NCBI RefSeq assembly: GCF_964019385.1
Contig: NC_088647.1
Span: 11,591,227-11,655,226, forward strand
Length of the DNA stretch: 64,000 nucleotides
DNA from: Sycon ciliatum
Taxonomy: Eukaryota; Porifera; Calcarea; Leucosolenida; Sycettidae
Reading direction: 5' to 3'
The notes under the pieces were generated by a model, which did no database searches, was not told the DNA's origin, and saw only the letters and a program-made list of their open reading frames with translations. This document shows, piece by piece, positions 1 to 64,000 of the stretch. Every line of letters begins with the position of its first letter. The first letter of the stretch is position 1. Position numbers and translations under genes: made by a program.

Positions 1-214
1 TGTGTTCTGCATCAGCAGCACTGACCAATCACTGGTTCCGCTGTACTCTGTGTTCTGCATCAGCAGCACTGACCAATCACTGGTTCCGCTGTACTCTGTG
101 TTCTGCATCAGCAGCACTGACCAATCACTGGTTCCGCTGTACTCTGCGTTCTGCATCAGCAGCACTGACCAATCACTGGTTCCACTGTACTCTGCGTTCT
201 GCATCACCAGCACT
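1..214. repeat. 48-bp minisatellite, about 4.4 copies, cut by window edge
   Basis: The unit starting TGTGTTCTGCATCAGCAGCA recurs at 1, 49, 97, 145 and, as a partial diverged copy, at 193. Copies differ by single bases (TGTG/TGCG, CCG/CCA). Because 48 is a multiple of 3 and the unit has no stop in one frame, a long spurious reading frame runs through it. The array probably extends left beyond the window. Confidence 0.93.
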
Positions 215-386
215 TCGTCATGTCACAATTTGCACTGGTGCTTGAACTACTCGGTCCTTGCAGTCTCCGTGACAATGTGCGCACACAAGCTGCAAGACAA
301 TAGGTGCATACAGCAGAGGTTTCTCAAGATAAGGAGCTGTTGCAAAATGCAACATAGTGTTACAACATGTACATCCTTCTTTGACA
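215..386. other. Unique-looking spacer between two minisatellites
   Basis: No repeat period, coding signal or transposon end is seen here. It separates the 48-bp array from the ACAATCAC-type array. Confidence 0.5.
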
Positions 387-598
387 TCACACAATCACAC
401 AATCACACAATCACACAGGGCACACAATCACACAATCACACAATCACACAGGGCACACAATCACACAATCACACAATCACACAATCACACAGGGCACACA
501 ATCACACAATCACACAATCATACAATCACACAATCACACAGGGCACACAATCACACAATCACACAGGGCACACAATCACACAATCACACAGGGCACAC
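387..598. repeat. CACAATCA-type short tandem repeat with periodic CACAGGG punctuation
   Basis: Runs of the 8-mer ACAATCAC are broken every two to five units by CACAGGGCAC, giving irregular compound units of about 24-42 bp. The reading frames over it are low-complexity (HNHTITQS-like) and not credible proteins. Confidence 0.92.
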
Positions 599-652
599 AG
601 GGGGCCATGGGATTGGGATTCCACACACAGGGGGCCATGGGATTGGGATTCC
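595..652. repeat. 27-bp tandem duplication
   Basis: The segment containing GGGGGCCATGGGATTGGGAT appears twice in direct tandem, immediately after the last CACAGGG unit of the preceding array. It shares the CACAGGG edge with that array and probably grew from it. Confidence 0.85.
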
Positions 653-689
653 AGGTGCTGCGGCCTAACAGGATGATTGACCGAGAATG

Positions 690-1696
690 AAAATTATTGA
701 ACGCTTTTTGCCCATGCATCCGGCCTTGGAACTCAAGCCAGTTACGGCTGGGTCAGATTTCGTGGGGCACTGCCTACGACTGCAAGCGGCCTACTAGCAA
801 ACCAAAAATCTAAGCAATTCCAGCAACCACATTGCAGCTGAACCCATTTACCCATAGTTACATTGAAAGGAACAGGCGCGCATACATGGTCAAAGTTTCA
901 CCATTTCTAACCTTTCCGACTGTTCACAGCTGCAACATGGACAGTGACCACCGTAAATTCCTGCAACAGACACACAAAGGGTAGTGCACAACAGAATGGA
1001 CACACATTGTCATAAACGACTTGCCCAGGGCTGCTAAACCCTGAAAATAACCTACCTCCAAGTTTAGGGCTTTTTGCTCGTGCATCCGGACTTGGAACTC
1101 AAGCCAGTTACAGCAGGGTCAAATTTCCTCGGGCAATACCTACAAGTGCAAGCGGCCTACTAGCAAACCAAAAATCTAAGCAATCCCAGCACCCACATTG
1201 CAGCTGGGCCCATTTACCCACAGGTACATTGAAAAGAACACATCCGCACAAATTGTCAAAATTCACTATTTCTCACCTTTCCGACTGTTCACAGCTGCAA
1301 CCTGGACAGTGACCACCTTGATTTCCCGCAATAGGCACACAAAGGGTAGTACACAACAGAAATGATACACATTGTCATAAACGACTTGCCCAGGGCTGCT
1401 GAACCCTGAATGTAACCCATCTCAAAGTTTGGGGCTTTTCGCCCGTGAATCCTGAATTGGAACTCAAGCCAGCTACAGCAGGGTCAAATTATTTCCTGGG
1501 GCACTGCCTACGAGCGCAAGCGGCCTACTAGCAAACCAAAAATCTAAGCAAATCCAGGACCCACATTGAAGCTGGGCCCATTTACCCATAGGTACATTGA
1601 AAGAACACAAGCGCAGATATGGTCCAATATTCACCATTTCTCACCTTTCCGACTATTCACACCTGCAACTTGGACAGTGACCATCGTGAATTCCCA
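690..1696 (-). repeat. Satellite family A, segment 1 (about 365-bp monomers)
   Basis: This is the first block of the family A satellite. Landmarks in each monomer, in plus-strand order, are: CACACAAAGGGTAG, CAGGGCTGCTGAACCCTAA, GGCTTTTTGCCCGTGCATCC, CTTGGAACTCAAGCCAGTTA, AAGCGGCCTACTAGCAAACC, CACATTGAAGCTGGGCCC, ACCATTTCTCACCTTTCCGA and ACCATCGTGAATTCCTACAA. Monomers differ from each other at many positions. The minus strand is called so that the orientation matches family B (27048 onward). The left edge fades at about 690 into unrelated sequence. The right edge is the first TA-flanked MITE. Confidence 0.93.
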
Positions 1697-2672
1697 CTTG
1701 GTCCGCCAAGTTAAAATTGGCGCTTATCTTCTCACTTGGTTTTTCGGTGTTCTGCCTGTGTCACACGGCATGGAACCACCGATTCACCATCCGAACATAA
1801 CCATTGACCATTGCATCGGACAACATGGCAGCACAAACCATCACAGAAGTTGCGATCGGTTCGTTTGAGTCTTTTTGACGGAGCTGCCGCCGACGAACAC
1901 TTCCGTCAGCGCAAGAAAACACTGCAACCTCCGCTCGAGTCCGTAAAATAGGTCCGGATGTTCGCATTTCAGAGCGATGGAGAATACAGTTTCTGTCTAC
2001 TTCCAGCTGTCTGATGGCAAGGATTTATTTTGAACTAATCAAAATAAACACCATGTCCTGAGGCAAAAACTGGTGCAAAGGACTTTCAGAAAACTAGCCG
2101 AAAAGCCTGGTGCACTGCGTTCGGACTTAGGACGTTAGTTAGGTGCACTGTGCAGTACGCACAGGTGCTACATCAAGCGGAAGCTATCACTGCACTGCAT
2201 GTACAAGCTCCAGCGGCTCGCGTGGGTGCTGATCAGCAAGTACGACAAGCGCAAGAGGCGATTAGAAAAAAAGGACACTGATATGGCGTTGCCTTTTTGG
2301 CTCAAACAAAGTCGCATTATTGCGACGAACGGAGATAACACTTACAGCCAACATGCGGGCCGTCTCACTCAGCTTCTGATCGGCAAGGTGACAGGCACGC
2401 ACTGCCTTTGAGCACGATTCGAGACGAGGAGAAGTGGAACAAGCTATGAAACGTGCAGCAGCTGTCCGGATCGAACGTTTTTCAGCTCTCCCTCCAGCGA
2501 CGATAGTGGCGAGGAGGATTTGTAACTTGCTTGAATTTTCGACAGAGTTGCTTACTGACATGTAAATAATCATGTACATAGTGCTTTGTGATCGTGGCTT
2601 GCTTCAAATATTCGTATTTCCTTCCTGAGACAAGTATGAAGATAAGTGCCAATTGTAACTGGGCGGACCAAG
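1697..2672. mobile_element. 976-bp TA-flanked MITE, type 1 (Tc1/mariner- or Stowaway-like)
   Basis: Terminal inverted repeats of 35 bp lie at 1697-1731 and 2638-2672. They begin CTTGGTCCGCC and differ at three positions. The element interrupts a family A monomer between GAATTCC and CAACAGAC. The right side keeps the TA target duplication (2673-2674); at the left it reads CA (1695-1696), presumably a mutated TA. No transposase is recognisable. Only short reading frames exist inside, one of which (plus strand, ending near 2525) finishes in a serine/acidic stretch. The termini resemble those of the 1016-bp MITEs at 12007 and 20310 (CTT..TCCGC, then AAATTG.CGC), so the two types are probably related. 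Superfamily is inferred from the TA duplication and TIR form. Confidence 0.85.
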
Positions 2673-4349
2673 TACAACAGACACACAAAGGGTAGTGCAC
2701 AACAGAAATGACACACATTGTCATAAAGGACCTGCCCAGGGCTGCTGAACCCTAAAAAATGACTATCTCCCAGTTTGGGGCTTCTTGCCTGTGCATCCGG
2801 ACTTGGAACTCAAGCCAGTTACAGCAGGCTCAAATTTCCTGGGGCACTGCCTACGAGTGCAAGCAGCCTACTAGCAAACCGAAAAGTTACGCAATCCAGC
2901 ATCCACATTGAAGTTGGGCCCATTTACCCATAGGTACACGGAAAGAACACAAGCGCAGAAATGGTCCAAAATTCACCATTTCTCACCTTTCCGACTATTC
3001 ACACCTGTAACTTGGACAGTGACCATCGTGAATTCCTACAACAGACACACAAAGGGTAGCGCACAACATAAATGACACACATTGTCATAAACAACCTGCC
3101 CAGGGCTGCTGAACCCTAAAAATTACCTATGTCCCAGTTTGGGGCTTTTTGCCCGTGCATCCGGACTTGGAACTCAAGCCAGTTACAGCAGGATCAAATT
3201 TCCTGGGGCTTTGCGTACGAGTTCAAGCGGCCGACTAGCAAAGCAAAGGTTTAAGCAAATGCAGCACCCACATTGAAGCTGGGCCCATTTATCCACAGGT
3301 ACATTGAAAGAACAGAAGCGCAGAAATGGTTCAAAATTCACCATTTCTCACCTTTCCGACTATTCACACCTGCACCTTGGACAGTCACCATCGTGAATTC
3401 CTACAACAGACACACAAAGGGTAGTGCATAACAGAAATGACACACATTGTCATAAACGACCTGCCCAGGGCTGCTGAACCCTAAAAAATTACCTAGCTCC
3501 CAGTTTGGGGCTTCTTGCCCCTGCATCCGGACTTGGAACTCAAGCCAGTTACAGCAGGGTCAAATTTCCTGGGGAACTGCCTATGAGTGCAAGCGGCCTA
3601 CTAGCAAACCGAAAAGTTACGGAATCCAGCACCCACATTGAAGTTGGACCCATTTACCCATAGGTACATTGAAAGAACACAAGCGCAGAAATGGTCCAAA
3701 ATTCACCATTTCTCACCTTTCCGACTATTCACACCTGTAACTTGGACAGTGACCATCGTGAATTCCTACAACAGACACACAAAGGGTAGTGCACAATAGA
3801 AATGACACACATTGTCAGAAACGACCTACGCAGGGCTGCTGAACCCTAAAAATTATCTATCTACCAGTTTCGAGCTTTTTGCCCGTGCATCTGGACTTGG
3901 AACTCAAGCCAGTTACATCAGGGTCAAATTTCCCGGGGCACTGCCTACGAGTGCAAGCGGCCTACTAGCAAACCAAATGTTTAAGCAAATCCAGCACCCG
4001 CATTGAAGCTGGGCCCATTTTAACAGAGGTACATTGAAAGAACACAAGTGCAGAAATGGTCCAAAATCAACCATTTCTCATCTTTCCGACTATTCACACC
4101 TACAACTTGGACAATGACCATCGTGAATTCCTACAACAGACACACAAAGGGTAGTGTACAACAGAAATGACACACATTGTCATAAACGACCTGCCCATGG
4201 CTGCTGAACCCTAAAAATATCCTATCTCCCAGTTTGGGGCTTTTTGCCCGTGCATCCGCACTTGGAACTCAACCCAATTACAGCAGGATCAAATTTCCTG
4301 GGGCATTGCGTACGAGTTCAAGTGGCCGACTAGCAAAGCAAAAGTGTAA
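2673..4349 (-). repeat. Satellite family A, segment 2
   Basis: GAATTC sites at 3030, 3395, 3760 and 4125 give an exact 365-bp period. Adjacent monomers differ by scattered substitutions, for example CAGGGCT against CATGGCT and TACGAGTG against TACGAGTT. No coding content. Confidence 0.95.
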
Positions 4350-5059
4350 CCTTTTGCGCCCTGGTGCTAAATCCCCTGATTCCTGCCACCGCCCGCCCTG
4401 CCATACTCAATAGCCCCAGTATGCATTTGAAAATTATCTAATTTCACTCACCAATTTCGTAATTATTTCTTTTTGGTCTCATTGGAAAGCTACAGATGTC
4501 CTCTCTCTGAATATCGCCACTAGACACCCAGCAGGAGCAACAGAATTGCCATCAAGCCTGTTGAGAGCTGCCCTATTGCGCCTGAGCGAGATTCTGTACC
4601 CGACTCCACAAATTTTATCGTTTCTCAATTTTTACTCAACGTAGAACGATGATTAAAATTCCTGCAGATCCATGAAGCTCAATCGATTCATTTGGTCTCT
4701 ACTTCGCATGCGCTGTGCAGCGATGAGTCACTAAGAAAGTCCCCGTTTGAGGCACGCCGACGCAGTTTGAAGCGCTCTGCGTGCAAATTTTAGAAACTAT
4801 TTCAAGCGTATCCGCGTTTCGTTCTTCGATACTCAGTGATTCCGCTTCGCCCTATATCAAACGACATACCAATGGAAAGCTTATTCTCTCACCTTTCCAA
4901 TGAGCCATCCTTCGCGACGATTGCATACGTCAACAGTGATGTACGGTATATACACTGTACACTGTACAAGTATGCACTTTTACGTGACGCACATATGCGG
5001 CATCAGGAAATCAGGGTGTGACGTTTTGACGCACATGTGCGGCATCGGTCCACAAAGGG
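4350..5059. mobile_element. 710-bp piggyBac-like non-autonomous element, degenerate
   Basis: It splits a family A monomer at the site that reads TTTAAGC in neighbours. The flanks are GTAA (4346-4349) and CTAA (5060-5063), each one base from TTAA. The left end is CCTTTTGCG; the right end, reverse complemented, is CCCTTTGTG. TTAA duplication with CCYTTTG-type ends is the piggyBac signature. Near the right end a 19-bp motif GACGCACATRTGCGGCATC occurs twice, spaced about 42 bp apart. No transposase is seen. The call is weaker than for 6670-7682 because both target copies and the TIRs are mutated. Confidence 0.62.
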
Positions 5060-5486
5060 CTAAGCAAATCCAGTACCCACATTGAATCTGGGCCCTTTTA
5101 TCCACAGGTACATTGAAAAGAACACAAGGGCAGAAATGGTCTAAATTTCACCATTTCTCACCTTTCCGACTATTCACACCTGCAACTTGGACAGTGACCA
5201 TCGTGAATTCCTACAACAGACACACAAAGGGTAGTGCACAACAGAAATGACACACATTCTCATAAACGACCTGCCCAGGACTGCTGAACCCTAAACATTA
5301 CCTATCTCCCAGTTTGGGGCTTTTTGCCCGTGCATTCGGACTTGGAACTCAAGCCAGTTACAGCAGGGTCAAATTTCCTGGGGCACCGCCTACGAGTGAA
5401 AGCGGCCTACTAGCAAAGCAAAAATTTAAACAAACCCAGCACCCATATTGAAGCTGGGCCCATTTACCCATAGGTACATTGAAATA
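5060..5486 (-). repeat. Satellite family A, segment 3
   Basis: This is a little over one family A monomer, with its EcoRI site near 5208. It runs from the right flank of the piggyBac-like element to the SINE target duplication. It contains all standard landmarks and is non-coding. Confidence 0.93.
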
Positions 5487-5838
5487 CCAGGCAGGCACCA
5501 GGTACCAGGCAGGCACCAGGTACCAGGCAGGCACAGTGGGTTGGTCAAAGACCATGATTGAGATACGAGAGGTACCTGGTTCAAGTCCTGCCGGTGAGCG
5601 GTTTTTCCAGCCGTGCTGCTACCCACAGTCAACTGGGAACTTGTGGCCAGGCACAAGGGGTACATGGATGCAGCTAATGTGGTCGTTTTCGGCACTTGTG
5701 CCAGTGGTTGTGAGACTTACCCAGCCACCCCCACCGTTAGGTGCTGCATCTACCGCTAGGGTTTATCGGGTGTTAGCGGCCGTCGTGAGTTCCCTTCGGG
5801 AACGGATACGATAATTTACTTTTTTAAATTTATGTTTT
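5487..5838 (+). mobile_element. tRNA-derived SINE, 352 bp, with 11-bp target duplication
   Basis: The insertion is bounded by a perfect 11-bp direct repeat ACATTGAAATA at 5476-5486 and 5839-5849, which is family A sequence. A perfect RNA polymerase III B box, GGTTCAAGTCC, lies at 5578-5588. An A-box-like stretch CAGTGGGTTGGTCAAAG lies about 40 bp upstream, as in a tRNA gene. The 5' end carries three copies of an 18-bp unit rich in CAGGCAGGCACC. Near the 3' end is a 6-bp-stem hairpin GTTCCCTTCGGGAAC, followed by an AT-rich tail containing GGATACGATAATTTACTT. The same tail occurs in antisense at 23408 and 24559. The partner LINE supplying reverse transcriptase is not identified. Confidence 0.86.
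5534..5588 (+). promoter_or_regulatory. Internal Pol III promoter (A and B boxes) of the SINE
   Basis: The B box GGTTCAAGTCC (5578-5588) matches the consensus GGTTCRANNCC exactly. The upstream A-box region (about 5534-5550) resembles tRNA positions 8-22 but less strictly. Spacing fits a tRNA-type split promoter. Confidence 0.75.
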
Positions 5839-6126
5839 ACATTGAAATAACACAAGCGCAGAAATGGTCCAAAATTCACCATTTCTCACCTTTCCGACTA
5901 TTCACACCTGCAACTTGGACAGTGACCATCGTGAATTCCTACAACAGACACACAAAAGGTAGGGCACAATAGAAATGACACACACTGTCATAAACGACCT
6001 GCCCAGGGCTGCTGAAACGTAAAAATTACCTATCTCCCAATTTGAGGCTTTTTGCCCTTGCATCCGGACTTGGAACTCAAGCCAGTTACAGCTGGGTGAA
6101 ATTTCCTGCGGCACTGCATACGACTG
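5839..6126 (-). repeat. Satellite family A, segment 4
   Basis: This is a partial monomer between the SINE and the RT element. Its last 14 bases, ACTGCATACGACTG (6113-6126), form the left copy of the RT element's target duplication. Confidence 0.92.
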
Positions 6127-6135
6127 TGGCGGAGA

Positions 6136-6669
6136 GTGAATCGGCACAGGCTGCATGGGATGGTCTGGCTATTGGTATCGATGGAGCGGTGTGTCGGCGC
6201 TGCGCAACGTGCACCACGGAAACATCAGTTCTCCCCTGAGATTGCATCTCTATCACATGAGCAAAGAGGACTCCAGCTGTCCATCGCCGAATGCAAAGAT
6301 GAGGAGAAGAAGAGAACTCTCAAGACAAAAGGAATCGCATACTTCACAATATCAGGAAGCTCAGGTTTGATGAAGCGAAAGCAGTTGTGACGAAACAAGC
6401 TGAGGAAGTAGAACGAATACGCGACGGGGCCAAGATGTTTCGCGCCGTCCAACTGATGAAACGCAAGCCGTACTGCCAACCAGTCATCCATGACGAAATG
6501 AAGCGCGTGGTTGTGAACCGTATAGAACAACAATCATTTATCGTACAGCACTATCAAGCGCAATTCCACGATGATGCCGTCACACCTGTCCCTCCATTTC
6601 CAGCCAACCCAGGACCAATGGAACAACCAATCACAGCGTCAGAGGTTTCCGCGGTGTTGAAACGTTTAA
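6136..6669 (+). pseudogene. RT polyprotein fragment upstream of the palm domain, frameshifted
   Basis: Coding character is clear in two successive frames. The first (to about 6330) includes LSHEQRGLQLSIAECKDEEK. A frame change near 6330 then carries on through RDGAKMFRAVQLMKRK and ITASEVSAVLKRL, the segment that normally precedes the first RT motifs. Reading is cut at 6669 by the piggyBac-like insertion. The text resembles the charged linker between endonuclease and RT in RTE/L1-type polyproteins. No intact start or endonuclease is present. Confidence 0.72.
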
Positions 6670-7682
6670 CCCTTTGCCGGTCTAACTCAATGTATGTGAG
6701 GGGTGGTCACGCAAATACATGTACACACAACCAGCAATAACTCAAGAACCATGTGATGTAGGTATGGGTAAACCATATATTTTCAAAATCTGTATGCCTG
6801 AACGCGTCCAGAAAATTCAAATATGACTAGGTCCAGGCAAGGATAGAGCCCATGGTAGCCCTTCAAGTTGAGAGAAAATACAATTGCGAATGAAATACAC
6901 GAATATCACAGCACGAAGGGCATACTGGCCAAGTTCGTGATGGAGCTGAAGTCGTACGATAAACAATCAGGTAAGGGCTACGTCTTTACAAGAAATGTAG
7001 GCTCTCTACAATACCGCCATTGAACACCAACACCTCGCCATCGGCGATACGCCAGCAGCAGCAATTCCCATTCCACGATATCGCAGCTTCGGTTTGTTTA
7101 TCTCAGGGCTGCTCGCGTCAGATTCACTCTCGCTCAGATGAGCACTCAGGCGCGAGCTTACGCATGCCGTGATTCTCACGGCCAGGCGAATCAGCTGATC
7201 ACACCTGACGAGTCTTTGTGACAGTCGCTGTCGCCGTGTCGGCAGCAAGAAGGCTTCCTCTCTGTTTGGAGAAATTTGTTTCTTCATTCGTGGACGATAT
7301 ATTTTTGAACTAGCAGGACTCAACGGAGCTCTTTTTCTCAACACACTACACTGCAAAACCTCCCGGGAGATCCAGCCTGGACTGGTGGTGTTACTGCTCT
7401 CAGAACGCTTGTCAAACACGGCCCCAAGAGATGCACTCGCATTCTCGAAATGCACGCATGGCGGATGGTCGTCTTTTCCAATTTCAACAAACTTCAGTCG
7501 ATCGATACGGCAAAAATTTGTATGGTAAGCATGGTTGTTTTGTACATCGTCAGAAAGCCTTGGACCTCAGCTACGCGTGGAGCGCCATTTTAGCTGTCTC
7601 CTAGCAACAAGACCCCAAAAAAATGAGGGCTAAACGTACCGATACTATAGTATCGGTTCGCTTATGGTAGACCGGTAAAGGG
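6670..7682. mobile_element. 1013-bp piggyBac-like non-autonomous element
   Basis: The target duplication is an exact TTAA (6666-6669 and 7683-7686). The terminal inverted repeats are CCCTTTGCCGGTCTA at the left and, reverse complemented, CCCTTTACCGGTCTA at the right, with one mismatch in 15. TTAA plus CCCTTT ends is diagnostic of piggyBac elements. A perfect 20-bp palindrome ACCGATACTATAGTATCGGT sits at 7638-7657, just inside the right end. A minus-strand reading frame (7006-7455, 149 aa, start MHFENASASL) has a Ser/Glu/Asp-rich patch but no recognisable DDD transposase, so a N-terminal remnant is only possible. It landed inside the RT fragment, so it is younger than that element. Confidence 0.87.
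7638..7657. repeat. Perfect 20-bp palindrome
   Basis: ACCGATACTATAGTATCGGT is identical to its reverse complement. It lies 25 bp inside the right end of the piggyBac-like element and could be a subterminal binding site or simply an incidental palindrome. Confidence 0.8.
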
Positions 7683-7686
7683 TTAA

Positions 7687-7733
7687 ACAAAGGACGGGGG
7701 GAGCTGCTGGTCCTGACATGCTTACTGGTGAGA
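7687..7733 (+). pseudogene. Short RT fragment between the piggyBac-like element and the minisatellite
   Basis: In one frame it reads AAGPDMLTGEML, the conserved (N)GKAAGPDG.. entry to the RT domain of non-LTR elements. It continues the fragment ending at 6669 (..VLKRLN), but with a one-base shift within the G run near 7700. Confidence 0.66.
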
Positions 7734-9092
7734 TGCTCATACCCACCATCTGTTGCTCATACCCACCATCTGTTGCTCATACCCACCATCTGTTGCTCAT
7801 ACCCACCATCTGTTGCTCATACCCACCATCTGTTGCTCATACCCACCATCTGTTGCTCATACCCACCAGCTGTTGCTCATACCCACCATCTGTTGCTCAT
7901 ACCCACCATCTGTTGCTCATACCCACCATCTGTTGCTCATACCCACCATCTGTTGCTCATACCCACCATCTGTTGCTCATACCCACCATCTGTCACCATC
8001 TGTTGCTCATACCCACCATCTGTTGCTCAGACCCACCATCTGTTGCTCATACCCACCATCTGTTGCTCAGACCCACCATCTGTCACCATCTGTTGCTCAG
8101 ACCCACCATCTGTTGCTCATACCCACCATCTGTTCCTCATACCCACCATCTGTTGCTCATACCCACCATCTGTTGCTCATACCCACCATCTGTTGCTCAT
8201 ACCCACCATCTGTCACCATCTGTTGCTCAGACCCACCATCTGTTACTCATACCCACCATCTGTTGCTCATACCCACCATCTGTTGCTCATACCCACCATC
8301 TGTTGCTCATACCCACCATCTGTTGCTCATACCCACCATCTGTCACCATCTGTTGCTCATACCCACCATCTGTTGCTCATACCCGCCATCTGTTGCTCAT
8401 ACCCACCATCTGTTGCTCATACCCACCATCTGTCACCATCTGTTGCTCAGACCCACCATCTGTTGCTCATACCCACCATCTGTTGCTCATACCCACCATC
8501 TGTCACCATCTGTTGCTCAGACCCACCATCTGTTGCTCATACCCACCATCTGTCACCATCTGTTGCTCATACCCACCATCTGTTGCTCATACCCACCATC
8601 TGTTGCTCATACCCACCATCTGTTGCTCAGACCCACCATCTGTTGCTCATACCCACCATCTGTTGCTCATACCCACCATCTGTTGCTCATACCCACCATC
8701 TGTTGCTCATACCCACCATCTGTTGCTCATACCCACCATCTGTTGCTCATACCCACCATCTGTTGCTCATACCCACCATCTGTTGCGCATACCCACCATC
8801 TGTTGCTCATACCCACCATCTGTTGCTCATACCCACCATCTGTTGCTCATACCCACCATCTGTTGCTCATACCCACCATCTGTTGCTCATACCCACCATC
8901 TGTTGCTCATACCCACCATCTGTTGCTCATACCCACCATCTGTTGCTCATACCCACCATCTGTTGCTCATACCCACCATCTGTTGCTCATACCCACCATC
9001 TGTTGCTCATACCCACCATCTGTTGCTCATACCCACCATCTGTTGCTCATACCCACCATCTGTTGCCCACCATCTGTCCATCTGTTGCTCAG
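7734..9092 (+). repeat. 20-bp minisatellite, about 62 copies, expanded inside the RT pseudogene
   Basis: The unit is ACCCACCATCTGTTGCTCAT. Seven units carry an extra 10 bases (CACCATCTGT), all between about 7990 and 8560. CTCAG variants of the unit cluster in the same stretch, while 8650-9060 is almost perfectly uniform. The 20-mer has no stop codon in any forward frame, so all three frames stay open for more than 1.3 kb and encode the same 20-residue repeat (PTICC, YPPSVAHTHH, LLLI). This is a by-product and not evidence of a protein. The flanking RT coding sequence suggests the unit grew from a short internal segment of the RT. Confidence 0.95.
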
Positions 9093-10472
9093 AGAATCGC
9101 TGATATTATCAACTTGGCACTAGAGACCAGCGACCCACTGGACGTTGGCAGAGGCGCGCTCACCCTCTTGCAGAAACCCGGGAAACCTCTTGGGCCACTT
9201 TCCAGCACAAGGCCAATCGTATTGCTCTCGGTACTCCGGAAATGCCTATCACTGATCGTGCTCAAACGCATTCAGCCACGGGTTGAGGAATATTTATCCC
9301 CATCACAGAGTGCATTCCGACGTCATCGTAGTACCAGCGATGTTATATGGTGCCACAAGTGGTTGGGTGCAATGACTCAACGTTTCCACGACACGATTCA
9401 TATCCTTGGCATCGACATGAGTCGTGTGTTCGACACTGTTTGCCGTGATGTCCTTCTTGAGGTCCTGCACTCATTCCTGGACGCCAGCGACTTACGCATA
9501 GTGCAGATGCTGCTCGCCAATACATGGCTTGAGCCCCGCGTAAGAGGTGCACCGCTAGAGAAGTTCTCTACAAACATCGGAGTCCCACAAGGCGATAGCC
9601 TCTCTCCCGTTCTGTTCATCGTTTACTTAGAGGCTGCCCTCAAGGAGCTGCGACAGGCATTGCCGGCCTGACCATTGTCAGATGGCGGTCTGCCCCTCGA
9701 TATCGGCTACGCAGACGACGTTGACTTCATTAGCCACAGTGAAGCCTACCTTCGGGAAGTGGAAACCATTGCCCCAACCATTCTAGGCAAATGGCATTTG
9801 AATATCAATGCCTCGAAAACCGAGTATGCAGAAGTATCCAGGAAACCCGACCGGAACGACGAAGTGTGGAGATTAGTTACAAAATTGGGCTCTTTGCTAG
9901 GGGATGCTGAAGACGCTGCGAGACGGAGACAACTTGCTGGCTGCACATTCCGGTCCATGTACCTCATCTGGTTCCGGTGAGGCGAAATCAGCGAGCGTCT
10001 CAGGTTGCGACTGTATGAGGCGTACATCATACCTGTCCTCGCGTACAACAGTGGCACCTGGGGTCTTTCCAAAACTGAAATGGTTCGAATGGACAGTTTC
10101 CACCGACGACAGCTGCGCTCAATCATTGACATGCATCATCCCCGGCACATATCGAACGAGACCCTGTACAGGAGGTGCAAAACCCAGCCATTAAGCGTCA
10201 CCATCAACCGCCTGCGGATCGGACTCCTCGGGCACGTTCTGCGCTCACCAGTCGACACCCCGGCACAACTCGCTATGGGTGCATACTTCCGCCGGGCCAG
10301 TGACCCGGCTGCACAACGCTTCCGCGGCCGGCCGCGTACCACCCTTGCAACCACCGTCATCGCCGACCTGACCAGCCATGGTATCCCCACCCGGACGCAG
10401 ACCGATCTTGAGACCTGGCACACCAGAGCCCAAGACAGAAAAGGCTGGCGCACCCTGAAGGCAACTTGCTAG
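9093..10472 (+). pseudogene. Non-LTR reverse transcriptase, palm to C-terminus, two in-frame TGA stops
   Basis: One frame runs from the minisatellite to 10472, interrupted only by TGA at 9669-9671 and 9978-9980. Visible motifs in order: IADIINLALE, LQKPGKP and RPIVLLSVLRK (RT motifs 1-2), SQSAFRRHRSTSD, GIDMSRVFDTV (first catalytic Asp), GVPQGDSLSP, and YADDVDF (catalytic Asp pair, about 9706-9726). Then come LNINASKTEY and KLGSLLGDAEDAARRR, followed by a C-terminal part with LRLYEAYIIPVLAYNSGTW, RLRIGLLGHVLR and FRGRPRTT, typical of RTE/L1-like polyproteins. Both stops fall where CGA (Arg) would fit, consistent with CpG decay. The element cannot make an intact enzyme unless TGA is read through. 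Confidence 0.88.
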
Positions 10473-10729
10473 AACCAAACTGTTCAAAACACTCCAGATC
10501 GAATATTCAGAAATGACGAGACAACTCACCAGCTATTATCAATGAACTAATAATTTTCACCTTTCTGTAGTGCATCCAATTGATCACAGCTATTCTGCTC
10601 TATAGCATTGTTCCTCAAGATTCTGAGCTTTTTGTTTGTCTTTCTCTTTATCATCATCCTGAATGGCACAAGTGAAGTAGGCATCCTCACTTACATCGCG
10701 ATAGTGTTTATAATAATATAATAATAATA
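10473..10729 (+). other. 3' UTR and TAA-rich tail of the truncated retrotransposon
   Basis: Non-coding AT-rich sequence follows the RT stop and ends in a TAATAATATAATAATAATAA tail directly against the right target duplication at 10730. Confidence 0.75.
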
Positions 10730-12006
10730 ACTGCGTACGAGTGCAAGCGGCCGACTAGCAAACCAAAAATTTAAGCAAATCCAGCACCCACATTCAAGCT
10801 GGGCCCATTCACCCATAGGTACATTGAAAGAACACAAGTGCAGAAATGGTCCAAAATCAACCATTTCTCACCTTTCCCACTATTCACACCTGCAACTTGG
10901 ACAGTCACCATCGTGAATTCCTACAATAGACACACAAAGGGTAGTGCACAACAGAAATGACACACATTGTCATAAACGACCTGCCCTTGGCTGCTGAACC
11001 CTAATTATTACCTATCTCCCAGTTTGGGGCTTTTTGCCCGTGCATCCGGACTTGGAACTCAAGCCAGTTACAGTAGGGTCAAATTTCCTGGGGCACTGCC
11101 TACGAGTGCAAGCAGCCGACCAGCACACCAAAAAATTAAGCAAATCCAGCAGCCACATTGAACCTGGGGTCATTTACCCATAGGTACAGTGAAAGAACAC
11201 AAGCGCAGAAATGGTCCAAAATTCACCATTTCTCACCTTTCCGACTATTCACACCTGCAACTTGGACAGTGACCATCGTGTATTCCTACAACAGACACAC
11301 AAAGGGTAGTGCACAACAGAAATGACACACATTGTCATAAACGACCTGCCCAGGGCTGCTGAACCCTAAAAATTACCAATCTCCCTGTTAGGGGCTTTTT
11401 GCCCGTGCATCCGGACTTGGAACTCAAGCCAGTTACAGCAGGGTCAAATTTCCTGGGGCACTGCCTACGAGAGCAAGCGGCCTACTAGCAAACCAAACAT
11501 TTAAACAAATCCAGAACCCACATTGAAGCTGGCTCCATTTATAAATAGGTACATTGAAAGAACACAAGCGCAGAAACGGTCCAAAATTCACCATTTCTCA
11601 TCTTTCCCACTATTCGCACCTGAAACTTGGACAGTGACCATCGTGAATTCCTACAACAGACACACAAAGGGTAGTGCACAACAGAAATGACACACATTGT
11701 CATAAACGACCTGCCCTGGGCTGCTGAACCCTAAATATTACCTATCTCCCAGTTTGGGGCATTTTGCCCGTGCATCCAGACTTGGAACTCAAGCCAGATA
11801 CAGCAGGGTCAAATTTCCTGGGGCACTGCCTACGAGTGCAAGCGGCCTACTAGCAAACCAAACATTTAAGCAAATCCAGCACCCACATTGAAGCTGGGCC
11901 CATTTACAGATGGGTACTTTGTGCAGAAATGGTCCAAAATTCACCATTTCTCGCCTTTCCCACTATTCACACCTGCAACTTGGACAATGACCATCGTGAA
12001 TTCCTA
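10730..12006 (-). repeat. Satellite family A, segment 5
   Basis: About 3.5 diverged monomers. The last one carries a diagnostic variant, CATTTACAGATGGGTACTTT, lacking the usual GAAAGAACACAAGC. The same variant recurs just left of the MITE at 20310. Confidence 0.94.
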
Positions 12007-13022
12007 CTTCCTCCGCGTCATCGAAATTGTCGCAGTTTGACTAGTGACTTGTCACTTGTTACTGACAACTCCATAAGCTAAGCCATTCAAAACTTTTTAC
12101 ACAGTATGATAGTCTGAAGACTAGAGTAACGTTCCAGGACAGTTGGACTGAGAGTTTTCAAGCAGAGATGAAGTCCTCGTCGTCGCTGATGTCAATGGAC
12201 GCAAAAATATCGTTCCGAAATATTTCAAGGAAGGTTGAAAGTTGGTCGCGCCACATCTCAAACACTTTGACTTTCTCCACAGGGCAAGAGCTGCTATGCT
12301 TGTGTCGTCTGCTAACTCTGGATGATTTCAACTTCACCACCAACGAAGCCTAGTAAGAGTACACGATCGTTGCGAGGTCGGTTGATTACCGTCGGCGGAA
12401 TCACCTCGATCTTGAAATGAACTTTTTTTTAGCCGTGGTATGCCCATTTATTTTAGCTGTGTGGTCACAGCTCATGCAGGTAAGTGTACCATCACGTCCA
12501 GCGCGACCTCTTTTCCAGCATCACTGGTATACCATGGTACGGCACCTGCGCGTGCATCACTAGCACTACGTGTAGAGTCTGCACAGCTCTTGCAGGTACA
12601 ATCATGTACTGAGTGTCTCAGCCAGAGCGACAAATTTTATCGCTGTTGCAGGCATTTAGTTTGCTGACCCCTCGATGTTTCTCCAAGCGCTGCCACTTGT
12701 TCCACAAAGTCATTCTCACCCCAGCTTAGGTAAAACAGTGATGAGGCTTGAGTGAATGGCCATAAGCACGAGAAATGTGCAGGCTGCAACGCCTGACTGA
12801 TCTCAGGGGGTCGAAATTACCATCGCAGCGACATCAGCGAAGAAATTGAGTCTAGTTCAAAAATTCCAGCTTCCAATAACAGAAATTAGAACTTTACCGT
12901 CACAATATACTGATGACTATCGCCTATGTCCGCTTCCTTGCCTCTGGTACGAGTGCTGGTGAGTAAATACCCCGTTTTATATCAAACATCAAACTGCGAC
13001 AATTTCGATGACGCGGAGGAAG
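12007..13022. mobile_element. 1016-bp TA-flanked MITE, type 2, copy 1
   Basis: The terminal inverted repeats are 34 bp and identical at both ends (12007-12040 and 12989-13022), beginning CTTCCTCCGCGTCATCGAAA. The target duplication is TA (12005-12006 and 13023-13024) at the family A site GAATTCC-TA-CAACAG. Size and termini fit a Tc1/mariner-type or Stowaway-like MITE. Two small reading frames are shared with copy 2: about 61 codons open on both strands (12158-12353), and 75 codons at 12440-12667. The 61-codon minus frame ends in DISDDEDFISA. No DDE/D transposase core is visible. Confidence 0.9.
12440..12667 (+). CDS. Small ORF inside MITE type 2, doubtful
   Basis: 75 codons from a true ATG, cysteine-containing, with no recognised domain. 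The copy at 20743-20970 differs at one residue, but the two MITE copies are a recent duplication, so conservation says little. A consensus-like 5' splice site (CAG then GTAAGT, 12477-12485) lies inside it and a T8-AG acceptor-like tract lies just upstream. It could therefore be exon or intron debris of an ancestral transposase gene. Confidence 0.2.
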   Translation: MPIYFSCVVTAHAGKCTITSSATSFPASLVYHGTAPARASLALRVESAQLLQVQSCTECLSQSDKFYRCCRHLVC

Positions 13023-13038
13023 TACAACAGACACACAA
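13023..13038 (-). repeat. Short family A remnant between MITE and LINE
   Basis: TACAACAGACACACAA is the continuation of the monomer after the MITE. The last four bases, ACAA, recur at 17045-17048 and form the probable LINE target duplication. Confidence 0.85.
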
Positions 13039-13127
13039 GCTTATCACCATCTCCTCACAATTTGTGACGTAGGAACTGGTTGCAGGTTTTTGAGCTCTGG
13101 TCAAAGTCCCCCTTGTTCTCCCCCAGC

Positions 13128-14060
13128 ATGCCAGCCAGTCAGCCAAGCAGGCTGCCAGTAGCAGTTACAGGTGTGAAGTCGTCTTCTCTTCGCCAAACTC
13201 CTGAGAGGTTGAGCAGAAAGTCTCCCGTGGCGGATCGCTCGCCTCCTGACGGCCTGCGACAGCAAATTGACAACACCAGTTATGACGGGAGCCAGGCGGA
13301 ACAGGACGACACTGCGTCAATGCGCAGCACGTTAAACGAGATATTGTGGGAGCAGAAGGATATGAGTATGAGAGTAAACAGCATCTTTCAAGAAATCTCC
13401 CTGAAGCTAGAAAGTGTAATGGCGGAAAATCGCTCTTTGAGAGAGAAGCTGACGAAGTTTGAAGTGAGAGTGGAGGAGATGGAGAGGACTTTCCGTACTC
13501 GAGATGATGACCCTGCGTACCGTACCAGGAGTGCGGTGCAAAGCAATGCACCACGTGGAAACGCGTGGCGAACAGCTGGGAGCCACAGTGCAACGCAGCT
13601 TGCCGAGGTCACAGCAGAGGAGGTAGAGAGGGTGAAGAGGTCGGAAAACCTTATTCTCAGGGGCATCCCCGAAGCGGACAATGAGGACAGCGTAGCACTG
13701 TCATCCAGATGTGAGCAGCTCCTCCAGATTAGTGCTGACCAAATACTCTCTGCAGAGCGTATTGGTTCCGCCAGCAAAGCCGTACAGACCAAGGCCAGGC
13801 CAGTGAGGCTACGCATGAAAAGCCACGAGGCCAAGCTGTCAGTGTACCGTAAACGTCTGGATTTGAAACTGAATGATCAAGATGTGTACGTGAACAACGA
13901 CCTTACCAAGCAACAGCAGATTGCTAGACGACAGGCCCTGCCTAGGTATAAGGAACTCCGCCAAAAGGAGATCCGTTGCTCGCTACCGTATGGTGAGATT
14001 TTGAACCCAGATGGCACCCCGTACAGTGCAACTGAAATCGATGATCTAGCAACACAATAG
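13128..14060 (+). CDS. LINE ORF1 protein, 310 aa (coiled coil plus RRM-like region)
   Basis: ORF1 proteins of non-LTR elements bind element RNA and form the ribonucleoprotein with ORF2. From the first ATG (MPASQPSRL, 13128) the protein has a Ser/Pro-rich N-terminus. A heptad-like coiled coil follows at about residues 61-126 (ILWEQKDMSMRVNSIFQEIS, then SLREKLTKFEVRVEEMERTF). The segment SENLILRGIPEAD (about 172-184) is the typical start of the ORF1 RRM-like fold. A basic C-terminal part has VYVNNDLTKQQQIARR, as in L1/CR1-type ORF1. No CCHC zinc knuckle is seen. It ends at a single TAG, after which the same frame continues open into ORF2. The frame is also open upstream to 13080 without ATG. 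Confidence 0.85.
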   Translation: MPASQPSRLPVAVTGVKSSSLRQTPERLSRKSPVADRSPPDGLRQQIDNTSYDGSQAEQDDTASMRSTLNEILWEQKDMSMRVNSIFQEISLKLESVMAENRSLREKLTKFEVRVEEMERTFRTRDDDPAYRTRSAVQSNAPRGNAWRTAGSHSATQLAEVTAEEVERVKRSENLILRGIPEADNEDSVALSSRCEQLLQISADQILSAERIGSASKAVQTKARPVRLRMKSHEAKLSVYRKRLDLKLNDQDVYVNNDLTKQQQIARRQALPRYKELRQKEIRCSLPYGEILNPDGTPYSATEIDDLATQ

Positions 14061-16829
14061 GTTACATCAGGGTGTCCAAGTAATCACCAGCAACACTCCC
14101 TCTCAGCTGCTTCACCTCATCTCCGAGCAACAGATGTCGCTGACCCAGCACCTAACATTTTAAGAAATCCTTGTAACTATCCATCCAGTCAAACAGTGCC
14201 TGACTGTCCGTCTTCACCCATCAAGAGCTTAACCATTGCCCACATCAACATCTGTAGCCTAAGAAATACAACTCATGAAATCCATTGCATAATGTACAAG
14301 TACAGAATCGATGTGCTAGCAATCAGTGAAACATGCTTGGACTCTTCTGTGATGAATTGCGATCTTGCTATACCAGCCTACACTCTCTATCGCCGGGACC
14401 GAGCTGATCGCAGAAAGGGTGGCGGCGTTGCTTTGTATGTGCAGGAACAACTGAAATCCAGGCAACTTCAAGTAAACGACAGGTTAGAGACCATATTCGT
14501 TGGGTTGCACACCCATAGCCGAACGAATCCATTTCTATCCATCGGCTGCGTATACCGCGCTCCCGACAGCCATGTGGATTTCTGGGAGCAGCTCGACAAT
14601 AGCGTGCAGATGGCCTCCGCAACATGTCCGGACATCCTCCTCCTCGGTGATTACAATGTCAACATGCTCTCTGTCCCACCTCACCCAAACGCCCGCTATG
14701 TACAAGGCCTCTGCGCTGACCACAGCTTACAAAACGTCATACTACAGCCCACCAGAGTTCCTAGTCAGTCATGCCTAGACCTTGCACTCATACCGACAAC
14801 AATGACAACGGCTGCTCCGTCTTCCTCTCCCATGTTTCTTCATAGTACATTTGTTCACAGCGTCGATGGACTGTCCGACCACCATCTTATTGGCCTCTCT
14901 GTCCGTGTTAGTAGAGCCAACTTTGAACAGGCACACGAGCAATTCTCTCCAAGACGCCAACCTAGCCTGGCTCACCTTGACCGTAGGGTAACGTCTGCAG
15001 CTCCCAAACACATCCTTGACCCCTCAGATGTATCCGGCGGTTATACTCTAAATGCAGCGGCAAGCCACTGGCAACAAAGTGTCATGACAGTACTAGATGA
15101 TCTTGCACCATTCGTTACCCAGAAGCGCGCAGCTTACTCCAAACCCTGCCCCCAGCCCTGGGTCACCCCAGAGCTGAAACAGATGTTTCATCGACGAAGC
15201 TCAGCCCACCGCGCCTTAATAAAGCACCCCATGGATGACCGCCTCCGACAGCAGTATCGTGGAATACGTCGTCAAGGAACTTTACTAAACCGCAAACTGA
15301 AAAGTGTGTACTACAAAGATAAGTTCAGTGCCGCTACAGGAAATCCTAGACTCCAATGGGCAGTGCTGAATCAACTAACTGGAAGGAGAAAATCCCACCC
15401 CACACCGAAAGCCTCCCTCTCATCTTTGTCAGATACCCTAGGCAATATCGTCCATGATGAACACCGCGCTGCTCTTACGACCCCAGACACTCCGGCGGAG
15501 GACTGTTTAGACAACTGCCTTCTCGAGTTCCAACCCGTTACAACAGCAGCAGTAACGAAGATTCTCGAACGATTGAATGCCACGAAAGCATCTGGATCAG
15601 ACGGCATACCAGCTTACATCTTGAAACACCATGCCGCCGAGCTGGCCAATTCCTTAACTTCCATCTTCAACCAGTCATTGTCTAGCGGAAAGGTACCGTC
15701 AGCCTACAAACTAGCGTCTGTGTGTCTAGTGTTTAAGAAAGGCGACCCCTACGACAGTTCCAACTATCGCCCAGTCTCGCTACTGCCCAATATCTCCAAA
15801 GTCTTGGAATCACTAGTGCTCCAGCAGCTTCACGACCATCTGGACATCACACCCGGAGCAATTCCAAATGAACAGTTTGCATACAGGCGGAACCACAGCA
15901 CTGAGGACCTTTTAACACTTGCCATCAATAACTGGCAGAGAAGCATGGATACCGGAGACTATACGGCTGTACTGCTGCTCGATATGAGCAAAGCCTTTGA
16001 CCGCGTCCACCACCAAACGCTAATAGATGACCTTCACAATCTGAAGATCCGTGGAAATGCTCTTGAGTGGTTCAAGTCGTATCTGTCCCACAGACAGCAA
16101 CGCGTAGAAGTGAACGGAACCACAAGTGACTGTAGAACCTGCACTAGGGGCGTTCCCCAGGGTTCCGTCCTAGGCCCTACCCTCTTCAGCATCTACACTC
16201 GACTTGTCCCCACTCTGCCATTGCGTTCCCAATACCTTCTTTATGCAGACGACACCACCCTGTATGCCTCTGGAAAGTGTCCACGAATTCTCATGTCTGA
16301 CTTAGAAGACGATTTTTCAGTGGTTAAGCAGCACCTCACAGATCGCGGCCTGCTCCTGAACTCCAGCAAGAGCCAAGTACTACTGATCCACAGCAGACGC
16401 TCACATCCCCCACCTAACCTGAGCATTGTCTGTGGTTCGACTGTTATTGCCCCGTCTGACGAAGTTAAGTATCTAGGACTGACTCTCGATTCAACTTTAA
16501 GTTTCAGTGCCCACGTTAACTCCCTCAGGGAAGACATCGGAAAGAAACTAGGTGCTTTTCGACGTGGAAGGAGGAACCTTGCTGTCCAGGCCAGAAGGCA
16601 GTTCTACTTGTCAGTAGTCCAGAGCAAGCTCGAGTACGCCAGCACTGCCTACGTCCACTGCCTCGCTGACAATGTGAGAGATCAGCTGCTACGCATAAGT
16701 AAGAGAGCACTTAGATGCATATTTGAGCATGACACATTCACGCGGACATCATACTTGCTTGAGCGATACCACATAATTAGCTTAGACAAAAGATATTATA
16801 CTAAGTCCATATTCTTCGTGTTTCCTTAG
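14061..16829 (+). CDS. LINE ORF2: AP-like endonuclease and reverse transcriptase
   Basis: The enzyme nicks target DNA and primes reverse transcription of the element RNA. The frame is open directly after the ORF1 TAG. A GTG at 14196 is the first near-start codon; the first in-frame ATG (14292) falls inside the endonuclease and would remove its first motif. Numbering from 14196: AHINICS (15-21), SETCLDS (44-50), YRAPDS, GDYN (151-154) and SDHH (227-230) mark an exonuclease-endonuclease-phosphatase domain. SGSDGIP (about 465), DMSKAFD (596-602), GVPQGSVLGP (from 652) and YADD (683-686) mark a complete RT. The protein ends at 16829 after IISLDKRYYTKS. A likely C-terminal coding remnant in another frame (about 16850-16989, LPESLRTNHIPNSFRQELNN) suggests a late frameshift. 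Catalytic residues look intact. Confidence 0.88.
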   Translation, partial: VTSGCPSNHQQHSLSAASPHLRATDVADPAPNILRNPCNYPSSQTVPDCPSSPIKSLTIAHINICSLRNTTHEIHCIMYKYRIDVLAISETCLDSSVMNCDLAIPAYTLYRRDRADRRKGGGVALYVQEQLKSRQLQVNDRLETIFVGLHTHSRTNPFLSIGCVYRAPDSHVDFWEQLDNSVQMASATCPDILLLGDYNVNMLSVPPHPNARYVQGLCADHSLQNVILQPTRVPSQSCLDLALIPTTMTTAAPSSSPMFLHSTFVHSVDGLSDHHLIGLSVRVSRANFEQAHEQFSPRRQPSLAHLDRRVTSAAPKHILDPSDVSGGYTLNAAASHWQQSVMTVLDDLAPFVTQKRAAYSKPCPQPWVTPELKQMFHRRSSAHRALIKHPMDDRLRQQYRGIRRQGTLLNRKLKSVYYKDKFSAATGNPRLQWAVLNQLTGRRKSHPTPKASLSSLSDTLGNIVHDEHRAALTTPDTPAEDCLDNCLLEFQPVTTAAVTKILERLNATKASGSDGIPAYILKHHAAELANSLTSIFNQSLSSGKVPSAYKLASVCLVFKKGDPYDSSNYRPVSLLPNISKVLESLVLQQLHDHLDITPGAIPNEQFAYRRNHSTEDLLTLAINNWQRSMDTGDYTAVLLLDMSKAFDRVHHQTLIDDLHNLKIRGNALEWFKSYLSHRQQRVEVNGTTSDCRTCTRGVPQGSVLGPTLFSIYTRLVPTLPLRSQYLLYADDTTLYASGKCPRILMSDLEDDFSVVKQHLTDRGLLLNSSKSQVLLIHSRRSHPPPNLSIVCGSTVIAPSDEVKYLGLTLDSTLSFSAHVNSLREDIGKKLGAFRRGRRNLAVQARRQFYLSVVQSKLEYASTAYVHCLADNVRDQLLRISKRALRCIFEHDTFTRTSYLLERYHIISLDKRYYTKSIFFVFP

Positions 16830-17044
16830 CCATTGTGCAAGCTCAAGCTTGATACAGATCTATTTCATTCCTTGGTGCTGACCGCTTTATTGCGCTTCCC
16901 GAATCCCTTCGCACAAATCATATCCCCAATTCATTTCGCCAGGAACTTAACAATTTCATTCATCTTGGGCACCCTGTAAGAAGACCTTAGGGTCTGTTGG
17001 GAATGCCCAAGTAAAATAATAAAATACAATACAAATACAATACA
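16830..17044 (+). other. LINE 3' region with C-terminal coding remnant and AATACA tail
   Basis: One frame reads LPESLRTNHIPNSFRQELNN and stops at TAG (16987-16989), as in the C-termini of CR1/L2-like ORF2 (..WNSLP.., ..F+..L). It is followed by GACCTTAGGGTC, AATAAAATAC and a short-period AATACA tail ending at the satellite. Confidence 0.6.
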
Positions 17045-20000
17045 ACAAAGGGTAGTGCACAACAGAAATGACACACATTGTCATAAACGACCTGCCCAGG
17101 GCTGCTGAACCCTAAAAATTACCTATCTCCCAGTTTGGGGCTTTTTGCCCGTGCATCCAGACTTGGAACTCAAGCCAGTTACAGCAGGGTCAAATTTCCT
17201 CGGGCACTGCCTACGAGTGCAAGCGGCCTACTAGCTAACCAAAAATTTAAACAAACCCAGCACCCATATTGAAGCTGGGTCCATTTACCCATAGGTACAT
17301 TGAAAGAACACAAGCGCACAGATGGTCCAAAATTCACCATTTCTCATCTTTCCGACTATTCACACCTGCAACTTAGACAGTGACCATCGTGAATTCCTAC
17401 AACAGACACGCAAAGGGTAGTGCAAAAGAAAAATGACACACATTGTCAGGAACGACCTGCCTAGGGCTGATGAAACGTAAAAAATACCTATCTCCCAGTT
17501 TGGGGCTTTTTGCCCATGCATTCCGACTTGAAACTCAAGCCAGTTACAGCAGGGTCAAATTTCCTGGCGCACTGCGTACAAGTGCTAGCGGCCTACTAGC
17601 AAACAAAAAAATTAAGCAAATCCAGGACCCACATTGAAGCTGGGGTCTTTTACCCATAGGTACATTGAAAAGAACACAGGCGCAGAAATGGTCCAAAATT
17701 CACCATTTCTCACCTTTCCCACTATTCGCACCTGCAACTTAGACAGTGACCATCGTGAATTCCTACAAGAGGCACACAAAGGGTAGTGCAAAGCAGAAAT
17801 GACACACATTGTCATAAACGACCTGCCCAGGCTACTGAACCCTAAAAACTACCTATCTCCCACTTTGGGGCTTTTTGCCCGTGCATCCGGACCTGGAACT
17901 CAAATAAGTTACAGTAGGGTCAAATTTCCTGGGGCACTGCCTACGAGTGCAAGCGGCCTACGAGCAAACCAAAAATTTAAGCAAATCCAGCACCCACATT
18001 GAAGCTGGGCCCAGTTACCCATAGGTACATTGAAAGAACACAAGCGCAGAAATGGTCCAAAATTCACCATTTCTCACCTTTCCGACTATTCACACCTGCA
18101 ACTTGGACAGTGACCATCGTGAATTCCTACAACAGACACGCAAAGGGTAGTGCAGAACAGAAGTGACACACATTATCATAAACGACTTCCCCAGGGCTGC
18201 TGAACCCTAAAAAGTACCAATCTCCCAGTTTGGGGCTTTTTGCCAGTGCATCCGGACTTGGAACTCAAGCCACTTACAGCAGGGTCAAATTTCCTGGGGT
18301 ATTGCGTATGAGTGCAAGCGGCCTACTACCAAACCAAAAATTTAAGCAAATCCAGCACCCACATTGAAGATGGGCCCATTTACCAATAGGTACATTGAAA
18401 GAACACAATCGCAGAAAGGCTCCAAAATTCACCATTTCTCACCTTTCCGACTATTCACACCTGCAACTTGGACAGTGACCATCGTGAATTCCTACAACAG
18501 ACACACAAAAGGTAGTACACAACAGAAATGACACACATTGTCAGAAACGACTTGCCAAGGGTTGCTGAACCCTAAATATTACCTATCTCCAAGTTTGGGG
18601 CTTTTTCCCCGTGCATCCGGACTTGGAACTCAAGCCAGTTACAGCACGGTCAAATTTCCTGGGGCACTGCGTACTAGTGCAAGCGGCCGACTACCAAACT
18701 AAAAATTTGAGCAAATCCAGCAGCCACATTGAAGCTGGGGTCATTCACCCATAGGTACATTGAAAAGAAGTCAAGCGCAGAAGTGGTCCAAAATTCACCA
18801 TTTCTCACCTTTCCGACTATTCACACCTGCAACTTGGACAGTGACCATCGTGAATTCCTACAACAGACACACAAAGGGTAGTGCACAACAGAAATGACAC
18901 ACATTGTCATAAACGAGCTGCCATGGGCTGCTGAACCCTAAATATTACCTATCTCCAAGTTTGGGGCTTTTTGCCCGTGCATCCGGACTTGGAATTCAAG
19001 CCAGTTACAGCACGGTCAAATTTCCTGGGCCATTGCGTAGGAGTTCAAGCGGCCGACTACCAAACTAAAAATTTAAACAAATCCAGCAGCCACATTGAAG
19101 CTGGGGTCATTCATCCATAGGTACGTTGAAAAGAAGTCAAGCGCAGAAATGGTCAAAAATTGAACATTTCTCACCTTTCCCACTATTCACACCTGCAACT
19201 TGGACAGTGACCATCGTGAATTCCTACAACAGACACACAAAGGGTAGTGCACAACAGAAATGACACACATTGTCATAAACGACTTGCCAAGGGCTGCTGA
19301 ACCCTAAATATTACCTATCTCTAGGTTTGGGGCTTTTTGCCCGTGCATCCAGACTTGGAACTCAAGCCAGTTACAGCACGGTCAAATTTCCTGGGGCACT
19401 GCGTACGACTGCAAGCGGCCGACTACCAAACTAAAAATTTGAGCAAATCCAGGAGCCACATTGAAGCTGGGGTCATTCACCCATAGGTACATTGAAAAGA
19501 AGTCAAGCGCAGAAATGGTCCAAAATTCACCATTTCTCACCTTTCCGACTATTCACAACTGCAACTTGGACAGTCACCATCGTGAATTCCTACAACAGAC
19601 ACACAAAGGGTAGTGCACAACAGAAATGACACACATTGTCATAAACGACCTGCCCTGGGCTGCTGAACCCTAAATATTACCTATCTCCCAGTCTGGGGCT
19701 TTTTGCCCGTGCATCCGGACTTGGAACTGAAGCCAGTTACATCAGGGTCAAATTTCCCGGGGCACTGCCTACGAGTGCAAGCGGCCTACTAGCAAACCAA
19801 ATGTTTAAGCAAATCCAGCACCCGCATTGAAGCTGGGCCCATACACCCCTTAGGTACATTGAAAGAACACAAGGGCAGAAATGGTCCGAAAAACCATTTC
19901 TCACCTTTCCGACTATTCACACCTGCAACTTGGACAGTGACCATCGTGAATTCCTACAACAGACACACAAAGGGTAGTGCACAACAGAAATGACACACAC

Positions 20001-20309
20001 TGTCATAAACGACCTGTCCAGGGCTGCTGAACCCTAAATATTACCTTTCTCCAAGTTTGGGGCTTTTTGCCCGTGCATCCGGACTTGGAACTCAAGCCAG
20101 TTACAGTAGGGTCAAATTTCCTGGGGCACTGCCTACGAGTGCAAGCGGCCTACTAGCAAACCAAACATTTAAGCAAATCCAGCACCCACATTGAAGCTGG
20201 GCCCATTTACAGATGGGTACTTTGTGCAGAAATGGTCCAAAATTCACCATTTCTCACCTTTCCCACTATTCACACCTGCAACTTGGACAGTGACCATCGT
20301 GAATTCCTA
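17045..20309 (-). repeat. Satellite family A, segment 6
   Basis: About nine diverged monomers. Its first part matches the sequence right of the third MITE (21326 onward) at diagnostic variants (CTAGCTAACC, CACCCATATTG). Its last part matches the sequence left of the second MITE. Several monomers share a CTACCAAACTAAAAATTT and AAGAAGTCAAGCGCAG variant (18650-19500), indicating local sub-amplification. Confidence 0.95.
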
Positions 20310-21325
20310 CTTCCTCCGCGTCATCGAAATTGTCGCAGTTTGACTAGTGACTTGTCACTTGTTACTGACAACTCCATAAGCTAAGCCATTCAAAACTTAT
20401 TACACAGTATGGCAGTCTGAAGACTAGAGTAACGTTCCAGGACAGTTGGACTGAGAGTTTTCATGCAGAGATGAAGTCCTCGTCGTCGCTGATGTCAATG
20501 GACGTAAAAATACCGTTCCGAAATATTTCAAGGAAGGTTGAAAGTTGGTCGCGCCTCATCTCAAACACTTTGACTTTCTCCACAGGGCAAGAGCTGCTAT
20601 GCTTGTGTCGTCTGCTAACTCTGGATGATTTCAACTTCACCACCAACGAAGCCTAGTAAGAGTACACAATCATTGCGAGGTCGGTTGATTACCGTCGGCG
20701 GAATCACCTCGATCTTGAAATGAACTTTTTTTTAGCCGTGGCATGCCCATTTATTTTAGCTGTGTGGTCACAGGTCATGCAGGTAAGTGTACCATCACGT
20801 CCAGCGCGACCTCTTTTCCAGCATCACTGGTATACCATGGTACGGCACCTGCGCGTGCATCACTAGCACTACGTGTAGAGTCTGCACAGCTCTTGCAGGT
20901 ACAATCATGTACTGAGTGTCTCAGCCAGAGCGACAAATTTTATCGCTGCTGCAGGCATTTAGTTTGCTGACCCCTCGATGTTTCTCCAAGCGCTGCCACT
21001 TGTTCCACGAAGTCATTCTCACCCCAGCTTAGGTAAAACAGTGATGAGGCTTGAGTGAATGGCCATAAGCACGAGAAATGTGCAGGCTGCAACGCCTGAC
21101 TGATCTCAGAGGGTCGGAATTACCATCGCAGCGACATCAGCGAAGAAATTGAGTCTAGTTCAAAAATTCCAGCTTCCAATAACAGAAATTAGAACTTTAC
21201 CGTCACAATATACTGATGACTATCGCCTATGTCCGATTCCTTGCGTCTGGTACGAGTGTTGGTGAGTAAATAACCCGTTTTATATCAAACATCAAACTGC
21301 GACAATTTCGATGACGCGAAGGAAG
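20310..21325. mobile_element. 1016-bp TA-flanked MITE, type 2, copy 2
   Basis: It has the same length and internal sequence as the copy at 12007, with scattered substitutions. The TIRs lie at 20310-20343 and 21292-21325, with one mismatch at the right end (GCGAAGG for GCGGAGG). TA lies at 20308-20309 and 21326-21327. Flanking monomers match those of copy 1 at rare variants, so this is a copy by segmental duplication of the satellite with its passenger, not an independent insertion. Confidence 0.9.
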
Positions 21326-23407
21326 TACAACGGACACACAAAGGGTAGTGCAAAACAGAAATGACACACATTGGCATAAACGACCTGCCCAGGGCTGCTG
21401 AACCCTAAAAATTACCTATCTCCAAGTTTGGGGCTTTTTGCCCGTGCATCCAGACTTGGAACTCAAGCCAGTTACAGCAGGGTCAAATTTCCTGGGGCAC
21501 TGCCTACGAGTGCGAGCGGCCTACTAGCTAACCAAAAATTTAAACAAACCCAGCACCCATATTGAAGCTGGGTCCATTTACCCATACGTACATTGAAAGA
21601 ACACAAGCGCACAGATGGTCCAAAATTCACCATTTCTCACCTTTCCCACTATTCACACCTGCAACTTGGACAGTTACTATCGTGAATTCTTACAACAGAC
21701 ACTCAAAGGTTAGTGCACTACAGGCATGACACACATTGTCAAAACAGGCCCAGGGCTGCTGAAACGTAAAAATTACCTATCTCCCAGTTCGGGGCTTTTT
21801 GCCCGTGCATCCGGACTTGGAACTCAAGCTAGTTACAGCAGGGTCAAATTTCCTGGGGCACTGCGTACGAGTGCAAGCGGTGAACTAGCAAACCAAATAT
21901 TTAAGCAAATCCAGAAGCCACATTGAAGCTGGGTACATTTACCCATAGGTACATTGAAAAGAACACAAGCGCAGAAATGGTCCAAAATTCACCATTTCTC
22001 ACCTTTCCCACTATTCAATCCTGCAACTTGGACAGTGACCATCGTGAATTCCTACAACAGACACACAAAGGGTAGTGCACAACAGAAATGACACACATTA
22101 TCATAAACGACCTGCCCAGGGCTGCTGAACACTAAAAATTACCTATCTCCCAGTTTGGGGCTTTTGCCCCTGCATCCCGACTTGGAACTCAAGCCAGATA
22201 CAGCAGGGTCAAATTTCCTGGGGCACTGCGTACAAGTGCAAGCGGCCTACTAGCAAATAAAAAATTTAAACAAACCCAGCACTCACATTGAAGCTGGGTC
22301 TATTTACCCATAGGTACATTGAAAAGAACACAAGCGCAGAAATGGTCCAAAATTCACCATTTCTCACCTTTCCCACTATTCACGCCTGCAACTTGGACAA
22401 TGACCATCGTGAATTCCTACAACAGACACACAAAGGGTAGTGCACAACAGAAATGACACACATTGTCATAAACGACCTGCCCATGGCTGCTGAACCCTAA
22501 AAATTACCTGTCTCCCAGTTTGCGGCTTTTGCCCGTGCATCCGGATTTGGAACTCAAGCCAGTTACAGCAGGGTCAAATTTCCTGGGGCACTGCCTTTGA
22601 GTGCCAGCGGCCTACTAGCAAACCAAAAATTTAAACAAACCCAGCACCCATATTGAAGCTGGATCCATTTACCCATAGGTACATTGAAAGGACACAAGCG
22701 CACAGATGGTCCAAAATTCACCATTTCTCACCTTTCCGACCATTCACATCTTCAACTTGGACAGTCACCATCGTGAATTCCTGCAACAGACACGCAAAGG
22801 GTAGTGCAGAACAGAAATGACACACATTATCGTAAACGACTTGCCCAGGGCTGCTGAAACGTAAATATTACTGATCTCCCAGTTTGGGGCTTTTTGCCCG
22901 TGCATCCGGACTTGGAACTCAAGCCAGATACAGCAGGGTCAATTTTCCTGGGGCACTGTGTACGAGTGCAAGCGGCCTACTAGCAAATAAAAATTTTAAA
23001 CAAACCCAGGACTCACATTGAAGCTGGGTCTATTTACCCATACGTACATTGAAAGACCACAAGCGCACAGATGGTCCAAAATTCACCATTTCTCACCTTT
23101 CCGACTATTCACACCTATAACTTGGACAGTGTCCATCGTGAATTCCTACAACAGACACGCAAAGGGTAGTGCAGAAGAGAAATGACACACATCATCATAA
23201 ACGACTTGCCCAGGGCTGCTGAAACGTAAAATGTACCTATCTCCCACTTTGGGGCTTTTTGCCCGTGTACCCGGACTTGGAACTCAAGGCAGTTACAGCA
23301 GGGTCAAATTACCTGGGGCACTGCCTTTGAGTGCCAGCGGCCTACTACCAAACCAAAACTTTCAGCAAATCAAGCACCCACATTGAAGCTGGGGTCTTTT
23401 ACCCATA

Positions 23408-23451
23408 AGTAAAGTAAAGTGAAAGTAAATTATCATATCCGTTCCCTAAGA
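23408..23451 (-). mobile_element. 44-bp antisense SINE/LINE tail insertion, copy 1
   Basis: Reverse complement contains GGGAACGGATATGATAATTT, matching the 3' tail of the SINE at 5487 (..GATACGATAATTT..), followed by a (ACTTT)n-like run. It is flanked by a 10-bp duplication TTTACCCATA (23398-23407 and 23452-23461) of family A sequence. This looks like an extremely 5'-truncated retrotransposition product. Confidence 0.78.
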
Positions 23452-24558
23452 TTTACCCATAGGTAAATTGAGAAGAATACAAGCGTAGAAATGGTCCAAA
23501 ATTCACCATTTCTCACCTTTCCCACTATTCACACTTGCAACTTGGACAGTTACCATCGTGAATTCCTACAACAGACACGCAAAGGGTAGTGCACAACAGA
23601 AATGACACACATTGTCATAAACGACCTGCCCAGGGCTGCTGAACCCTATAAATTACCTATCTCCCAGTTTGGGGCTTTTTGCCCGTGCATCCGGACTTGG
23701 AACTCAAGCCAGTTACAGTAGGGTCAAATTTCCTGGGGCACTGCCTACGAGTTCAAGCGGCCTACTAGCAAACCAAAATTTTAACCAAATCCAGGACCCA
23801 CATTGAAGCTGGGCAAATTTACCCATAGGTACATTGAAAAGAACACAAGCGCAGAAATGGTCCAAAATTCACCATTTCTCACCTTTCCCACTATTCACAC
23901 CTGCAACTTGGACAGTGACCATCGTGAATTCCTACAACAGACACGCAAAAGGTAGGGCACAACCAAAATGACACACATTGTCATAAACGACCTGCCCAGG
24001 GCTGTTGAAACGTAAAAATTGCCTATCTCCCAGTTTGGGGCTTTTTGCCCCTGCATCCGGACTTGGAACTCAAGGCAGTTACAGCAGGGTCAAAGTTCCT
24101 GAGGCACTGCCTACGAGTGCAAGCGGCCTACTAGCAAACCAAAAATTTAAACAAACCCAGCACCCGCATTGAAGTTGGGTCCATTTACGCATACGTACAT
24201 TGAAAGAACACAAGCGCACAGATGGTCCAAAATTCACCATTTCTCACCTTTCCGACTATTCACACCTGTAACTTGGACAGTGTCCATCGTGAATTCGTAC
24301 AACAGACACGCAAAGGGTAGTGCAGAACAGAAATGACACACATTATCATAAATGACTTGCCCAGGGCTGCTGAAACGTAAAATGTACCTATCTCCCACTT
24401 TGGGGCTTTTTGCACCTGCATCCGGACTTGGAACTCAAGCCAGATACAGCAGGGTCAATTTTCCTGGGGTACTGCGTACAAGTGCAAGCGGGCGACTAGC
24501 AAACCAAAAATTTAAGCAAATCAAGCAACCACATTGAAGCTGGGGTCTTCTACCCATA

Positions 24559-24602
24559 AGTAAAGTAAAGAAAAAGTAAATTATCATATCCGTTCCCTAA
24601 GA
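24559..24602 (-). mobile_element. 44-bp antisense SINE/LINE tail insertion, copy 2
   Basis: Nearly identical to the insertion at 23408, in the same monomer position and beside the same variant flank (GGTAAATTGAGAAGAATACA). The spacing of 1151 bp equals three monomers plus the 54 bp of insert and target duplication. It therefore arose by duplication of a three-monomer block, not by a second insertion. Confidence 0.78.
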
Positions 24603-26665
24603 TCTACCCATAGGTAAATTGAGAAGAATACAAGCGCAGAAATGGTTCAAAATTCACCATTTCTCACCTTTTCCACTATTCACACTTGCAACTTGGACAG
24701 TTACCATCGTGAATTCCTACAACAGACACGCAAAGGGTAGTGCACAATAGAAATGACACACATTGTCATAAACGACCTGCCCAGGGCTGCTGAACCCTAT
24801 AAATTACCTATCTCCCAGTTTGGGGCTTTTTGCCCGTGCATCCGGACTTGGAACTCAAGCCAGTTACAGTAGGGTCAAATTTCCTGGGGCACTGCCTACG
24901 AGTGCAAGCGGCCTACTAGCAAACTCAAAATTTCAGCAAACCCAGCACCCACATTGAAGCTGGGCCCATTTACCCATAGGTACATTGAAAGAACACAAGC
25001 GCACAGATGGTCCAAAATTCACCATTTCTCACCTTTCCGACTATTCACACCTGCAACTTGGATAGTGACCATCGTGAATTCCTACAACAGACACGCAAAG
25101 GGTAGTGCAGAACAGAAATGACACACAATCATAAACGACTTGCCCAGGGCTGCTGAAACGTCAATATTACTTATCTCCCAGCTTGGGGCTTTTTGCCCGT
25201 GCATCCGGACTTGGAACTCAATCCAGATACAGCAGGGTCACTTTTCCTGGGGCACTGCGTACGAGTGCGAGTGGCCGACTAGCAAACCAAAAATTTAAGC
25301 AAATCCAGCACCCGCATTGAAGCTGGGCCCATTTATCCACATGTACATTGAAAAGAACACAAGCGCAGAAATGGTCCAAAATTCACCATTTCTCACCTTT
25401 CCCACTATTCACACCTGCAACTTGGACAGTGACCATCGTGAATTCTTACAACAGACACGCAAAGGGTAGTGCACAACAGAAATGACACACATTGTCATAA
25501 ATGACCTGCCCAGGGCTGCTGAACCCTAAATATTACCTACCTCCCAGTTTGGGGCTTTTTGCCCGTGCATCCGGACTTGGAACTCAAGCCAGTTAGAGGA
25601 GGGTCAAATTTTTTGGGGCATTGCGTACTAATGCAAGCGGCCGACAAGCAATCCAAAAGTTTAAGCAAATCCTGCACCCACATTGAAGCTGGGCCCATTT
25701 ATCCACAGGTACATTGAAAGAACACAAGTGCAGAAATGGTCCAAAATTCACCATTTCTCACCTTTCCGACTATTCACACCTGCAACTTGGACAGTGACCA
25801 CCGTGAATTCCTACAACAGACACGCAAAGGGTAGTGCACAATAGAAATGACACACATGGTCAAAACCGACCTGCCCAGGGTTGCTGAACCCTAAAAATTA
25901 CTTATATTATCCCAGTTTGGGGCTTTTTGTCCGTGAATCCGGACTTGGAACTCAAGCCAGTTACAGCAGGGTCAAATTTCCTGGGACACTACCTACGAGT
26001 GCAATCGCCAGGCTAGGAAACCAAAGATTTAAGCAAATCCAGCACCCACATTGAAGCTGGGCCCATTTACAGATAGGTACTTTGAAAGAACACAAGCGCA
26101 GAAATGGTCCAAAGTTCACCATTTCTCACCTTTCCGACTATTCACACCTGCAACTTGGACAGTGACCATCGTGAATTCTTCCAACAGACACGCAAAGGGT
26201 AGTGCACAACAGAAATGACACACATCGTCATAAATGACCTGCCCAGGGCTACTGAACCCTGAATATTACCTATCTCCCAGTTTGGGGCTTTTTGCCCGTG
26301 CATCCGGACTTGGAACTCAAGCCAGCTACAGCAGGGTCAAATTTCCTGGAGCACTGCCTACGAGTGCAATCTGTAGACTAGCAAACCAAAAATTTAGGCA
26401 AATCCAGCACCCACATTGAAGCTGGGCCCATTTACCCATAGGTACTTTGAAAGAACACAAGCGCAGAAATAGTCCAAAATTCACCATTTCTCACCTTTCC
26501 GACTATTAACACCTGCAACTTGGACAGTGACCATCGTGAATTCCTACAACAGACACACAAAGTGTAGTGCACAACAGAAATGACACACATTGTCATAAAG
26601 GACCTGCCCATGGCTGCTTAACCCTAAAAATTACCCATATCCCAGTTTGGGGCTTTTTGCCCATG

Positions 26666-26847
26666 CATCTGTAGCGTTGGTCACGCTACAAGCTCAGCAT
26701 TTGCGTATACGCTCAGCGTACTGTTTAATACGGCGTTCGCCACAAGCTAAGCATTTGCGTATACGCTCAGCGTACTGTTCGATACGACGTTCGTTCTACC
26801 ATACAACGGTCGCATGACAGTACGTTGCTGTTTGTGATTATTTTCCA
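26666..26847. repeat. 54-bp direct dimer and hairpin at the edge of the assembly gap
   Basis: Sequence beginning ACAAGCT at 26688 recurs at 26742 (54-bp period), each copy holding GCATTTGCGTATACGCTCAG. A small hairpin GTAGCG-TTGGTCA-CGCTAC lies at 26671-26689. It interrupts a family A monomer and runs into the gap, so it is likely one end of an insertion whose other end is unsequenced. Confidence 0.65.
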
Positions 26848-27047
26848 NNNNNNNNNNNNNNNNNNNNNNNNNNNNNNNNNNNNNNNNNNNNNNNNNNNNN
26901 NNNNNNNNNNNNNNNNNNNNNNNNNNNNNNNNNNNNNNNNNNNNNNNNNNNNNNNNNNNNNNNNNNNNNNNNNNNNNNNNNNNNNNNNNNNNNNNNNNNN
27001 NNNNNNNNNNNNNNNNNNNNNNNNNNNNNNNNNNNNNNNNNNNNNNN
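26848..27047. other. Assembly gap of 200 N
   Basis: Exactly 200 undetermined bases. Real length, and the evidence for joining the two sides in this order and orientation, are unknown from the sequence. Confidence 0.99.
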
Positions 27048-30000
27048 GCTGTAATGTAAGTGGTTGTATTGATTTCATTCAATGACCTAGAAACTTTGGC
27101 ACTGCTGTGAAAACGTATGTGCAGCTATCACATAGGATCAGGATGGTCATTATTCAGGTGCTGAGCTTCAAACGGGAAGAAAGGTGAGAATATGTCAAAT
27201 TTTGACCATATTTGACTACCTTTCAAATTTAATGCACCTCTCTATAAGATGACCCAGCTGTAATGTGAGTGATCGTATTGATTTAATTTTTTGTTTGCGT
27301 GTAGGCCGCTGGCACCCACATTCAATGACCTAGAAACTTTGGGCCTGCTGTGAATATTTTAGTCGCAAAGTGAAGATTCACGGCGACAAGCCTCAAACTT
27401 TTATTTTCAGCTTTCAGCAGCCCTGGGCGAGTTGTTTAGGGAAATGTGGCTTTTTTCTTGGTGCACCTCCCTATGTCCAGCTATACAAAAGGCTCAGGAT
27501 AGTCAATTCAGGTGCTGAGCTTCAAACGGGAAAAAAGGTGAAAAATTGTCAAATTTTGACCATTTTTGACCACCTGTCAATTTACATGTACCTGTCTAAA
27601 ACATGACCCAGTTGTAATAATAGTGCTCGCATTGATTTGATTTTTTTGTTTTCTTGTAGACCATTGGCAACCCCATGTAATGACCCAAAAAAGTTAACAC
27701 TGATGTGAATACTTTAGTGACAAAGTGAAGAATCACGGCGAAAAGCCCCAAACTTGGAGATATTTTATTTTCATCTTTGAGCAGCCATGGGCGAGTTGTT
27801 TAGAGAAAAGTGGCTGTTTTTCTTTGTGCACCTCCCTATATCAGGCTATACGCTAACATTAAGTCGGTCATTGTCAGGGTTTGAGCTTCAACCAGGCAGT
27901 AAGGTGAGAAACTTTAGCACTGCTGTGAATACTTTAGTCGCAAAGTGAAGATTCACGGCGAAAAGCCCCAAACTTGGGGATATTTTATTTTCAGCTTTGA
28001 GCCGCCCTGGGTGAGTTGCTTAGAGAAATGTGGCTCTTTTTCTTGGTCCACCTCCCTATGTCAAGATATACGCAAAGATAAATATGGTCAATGTGAAGGT
28101 TTGAGCGTCTAACGCGCAGAATGGTGACCATTTATCAAATTTGGCCATTTTTGATCATCTGTCAATTTTAATGCACCTCTCTGAAACACGACCGAGCGGT
28201 AATGTGAGTTGTCACATTTATTTGATTTTTGGTTTCCTTGTAGGCCGCTGGAACTCACATTCAATCACCCAGAAACTTTGGCACTGCTGTGAATACTTTA
28301 GTCGGAAAGTGAAGATTCACGGCGAAAAAGCAACACAGTTGGAGATAGGTTATTTTCAGCTTTCAGCAGCCCTGAGCGAGTTGTTTAGTGAAATGTGGCT
28401 TCTTTTCTTCGTGCACCTCCCTACGTCCAGCTACACAACAAGATCAGGATAGTGATTTTTCAGGTATGCAGCTTCAAACGTGCAGAAAGGTGAGAAATAG
28501 TCAAATTTTCACCATTTCTGACCACCTGTCAATTTTAATGCACCTCTCTATAACACGACCCAGCTGTAATGGGAGTGGTCGTTTTGATTTGATTTTTGGT
28601 TTGCTTGTAGGCCGCTGGCACCCAGATTCAATGACCCAGAAACTGTAGCGCTGCTGTGAATACTTTAGTCGCAAAGTGAAGATTCACGGCGAAAAGTCAC
28701 AAACTTTGAGATAGGTTTTTTCAGCTTTCAGCAGCCCTGGGCGAGTTGTTTAGAAAAACGTGGCTCTTTTTCTTGATGCACCTTCCTAAGTCCAGCTATA
28801 CAACAAGATCAGGAATGTCATTGTTCCGGTTTTGAGATCAACCGAACAGAAAGATGAGAAATTGTCAAGTTTTGAACATTTTTGACCACCTGTCAATTTT
28901 AATGCACCTATCTATAACACGACCCAGCTGTTATGTGAGTGGTCGGATTGATTTGATTTTTGGGCTGCTTGTAGGCCGCTGGTACCCACATTCACTGGTC
29001 CAGAACCTTTGTCAGTGCTGTGAATACTTTAGTCGTAAAGTGAAGATTTACGGCGAAAAGCTCCAAACTTGGAGATATTTTTTTCTCACCTTTCAGCAGC
29101 CCTGAGGGAGTTGTTTAATGAAATGTGGCTCTTTTTCTTCCTGCACCTTCCTATATCTAGATTATATAACAAGCTCTGGATGGTCCTTTTTCAGGTTGTG
29201 AGGTCCAAGCGTGCAGAAAGGTGAGAAATTGTCAAATTTTGACCATATTTGACCACCTGTCAATTTTAATGCACCTCTCTATAACACAACCCAGCTGTAA
29301 TGTGAGTGGTCGTATTGATTTGATTTTTGGTTTGGTTGTTGGCCGCTGGCACCCACATTAAATGACCTAGAAAATGTAGCAGTGCTGTGAATACTTTAGT
29401 CGCAAAGTGAAGATTCACGGCGAAAGGTCCCAAACTTGGAGATAGGTTATTTCCAGCTTTGAGCAGCCCTGGGCGAGTTGTTTAGAGATATGTGGCTGTT
29501 TTTCTGATGCACCTCCCTATTTCCAGCTGCACAACAAGATCAGCATAGTGATTTTTCAGGTTTTCAGCTTCAAACGTGCAGAAAGGAGAGAAAATGTCAA
29601 ATTTTGACCATTTTTGACCACCTGTCAATTTTAATGTACCTGTCTATAACATGACCCAGCTGTAATAATAGTGCTCGCATTGATTTGATTTTTTATTTTA
29701 TTGTACGCCAAAATGGTAACACTGATGTGAATACTTTAGTCACAAAGGGAAGATTCACGGCGAAAAGCCCCAAACTTGGAGATAATCCATTTTCAGCTTT
29801 GAGCAGCCCTCGGTGCACCTCCCTATATCAGGCTATATGCCAAGATTAAGTAGGTCATTGTCAAGGTTTGAGCTTCAAACAGGCAGTTAGCTGAGAAATT
29901 GTCAAATTTTGTCCATGTTTGACCACCTGTCAATTTTAATGCACCTCTCTCTAACATGATCCAACTGTAATGTGGGTGGTCGCATTGATTTGATTTTTGG

Positions 30001-30200
30001 GTGGCTTGTAGGCTGCTGACACCCACATTCAATGACCCAGAAACTGTAGCACTGCTGTGAACACTTTAGTCGCAAAGTGAAGATTCACGGCGAAAAGCCC
30101 CAAAGTTGGAGATATATTATTGTCAGCTTTGAGGAGCACTGGGCGAGTTGTTTAGAGAAATGTGGCTCTTTTTCTTGGTGCACCTCCCTATATCAAAATA
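27048..30200 (+). repeat. Satellite family B, diverged monomeric zone, left part
   Basis: Monomers of about 365 bp, several with internal deletions (27048-27110 and 27900 lack parts). Landmarks in order: GTGAAGATTCACGGCGA, AAGCCCCAAACTTGGAGATA, TCAGCAGCCCTGGGCGAGTT, GAGAAATGTGGC, GTGCACCTCCCTATGTCCAG, AAAGGTGAGAAATTGTCAAA, CCACCTGTCAATTTTAATGC, ACATGACCCAGCTGTAATGT and TTTGCTTGTAGGCCGCTGGC. Pairwise divergence is visibly higher than after 32.8 kb and no higher-order period is apparent. Confidence 0.92.
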
Positions 30201-31181
30201 CAGTAAAACCTGTAACTAACGACCACCCCTTGGTGCCCGGAAAAGTGGTCGTTAGTGGCAGGTGGTCTTTAGTTAGAGGTTTGCACCGCGCGACCATACA
30301 TGTATATGGATCCCATTATATGATATGTATGTCAAAATGCAGATAATACAATCCCCCACCACTTACGCACTGACATTCTTCTTTTAGATCATACAACACT
30401 TGGAGAGAGAGAAAATCAAGTTTTTTATACACCCGAAGCGATACGCCTTTTGACACGTATGTCGACTCACTGGGTTTCCAGAGCAGCGCTGGCCTGGCCA
30501 GGCAGTGCACTAGTCACTATCGACTCCATCCTCATCTGTGTGCGACTACACTGGCAACTGGTATCAGTGTGTAGATCTACAGACTGTCAGTGGAAACTCA
30601 GTCGCTCCGACTTGGATGCAGTGTAGCGTAAACTGTAATGGTGTGTACCAGTACGTGATGCGGCGATGTTGCGAGTTTTCGCACCTTTCACTGTAGACTT
30701 TTATCCGCCATCGTATCCTGGCCTGTGTTCCGTACAGCTGAGTACATGCTAGCTAGCCAGCACAGACTGTCCGCGTGACCTGGTGTAGTGGTGAGTCTGG
30801 TGACTGAGCTGTGTGATTGCACTTCGACAGAGAGCCGCTCAGTCTTAGTTTCTCCTTCGAGTAGTAACATCGATCAAAGAGCGCTTTGGATGCGCTCTCC
30901 AAGACGTTTCCTATCATGTTTGTTCTGGACAGCACTTGAAATTATGACAGGTGTAGTGCAATCCACACTGATTCCACAGTAAAAATGAGACTGCGCTCAT
31001 TTGTCCAGCTGTAGTATCGAAACGACCATGGAAAATCATCAAAATTTCGAGAAGGAGCTTCAAGCAATGTTTGATTTGCTACATCGCAGTCGCTAGTTAC
31101 GGGTCAAAATTCGACATTGGGACAAGAAAAGGCGGTCGCTGGTCGCGTTCAGCAGGTAGTCGCTAGTCACAGTGCATTTTG
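30201..31181. mobile_element. 981-bp Tigger/pogo-like MITE
   Basis: It interrupts a family B monomer, with TA at 30199-30200 and 31182-31183. The left end CAGTAAAACCTGTAACTAAC and the right end (reverse complement CAAAATGCACTGTGACTAGC) share CTGTRACTARCGACYACC at near-matching offsets. Subterminal GTGGTCGTTAGTGGCAGGTG and GGCGGTCGCTGGTCGCG repeats are typical of Tigger/pogo-type ends. Internal frames are under 65 codons and show no DDE domain. Ends are imperfect, so exact borders may be off by a few bases. Confidence 0.7.
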
Positions 31182-32869
31182 TATACGCCAAGATAAAGAT
31201 GGTCATTGTCAAGGTTTAAGCTTCAAACGGGCAGTATGGTGACCAATTGTCAAATTTTGACCATTTTTGACCATCTGTCAATTTTAAAGCACCTCTCTAA
31301 AACACGACCCAGCTGTAATGTGAGTTGTCGCATTGATTTGATTTTTGGTTTGCTTGTAGGCCGCTGGCACCCACGTTCAATGACCCAGAAACTGTAGCAG
31401 TGCTGTGAATACTTGAGTCGCAAAGTGAAGATTCACGGCGACAAGCCCCAAACTTGGAGATAGGTTCTTTTCAGCTTTCAGCAGCCCTGGACTATTTGTT
31501 TACAGAAATGTGGCTTTTTTTCTTGGTGCACCTCCCTATGTCCAGCTATAAAACAGGATCAGGATGGTCAGTATTCAGGTGCTGAGCTTCAACCGGAAAG
31601 AAGGGTGAGTAATTGCCGAATTTTGTCCATATTTGACCACCTGTCAATTTTGATGCACATCTCTATAACATGACCCAGCTGTAATGTGAGTGGTCGTATT
31701 GATTTCATTTCTTGTTTGCTTGTAGGCCGCTGACACCTACATTCAAAGACCAGGAAACTTTGGCACTGGTGTGAATACTTTAGTCGCAAAGTGAAGATTC
31801 ACGGCGACAAGACCCAAACTTGGAGATAGGTTATTTTCAGCTTTCAGCAGCCCTGGCGGATTTGTTTAGAGAAATGTGGCTTTTTTCTTGGTGGACCTCC
31901 CTATGTCCAGCTATAAAATAGGATCAGGATGGTCATTATTCAAGTGCTGAGCTTCAAACAGGAAGAAAGGTGAGAAATTGTCAAATTTTGACCATATTTG
32001 ACCACCTGTCAATTTTATCGCACCTCTCTATAACATGACCCAGCTGTAATGTGAGTGGTCGTATTATTTTCATTTTTTGCTTGCTTGTAGCCCGCTGGCG
32101 CCCACATTAAATGATCTAGAAATTTTGGCACAGCTGTGAATACTTTATTCGCAAAGTGAAGATTCACGGCGACAAGCCCCAAACTTGGAGATAGGTTCTT
32201 TTCAGCTTTCAGCAGCCCGGGGCGAGTTGTTTAGAGAAATGTGGCTTTTTTCTTGGTGCACCTCCCTATGTCCAGCTATAAAACAGGATCAGGATGGTCA
32301 TTATTCAAGTTCTGAGCTTGAACCGGGAAGAAAGGTGAGAGATTGTCAAAATTTGACCATATTTGACCACCTGTCAATTTTAATGCATCTCTCAATAACA
32401 TGACCCAGCTAAAATGTGAGTGGTCGTATTGATTTTATTTTTTGTTTGCTGTTAGGCCGCTGACATCCACATTCAATGGCCCAGAAATTTTTGCACTGCT
32501 GTGAATACTTTAGTCGCAAAGTGAAGATTCACGGCGACAAGCCCCAAACTTGGAGATAGGTTATTTTCAGCTTTCAGCAGCCCGGGCGAGTTGTTTAGAG
32601 AAATGTGGCTTTTTTCTTTGTGCACCTCCCTATGTCCAGCTATAAAACAGGATCAGGATGGTCATTATTTATGTTCTGAGCTTCAAACGGGAAGAAAGGT
32701 GGGAAATTGTCAAATTTTTTGACGACCTGTCAATTTTAATGCACGTCTTTATAACATGACCCAGCTGTAATGTCAGTGGTCATATTGATGTCATTTTTTG
32801 TTTGCTTGTAGTTGGCTGATACCCACATTCAATGACCCAGAAACTTTGGAACTGCTGTGAATACTTTAG
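31182..32869 (+). repeat. Satellite family B, diverged monomeric zone, right part
   Basis: Same monomer as the flanking arrays. Divergence falls towards 32.8 kb, where near-identical higher-order copies begin. Some variants found here (for example GATTTTATTTTTTGTTTGCT) are re-used in the homogenised region. Confidence 0.9.
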
Positions 32870-35800
32870 TTGCAAAGGGAAGATTCACGGCGACAAGCCG
32901 CAAACTTGGACATAGGTTATTTTCAGCTTTCAGCAGCCCTGGCGGAGTTGTTTAGAGAAATGTGGCTTTTTTCTTGCTGTACCTCCCTATGTGCAGCTAT
33001 TAAACAGGATCATGATGGTCATTATTCAGAAGCTGAGCTTGAAACGGGAAGAAAGGTGAGAAATTGTCAAATTTTGACCATATTTCACCACCTGTCAATT
33101 TTAATGCACCTCTCTATAACATGACCCAGCTGTAATGTGAGGGGTCGTATTGATTTAATTTTTTGCTTGCTTCTAGACCGCTGGCGCCCACATTCAATGA
33201 CCTGGAAACTTTGGCACTGCTGTGAATACTTTATTCGCAAAGGAAAGATTCACGGCGACAAGCCGCAAACTTGAATGTAGGTTATTTTCAGCTTTCAGCA
33301 GCCCTGGGCGAGTTGTTTAGAGAAATGTGGCTTTTTTTCTCGGTGCACCTCCCTATGTCCAGCTATAAAATAGGATCAGGATGGTCATTATTCAAGTGCT
33401 GAGCTTCAAACAGGAAGAAAGGTGAGAAATTGTCAAATTTTGACCATATTTGACCACCTGTCAATTTTATCGCACCTCTCTATAACATGACCCAGCTGTA
33501 ATGTGAGTGGTCGTATTATTTTCATTTTTTGCTTGCTTGTAGCTCGCTGGCACCCACATTCAATGATCTAGAAATTTTGGCACTGTTGTGAATACTTTAT
33601 TCGCAAAGTGAAGATTCACGGCGACAAGCCCCAAACTTGGAGATAGGTTCTTTTCAGCTTTCAGCAGCCCGGGGCGAGTTGTTTAGAGAAATGTGGCTTT
33701 TTTCTTGGTGCACCTCCCTATGTCCAGCTATAAAACAGGATCAGGATGGTCATTATTCAAGTTCTGAGCTTGAACCGGGAAGAAAGGTGAGAGATTGTCA
33801 AAATTTGACCATATTTGACCACCTGTCAATTTTAATGCATCTCTCAATAACATGACCCAGCTGTAATGTGAGTGGTCGTATTGATTTTATTTTTTGTTTG
33901 CAGTTAGACCGCTGGCATCCACATTCAATGGCCTAGAAATTTTGGCACTGCTGTGAATACTTTAGTCGCAAAGTGAAGATTCACGGCGACAAGCCCCAAA
34001 CTTGGAGATAGGTTATTTTCAGCTTTCAGCAGCCCGGGGCGAGTTGTTTAGAGAAATGTGGCTTTTTTCTTGGTGCAGCTCCCTATGTCCAGCTATAAAA
34101 CAGGATCAGGATGGTCAATATTTATGTTCTGAGCTTCAAACGGGAAGAAAGGTGAGAAATTGTCAAATTTTGACCATATTTGACCACCTGTCCATTTTAA
34201 TGCATCTCTCTATAACATGACCCAGCTGTAATGTGAGTGGTCGTATTGATTTCATTTTTAGTTTGCTTGTAGGCCGCTGGCACCCACATTCAATGGCTTA
34301 GAAATTTTGGCACTGCTGTGAATACTTTAGTCGCAAAGTGAAGATTCACGGCGACAAGCCCCAAACTTGGAGATAGGTTATTTTCAGCTTTCAGCAGCCC
34401 TGGGCGAGTTGTTTAGAGAAATGTGGCTTTTTTTCTTGGTCCACCTCCCTATGTCCAGCTATAAAACAGGATCAGGATGGTCATTAATTATATTCTGAGC
34501 TTGAAACGGGAAGAAAGGTGAGAAATTGTAAAATCTTGACCATATTTGACCACCTGTCCATTTTAATGCATCTCTCTATAACATGACCCAGCTGTAATGT
34601 GAGTGGTCGTATTGATTTCATTTTTTGTTTGCTTGTAGGCCGCTGTCACCCACATTCAATGACCTAGAAATTTTGGCACTGCTGTGAATACTTTAGTCGC
34701 AAATGGAAGGTTCACGGCGACAAGCCCCAAACTTTGAGATAGGTTATTTTCAGCTTTCAGCAGCCCTGGGCGAGTTGTTTAGAGAAATGTGGCTTTTCAT
34801 CCTGGTGCACCTCCCTATGTCCAGCTATAAAACAGGATCAGGATGGTCATTATTCAAGTTCTGAGCTTGAAACAAGAAGAAAGGGGAGAAATTGTCAAAT
34901 TTTGACCATATTTGCCCACCTGTCCATTTTAATGCATCTCTCTATAACATGACCCAGCTGTAATGTGAGTGGTCGTATTGATTTCATTTTTTGTTTGCTT
35001 GTAGGCCTTTGTCACCCACATTCGATGGCCTCGAAATTTTGGCATTTCTGTGAATACGTTAGTCGCAAAGTGAAGATTCACGGCGACAAGCCCCAAACTT
35101 GGAGATAGGTTATTTTCAGCTTTCAGCAGCCCGGGCGAGTTGTTTAGAGAAATGTGGCTTTTTTCTTTGTGCACCTCCCTATGTCCAGCTATAAAACAGG
35201 ATCAGGATGGTCATTATTTATGTTCTGAGCTTCAAACGGGAAGAAAGGTGGGAAATTGTCAAATTTTTTGACGACCTGTCAATTTTAATGCACGTCTTTA
35301 TAACATGACCCAGCTGTAATGTCAGTGGTCATATTGATGTCATTTTTTGTTTGCTTGTAGTTGGCTGATACCCACATTCAATGACCCAGAAACTTTGGAA
35401 CTGCTGTGAATACTTTAGTTGCAAAGGGAAGATTCACGGCGACAAGCCGCAAACTTGGACATAGGTTATTTTCAGCTTTCAGCAGCCCTGGCGGAGTTGT
35501 TTAGAGAAATGTGGCTTTTTTCTTGCTGTACCTCCCTATGTGCAGCTATTAAACAGGATCATGATGGTCATTATTCAGAAGCTGAGCTTGAAACGGGAAG
35601 AAAGGTGAGAAATTGTCAAATTTTGACCATATTTCACCACCTGTCAATTTTAATGCACCTCTCTATAACATGACCCAGCTGTAATGTGAGGGGTCGTATT
35701 GATTTAATTTTTTGCTTGCTTCTAGACCGCTGGCGCCCACATTCAATGACCTGGAAACTTTGGCACTGCTGTGAATACTTTATTCGCAAAGGAAAGATTC

Positions 35801-38800
35801 ACGGCGACAAGCCGCAAACTTGAATGTAGGTTATTTTCAGCTTTCAGCAGCCCTGGGCGAGTTGTTTAGAGAAATGTGGCTTTTTTTCTCGGTGCACCTC
35901 CCTATGTCCAGCTATAAAATAGGATCAGGATGGTCATTATTCAAGTGCTGAGCTTCAAACAGGAAGAAAGGTGAGAAATTGTCAAATTTTGACCATATTT
36001 GACCACCTGTCAATTTTATCGCACCTCTCTATAACATGACCCTGCTGTAATGTGAGTGGTCGTATTATTTTCATTTTTTGCTTGCTTGTAGCTCGCTGGC
36101 ACCCACATTCAATGATCTAGAAATTTTGGCACTGTTGTGAATACTTTATTCGCAAAGTGAAGATTCACGGCGACAAGCCCCAAACTTTGAGATAGGTTCT
36201 TTTCAGCTTTCAGCAGCCCGGGGCGAGTTGTTTAGAGAAATGTGGCTTTTTTCTTGGTGCACCTCCCTATGTCCAGCTATAAAACAGGATCAGGATGGTC
36301 ATTATTCAAGTTCTGAGCTTGAACCGGGAAGAAAGGTGAGAGATTGTCAAAATTTGACCATATTTGACCACCTGTCAATTTTAATGCATCTCTCAATAAC
36401 ATGACCCAGCTGTAATGTGAGTGGTCGTATTGATTTTATTTTTTGTTTGCTGTTAGGCCGCTGGCATCCACATTCAATGGCCTAGAAATTTTGGCACTGC
36501 TGTGAATACTTTAGTCGCAAAGTGAAGATTCACGGCGACAAGCCCCAAACTTGGAGATAGGTTATTTTCAGCTTTCAGCAGCCCGGGGCGAGTTGTTTAG
36601 AGAAATGTGGCTTTTTTCTTGGTGCAGCTCCCTATGTCCAGCTATAAAACAGGATCAGGATGGTCAATATTTATATTCTGAGCTTCAAACGGGAAGAAAG
36701 GTGAGAAATTGTCAAATTTTGACCATATTTGACCACCTGTCCATTTTAATGCATCTCTCTATAACATGACCCAGCTGTAATGTGAGTGGTCGTATTGATT
36801 TCATTTTTTGTTTGCTTGTAGGCCGCTGGCACCCACATTCAATGGCTTAGAAATTTTGGCACTGCTGTGAATACTTTAGTCGCAAAGTGAAGATTCACGG
36901 CGACAAGCCCCAAACTTGGAGATAGGTTATTTTCAGCTTTCAACAGCCCTGGGCGAGTTGTTTAGAGAAATGTGGCTTTTTTTCTTGGTCCACCTCCCTA
37001 TGTCCAGCTATAAAACAGGATCAGGATGGTCATTAATTATATTCTGAGCTTGAAACGGGAAGAAAGGTGAGAAATTGTAAAATCTTGACCATATTTGACC
37101 ACCTGTCCATTTTAATGCATCTCTCTATATCATGACCCAGCTGTAATGTGAGTGGTCGTATTGATTTCATTTTTTGTTTGCTTGTAGGCCGCTGTCACCC
37201 ACATTCAATGACCTAGAAATTTTGGCACTGCTGTGAATACTTTAGTCGCAAATGGAAGGTTCACGGCGACAAGCCCCAAACTTTGAGATAGGTTATTTTC
37301 AGCTTTCAGCAGCCCTGGGCGAGTTGTTTAGAGAAATGTGGCTTTTCATCCTGGTGCACCTCCCTATGTCCAGCTATAAAACAGGATCAGGATGGTCATT
37401 ATTCAAGTTCTGAGCTTGAAACAAGAAGAAAGGGGAGAAATTGTCAAATTTTGACCATATTTGACCACCTGTCCATTTTAATGCATCTCTCTATAACATG
37501 ACCCAGCTGTAATGTGAGTGGTCGTATTGATTTCATTTTTTGTTTGCTTGTAGGCCTTTGTCACCCACATTCGATGGCCTCGAAATTTTGGCATTTCTGT
37601 GAATACGTTAGTCGCAAAGTGAAGATTCACGGCGACAAGCCCCAAACTTGGAGATAGGTTATTTTCAGCTTTCAGCAGCCCGGGCGAGTTGTTTAGAGAA
37701 ATGTGGCTTTTTTCTTTGTGCACCTCCCTATGTCCAGCTATAAAACAGGATCAGGATGGTCATTATTTATGTTCTGAGCTTCAAACGGGAAGAAAGGTGA
37801 GAAATTGTCAAATTTTTTGACGACCTGTCAATTTTAATGCACGTCTTTATAACATGACCCAGCTGTAATGTCAGTGGTCATATTGATGTCATTTTTTGTT
37901 TGCTTGTAGTTGGCTGATACCCACATTCAATGACCCAGAAACTTTGGAACTGCTGTGAATACTTTAGTTGCAAAGGGAAGATTCACGGCGACAAGCCGCA
38001 AACTTGGACATAGGTTATTTTCAGCTTTCAGCAGCCCTGGCGGAGTTGTTTAGAGAAATGTGGCTTTTTTCTTGCTGTACCTCCCTATGTGCAGCTATTA
38101 AACAGGATCATGATGGTCATTATTCAGAAGCTGAGCTTGAAACGGGAAGAAAGGTGAGAAATTGTCAAATTTTGACCATATTTCACCACCTGTCAATTTT
38201 AATGCACCTCTCTATAACATGACCCAGCTGTAATGTGAGGGGTCGTATTGATTTAATTTTTTGCTTGCTTCTAGACCGCTGGCGCCCACATTCAATGACC
38301 TGGAAACTTTGGCACTGCTGTGAATACTTTATTCGCAAAGGAAAGATTCACGGCGACAAGCCGCAAACTTGAATGTAGGTTATTTTCAGCTTTCAGCAGC
38401 CCTGGGCGAGTTGTTTAGAGAAATGTGGCTTTTTTTCTCGGTGCACCTCCCTATGTCCAGCTATAAAATAGGATCAGGATGGTCATTATTCAAGTGCTGA
38501 GCTTCAAACAGGAAGAAAGGTGAGAAATTGTCAAATTTTGACCATATTTGACCACCTGTCAATTTTATCGCACCTCTCTATAACATGACCCAGCTGTAAT
38601 GTGAGTGGTCGTATTATTTTCATTTTTTGCTTGCTTGTAGCTCGCTGGCACCCACATTCAATGATCTAGAAATTTTGGCACTGCTGTGAATACTTTATTC
38701 GCAAAGTGAAGATTCACGGCGACAAGCCCCAAACTTGGAGATAGGTTCTTTTCAGCTTTCAGCAGCCCGGGGCGAGTTGTTTAGAGAAATGTGGCTTTTT

Positions 38801-40195
38801 TCTTGGTGCACCTCCCTATGTCCAGCTATAAAACAGGATCAGGATGGTCATTATTCAAGTTCTGAGCTTGAACCGGGAAGAAAGGTGAGAGATTGTCAAA
38901 ATTTGACCATATTTGACCACCTGTCAATTTTAATGCATCTCTCAATAACATGACCCAGCTGTAATGTGAGTGGTCGTATTGATTTTATTTTTTGTTTGCT
39001 GTTAGGCCGCTGGCATCCACATTCAATGGCCTAGAAATTTTGGCACTGCTGTGAATACTTTAGTCGCAAAGTGAAGATTCACGGCGACAAGCCCCAAACT
39101 TGGAGATAGGTTATTTTCAGCTTTCAGCAGCCCGGAGCGAGTTGTTTAGAGAAATGTGGCTTTTTTCTTGGTGCAGCTCCCTATGTCCAGCTATAAAACA
39201 GGATCAGGATGGTCAATATTTATGTTCTGAGCTTCAAACGGGAAGAAAGGGGAGAAATTGTCAAATTTTGACCATATTTGACCACCTGTCCATTTTAATG
39301 CATCTCTCTATAACATGACCCAGCTGTAATGTGAGTGGTCGTATTGATTTCATTTTTTGTTTGCTTGTAGGCCGCTGGCACCCACATTCAATGGCTTAGA
39401 AATTTTGGCACTGCTGTGAATACTTTAGTCGCAAAGTGAAGATTCACGGCGACAAGCCCCAAACTTGGAGATAGGTTATTTTCAGCTTTCAGCAGCCCGG
39501 GCGAGTTGTTTAGAGAAATGTGGCTTTTTTTCTTGGTCCACCTCCCTATGTCCAGCTATAAAACAGGATCAGGATGGTCATTAATTATATTCTGAGCTTG
39601 AAACGGGAAGAAAGGTGAGAAATTGTAAAATCTTGACCATATTTGACCACCTGTCCATTTTAATGCATCTCTCTATAACATGACCCAGCTGTAATGTGAG
39701 TGGTCGTATTGATTTCATTTTTTGTTTGCTTGTAGGCCGCTGTCACCCACATTCAATGACCTAGAAATTTTGGCACTGCTGTGAATACTTTAGTCGCAAA
39801 TGGAAGGTTCACGGCGACAAGCCCCAAACTTTGAGATAGGTTATTTTCAGCTTTCAGCAGCCCTGGGCGAGTTGTTTAGAGAAATGTGGCTTTTCATCCT
39901 GGTGCACCTCCCTATGTCCAGCTATAAAACAGGATCAGGATGGTCATTATTCAAGTTCTGAGCTTGAAACAAGAAGAAAGGGGAGAAATTGTCAAATTTT
40001 GACCATATTTGACCACCTGTCCATTTTAATGCATCTCTCTATAACATGACCCAGCTGTAATGTGAGTGGTCGTATTGATTTCATTTTTTGTTTGCTTGTA
40101 GGCCTTTGTCACCCACATTCGATGGCCTCGAAATTTTGGCATTTCTGTGAATACGTTAGTCGCAAAGTGAAGATTCACGGCGACAAGCCCCAAAC
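32870..40195 (+). repeat. Family B higher-order repeat, 7-monomer unit (2549 bp), about 2.9 copies
   Basis: A marker monomer with TTGCAAAGGGAAGATTCACG occurs at 32870, 35419 and 37968. Other monomer variants repeat with the same offset, for example 34002, 36551 and 39100, or the short-spacer monomer with TTTTTTGACGACCTGTC. Copies differ by only occasional substitutions. The third copy departs from the pattern near 40196. Confidence 0.9.
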
Positions 40196-43100
40196 TTGGA
40201 GATAGGTTCTTTTCAGCTTTCAGCAGCCCGGAGCGAGTTGTTTAGAGAAATGTGGCTTTTTTCTTGGTGCACCTCCCTATGTCCAGCTATAAAACAGGAT
40301 CAGGATGGTCATTATTCAAGTTCTGAGCTTGAACCGGGAAGAAAGGTGAGAGATTGTCAAAATTTGACCATATTTGACCACCTGTCAATTTTAATGCATC
40401 TCTCAATAACATGACCCAGCTAAAATGTGAGTGGTCGTATTGATTTTATTTTTTGTTTGCTGTTAGGCCGCTGGCATCCACATTCAATGGCCCAGAAATT
40501 TTGGCACTGCTGTGAATACTTTAGTCGCAAAGTGAAGATTCACGGCGACAAGCCCCAAACTTGGAGATAGATTATTTTCAGCTTTCAGCAGCCCGGGCGA
40601 GTTGTTTAGAGAAATGTGGCTTTTTTCTTTGTGCACCTCCCTATGTCCAGCTATAAAACAGGATCAGGATGGTCATTATTTATGTTCTGAGCTTCAAACG
40701 GGAAGAAAGGTGGGAAATTGTCAAATTTTTTGACGACCTGTCAATTTTAATGCACGTCTTTATAACATGACCCAGCTGTAATGTCAGTGGTCATATTGAT
40801 GTCATTTTTTGTTTGCTTGTAGTTGGCTGATACCCACATTCAATGACCCAGAAACTTTGGAACTGCTGTGAATACTTTAGTTGCAAAGGGAAGATTCACG
40901 GCGACAAGCCGCAAACTTGGACATAGGTTATTTTCAGCTTTCAGCAGCCCTGGCGGAGTTGTTTAGAGAAATGTGGCTTTTTTCTTGCTGTACCTCCCTA
41001 TGTGCAGCTATTGAACAGGATCATGATGGTCATTATTCAGAAGCTGAGCTTGAAACGGGAAGAAAGGTGAGAAATTGTCAAATTTTGACCATATTTCACC
41101 ACCTGTCAATTTTAATGCACCTCTCTATAACATGACCCAGCTGTAATGTGAGGGGTCGTATTGATTTAATTTTTTGCTTGCTTCTAGACTGCTGGCACCC
41201 ACATTCAATGACCTGGAAACTTTGGCACTGCTGTGAATACTTTATTCGCAAAGGAAAGATTCACGGCGACAAGCCTCAAACTTGAATGTAGGTTATTTTC
41301 AGCTTTCAGCAGCCCTGGGCGAGTTGTTTAGAGAAATGTGGCTTTTTTTCTTGGTCCACCTCCCTATGTCCAGCTATAAAACAGGATCAGGATGGTCATT
41401 AATTATATTCTGAGCTTGAAACGGGAAGAAAGGTGAGAAATTGTAAAATTTTGACCATATTTGACCACCTGTCCATTTTAATGCATCTCTCTATAACATG
41501 ACCCAGCTGTAATGTGAGTGGTCGTATTGATTTCATTTTTTGTTTGCTTGTAGGCCGCTGTCACCCACATTCAATGACCTAGAAATTTTGGCACTGCTGT
41601 GAATACTTTAGTCGCAAATGGAAGGTTCACGGCGACAAGCCCCAAACTTTGAGATAGGTTATTTTCAGCTTTCAGCAGCCCTGGGCGAGTTGTTTAGAGA
41701 AATGTGGCTTTTCATCCTGGTGCACCTCCCTATGTCCAGCTATAAAACAGGATCAGGATGGTCATTATTCAAGTTCTGAGCTTGAAACAAGAAGAAAGGG
41801 GAGAAATTGTCAAATTTTGACCATATTTGACCACCTGTCCATTTTAATGCATCTCTCTATAACATGACCCAGCTGTAATGTGAGTGGTCGTATTGATTTC
41901 ATTTTTTGTTTGCTTGTAGGCCTTTGTCACCCACATTCGATGGCCTCGAAATTTTGGCATTTCTGTGAATACGTTAGTCGCAAAGTGAAGATTCACGGCG
42001 ACAAGCCCCAAACTTGGAGATAGGTTCTTTTCAGCTTTCAGCAGCCCGGAGCGAGTTGTTTAGAGAAATGTGGCTTTTTTCTTGGTGCACCTCCCTATGT
42101 CCAGCTATAAAACAGGATCAGGATGGTCATTATTCAAGTTCTGAGCTTGAACCGGGAAGAAAGGTGAGAGATTGTCAAAATTTGACCATATTTGACCACC
42201 TGTCAATTTTAATGCATCTCTCAATAACATGACCCAGCTAAAATGTGAGTGGTCGTATTGATTTTATTTTTTGTTTGCTGTTAGGCCGCTGGCATCCACA
42301 TTCAATGGCCCAGAAATTTTGGCACTGCTGTGAATACTTTAGTCGCAAAGTGAAGATTCACGGCGACAAGCCCCAAACTTGGAGATAGATTATTTTCAGC
42401 TTTCAGCAGCCCGGGCGAGTTGTTTAGAGAAATGTGGCTTTTTTCTTTGTGCACCTCCCTATGTCCAGCTATAAAACAGGATCAGGATGGTCATTATTTA
42501 TGTTCTGAGCTTCAAACGGGAAGAAAGGTGAGAAATTGTCAAATTTTTTGACGACCTGTCAATTTTAATGCACGTCTTTATAACATGACCCAGCTGTAAT
42601 GTCAGTGGTCATATTGATGTCATTTTTTGTTTGCTTGTAGTTGGCTGATACCCACATTCAATGACCCAGAAACTTTGGAACTGCTGTGAATACTTTAGTT
42701 GCAAAGGGAAGATTCACGGCGACAAGCCGCAAACTTGGACATAGGTTATTTTCAGCTTTCAGCAGCCCTGGCGGAGTTGTTTAGAGAAATGTGGCTTTTT
42801 TCTTGCTGTACCTCCCTATGTGCAGCTATTAAACAGGATCATGATGGTCATTACTCAGAAGCTGAGCTTGAAACGGGAAGAAAGGTGAGAAATTGTCAAA
42901 TTTTGACCATATTTCACCACCTGTCAATTTTAATGCACCTCTCTATAACATGACCCAGCTGTAATGTGAGGGGTCGTATTGATTTAATTTTTTGCTTGCT
43001 TCTAGACCGCTGGCACCCACATTCAATGACCTGGAAACTTTGGCACTGCTGTGAATACTTTATTCGCAAAGGAAAGATTCACGGCGACAAGCCTCAAACT

Positions 43101-45282
43101 TGAATGTAGGTTATTTTCAGCTTTCAGCAGCCCTGGGCGAGTTGTTTAGAGAAATGTGGCTTTTTTTCTTGGTGCACCTCCCAATGTCCAGCTATAAAAT
43201 AGGATCAGGATGGTCATTATTCAAGTGCTGAGCTTCAAACAGGAAGAAAGGTGAGAAATTGTCAAATTTTGACCATATTTGACCACCTCTAAATTTTATC
43301 GCACCTCTCTATAACATGACCCAGCTGTAATGTGAGTGGTCGTATTATTTTCATTTTTTGCTTGCTTGTAGCTCGCTGGCACCCACATTCAATGATCTAG
43401 AAATTTTGGCACTGTTGTGAATACTTTATTCGCAAAGTGAAGATTCACGGCGACAAGCCCCAAACTTGGAGATCGGTTCTTTTCAGCTTTCAGCAGCCCG
43501 GGGCGAGTTGTTTAGAGAAATGTGGCTTTTTTCTTGGTGCACCTCCCTATGTCCAGCTATAAAACAGGATCAGGATGGTCATTATTCAAGTTCTGAGCTT
43601 GAACCGGGAAGAAAGGTGAGAGATTGTCAAAATTTGACCATATTTGACCACCTGTCAATTTTAATGCATCTCTCAATAACATGACCCAGCTGTAATGTGA
43701 GTGGTCGTATTGATTTCATTTTTTGTTTGCTTGTAGGCCTTTGTCACCCACATTCGATGGCCTCGAAATTTTGGCATTTCTGTGAATACGTTAGTCGCAA
43801 AGTGAAGATTCACGGCGACAAGCCCCAAACTTGGAGATAGGTTCTTTTCAGCTTTCAGCAGCCCGGAGCGAGTTGTTTAGAGAAATGTGGCTTTTTTCTT
43901 GGTGCACCTCCCTATGTCCAGCTATAAAACAGGATCAGGATGGTCATTATTCAAGTTCTGAGCTTGAACCGGGAAGAAAGGTGAGAGATTGTCAAAATTT
44001 GACCATATTTGACCACCTGTCAATTTTAATGCATCTCTCAATAACATGACCCAGCTAAAATGTGAGTGGTCGTATTGATTTTATTTTTTGTTTGCTGTTA
44101 GGCCGCTGGCATCCACATTCAATGGCCCAGAAATTTTGGCACTGCTGTGAATACTTTAGTCGCAAAGTGAAGATTCACGGCGACAAGCCCCAAACTTGGA
44201 GATAGATTATTTTCAGCTTTCAGCAGCCCGGGCGAGTTGTTTAGAGAAATGTGGCTTTTTTCTTTGTGCACCTCCCTATGTCCAGCTATAAAACAGGATC
44301 AGGATGGTCATTATTTATGTTCTGAGCTTCAAACGGGAAGAAAGGTGAGAAATTGTCAAATTTTTTGACGACCTGTCAATTTTAATGCACGTCTTTATAA
44401 CATGACCCAGCTGTAATGTCAGTGGTCATATTGATGTCATTTTTTGTTTGCTTGTAGTTGGCTGATACCCACATTCAATGACCCAGAAACTTTGGAACTG
44501 CTGTGAATACTTTAGTTGCAAAGGGAAGATTCACGGCGACAAGCCGCAAACTTGGACATAGGTTATTTTCAGCTTTCAGCAGCCCTGGCGGAGTTGTTTA
44601 GAGAAATGTGGCTTTTTTCTTGCTGTACCTCCCTATGTGCAGCTATTAAACAGGATCATGATGGTCATTATTCAGAAGCTGAGCTTGAAACGGGAAGAAA
44701 GGTGAGAAATTGTCAAATTTTGACTATATTTCACCACCTGTCAATTTTAATGCACCTCTCTATAACATGACCCAGCTGTAATGTGAGGGGTCGTATTGAT
44801 TTAATTTTTTGCTTGCTTCTAGACCGCTGGCACCCACATTCAATGACCTGGAAACTTTGGCACTGCTGTGAATACTTTATTCGCAAAGGAAAGATTCACG
44901 GCGACAAGCCTCAAACTTGAATGTAGGTTATTTTCAGCTTTCAGCAGCCCTGGGCGAGTTGTTTAGAGAAATGTGGCTTTTTTTCTTGGTGCACCTCCCT
45001 ATGTCCAGCTATAAAATAGGATCAGGATGGTCATTATTCAAGTGCTGAGCTTCAAACAGGAAGAAAGGTGAGAAATTGTCAAAATTTGACCATATTTGAC
45101 CACCTGTCAATTTTAATGCATCTCTCTATAACATGACCCAGCTGTAATGTGAGTGGTCGTATTATTTTCATTTTTTGCTTGCTTGTAGCTCGCTGGCACC
45201 CACATTCAATGATCTAGAAATTTTGGCACTGTTGTGAATACTTTATTCGCAAAGTGAAGATTCACGGCGACAAGCCCCAAAC
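40196..45282 (+). repeat. Family B higher-order repeat zone with 5-monomer (about 1818-bp) spacing
   Basis: The marker monomer lies at 40881, 42699 and 44516, and the AACCGGGAAG-type monomer at 40196, 42014 and 43831, each 1817-1818 bp apart. Internal monomer order is not identical between all units (a monomer near 41400 carrying CATTAATTATATTCTG is replaced in the next unit), so the units arose by unequal exchange from the 7/8-mer. Confidence 0.85.
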
Positions 45283-48200
45283 TTGGAGATAGGTTCTTTT
45301 CAGCTTTCAGCAGCCCGGGGCGAGTTGTTTAGAGAAATGTGGCTTTTTTCTTGGTGCAGCTCCCTATGGCCAGCTATAAAACAGGATCAGGATGGTCATT
45401 TTTTATGTTCTGAGCTTCAAACGGGAAGAAAGGTGAGAAATTGTCAATATTTGACCATATTTGACCACCTGTCCATTTTAATGCATCTCTCTATAACATG
45501 ACCCAGCTGTAATGTGAGTGGTCGTATTGATTTCATTTTTTGTTTGCTTGTAGGCCGCTGGCACCCACATTCAATGGCTTAGAAATTTTGGCACTGCTGT
45601 GAATACTTTAGTCGCAAAGTGAAGATTCACGGCGACAAGCCCCAAACTTGGAGATAGGTTATTTTCAGCTTTCAGCAGCCCGGGGCGAGTTGTTTAGAGA
45701 AATGTGGCTTTTTTCTTGGTGCAGCTCCCTATGTCCAGCTATAAAACAGGATCAGGATGGTCAATATTTATGTTCTGAGCTTCAAACGGGAAGAAAGGTG
45801 AGAAATTGTCAAATTTTGACCATATTTGACCACCTGTCCATTTTAATGCATCTCTCTATAACATGACCCAGCTGTAATGTGAGTGGTCGTATTGATTTCA
45901 TTTTTTGTTTGCTTGTAGGCCGCTGGCACCCACATTCAATGGCTTAGAAATTTTGGCACTGCTGTGAATACTTTAGTCGCAAAGTGAAGATTCACGGCGA
46001 CAAGCCCCAAACTTGGAGATAGGTTATTTTCAGCTTTCAGCAGCCCGGAGCGAGTTGTTTAGAGAAATGTGGCTTTTTTCTTTGTGCACCTCCCTATGTC
46101 CAGCTATAAAACAGGATCAGGATGGTCATTATTTATGTTCTGAGCTTCAAACGGGAAGAAAGGTGAGAAATTGTCAAATTTTTTGACGACCTGTCAATTT
46201 TAATGCACGTCTTTATAACATGACCCAGCTGTAATGTCAGTGGTCATATTGATGTCATTTTTTGTTTGCTTGTAGTTGGCTGATACCCACATTCAATGAC
46301 CCAGAAACTTTGGAACTGCTGTGAATACTTTAGTTGCAAAGGGAAGATTCACGGCGACAAGCCGCAAACTTGGACATAGGTTATTTTCAGCTTTCAGCAG
46401 CCCTGGCGGAGTTGTTTAGAGAAATGTGGCTTTTTTCTTGCTGTACCTCCCTATATGCAGCTATTAAACAGGATCATGATGGTCATTATTCAGAAGCTGA
46501 ACTTGAAACGGGAAGAAAGGTGAGAAATTGTCAAATTGTGACCATATTTCACCACCTGTCAATTTTAATGCACCTCTCTATAACATGACCCAGCTGTAAT
46601 GTGAGGGGTCGTATTGATTTAATTTTTTGCTTGCTTCTAGACCGCTGGCACCCACATTCAATGACCTGGAAACTTTGGCACTGCTGTGAATACTTTATTC
46701 GCAAAGGAAAGATTCACGGCGACAAGCCGCAAACTTGAATGTAGGTTATTTTCAGCTTTCAGCAGCCCTGGGCGAGTTGTTTAGAGAAATGTGGCTTTTT
46801 TCTTGCTGTACCTCCCTATATGCAGCTATTAAACAGGATCATGATGGTCATTATTCAGAAGCTGAGCTTGAAACGGGAAGAAAGGTGAGAAATTGTCAAA
46901 TTTTGACCATATTTCACCACCTGTCAATTTTAATGCACCTCTCTATAACATGACCCAGCTGTAATGTGAGGGGTCGTATTGATTTAATTTTTTGCTTGCT
47001 TCTAGACCGCTGGCACCCACATTCAATGACCTGGAAACTTTGGCACTGCTGTGAATACTTTATTCGCAAAGGAAAGATTCACGGCGACAAGCCGCAAACT
47101 TGAATGTAGGTTATTTTCAGCTTTCAGCAGCCCTGGGCGAGTTGTTTAGAGAAATGTGGCTTTTTTTCTTGGTGCACCTCCCTATGTCCAGCTATAAAAC
47201 AGGATCAGGATGGTCATTATTCAAGTTCTGAGCTTGAACCGGGAAGAAAGGTGAGAGATTGTCAAAATTTGACCATATTTGACCACCTGTCAATTTTAAT
47301 GCATCTCTCAATAACATGACCCAGCTAAAATGTGAGTGGTCGTGTTGATTTTATTTTTTGTTTGCTGTTAGGCCGCTGGCATCCACATTCAATGGCCCAG
47401 AAATTTTGGCACTGCTGTGAATACTTTAGTCGCAAAGTGAAGATTCACGGCGACAAGCCGCAAACTTGGACATAGGTTATTTTCAGCTTTCAGCAGCCCG
47501 GGCGAGTTGTTTAGAGAAATGTGGCTTTTTTCTTTGTGCACCTCCCTATGTCCAGCTATAAAACAGGATCAGGATGGTCATTATTTATGTTCTGAGCTTC
47601 AAACGGGAAGAAAGGTGAGAAATTGTCAAATTTTTTGACGACCTGTCAATTTTAATGCACGTCTTTATAACATGACCCAGCTGTAATGTCAGTGATCATA
47701 TTGATGTCATTTTTTGTTTGCTTGTAGTTGGCTGATACCCACATTCAATGACCCAGAAACTTTGGAACTGCTGTGAATACTTTAGTTGCAAAGGGAAGAT
47801 TCACGGCGACAAGCCGCAAACTTGGACATAGGTTATTTTCAGCTTTCAGCAGCCCTGGCGGAGTTGTTTAGAGAAATGTGGCTTTTTTCTTGCTGTACCT
47901 CCCTATATGCAGCTATTAAACAGGATCAGGATGGTCATTATTCAGAAGCTGAGCTTGAAACGGGAAGAAAGGTGAGAAATTGTCAAATTTTGACCATATT
48001 TCACCACCTGTCAATTTTAATGCACCTCTCTATAACATGACCCAGCTGTAATGTGAGGGGTCGTATTGATTTAATTTTTTGCTTGCTTCTAGACCGCTGG
48101 CACCCACATTCAATGACCTGGAAACTTTGGCACTGCTGTGAATACTTTATTCGCAAAGGAAAGATTCACGGCGACAAGCCTCAAACTTGAATGTAGGTTA

Positions 48201-51200
48201 TTTTCAGCTTTCAGCAGCCCTGGGCGAGTTGTTTAGAGAAATGTGGCTTTTTTTCTTGGTGCACCTCCCTATGTCCAGCTATAAAATAGGATCAGGATGG
48301 TCATTATTCAAGTGCTGAGCTTCAAACAGGAAGAAAGGTGAGAAATTGTCAAAATTTGACCATATTTGACCACCTGTCAATTTTAATGCATCTCTCAATA
48401 ACATGACCCAGCTGTAATGTGAGTGGTCGTATTATTTTCATTTTTTGCTTGCTTGTAGCTCGCTGGCACCCACATTCAATGATCTAGAAATTTTGGCACT
48501 GTTGTGAATACTTTATTCGCAAAGTGAAGATTCACGGCGACAAGCCCCAAACTTGGAGATAGGTTCTTTTCAGCTTTCAGCAGCCCGGGGCGAGTTGTTT
48601 AGAGAAATGTGGCTTTTTTCTTGGTGCAGCTCCCTATGGCCAGCTATAAAACAGGATCAGGATGGTCATTTTTTATGTTCTGAGCTTCAAACGGGAAGAA
48701 AGGTGAGAAATTGTCAATATTTGACCATATTTGACCACCTGTCCATTTTAATGCATCTCTCTATAACATGACCCAGCTGTAATGTGAGTGGTCGTATTGA
48801 TTTCATTTTTTGTTTGCTTGTAGGCCGCTGGCACCCACATTCAATGGCTTAGAAATTTTGGCACTGCTGTGAATACTTTAGTCGCAAAGTGAAGATTCAC
48901 GGCGACAAGCCCCAAACTTGGAGATAGGTTATTTTCAGCTTTCAGCAGCCCGGGGCGAGTTGTTTAGAGAAATGTGGCTTTTTTCTTGGTGCAGCTCCCT
49001 ATGTCCAGCTATAAAACAGGATCAGGATGGTCAATATTTATGTTCTGAGCTTCAAACGGGAAGAAAGGTGAGAAATTGTCAAATTTTGACCATATTTGAC
49101 CACCTGTCCATTTTAATGCATCTCTCTATAACATGACCCAGCTGTAATGTGAGTGGTCGTATTGATTTCATTTTTTGTTTGCTTGTAGGCCGCTGGCACC
49201 CACATTCAATGGCTTAGAAATTTTCGCACTGCTGTGAATACTTTAGTCGCAAAGTGAAGATTCACGGCGACAAGCCCCAAACTTGGAGATAGGTTATTTT
49301 CAGCTTTCAGCAGCCCGGAGCGAGTTGTTTAGAGAAATGTGGCTTTTTTCTTTGTGCACCTCCCTATGTCCAGCTATAAAACAGGATCAGGATGGTCATT
49401 ATTTATGTTCTGAGCTTCAAACGGGAAGAAAGGTGAGAAATTGTCAAATTTTTTGACGACCTGTCAATTTTAATGCACGTCTTTATAACATGACCCAGCT
49501 GTAATGTCAGTGGTCATATTGATGTCATTTTTTGTTTGCTTGTAGTTGGCTGATACCCACATTCAATGACCCAGAAACTTTGGAACTGCTGTGAATACTT
49601 TAGTTGCAAAGGGAAGATTCACGGCGACAAGCCGCAAACTTGGACATAGGTTATTTTCAGCTTTCAGCAGCCCTGGCGGAGTTGTTTAGAGAAATGTGGC
49701 TTTTTTCTTGCTGTACCTCCCTATATGCAGCTATTAAACAGGATCATGATGGTCATTATTCAGAAGCTGAACTTGAAACGGGAAGAAAGGTGAGAAATTG
49801 TCAAATTTTGACCATATTTCACCACCTGTCAATTTTAATGCACCTCTCTATAACATGACCCAGCTGTAATGTGAGGGGTCGTATTGATTTAATTTTTTGC
49901 TTGCTTCTAGACCGCTGGCACCCACATTCAATGACCTGGAAACTTTGGCACTGCTGTGAATACTTTATTCGCAAAGGAAAGATTCACGGCGACAAGCCGC
50001 AAACTTGAATGTAGGTTATTTTCAGCTTTCAGCAGCCCTGGGCGAGTTGTTTAGAGAAATGTGGCTTTTTTCTTGCTGTACCTCCCTATATGCAGCTATT
50101 AAACAGGATCATGATGGTCATTATTCAGAAGCTGAGCTTGAAACGGGAAGAAAGGTGAGAAATTGTCAAATTTTGACCATATTTCACCACCTGTCAATTT
50201 TAATGCACCTCTCTATAACATGACCCAGCTGTAATGTGAGGGGTCGTATTGATTTAATTTTTTGCTTGCTTCTAGACCGCTGGCACCCACATTCAATGAC
50301 CTGGAAACTTTGGCACTGCTGTGAATACTTTATTCGCAAAGGAAAGATTCACGGCGACAAGCCGCAAACTTGAATGTAGGTTATTTTCAGCTTTCAGCAG
50401 CCCTGGGCGAGTTGTTTAGAGAAATGTGGCTTTTTTTCTTGGTGCACCTCCCTATGTCCAGCTATAAAACAGGATCAGGATGGTCATTATTCAAGTTCTG
50501 AGCTTGAACCGGGAAGAAAGGTGAGAGATTGTCAAAATTTGACCATATTTGACCACCTGTCAATTTTAATGCATCTCTCAATAACATGACCCAGCTAAAA
50601 TGTGAGTGGTCGTGTTGATTTTATTTTTTGTTTGCTGTTAGGCCGCTGGCATCCACATTCAATGGCCCAGAAATTTTGGCACTGCTGTGAATACTTTAGT
50701 CGCAAAGTGAAGATTCACGGCGACAAGCCGCAAACTTGGACATAGGTTATTTTCAGCTTTCAGCAGCCCGGGCGAGTTGTTTAGAGAAATGTGGCTTTTT
50801 TCTTTGTGCACCTCCCTATGTCCAGCTATAAAACAGGATCAGGATGGTCATTATTTATGTTCTGAGCTTCAAACGGGAAGAAAGGTGAGAAATTGTCAAA
50901 TTTTTTGACGACCTGTCAATTTTAATGCACGTCTTTATAACATGACCCAGCTGTAATGTCAGTGATCATATTGATGTCATTTTTTGTTTGCTTGTAGTTG
51001 GCTGATACCCACATTCAATGACCCAGAAACTTTGGAACTGCTGTGAATACTTTAGTTGCAAAGGGAAGATTCACGGCGACAAGCCGCAAACTTGGACATA
51101 GGTTATTTTCAGCTTTCAGCAGCCCTGGCGGAGTTGTTTAGAGAAATGTGGCTTTTTTCTTGCTGTACCTCCCTATATGCAGCTATTAAACAGGATCAGG

Positions 51201-54200
51201 ATGGTCATTATTCAGAAGCTGAGCTTGAAACGGGAAGAAAGGTGAGAAATTGTCAAATTTTGACCATATTTCACCACCTGTCAATTTTAATGCACCTCTC
51301 TATAACATGACCCAGCTGTAATGTGAGGGGTCGTATTGATTTAATTTTTTGCTTGCTTCTAGACCGCTGGCACCCACATTCAATGACCTGGAAACTTTGG
51401 CACTGCTGTGAATACTTTATTCGCAAAGGAAAGATTCACGGCGACAAGCCTCAAACTTGAATGTAGGTTATTTTCAGCTTTCAGCAGCCCTGGGCGAGTT
51501 GTTTAGAGAAATGTGGCTTTTTTTCTTGGTGCACCTCCCTATGTCCAGCTATAAAATAGGATCAGGATGGTCATTATTCAAGTGCTGAGCTTCAAACAGG
51601 AAGAAAGGTGAGAAATTGTCAAAATTTGACCATATTTGACCACCTGTCAATTTTAATGCATCTCTCAATAACATGACCCAGCTGTAATGTGAGTGGTCGT
51701 ATTATTTTCATTTTTTGCTTGCTTGTAGCTCGCTGGCACCCACATTCAATGATCTAGAAATTTTGGCACTGTTGTGAATACTTTATTCGCAAAGTGAAGA
51801 TTCACGGCGACAAGCCCCAAACTTGGAGATAGGTTCTTTTCAGCTTTCAGCAGCCCGGGGCGAGTTGTTTAGAGAAATGTGGCTTTTTTCTTGGTGCAGC
51901 TCCCTATGGCCAGCTATAAAACAGGATCAGGATGGTCATTTTTTATGTTCTGAGCTTCAAACGGGAAGAAAGGTGAGAAATTGTCAATATTTGACCATAT
52001 TTGACCACCTGTCCATTTTAATGCATCTCTCTATAACATGACCCAGCTGTAATGTGAGTGGTCGTATTGATTTCATTTTTTGTTTGCTTGTAGGCCGCTG
52101 GCACCCACATTCAATGGCTTAGAAATTTTGGCACTGCTGTGAATACTTTAGTCGCAAAGTGAAGATTCACGGCGACAAGCCCCAAACTTGGAGATAGGTT
52201 ATTTTCAGCTTTCAGCAGCCCGGGGCGAGTTGTTTAGAGAAATGTGGCTTTTTTCTTGGTGCAGCTCCCTATGTCCAGCTATAAAACAGGATCAGGATGG
52301 TCAATATTTATGTTCTGAGCTTCAAACGGGAAGAAAGGTGAGAAATTGTCAAATTTTGACCATATTTGACCACCTGTCCATTTTAATGCATCTCTCTATA
52401 ACATGACCCAGCTGTAATGTGAGTGGTCGTATTGATTTCATTTTTTGTTTGCTTGTAGGCCGCTGGCACCCACATTCAATGGCTTAGAAATTTTCGCACT
52501 GCTGTGAATACTTTAGTCGCAAAGTGAAGATTCACGGCGACAAGCCCCAAACTTGGAGATAGGTTATTTTCAGCTTTCAGCAGCCCGGGCGAGTTGTTTA
52601 GAGAAATGTGGCTTTTTTCTTTGTGCACCTCCCTATGTCCAGCTATAAAACAGGATCAGGATGGTCATTATTTATGTTCTGAGCTTCAAACGGGAAGAAA
52701 GGTGAGAAATTGTCAAATTTTTTGACGACCTGTCAATTTTAATGCACGTCTTTATAACATGACCCAGCTGTAATGTCAGTGGTCATATTGATGTCATTTT
52801 TTGTTTGCTTGTAGTTGGCTGATACCCACATTCAATGACCCAGAAACTTTGGAACTGCTGTGAATACTTTAGTTGCAAAGGGAAGATTCACGGCGACAAG
52901 CCGCAAACTTGGACATAGGTTATTTTCAGCTTTCAGCAGCCCTGGCGGAGTTGTTTAGAGAAATGTGGCTTTTTTCTTGCTGTACCTCCCTATATGCAGC
53001 TATTAAACAGGATCATGATGGTCATTATTCAGAAGCTGAACTTGAAACGGGAAGAAAGGTGAGAAATTGTCAAATTTTGACCATATTTCACCACCTGTCA
53101 GTTTTAATGCACCTCTCTATAACATGACCCAGCTGTAATGTGAGGGGTCGTATTGATTTAATTTTTTGCTTGCTTCTAGACCGCTGGCACCCACATTCAA
53201 TGACCTGGAAACTTTGGCACTGCTGTGAATACTTTATTCGCAAAGGAAAGATTCACGGCGACAAGCCGCAAACTTGAATGTAGGTTATTTTCAGCTTTCA
53301 GCAGCCCTGGGCGAGTTGTTTAGAGAAATGTGGCTTTTTTCTTGCTGTACCTCCCTATATGCAGCTATTAAACAGGATCATGATGGTCATTATTCAGAAG
53401 CTGAGCTTGAAACGGGAAGAAAGGTGAGAAATTGTCAAATTTTGACCATATTTCACCACCTGTCAATTTTAATGCACCTCTCTATAACATGACCCAGCTG
53501 TAATGTGAGGGGTCGTATTGATTTAATTTTTTGCTTGCTTCTAGACCGCTGGCACCCACATTCAATGACCTGGAAACTTTGGCACTGCTGTGAATACTTT
53601 ATTCGCAAAGGAAAGATTCACGGCGACAAGCCGCAAACTTGAATGTAGGTTATTTTCAGCTTTCAGCAGCCCTGGGCGAGTTGTTTAGAGAAATGTGGCT
53701 TTTTTTCTTGGTGCACCTCCCTATGTCCAGCTATAAAACAGGATCAGGATGGTCATTATTCAAGTTCTGAGCTTGAACCGGGAAGAAAGGTGAGAGATTG
53801 TCAAAATTTGACCATATTTGACCACCTGTCAATTTTAATGCATCTCTCAATAACATGACCCAGCTAAAATGTGAGTAGTCGTGTTGATTTTATTTTTTGT
53901 TTGCTGTTAGGCCGCTGGCATCCACATTCAATGGCCCAGAAATTTTGGCACTGCTGTGAATACTTTAGTCGCAAAGTGAAGATTCACGGCGACAAGCCGC
54001 AAACTTGGACATAGGTTATTTTCAGCTTTCAGCAGCCCGGGCGAGTTGTTTAGAGAAATGTGGCTTTTTTCTTTGTGCACCTCCCTATGTCCAGCTATAA
54101 AACAGGATCAGGATGGTCATTATTTATGTTCTGAGCTTCAAACGGGAAGAAAGGTGAGAAATTGTCAAATTTTTTGACGACCTGTCAATTTTAATGCACG

Positions 54201-55091
54201 TCTTTATAACATGACCCAGCTGTAATGTCAGTGATCATATTGATGTCATTTTTTGTTTGCTTGTAGTTGGCTGATACCCACATTCAATGACCCAGAAACT
54301 TTGGAACTGCTGTGAATACTTTAGTTGCAAAGGGAAGATTCACGGCGACAAGCCGCAAACTTGGACATAGGTTATTTTCAGCTTTCAGCAGCCCTGGCGG
54401 AGTTGTTTAGAGAAATGTGGCTTTTTTCTTGCTGTACCTCCCTATATGCAGCTATTAAACAGGATCAGGATGGTCATTATTCAGAAGCTGAGCTTGAAAC
54501 GGGAAGAAAGGTGAGAAATTGTCAAATTTTGACCATATTTCACCACCTGTCAATTTTAATGCACCTCTCTATAACATGACCCAGCTGTAATGTGAGGGGT
54601 CGTATTGATTTAATTTTTTGCTTGCTTCTAGACCGCTGGCACCCACATTCAATGACCTGGAAACTTTGGCACTGCTGTGAATACTTTATTCGCAAAGGAA
54701 AGATTCACGGCGACAAGCCGCAAACTTGAATGTAGGTTATTTTCAGCTTTCAGCAGCCCTGGGCGAGTTGTTTAGAGAAATGTGGCTTTTTTTCTTGGTG
54801 CACCTCCCTATGTCCAGCTATAAAATAGGATCAGGATGGTCATTATTCAAGTGCTGAGCTTCAAACAGGAAGAAAGGTGAGAAATTGTCAAATTTTGACC
54901 ATATTTGACCACCTGTCAATTTTATCGCACCTCTCTATAACATGACCCAGCTGTAATGTGAGTGGTCGTATTATTTTCATTTTTTGCTTGCTTGTAGCTC
55001 GCTGGCACCCACATTCAATGATCTAGAAATTTTGGCACTGTTGTGAATACTTTATTCGCAAAGTGAAGATTCACGGCGACAAGCCCCAAAC
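45283..55091 (+). repeat. Family B 9-monomer higher-order repeat (about 3270 bp), three copies
   Basis: Copies are 45283-48552, 48553-51822 and 51823-55091. Five distinguishable monomers recur at the same offsets: 45283/48553/51823, 45648/48918/52188, 46334/49604/52873, 46735/50005/53274 and 47786/51056/54325. Within each copy the marker monomer occurs twice, 1452 bp (4 monomers) apart, so the unit is a 5+4 composite. Differences between copies are single bases, for example AAATTGTGACC at 46534 against AAATTTTGACC at 49804. Confidence 0.93.
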
Positions 55092-58000
55092 TTGGAGATA
55101 GGTTCTTTTCAGCTTTCAGCAGCCCGGGGCGAGTTGTTTAGAGAAATGTGGCTTTTTTCTTGGTGCACCTCCCTATGTCCAGCTATAAAACAGGATCAGG
55201 ATGGTCATTATTCAAGTTCTGAGCTTGAACCGGGAAGAAAGGTGAGAGATTGTCAAAATTTGACCATATTTGACCACCTGTCAATTTTAATGCATCTCTC
55301 AATAACATGACCCAGCTGTAATGTGAGTGGTCGTATTGATTTTATTTTTTGTTTGCTGTTAGGCCGCTGGCATCCACATTCAATGGCGTAGAAATTTTGG
55401 CACTGCTGTGAATACTTTAGTCGCAAAGTGAAGATTCACGGCGACAAGCCCCAAACTTGGAGATAGGTTATTTTCAGCTTTCAGCAGCCCGGGGCGAGTT
55501 GTTTAGAGAAATGTGGCTTTTTTCTTGGTGCAGCTCCCTATGTCCAGCTATAAAACAGGATCAGGATGGTCAATATTTATGTTCTGAGCTTCAAACGGGA
55601 AGAAAGGTGAGAAATTGTCAAATTTTGACCATATTTGACCACCTGTCCATTTTAATGCATCTCTCTATAACATGACCCAGCTGTAATGTGAGTGGTCGTA
55701 TTGATTTCATTTTTTGTTTGCTTGTAGGCCGCTGGCATCCACATTCAATGGCTTAGAAATTTTGGCACTGCTGTGAATACTTTAGTCGCAAAGTGAAGAT
55801 TCACGGCGACAAGCCCCAAACTTGGAGATAGGTTATTTTCAGCTTTCAGCAGCCCTGGGCGAGTTGTTTAGAGAAATGTGGCTTTTTTTCTTGGTCCACC
55901 TCCCTATGTCCAGCTATAAAACAGGATCAGGATGGTCATTAATTATATTCTGAGCTTGAAACGGGAAGAAAGGTGAGAAATTGTAAAATCTTGACCATAT
56001 TTGACCACCTGTCCATTTTAATGCATCTCTCTATAACATGACCCAGCTGTAATGTGAGTGGTCGTATTGATTTCATTTTTTGTTTGCTTGTAGGCCGCTG
56101 TCACCCACATTCAATGACCTAGAAATTTTGGCACTGCTGTGAATACTTTAGTCGCAAATGGAAGGTTCACGGCGACAAGCCCCAAACTTTGAGATAGGTT
56201 ATTTTCAGCTTTCAGCAGCCCTGGGCGAGTTGTTTAGAGAAATGTGGCTTTTTATCCTGGTGCACCTCCCTATGTCCAGCTATAAAACAGGATCAGGATG
56301 GTCATTATTCAAGTTCTGAGCTTGAAACAAGAAGAAAGGTGAGAAATTGTCAAATTTTGACCATATTTGACCACCTGTCCATTTTAATGCATCTCTCTAT
56401 AACATGACCCAGCTGTAATGTGAGTGGTCGTATTGATTTCATTTTTTGTTTGCTTGTAGGCCTTTGTCACCCACATTCGATGGCCTCGAAATTTTGGCAT
56501 TTCTTTGAATACTTTGGTCGCAAAGTGAAGATTCACGGCGACAAGCCCCAAACTTGGAGATAGGTTCTTTTCAGCTTTCAGCAGCCCGGGGCGAGTTGTT
56601 TAGAGAAATGTGGCTTTTTTCTTGGTGCACCTCCCTATGTCCAGCTATAAAACAGGATCAGGATGGTCATTATTCAAGTTCTGAGCTTGAACCGGGAAGA
56701 AAGGTGAGAGATTGTCAAAATTTGACCATATTTGACCACCTGTCAATTTTAATGCATCTCTCAATAACATGACCCAGCTGTAATGTGAGTGGTCGTATTG
56801 ATTTCATTTTTTGTTTGCTTGTAGGCCTTTGTCACCCACATTCGATGGCCTCGAAATTTTGGCATTTCTGTGAATACGTTAGTCGCAAAGTGAAGATTCA
56901 CGGCGACAAGCCCCAAACTTGGAGATAGGTTCTTTTCAGCTTTCAGCAGCCCGGAGCGAGTTGTTTAGAGAAATGTGGCTTTTTTCTTGGTGCACCTCCC
57001 TATGTCCAGCTATAAAACAGGATCAGGATGGTCATTATTCAAGTTCTGAGCTTGAACCGGGAAGAAAGGTGAGAGATTGTCAAAATTTGACCATATTTGA
57101 CCACCTGTCAATTTTAATGCATCTCTCAATAACATGACCCAGCTAAAATGTGAGTGGTCGTATTGATTTTATTTTTTGTTTGCTGTTAGGCCGCTGGCAT
57201 CCACATTCAATGGCCCAGAAATTTTGGCACTGCTGTGAATACTTTAGTCGCAAAGTGAAGATTCACGGCGACAAGCCCCAAACTTGGAGATAGGTTATTT
57301 TCAGCTTTCAGCAGCCCGGGCGAGTTGTTTAGAGAAATGTGGCTTTTTTCTTTGTGCACCTCCCTATGTCCAGCTATAAAACAGGATCAGGATGGTCATT
57401 ATTTATGTTCTGAGCTTCAAACGGGAAGAAAGGTGAGAAATTGTCAAATTTTTTGACGACCTGTCAATTTTAATGCACGTCTTTATAACATGACCCAGCT
57501 GTAATGTCAGTGATCATATTGATGTCATTTTTTGTTTGCTTGTAATGTGCTGATACCCACATTCAATGACCCAGAAACTTTGGAACTGCTGTGAATACTT
57601 TAGTTGCAAAGGGAAGATTCACGGCGACAAGCCGCAAACTTGGACATAGGTTATTTTCAGCTTTCAGCAGCCCTGGCGGAGTTGTTTAGAGAAATGTGGC
57701 TTTTTTCTTGCTGTACCTCCCTATGTGCAGCTATTAAACAGGATCATGATGGTCATTATTCAGAAGCTGAGCTTGAAACGGGAAGAAAGGTGAGAAATTG
57801 TCAAATTTTGACCATATTTCACCACCTGTCAATTTTAATGCACCTCTCTATAACATGACCCAGCTGTAATGTGAGGGGTCGTATTGATTTAATTTTTTGC
57901 TTGCTTCTAGACCGCTGGCACCCACATTCAATGACTTGGAAACTTTGGCACTGCTGTGAATACTTTATTCGCAAAGGAAAGATTCACGGCGACAAGCCGC

Positions 58001-58739
58001 AAACTTGAATGTAGGTTATTTTCAGCTTTCAGCAGCCCTGGGCGAGTTGTTTAGAGAAATGTGGCTTTTTTTCTTGGTGCACCTCCCTAAGTCCAGCTAT
58101 AAAATAGGATCAGGATGGTCATTATTCAAGTGCTGAGCTTCAAACAGGAAGAAAGGTGAGAAATTGTCAAAATTTGACCATATTTGACCACCTGTCAATT
58201 TTAATGCATCTCTCAATAACATGACCCAGCTGTAATGTGAGTGGTCGTATTATTTTCATTTTTTGCTTGCTTGTAGCTCGCTGGCACCCACATTCAATGA
58301 TCTAGAAATTTTGGCACTGTTGTGAATACTTTATTCGCAAAGTGAAGATTCACGGCGACAAGCCCCAAACTTGGAGATAGGTTCTTTTCAGCTTTCAGCA
58401 GCCCGGAGCGAGTTGTTTAGAGAAATGTGGCTTTTTTCTTGGTGCACCTCCCTATGTCCAGCTATAAAACAGGATCAGGATGGTCATTATTCAAGTTCTG
58501 AGCTTGAACCGGGAAGAAAGGTGAGAGATTGTCAAAATTTGACCATATTTGACCACCTGTCAATTTTAATGCATCTCTCAATAACATGACCCAGCTAAAA
58601 TGTGAGTGGTCGTATTGATTTTATTTTTTGTTTGCTGTTAGGCCGCTGGCATCCACATTCAATGGCCCAGAAATTTTGGCACTGCTGTGAATACTTTAGT
58701 CGCAAAGTGAAGATTCACGGCGACAAGCCCCAAACTTGG
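55092..58739 (+). repeat. Family B, mixed higher-order zone (9- then 4-monomer marker spacing)
   Basis: The marker monomer at 54325 is next found at 57604 (3279 bp, 9 monomers) and then near 59056 (1452 bp, 4 monomers). Monomer order in 55092-57600 resembles the 33.6-40 kb block, not the adjacent 9-mer, as though an older unit type had been re-inserted or retained. Confidence 0.82.
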
Positions 58740-61700
58740 AGATAGGTTATTTTCAGCTTTCAGCAGCCCGGGCTAGTTGTTTAGAGAAATGTGGCTTTTT
58801 TCTTTGTGCACCTCCCTATGTCCAGCTATAAAACAGGATCAGGATGGTCATTATTTATGTTCTGAGCTTCAAACGGGAAGAAAGGTGAGAAATTGTCAAA
58901 TTTTTTGACGACCTGTCAATTTTAATGCACGTCTTTATAACATGACCCAGCTGTAATGTCAGTGGTCATATTGATGTCATTTTTTGTTTGCTTGTAGTTA
59001 GCTGATACCCACATTCAATGACCCAGAAACTTTGGAACTGCTGTGAATACTTTAGCTGCAAAGGGAAGATTCACGGCGACAAGCCGCAAACTTGGACATA
59101 GGTTATTTTCAGCTTTCAGCAGCCCTGGCGGAGTTGTTTAGAGAAATGTGGCTTTTTTCTTGCTGTACCTCCCTATGTGCAGCTATTAAACAGGATCATG
59201 ATGGTCATTATTCAGAAGCTGAGCTTGAAACGGGAAGAAAGGTGAGAAATTGTCAAATTTTGACCATATTTCACCACCTGTCAATTTTAATGCACCTCTC
59301 TATAACATGACCCAGCTGTAATGTGAGGGGTCGTATTGATTTAATTTTTTGCTTGCTTCTAGACCGCTGGCACCCACATTCAATGACTTGGAAACTTTGG
59401 CACTGCTGTGAATACTTTATTCGCAAAGGAAAGATTCACGGCGACAAGCCGCAAACTTGAATGTAGGTTATTTTCAGCTTTCAGCAGCCCTGGGCGAGTT
59501 GTTTAGAGAAATGTGGCTTTTTTTCTTGGTGCACCTCCCTATGTCCAGCTATAAAATAGGATCAGGATGGTCATTATTCAAGTGCTGAGCTTCAAACAGG
59601 AAGAAAGGTGAGAAATTGTCAAAATTTGACCATATTTGACCACCTGTCAATTTTAATGCATCTCTCAATAACATGACCCAGCTGTAATGTGAGTGGTCGT
59701 ATTATTTTCATTTTTTGCTTGCTTGTAGCTCGCTGGCACCCACATTCAATGATCTAGAAATTTTGGCACTGTTGTGAATACTTTATTCGCAAAGTGAAGA
59801 TTCACGGCGACAAGCCCCAAACTTGGAGATAGGTTCTTTTCAGCTTTCAGCAGCCCGGGGCGAGTTGTTTAGAGAAATGTGGCTTTTTTCTTGGTGCACC
59901 TCCCTATGTCCAGCTATAAAACAGGATCAGGATGGTCATTATTCAAGTTCTTAGCTTGAACCGGGAAGAAAGGTGAGAGATTGTCAAAATTTGACCATAT
60001 TTGACCACCTGTCAATTTTAATGCATCTCTCAATAACATGACCCAGCTGTAATGTGAGTGGTCGTATTGATTTTATTTTTTGTTTGCTGTTAGGCCGCTG
60101 GCATCCACATTCAATGGTCTAGAAATTTTGGCACTGCTGTGAATACTTTAGTCGCAAAGTGAAGATTCACGGCGACAAGCCCCAAACTTGGAGATAGGTT
60201 ATTTTCAGCTTTCAGCAGCCCGGGGCGAGTTGTTTAGAGAAATGTGGCTTTTTTCTTGGTGCAGCTCCCTATGGCCAGCTATAAAACAGGATCAGGATGG
60301 TCAATATTTATGTTCTGAGCTTCAAACGGGAAGAAAGGTGAGAAATTTTCAATATTTGACCATATTTGACCACCTGTCCATTTTAATGCATCTCTCTATA
60401 ACATGACCCAGCTGTAATGTGAGTGGTCGTATTGATTTCATTTTTTGTTTGCTTGTAGGCCGCTGGCACCCACATTCAATGGCTTAGAAATTTTGGCACT
60501 GCTGTGAATACTTTAGTCGCAAAGTGAAGATTCACGGCGACAAGCCCCAAACTTGGAGATAGGTTATTTTCAGCTTTCAGCAGCCCTGGGCGAGTTGTTT
60601 AGAGAAATGTGGCTTTTTTTCTTGGTCCACCTCCCTATGTCCAGCTATAAAACAGGATCAGGATGGTCATTAATTATATTCTGAGCTTGAAACGGGAAGA
60701 AAGGTGAGAAATTGTAAAATCTTGACCATATTTGACCACCTGTCCATTTTAATGCATCTCTCTATAACATGACCCAGCTGTAATGTGAGTGGTCGTATTG
60801 ATTTCATTTTTTGTTTGCTTGTAGGCCGCTGTCACCCACATTCAATGACCTAGAAATTTTGGCACTGCTGTGAATACTTTAGTCGCAAATGGAAGGTTCA
60901 CGGCGACAAGCCCCAAACTTTGAGATAGGTTATTTTCAGCTTTCAGCAGCCCTGGGCGAGTTGTTTAGAGAAATGTGGCTTTTTATCCTGGTGCACCTCC
61001 CTATGTCCAGCTATAAAACAGGATCAGGATGGTCATTATTCAAGTTCTGAGCTTGAAACAAGAAGAAAGGTGAGAAATTGTCAAATTTTGACCATATTTG
61101 ACCACCTGTCCATTTTAATGCATCTCTCTATAACATGACCCAGCTGTAATGTGAGTGGTCGTATTGATTTCATTTTTTGTTTGCTTGTAGGCCTTTGTCA
61201 CCCACATTCGATGGCCTCGAAATTTTGGCATTTCTGTGAATACTTTAGTCGCAAAGTGAAGATTCACGGCGACAAGCCCCAAACTTGGAGATAGGTTATT
61301 TTCAGCTTTCAGCAGCCCGGGCTAGTTGTTTAGAGAAATGTGGCTTTTTTCTTTGTGCACCTCCCTATGTCCAGCTATAAAACAGGATCAGGATGGTCAT
61401 TATTTATGTTCTGAGCTTCAAACGGGAAGAAAGGTGAGAAATTGTCAAATTTTTTGACGACCTGTCAATTTTAATGCACGTCTTTATAACATGACCCAGC
61501 TGTAATGTCAGTGGTCATATTGATGTCATTTTTTGTTTGCTTGTAGTTAGCTGATACCCACATTCAATGACCCAGAAACTTTGGAACTGCTGTGAATACT
61601 TTAGCTGCAAAGGGAAGATTCACGGCGACAAGCCGCAAACTTGGACATAGGTTATTTTCAGCTTTCAGCAGCCCTGGCGGAGTTGTTTAGAGAAATGTGG

Positions 61701-63837
61701 CTTTTTTCTTGCTGTACCTCCCTATGTGCAGCTATTAAACAGGATCATGATGGTCATTATTCAGAAGCTGAGCTTGAAACGGGAAGAAAGGTGAGAAATT
61801 GTCAAATTTTGACCATATTTCACCACCTGTCAATTTTAATGCACCTCTCTATAACATGACCCAGCTGTAATGTGAGGGGTCGTATTGATTTAATTTTTTG
61901 CTTGCTTCTAGACCGCTGGCACCCACATTCAATGACTTGGAAACTTTGGCACTGCTGTGAATACTTTATTCGCAAAGGAAAGATTCACGGCGACAAGCCG
62001 CAAACTTGAATGTAGGTTATTTTCAGCTTTCAGCAGCCCTGGGCGAGTTGTTTAGAGAAATGTGGCTTTTTTTCTTGGTGCACCTCCCTATGTCCAGCTA
62101 TAAAATAGGATCAGGATGGTCATTATTCAAGTGCTGAGCTTCAAACAGGAAGAAAGGTGAGAAATTGTCAAAATTTGACCATATTTGACCACCTGTCAAT
62201 TTTAATGCATCTCTCAATAACATGACCCAGCTGTAATGTGAGTGGTCGTATTATTTTCATTTTTTGCTTGCTTGTAGCTCGCTGGCACCCACATTCAATG
62301 ATCTAGAAATTTTGGCACTGTTGTGAATACTTTATTCGCAAAGTGAAGATTCACGGCGACAAGCCCCAAACTTGGAGATAGGTTCTTTTCAGCTTTCAGC
62401 AGCCCGGGGCGAGTTGTTTAGAGAAATGTGGCTTTTTTCTTGGTGCACCTCCCTATGTCCAGCTATAAAACAGGATCAGGATGGTCATTATTCAAGTTCT
62501 TAGCTTGAACCGGGAAGAAAGGTGAGAGATTGTCAAAATTTGACCATATTTGACCACCTGTCAATTTTAATGCATCTCTCAATAACATGACCCAGCTGTA
62601 ATGTGAGTGGTCGTATTGATTTTATTTTTTGTTTGCTGTTAGGCCGCTGGCATCCACATTCAATGGTCTAGAAATTTTGGCACTGCTGTGAATACTTTAG
62701 TCGCAAAGTGAAGATTCACGGCGACAAGCCCCAAACTTGGAGATAGGTTATTTTCAGCTTTCAGCAGCCCGGGGCGAGTTGTTTAGAGAAATGTGGCTTT
62801 TTTCTTGGTGCAGCTCCCTATGGCCAGCTATAAAACAGGATCAGGATGGTCAATATTTATGTTCTGAGCTTCAAACGGGAAGAAAGGTGAGAAATTTTCA
62901 ATATTTGACCATATTTGACCACCTGTCCATTTTAATGCATCTCTCTATAACATGACCCAGCTGTAATGTGAGTGGTCGTATTGATTTCATTTTTTGTTTG
63001 CTTGTAGGCCGCTGGCACCCACATTCAATGGCTTAGAAATTTTGGCACTGCTGTGAATACTTTAGTCGCAAAGTGAAGATTCACGGCGACAAGCCCCAAA
63101 CTTGGAGATAGGTTATTTTCAGCTTTCAGCAGCCCTGGGCGAGTTGTTTAGAGAAATGTGGCTTTTTTTCTTGGTCCACCTCCCTATGTCCAGCTATAAA
63201 ACAGGATCAGGATGGTCATTAATTATATTCTGAGCTTGAAACGGGAAGAAAGGTGAGAAATTGTAAAATCTTGACCATATTTGACCACCTGTCCATTTTA
63301 ATGCATCTCTCTATAACATGACCCAGCTGTAATGTGAGTGGTCGTATTGATTTCATTTTTTGTTTGCTTGTAGGCCGCTGTCACCCACATTCAATGACCT
63401 AGAAATTTTGGCACTGCTGTGAATACTTTAGTCGCAAATGGAAGGTTCACGGCGACAAGCCCCAAACTTTGAGATAGGTTATTTTCAGCTTTCAGCAGCC
63501 CTGGGCGAGTTGTTTAGAGAAATGTGGCTTTTTATCCTGGTGCACCTCCCTATGTCCAGCTATAAAACAGGATCAGGATGGTCATTATTCAAGTTCTGAG
63601 CTTGAAACAAGAAGAAAGGTGAGAAATTGTCAAATTTTGACCATATTTGACCACCTGTCCATTTTAATGCATCTCTCTATAACATGACCCAGCTGTAATG
63701 TGAGTGGTCGTATTGATTTCATTTTTTGTTTGCTTGTAGGCCTTTGTCACCCACATTCGATGGCCTCGAAATTTTGGCATTTCTGTGAATACTTTAGTCG
63801 CAAAGTGAAGATTCACGGCGACAAGCCCCAAACTTGG
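58740..63837 (+). repeat. Family B 7-monomer higher-order repeat (2549 bp), two full copies
   Basis: Diagnostic variants repeat at exactly 2549 bp: CCCGGGCTAGTTG (58767 and 61316), CTGCAAAGGG (59056 and 61605), and ATGGCCAGC with AATTTTCAATATTTG (about 60270 and 62820). Both copies are almost identical, indicating a recent duplication. Confidence 0.9.
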
Positions 63838-64000
63838 AGATAGGTTCTTTTCAGCTTTCAGCAGCCCGGGGCGAGTTGTTTAGAGAAATGTGGCTTTTTT
63901 CTTGGTGCACCTCCCTATGTCCAGCTATAAAACAGGATCAGGATGGTCATTATTCAAGTTCTGAGCTTGAACCGGGAAGAAAGGTGAGAGATTGTCAAAA
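63838..64000 (+). repeat. Family B, array continues past the window end
   Basis: A further monomer of the AACCGGGAAG type begins. The expected CCCGGGCTAGTTG of a third 7-mer copy is absent (GGGGCGAGTTG instead), so the preceding 7-mer block ends here. Confidence 0.85.

Follow-up and report, generated by a model that had tools for sequence, protein, structure and literature searches.

Two diverged branches of one 365-bp satellite are assembled in opposite orientation across a scaffold gap in the calcareous sponge Sycon ciliatum

Two satellite families, A on the minus strand and B on the plus strand, lie on either side of a scaffold gap in the window, a 64,000-nucleotide stretch of contig NC_088647.1 (hereafter C5) of Sycon ciliatum, and comparison of their sequences confirms that both are branches of a single 365-bp satellite. 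The arrangement is most likely that of a young array, B, next to an older relative, A. The fuller account, in which the satellite split, B is young, A is an older relative no longer homogenised, the strand flip is a property of a 200-N join and the break is related to a (GA)n tract, is considered probable.

Layout of the window

The features of the window are collected in Table 1. The sequences form long head-to-tail arrays of a fixed 365-bp monomer, as is typical of satellites, and B occurs at several loci. The positions and strands given in the initial annotation were recovered, with 103 satellite matches for B (95 full monomers; 27048-64000, plus) and 44 for A (28 full monomers; 707-26655, minus, the block end also being given as 26669). 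Its description of A as an array spanning 690-26665 is borne out insofar as satellite is present from 707, but the array is discontinuous: satellite matches cover only 13,205 bp, and transposable elements, minisatellites and unassigned sequence fill the remainder. The B core continues beyond the window to C5 11673141 without an interruption of at least 400 bp. The window contains no Rfam match at gathering scores, and no tRNAs were detected in it.

Table 1. Features of the window, with positions counted from its first nucleotide.
Feature	Position	Strand	Evidence
48-bp minisatellite array, right end; flanks A on the left and extends ~11 kb beyond the window	1..214	+	TRF
ATCACACA microsatellite and 30-bp repeat, left margin of A	386..653	+	
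Satellite A, outermost monomers	707..1697	-	
TIR element i1	1698..2672	+	
Satellite A	2673..4351	-	
Satellite A fragments; interruption 5492-5837	5053..6126	-	
20-bp minisatellite within the A region	7734..9066	+	
Reverse transcriptase fragment	9099..9671	+	Pfam RVT_1, E 1.5e-18
Satellite A	10730..12007	-	
TIR element i2, ends approximate	12007..13024	+	
Stretch with non-LTR retrotransposon inserted in A	13025..17044	+	
Satellite A	17045..20310	-	
TIR element i3, ends approximate	20310..21327	+	
Satellite A, final block, two short interruptions	21326..26669	-	
Non-satellite terminus of the left contig, cut off by the gap; two 54-bp repeats and a short hairpin (by eye)	26670..26847	.	
Scaffold gap of exactly 200 N, site of the strand flip	26848..27047	.	
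Satellite B, diverged edge	27048..30200	+	
TIR-like element with CAGTAAAACC end and TA duplication	30201..31181	+	
Satellite B core with higher-order repeats	31182..64000	+	

Among the insertions in A, element i1 carries 43-bp TIRs that are 88% alike and is inserted at the monomer site CC-TA-CAACAG, while i2, with perfect 36-bp TIRs, occupies the same TA site. Elements i2 and i3 are 98% alike and were probably copied together, because their left flanks agree at 240 of 245 positions. The non-LTR retrotransposon, which we take to be CR1/L2-like in make-up, contains an ORF1 (13068-14060) and an ORF2 (14061-16829) with endonuclease and RVT_1 domains, the latter frame having a 97% relative on a 343-kb contig. 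The TIR-like element at the edge of B is presumably pogo/Tigger-like, and its empty site was found on contig C13.

Kinship of A and B

That the two families share an ancestor is evident from the alignment of their consensus sequences, each of 365 bp, in agreement with the matching period noted earlier. Aligned in the same sense, the consensuses reach a local score of 175, as against 23 in antisense, and 1000 dinucleotide shuffles gave 19.8 ± 2.4 with a maximum of 36; globally, 268 of 383 columns are identical (70%, or 77% without gap columns), whereas 200 shuffles gave a mean of 50% and a maximum of 54%. All five colinear blocks listed in the initial annotation are seen in the alignment, namely AAGCCCCAAACT-GGAGATA, TTCAGCAGCCCTGGGC, AAAGGTGAGAAAT, CCCAGCT and TTTGCT-GTAGGCCGCT. 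A query with this block pattern returned no match in viral and genome contigs, which is expected because these collections hold viruses and prokaryotes.

The divergence between the families is likewise far above that within B: mean identity is 0.624 from A to the B core, as against 0.922 within the B core, and it is 0.895 within A. In a monomer tree (one FastTree run, midpoint root), the 28 A and 95 B monomers form separate clades with no intermediates, the A clade having a support of 1.0; the two outermost full monomers of A are its most diverged, at 0.848 and 0.861 to other A monomers.

It is scarcely credible that the likeness arose by convergence, or through a shared embedded transposon fragment, rather than by descent of the whole monomer. 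By window variance, the matches between A and B show more clustering than permuted data (p about 0.01), though the single best window is unremarkable on its own (p 0.19); against this stand the equal period, the colinear match across the whole unit and a global identity beyond that of any shuffle. As a separate matter, the 365-bp unit was considered as an old dimer of ~182 bp, since a weak self-match at lag 178/187 occurs in each family. This reading was rejected, as the half-versus-half score was reached by 31 of 200 shuffles for A and 150 of 200 for B, and local off-diagonal scores were reached by 143 and 165 of 200, respectively.

Structure of B and motif tests

The B core consists of higher-order repeats of 5-, 7- and 9-monomer units, with monomer patterns such as JKOILMN (7) and JKKIJKOLL (9), and no higher-order repeats were found in A. 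From 32174 onwards, the nearest monomer copies are 98.6-100% alike and adjacent monomers about 91%, so that multi-monomer units stand far above single-monomer identity, as in centromeric higher-order repeats. Also in keeping with such arrays, B diverges on its left side, toward the gap: its six full edge monomers are 0.81-0.86 identical to the core, with an edge-to-core mean of 0.846 as against 0.922 within the core. The right side of B on C5 is interrupted beyond 11673200, yet it is not more diverged (0.939 within).

The higher-order repeats, the diverged edge and the presence of B at a single interior locus in each of the chromosome-scale contigs C3, C5 and C13 (with locus counts as lower bounds) make the suggested centromere or pericentromere boundary a plausible, sequence-based reading of the A/B region. 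The CENP-B box is a 17-bp motif with nine essential bases; the best match has 7 of the nine in B and 6 in A, which is the level of chance, as 135 of 300 shuffled B sequences contain a match of at least 7. Outside CpG, variability at positions common to A and B is reduced within A (p 0.02) and barely so within B, where 7 edge monomers and 9 non-redundant core types gave p 0.09. Per-position variability is not correlated between the two families (p 0.18). This signal of constraint on the shared blocks is weak, and therefore no binding site is claimed.

The gap and the strand change

Taking the sense of B as forward, A and B point away from each other. The initial annotation described head-to-head arrays with an inversion at or near the gap, together with a caveat on scaffolding; in the assembly the flip is located at 26848-27047, and the inversion has a 200-N join as its sole basis, as that caveat foresaw. 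Each of the three N runs in the retrieved stretches measures exactly 200 N, and a YaHS assembly is described in PMC12134992 in which each of 54 gaps is marked by 200 Ns. Strand flips occur in two of three neighbour pairs across such gaps, and both lasting flips of the satellite sit there (C5 and C13). Among 575 gap-free neighbour pairs from the parts of three contigs that were read, four flips bound two inverted fragments of ~0.3 kb; no lasting strand change was found, and these two fragments are the only case of arrays switching strand in continuous sequence, as a macro-dyad would. The suggestion of a large palindrome finds no support, because A and the B core, at only ~62% identity, make no useful palindrome and the A contig closes with 178 bp of non-satellite sequence.

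The edge block of B is 99.0-99.1% identical in C5, C13_1 and C13_2, where it adjoins a gap in each case; it thus flanks three gaps on C5 and C13, two of which flip. A (GA)n tract of 191 bp lies directly at the first C13 gap, and a contig of 20.4 kb separates the two gaps of C13. The same scaffold carries, in the same sense as B, a third branch, X, with 85-86% identity to B and 67% to A in a 2-kb sample. On C3, a gap-free comparison, (GA)n extends over 15888004-15888697 and B begins at 15888699, with other minisatellites to the left; no A and no minus-strand B were found left of B in the stretch read, and the array keeps one direction through 50 kb and the samples read. B was thus found on all three contigs, and within the stretches read A appeared on C5 alone. 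C3 was also considered as a gap-free macro-dyad, with minus-strand B predicted to the left of a decamer dyad, and this was rejected, as A or B appeared in none of three 1-kb samples.

Long-read dropout may offer a cause for the breaks. HiFi coverage is reported to be lacking across GA-rich sequence (PMC9186530), and gaps of human assemblies are described as enriched in GA/AT dinucleotides (PMC10234299); contigs may break here because (GA)n, a sequence of this kind, ends the edge of B. On C5, by analogy with C13 rather than by direct sight of the tract, (GA)n at the B edge is probably what caused the gap.

Whether the orientation as drawn reflects the chromosome can be weighed from several sides, and the drawn orientation is judged somewhat more probably right than wrong. 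The chances are evenly balanced that the strand switch at the junction is real, an old inversion having turned A relative to B or B having been seeded antisense beside A; this reading bears on the junction and does not conflict with the descent of the two branches set out above. In its favour, sequence around the C5 join is gap-free for at least 66.8 kb to the left and 127 kb to the right, so that chromosome arms may anchor both contigs, and the second C13 gap has the same divergent layout, which is thus shared by two of the three gaps. Satellite ends that face each other across a gap are also what a true central gap would produce, and the orientation may accordingly be real. Inversions are listed, moreover, among the kinds of disorder that divergent human arrays show more than homogeneous ones do, and one is described in the live array of centromere 1 (PMC9549924). 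Against it stand the 575 gap-free pairs, the unidirectional C3 array, the position of the C13 flip beside a short contig between two gaps that is difficult to orient, and the statement that, among live human centromeres, the centromere 1 case is the only one of its kind (PMC9549924). For human assemblies, PMC10234299 gives 6-7 Mbp misorientated per haplotype, with 81% of misorientations being true inversion polymorphisms.

A pure scaffolding error, by which satellite-ended contigs from different places were joined and A and B are not neighbours, is unlikely. The near-identity of the B edge at three gaps on two contigs may render the placement evidence ambiguous, and C3 shows no A adjoining B in the stretch read; nevertheless, branches of a single satellite run right up to the gap on one contig and to within 178 bp of it on the other, as expected of one continuous region, and C13 carries X alongside B. 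Quite unlikely, too, is a reading by which the C5 and C13 switches are both real and a common cassette of (GA)n and diverged B edge marks the centre of divergent arms. It would draw on the edge being 99% alike between chromosomes when array interiors are about 90%, would form a second independent case of a Tribolium-like macro-dyad in which one arm may be a different branch (A, on C5), and would have to treat the C3 array, unidirectional in what was read, as an exception or an incomplete form.

Proposed history and comparison with known systems

In the preferred account of a young array beside an older relative, one 365-bp satellite would have given rise, through an old split, to at least three branches (A, B and X), each homogenised separately through unequal exchange and gene conversion. 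B would be the recently amplified branch, with its core of higher-order repeats and its diverged edge; A would be an older relative in which homogenisation ceased while transposons and minisatellites gathered, and this layering would match the expanding-centromere model. The opposite orientation would be a property of the 200-N scaffold join, where contigs probably break since the edge of B ends in (GA)n. Two observations weigh against A as the older layer, namely that the claim draws on one locus (C5) and that the identity within A is not much below that of the B core; nor is interruption by itself a sign of greater age in A, because B right of 11673200 is also interrupted.

The human alpha satellite monomer measures about 171 bp, and the present unit differs from it both in length and in having no CENP-B box above chance. 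In PMC9549924, human alpha satellite is described with a homogeneous higher-order-repeat core, a diverged edge, older transposon-bearing relatives beside it and inversions, all of which have counterparts in the present locus as drawn; here, however, the other branch is antisense and lies across a gap, and the centromere role is putative. The TmSat1/TmSat2 macro-dyads of Tribolium madens (PMC13081366) likewise involve two related satellites from one progenitor and changes of orientation, and they have diverged yet highly conserved sequence at the switch points, to which the edge block of B may correspond. The switches reported there are numerous and confirmed on raw HiFi reads, whereas both lasting flips here coincide with N gaps, and those arrays that were read without gaps are unidirectional. 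Mouse TLC and minor satellites are reported as neighbours that are 60-70% alike and possibly of different age, as A and B may be, though their monomers measure 145-146 and 120 bp and they belong to telocentric centromeres (PMC10880262, PMC8122249). Inverted arrays at fission yeast centromeres are mentioned in PMC3292466.

A single window thus provides a small, clear example of a satellite whose branches were homogenised independently: a young array and its diverged edge lie beside what is probably an older relative. It also carries a lesson on how far apparent inversions can be trusted, as lasting strand changes coincide with fixed 200-N gaps in the stretches read. If spanning reads should prove the switch true, the edge block common to these gaps at 99% identity would make the idea of a conserved strand-switch cassette testable outside beetles.

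Common descent of the two satellite branches

The profile built from monomers recovers branch A, left of the gap, as 44 matches (28 full monomers) at 707-26655 on the minus strand, where it was sought, and branch B, right of the gap, as 103 matches (95 full monomers) on the plus strand from 27048 to the window end. These strand calls agree with BLAST on both strands, in which an A monomer query returned 41 plus matches on the left side of the gap and 100 minus matches on the right, and a B monomer query returned 40 minus and 103 plus matches. The consensus is 365 bp in both branches. In the same sense, the two consensus sequences reach a local score of 175 (antisense, 23), as against 19.8 ± 2.4 (highest value, 36) over 1000 dinucleotide shuffles, which bears out the kinship proposed in the initial annotation. 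Globally, 268 of 383 columns are identical (maximum of 200 shuffles, 54%), and the ungapped columns, 245 the same and 118 different, give a Jukes-Cantor distance of 0.43.

In a joint alignment and tree of 123 full monomers (28 A, 95 B), mean identity is 0.895 among A monomers, 0.922 among those of the homogeneous B core and 0.825 among those of the diverged B edge beside the gap, and falls from 0.846 between edge and core to 0.624 between A and core and 0.610 between A and edge; divergence between the branches is, as had been claimed, well above that within B. The tree separates all A from all B monomers, and the edge is no nearer to A than the core is.

Organization and relative age of the arrays

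Each B monomer from 32174 onward has a nearest copy 98.6-100% alike, while adjacent monomers are about 91% alike; with types clustered at 95.5%, the recurring orders are JKOILMN (seven monomers, 2.55 kb), IJKMN and IJKOP (five) and JKKIJKOLL (nine). Judged from its sequence, this core appears young. The leftmost 4.4 kb of B (27048-31442) is diverged. The window covers positions 11591227-11655226 of contig C5; beyond it, B continues on the plus strand to 11673141 with no interruption of 400 bp or more, and then in interrupted blocks to 11744845, approximately where the sequence read ends.

Satellite matches fill just 13,205 bp of A's 26 kb, the array being interrupted by the A elements tabulated here and also by a 20-bp minisatellite and a fragment of reverse transcriptase.

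Elements within the two satellite arrays (window positions)
Element	Position	Description
TIR element i1, in A	1698-2672	about 1 kb; one of two kinds among the three
TIR element i2, in A	12007-13024	about 1 kb
TIR element i3, in A	20310-21327	about 1 kb
Non-LTR retrotransposon, in A	13068-16829	ORF1 open, 330 codons; ORF2 open, 922 codons
TA-flanked element, in diverged left B	30201-31181	empty site seen on contig C13

All three TIR elements occupy the same monomer site, one TA among the 15 of the A consensus, and a target preference for this TA is possible. Identity between the second and third is 98%, and 240 of 245 bases of their left flanks agree, while the next monomers outward are only 90% alike, which indicates that a short piece was copied along with its element. 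The two kinds end in CTTGGTCCGCC and CTTCCTCCGCG, which resemble each other by eye only, and i1 gave no BLAST match to i2. ORF2 of the retrotransposon, which is probably a recent insertion, matches a database protein at 97% over 92%. No higher-order pattern was seen in A, whose best monomer matches in the joint alignment of full monomers are 0.87-0.97, and divergence is greatest in its two outermost full monomers. Branch A looks older than B and may be a retired layer, with the caveat that B right of 11673200 is interrupted as well. At the contig end, 26670-26847, the A monomer gives way to a short hairpin, recognised by eye, and a pair of 54-bp repeats, which may be the beginning of an element truncated by the gap.

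The gap and the apparent strand switch

The window contains a single N run of exactly 200, and the same length is found for all three runs (C5 11618074, C13 22733709 and C13 22754314) in the 314 kb read continuously: 194 kb of C5 including the window, 50 kb of C3 and 70 kb of C13, the latter two being other contigs of the assembly (538,412,230 bases in 313 contigs; C3 46.7 Mb, C5 39.0 Mb, C13 29.0 Mb). Fixed 200-N gaps are described for a YaHS-treated assembly (PMC12134992), and our guess is that the same tool was used here.

As to whether the orientation is real, a simple strand switch as the full explanation of the head-to-head layout has about an even chance. In favour, gap-free sequence extends 66.8 kb leftward and 127 kb rightward of the C5 gap, which may mean that each contig is anchored in its chromosome arm, and the same outward layout, with a strand flip, is seen at two of the three gaps; however, among 581 satellite matches, strand is kept in 571 of 575 gap-free neighbour pairs, and the other four are the borders of two inverted fragments, 310 and 334 bp long (C5 11700026-11700335 and 11744090-11744423, within plus-strand B). 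The opposite orientation in the initial annotation, which had allowed for a scaffolding error, stands as assembled (A minus, B plus), but the flip coincides with a gap and the gap-free sequence read holds no lasting one.

Also weighing against the orientation as drawn, closely similar B edges lie beside all three gaps: the C5 edge matches sequence at both C13 gaps at 99.0% identity, over 2,663 aligned bases in each case, and identity between the C13 copies themselves is 99.1% over 2,793. At the first C13 gap, the edge runs 481 bp past where the C5 contig ends, its final 191 bp being (GA)n abutting the Ns; at the second, the contig stops within satellite before any such tract. HiFi coverage drops in GA-rich sequence (PMC9186530 and PMC10234299), and we infer a (GA)n tract at the C5 gap, which probably accounts for the break there. 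Tracts of like size are assembled on C3 and at C5 11742549, so (GA)n is not always a break in this assembly. The 20.4-kb contig between the two C13 gaps (22733909-22754313) shares its edge with the neighbouring contig at 99.1% identity and could be a second haplotype placed there in error.

A further point against the orientation as drawn is that A does not adjoin B in the stretches read on C3, where B starts at 15888699 directly after a 694-bp (GA)n, with no N in 50 kb, and (CTCTGC)n and a decamer minisatellite also lie to the left. Minus-strand B was predicted further left, and neither A nor B occurred in any of three one-kb samples. At C3 15870025-15887812, adjoining the B start, gap-free inverted decamer-minisatellite arms (about 4.9 kb aligned, 79-80%) surround a CATTCATGTA decamer array; decamer sequence persists in the samples at 15860001 and 15864001, and by eye a different tandem repeat occupies the one at 15850001. 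The wider proposition that A and B are correctly oriented as drawn, including cases with more sequence inside the gap, is moderately favoured.

Related loci and possible function

Four of ten two-kb samples from C13, C3 and C5 contained satellite, each time B or a B-like branch, and none contained A proper. Three full monomers at C13 22670001, 85-86% identical to B and 67% to A, form a third branch, X, which at 113 positions differing between A and B carries the B base at 88, the A base at 18 and neither at 7. It lies on the minus strand, as does B at 22.690 Mb and from 22.710 Mb on, the contig having been read on either side of 22.672-22.690 Mb, where a gap may lie. Past the plus-strand B array read to 22780000, C13 22800001-22802000 holds nine CCCTAA-type hexamers in 2 kb.

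At least one satellite locus lies on each of three chromosome-scale contigs, with 6 of 776 candidates scored, and there may be further loci. No CENP-B box above chance was found in the satellite. In Tribolium madens, macro-dyads are built from two satellites that descend from one progenitor, and their conserved switch sites were verified on reads (PMC13081366); the strand layout here resembles that arrangement but is seen in the assembly only, with gap-free evidence so far contrary. Its higher-order repeats, its interior position and its occurrence at one locus per contig on three chromosome-scale contigs would fit a centromeric or pericentromeric satellite, and the layering matches that of expanding centromeres in human alpha satellite (PMC9549924).
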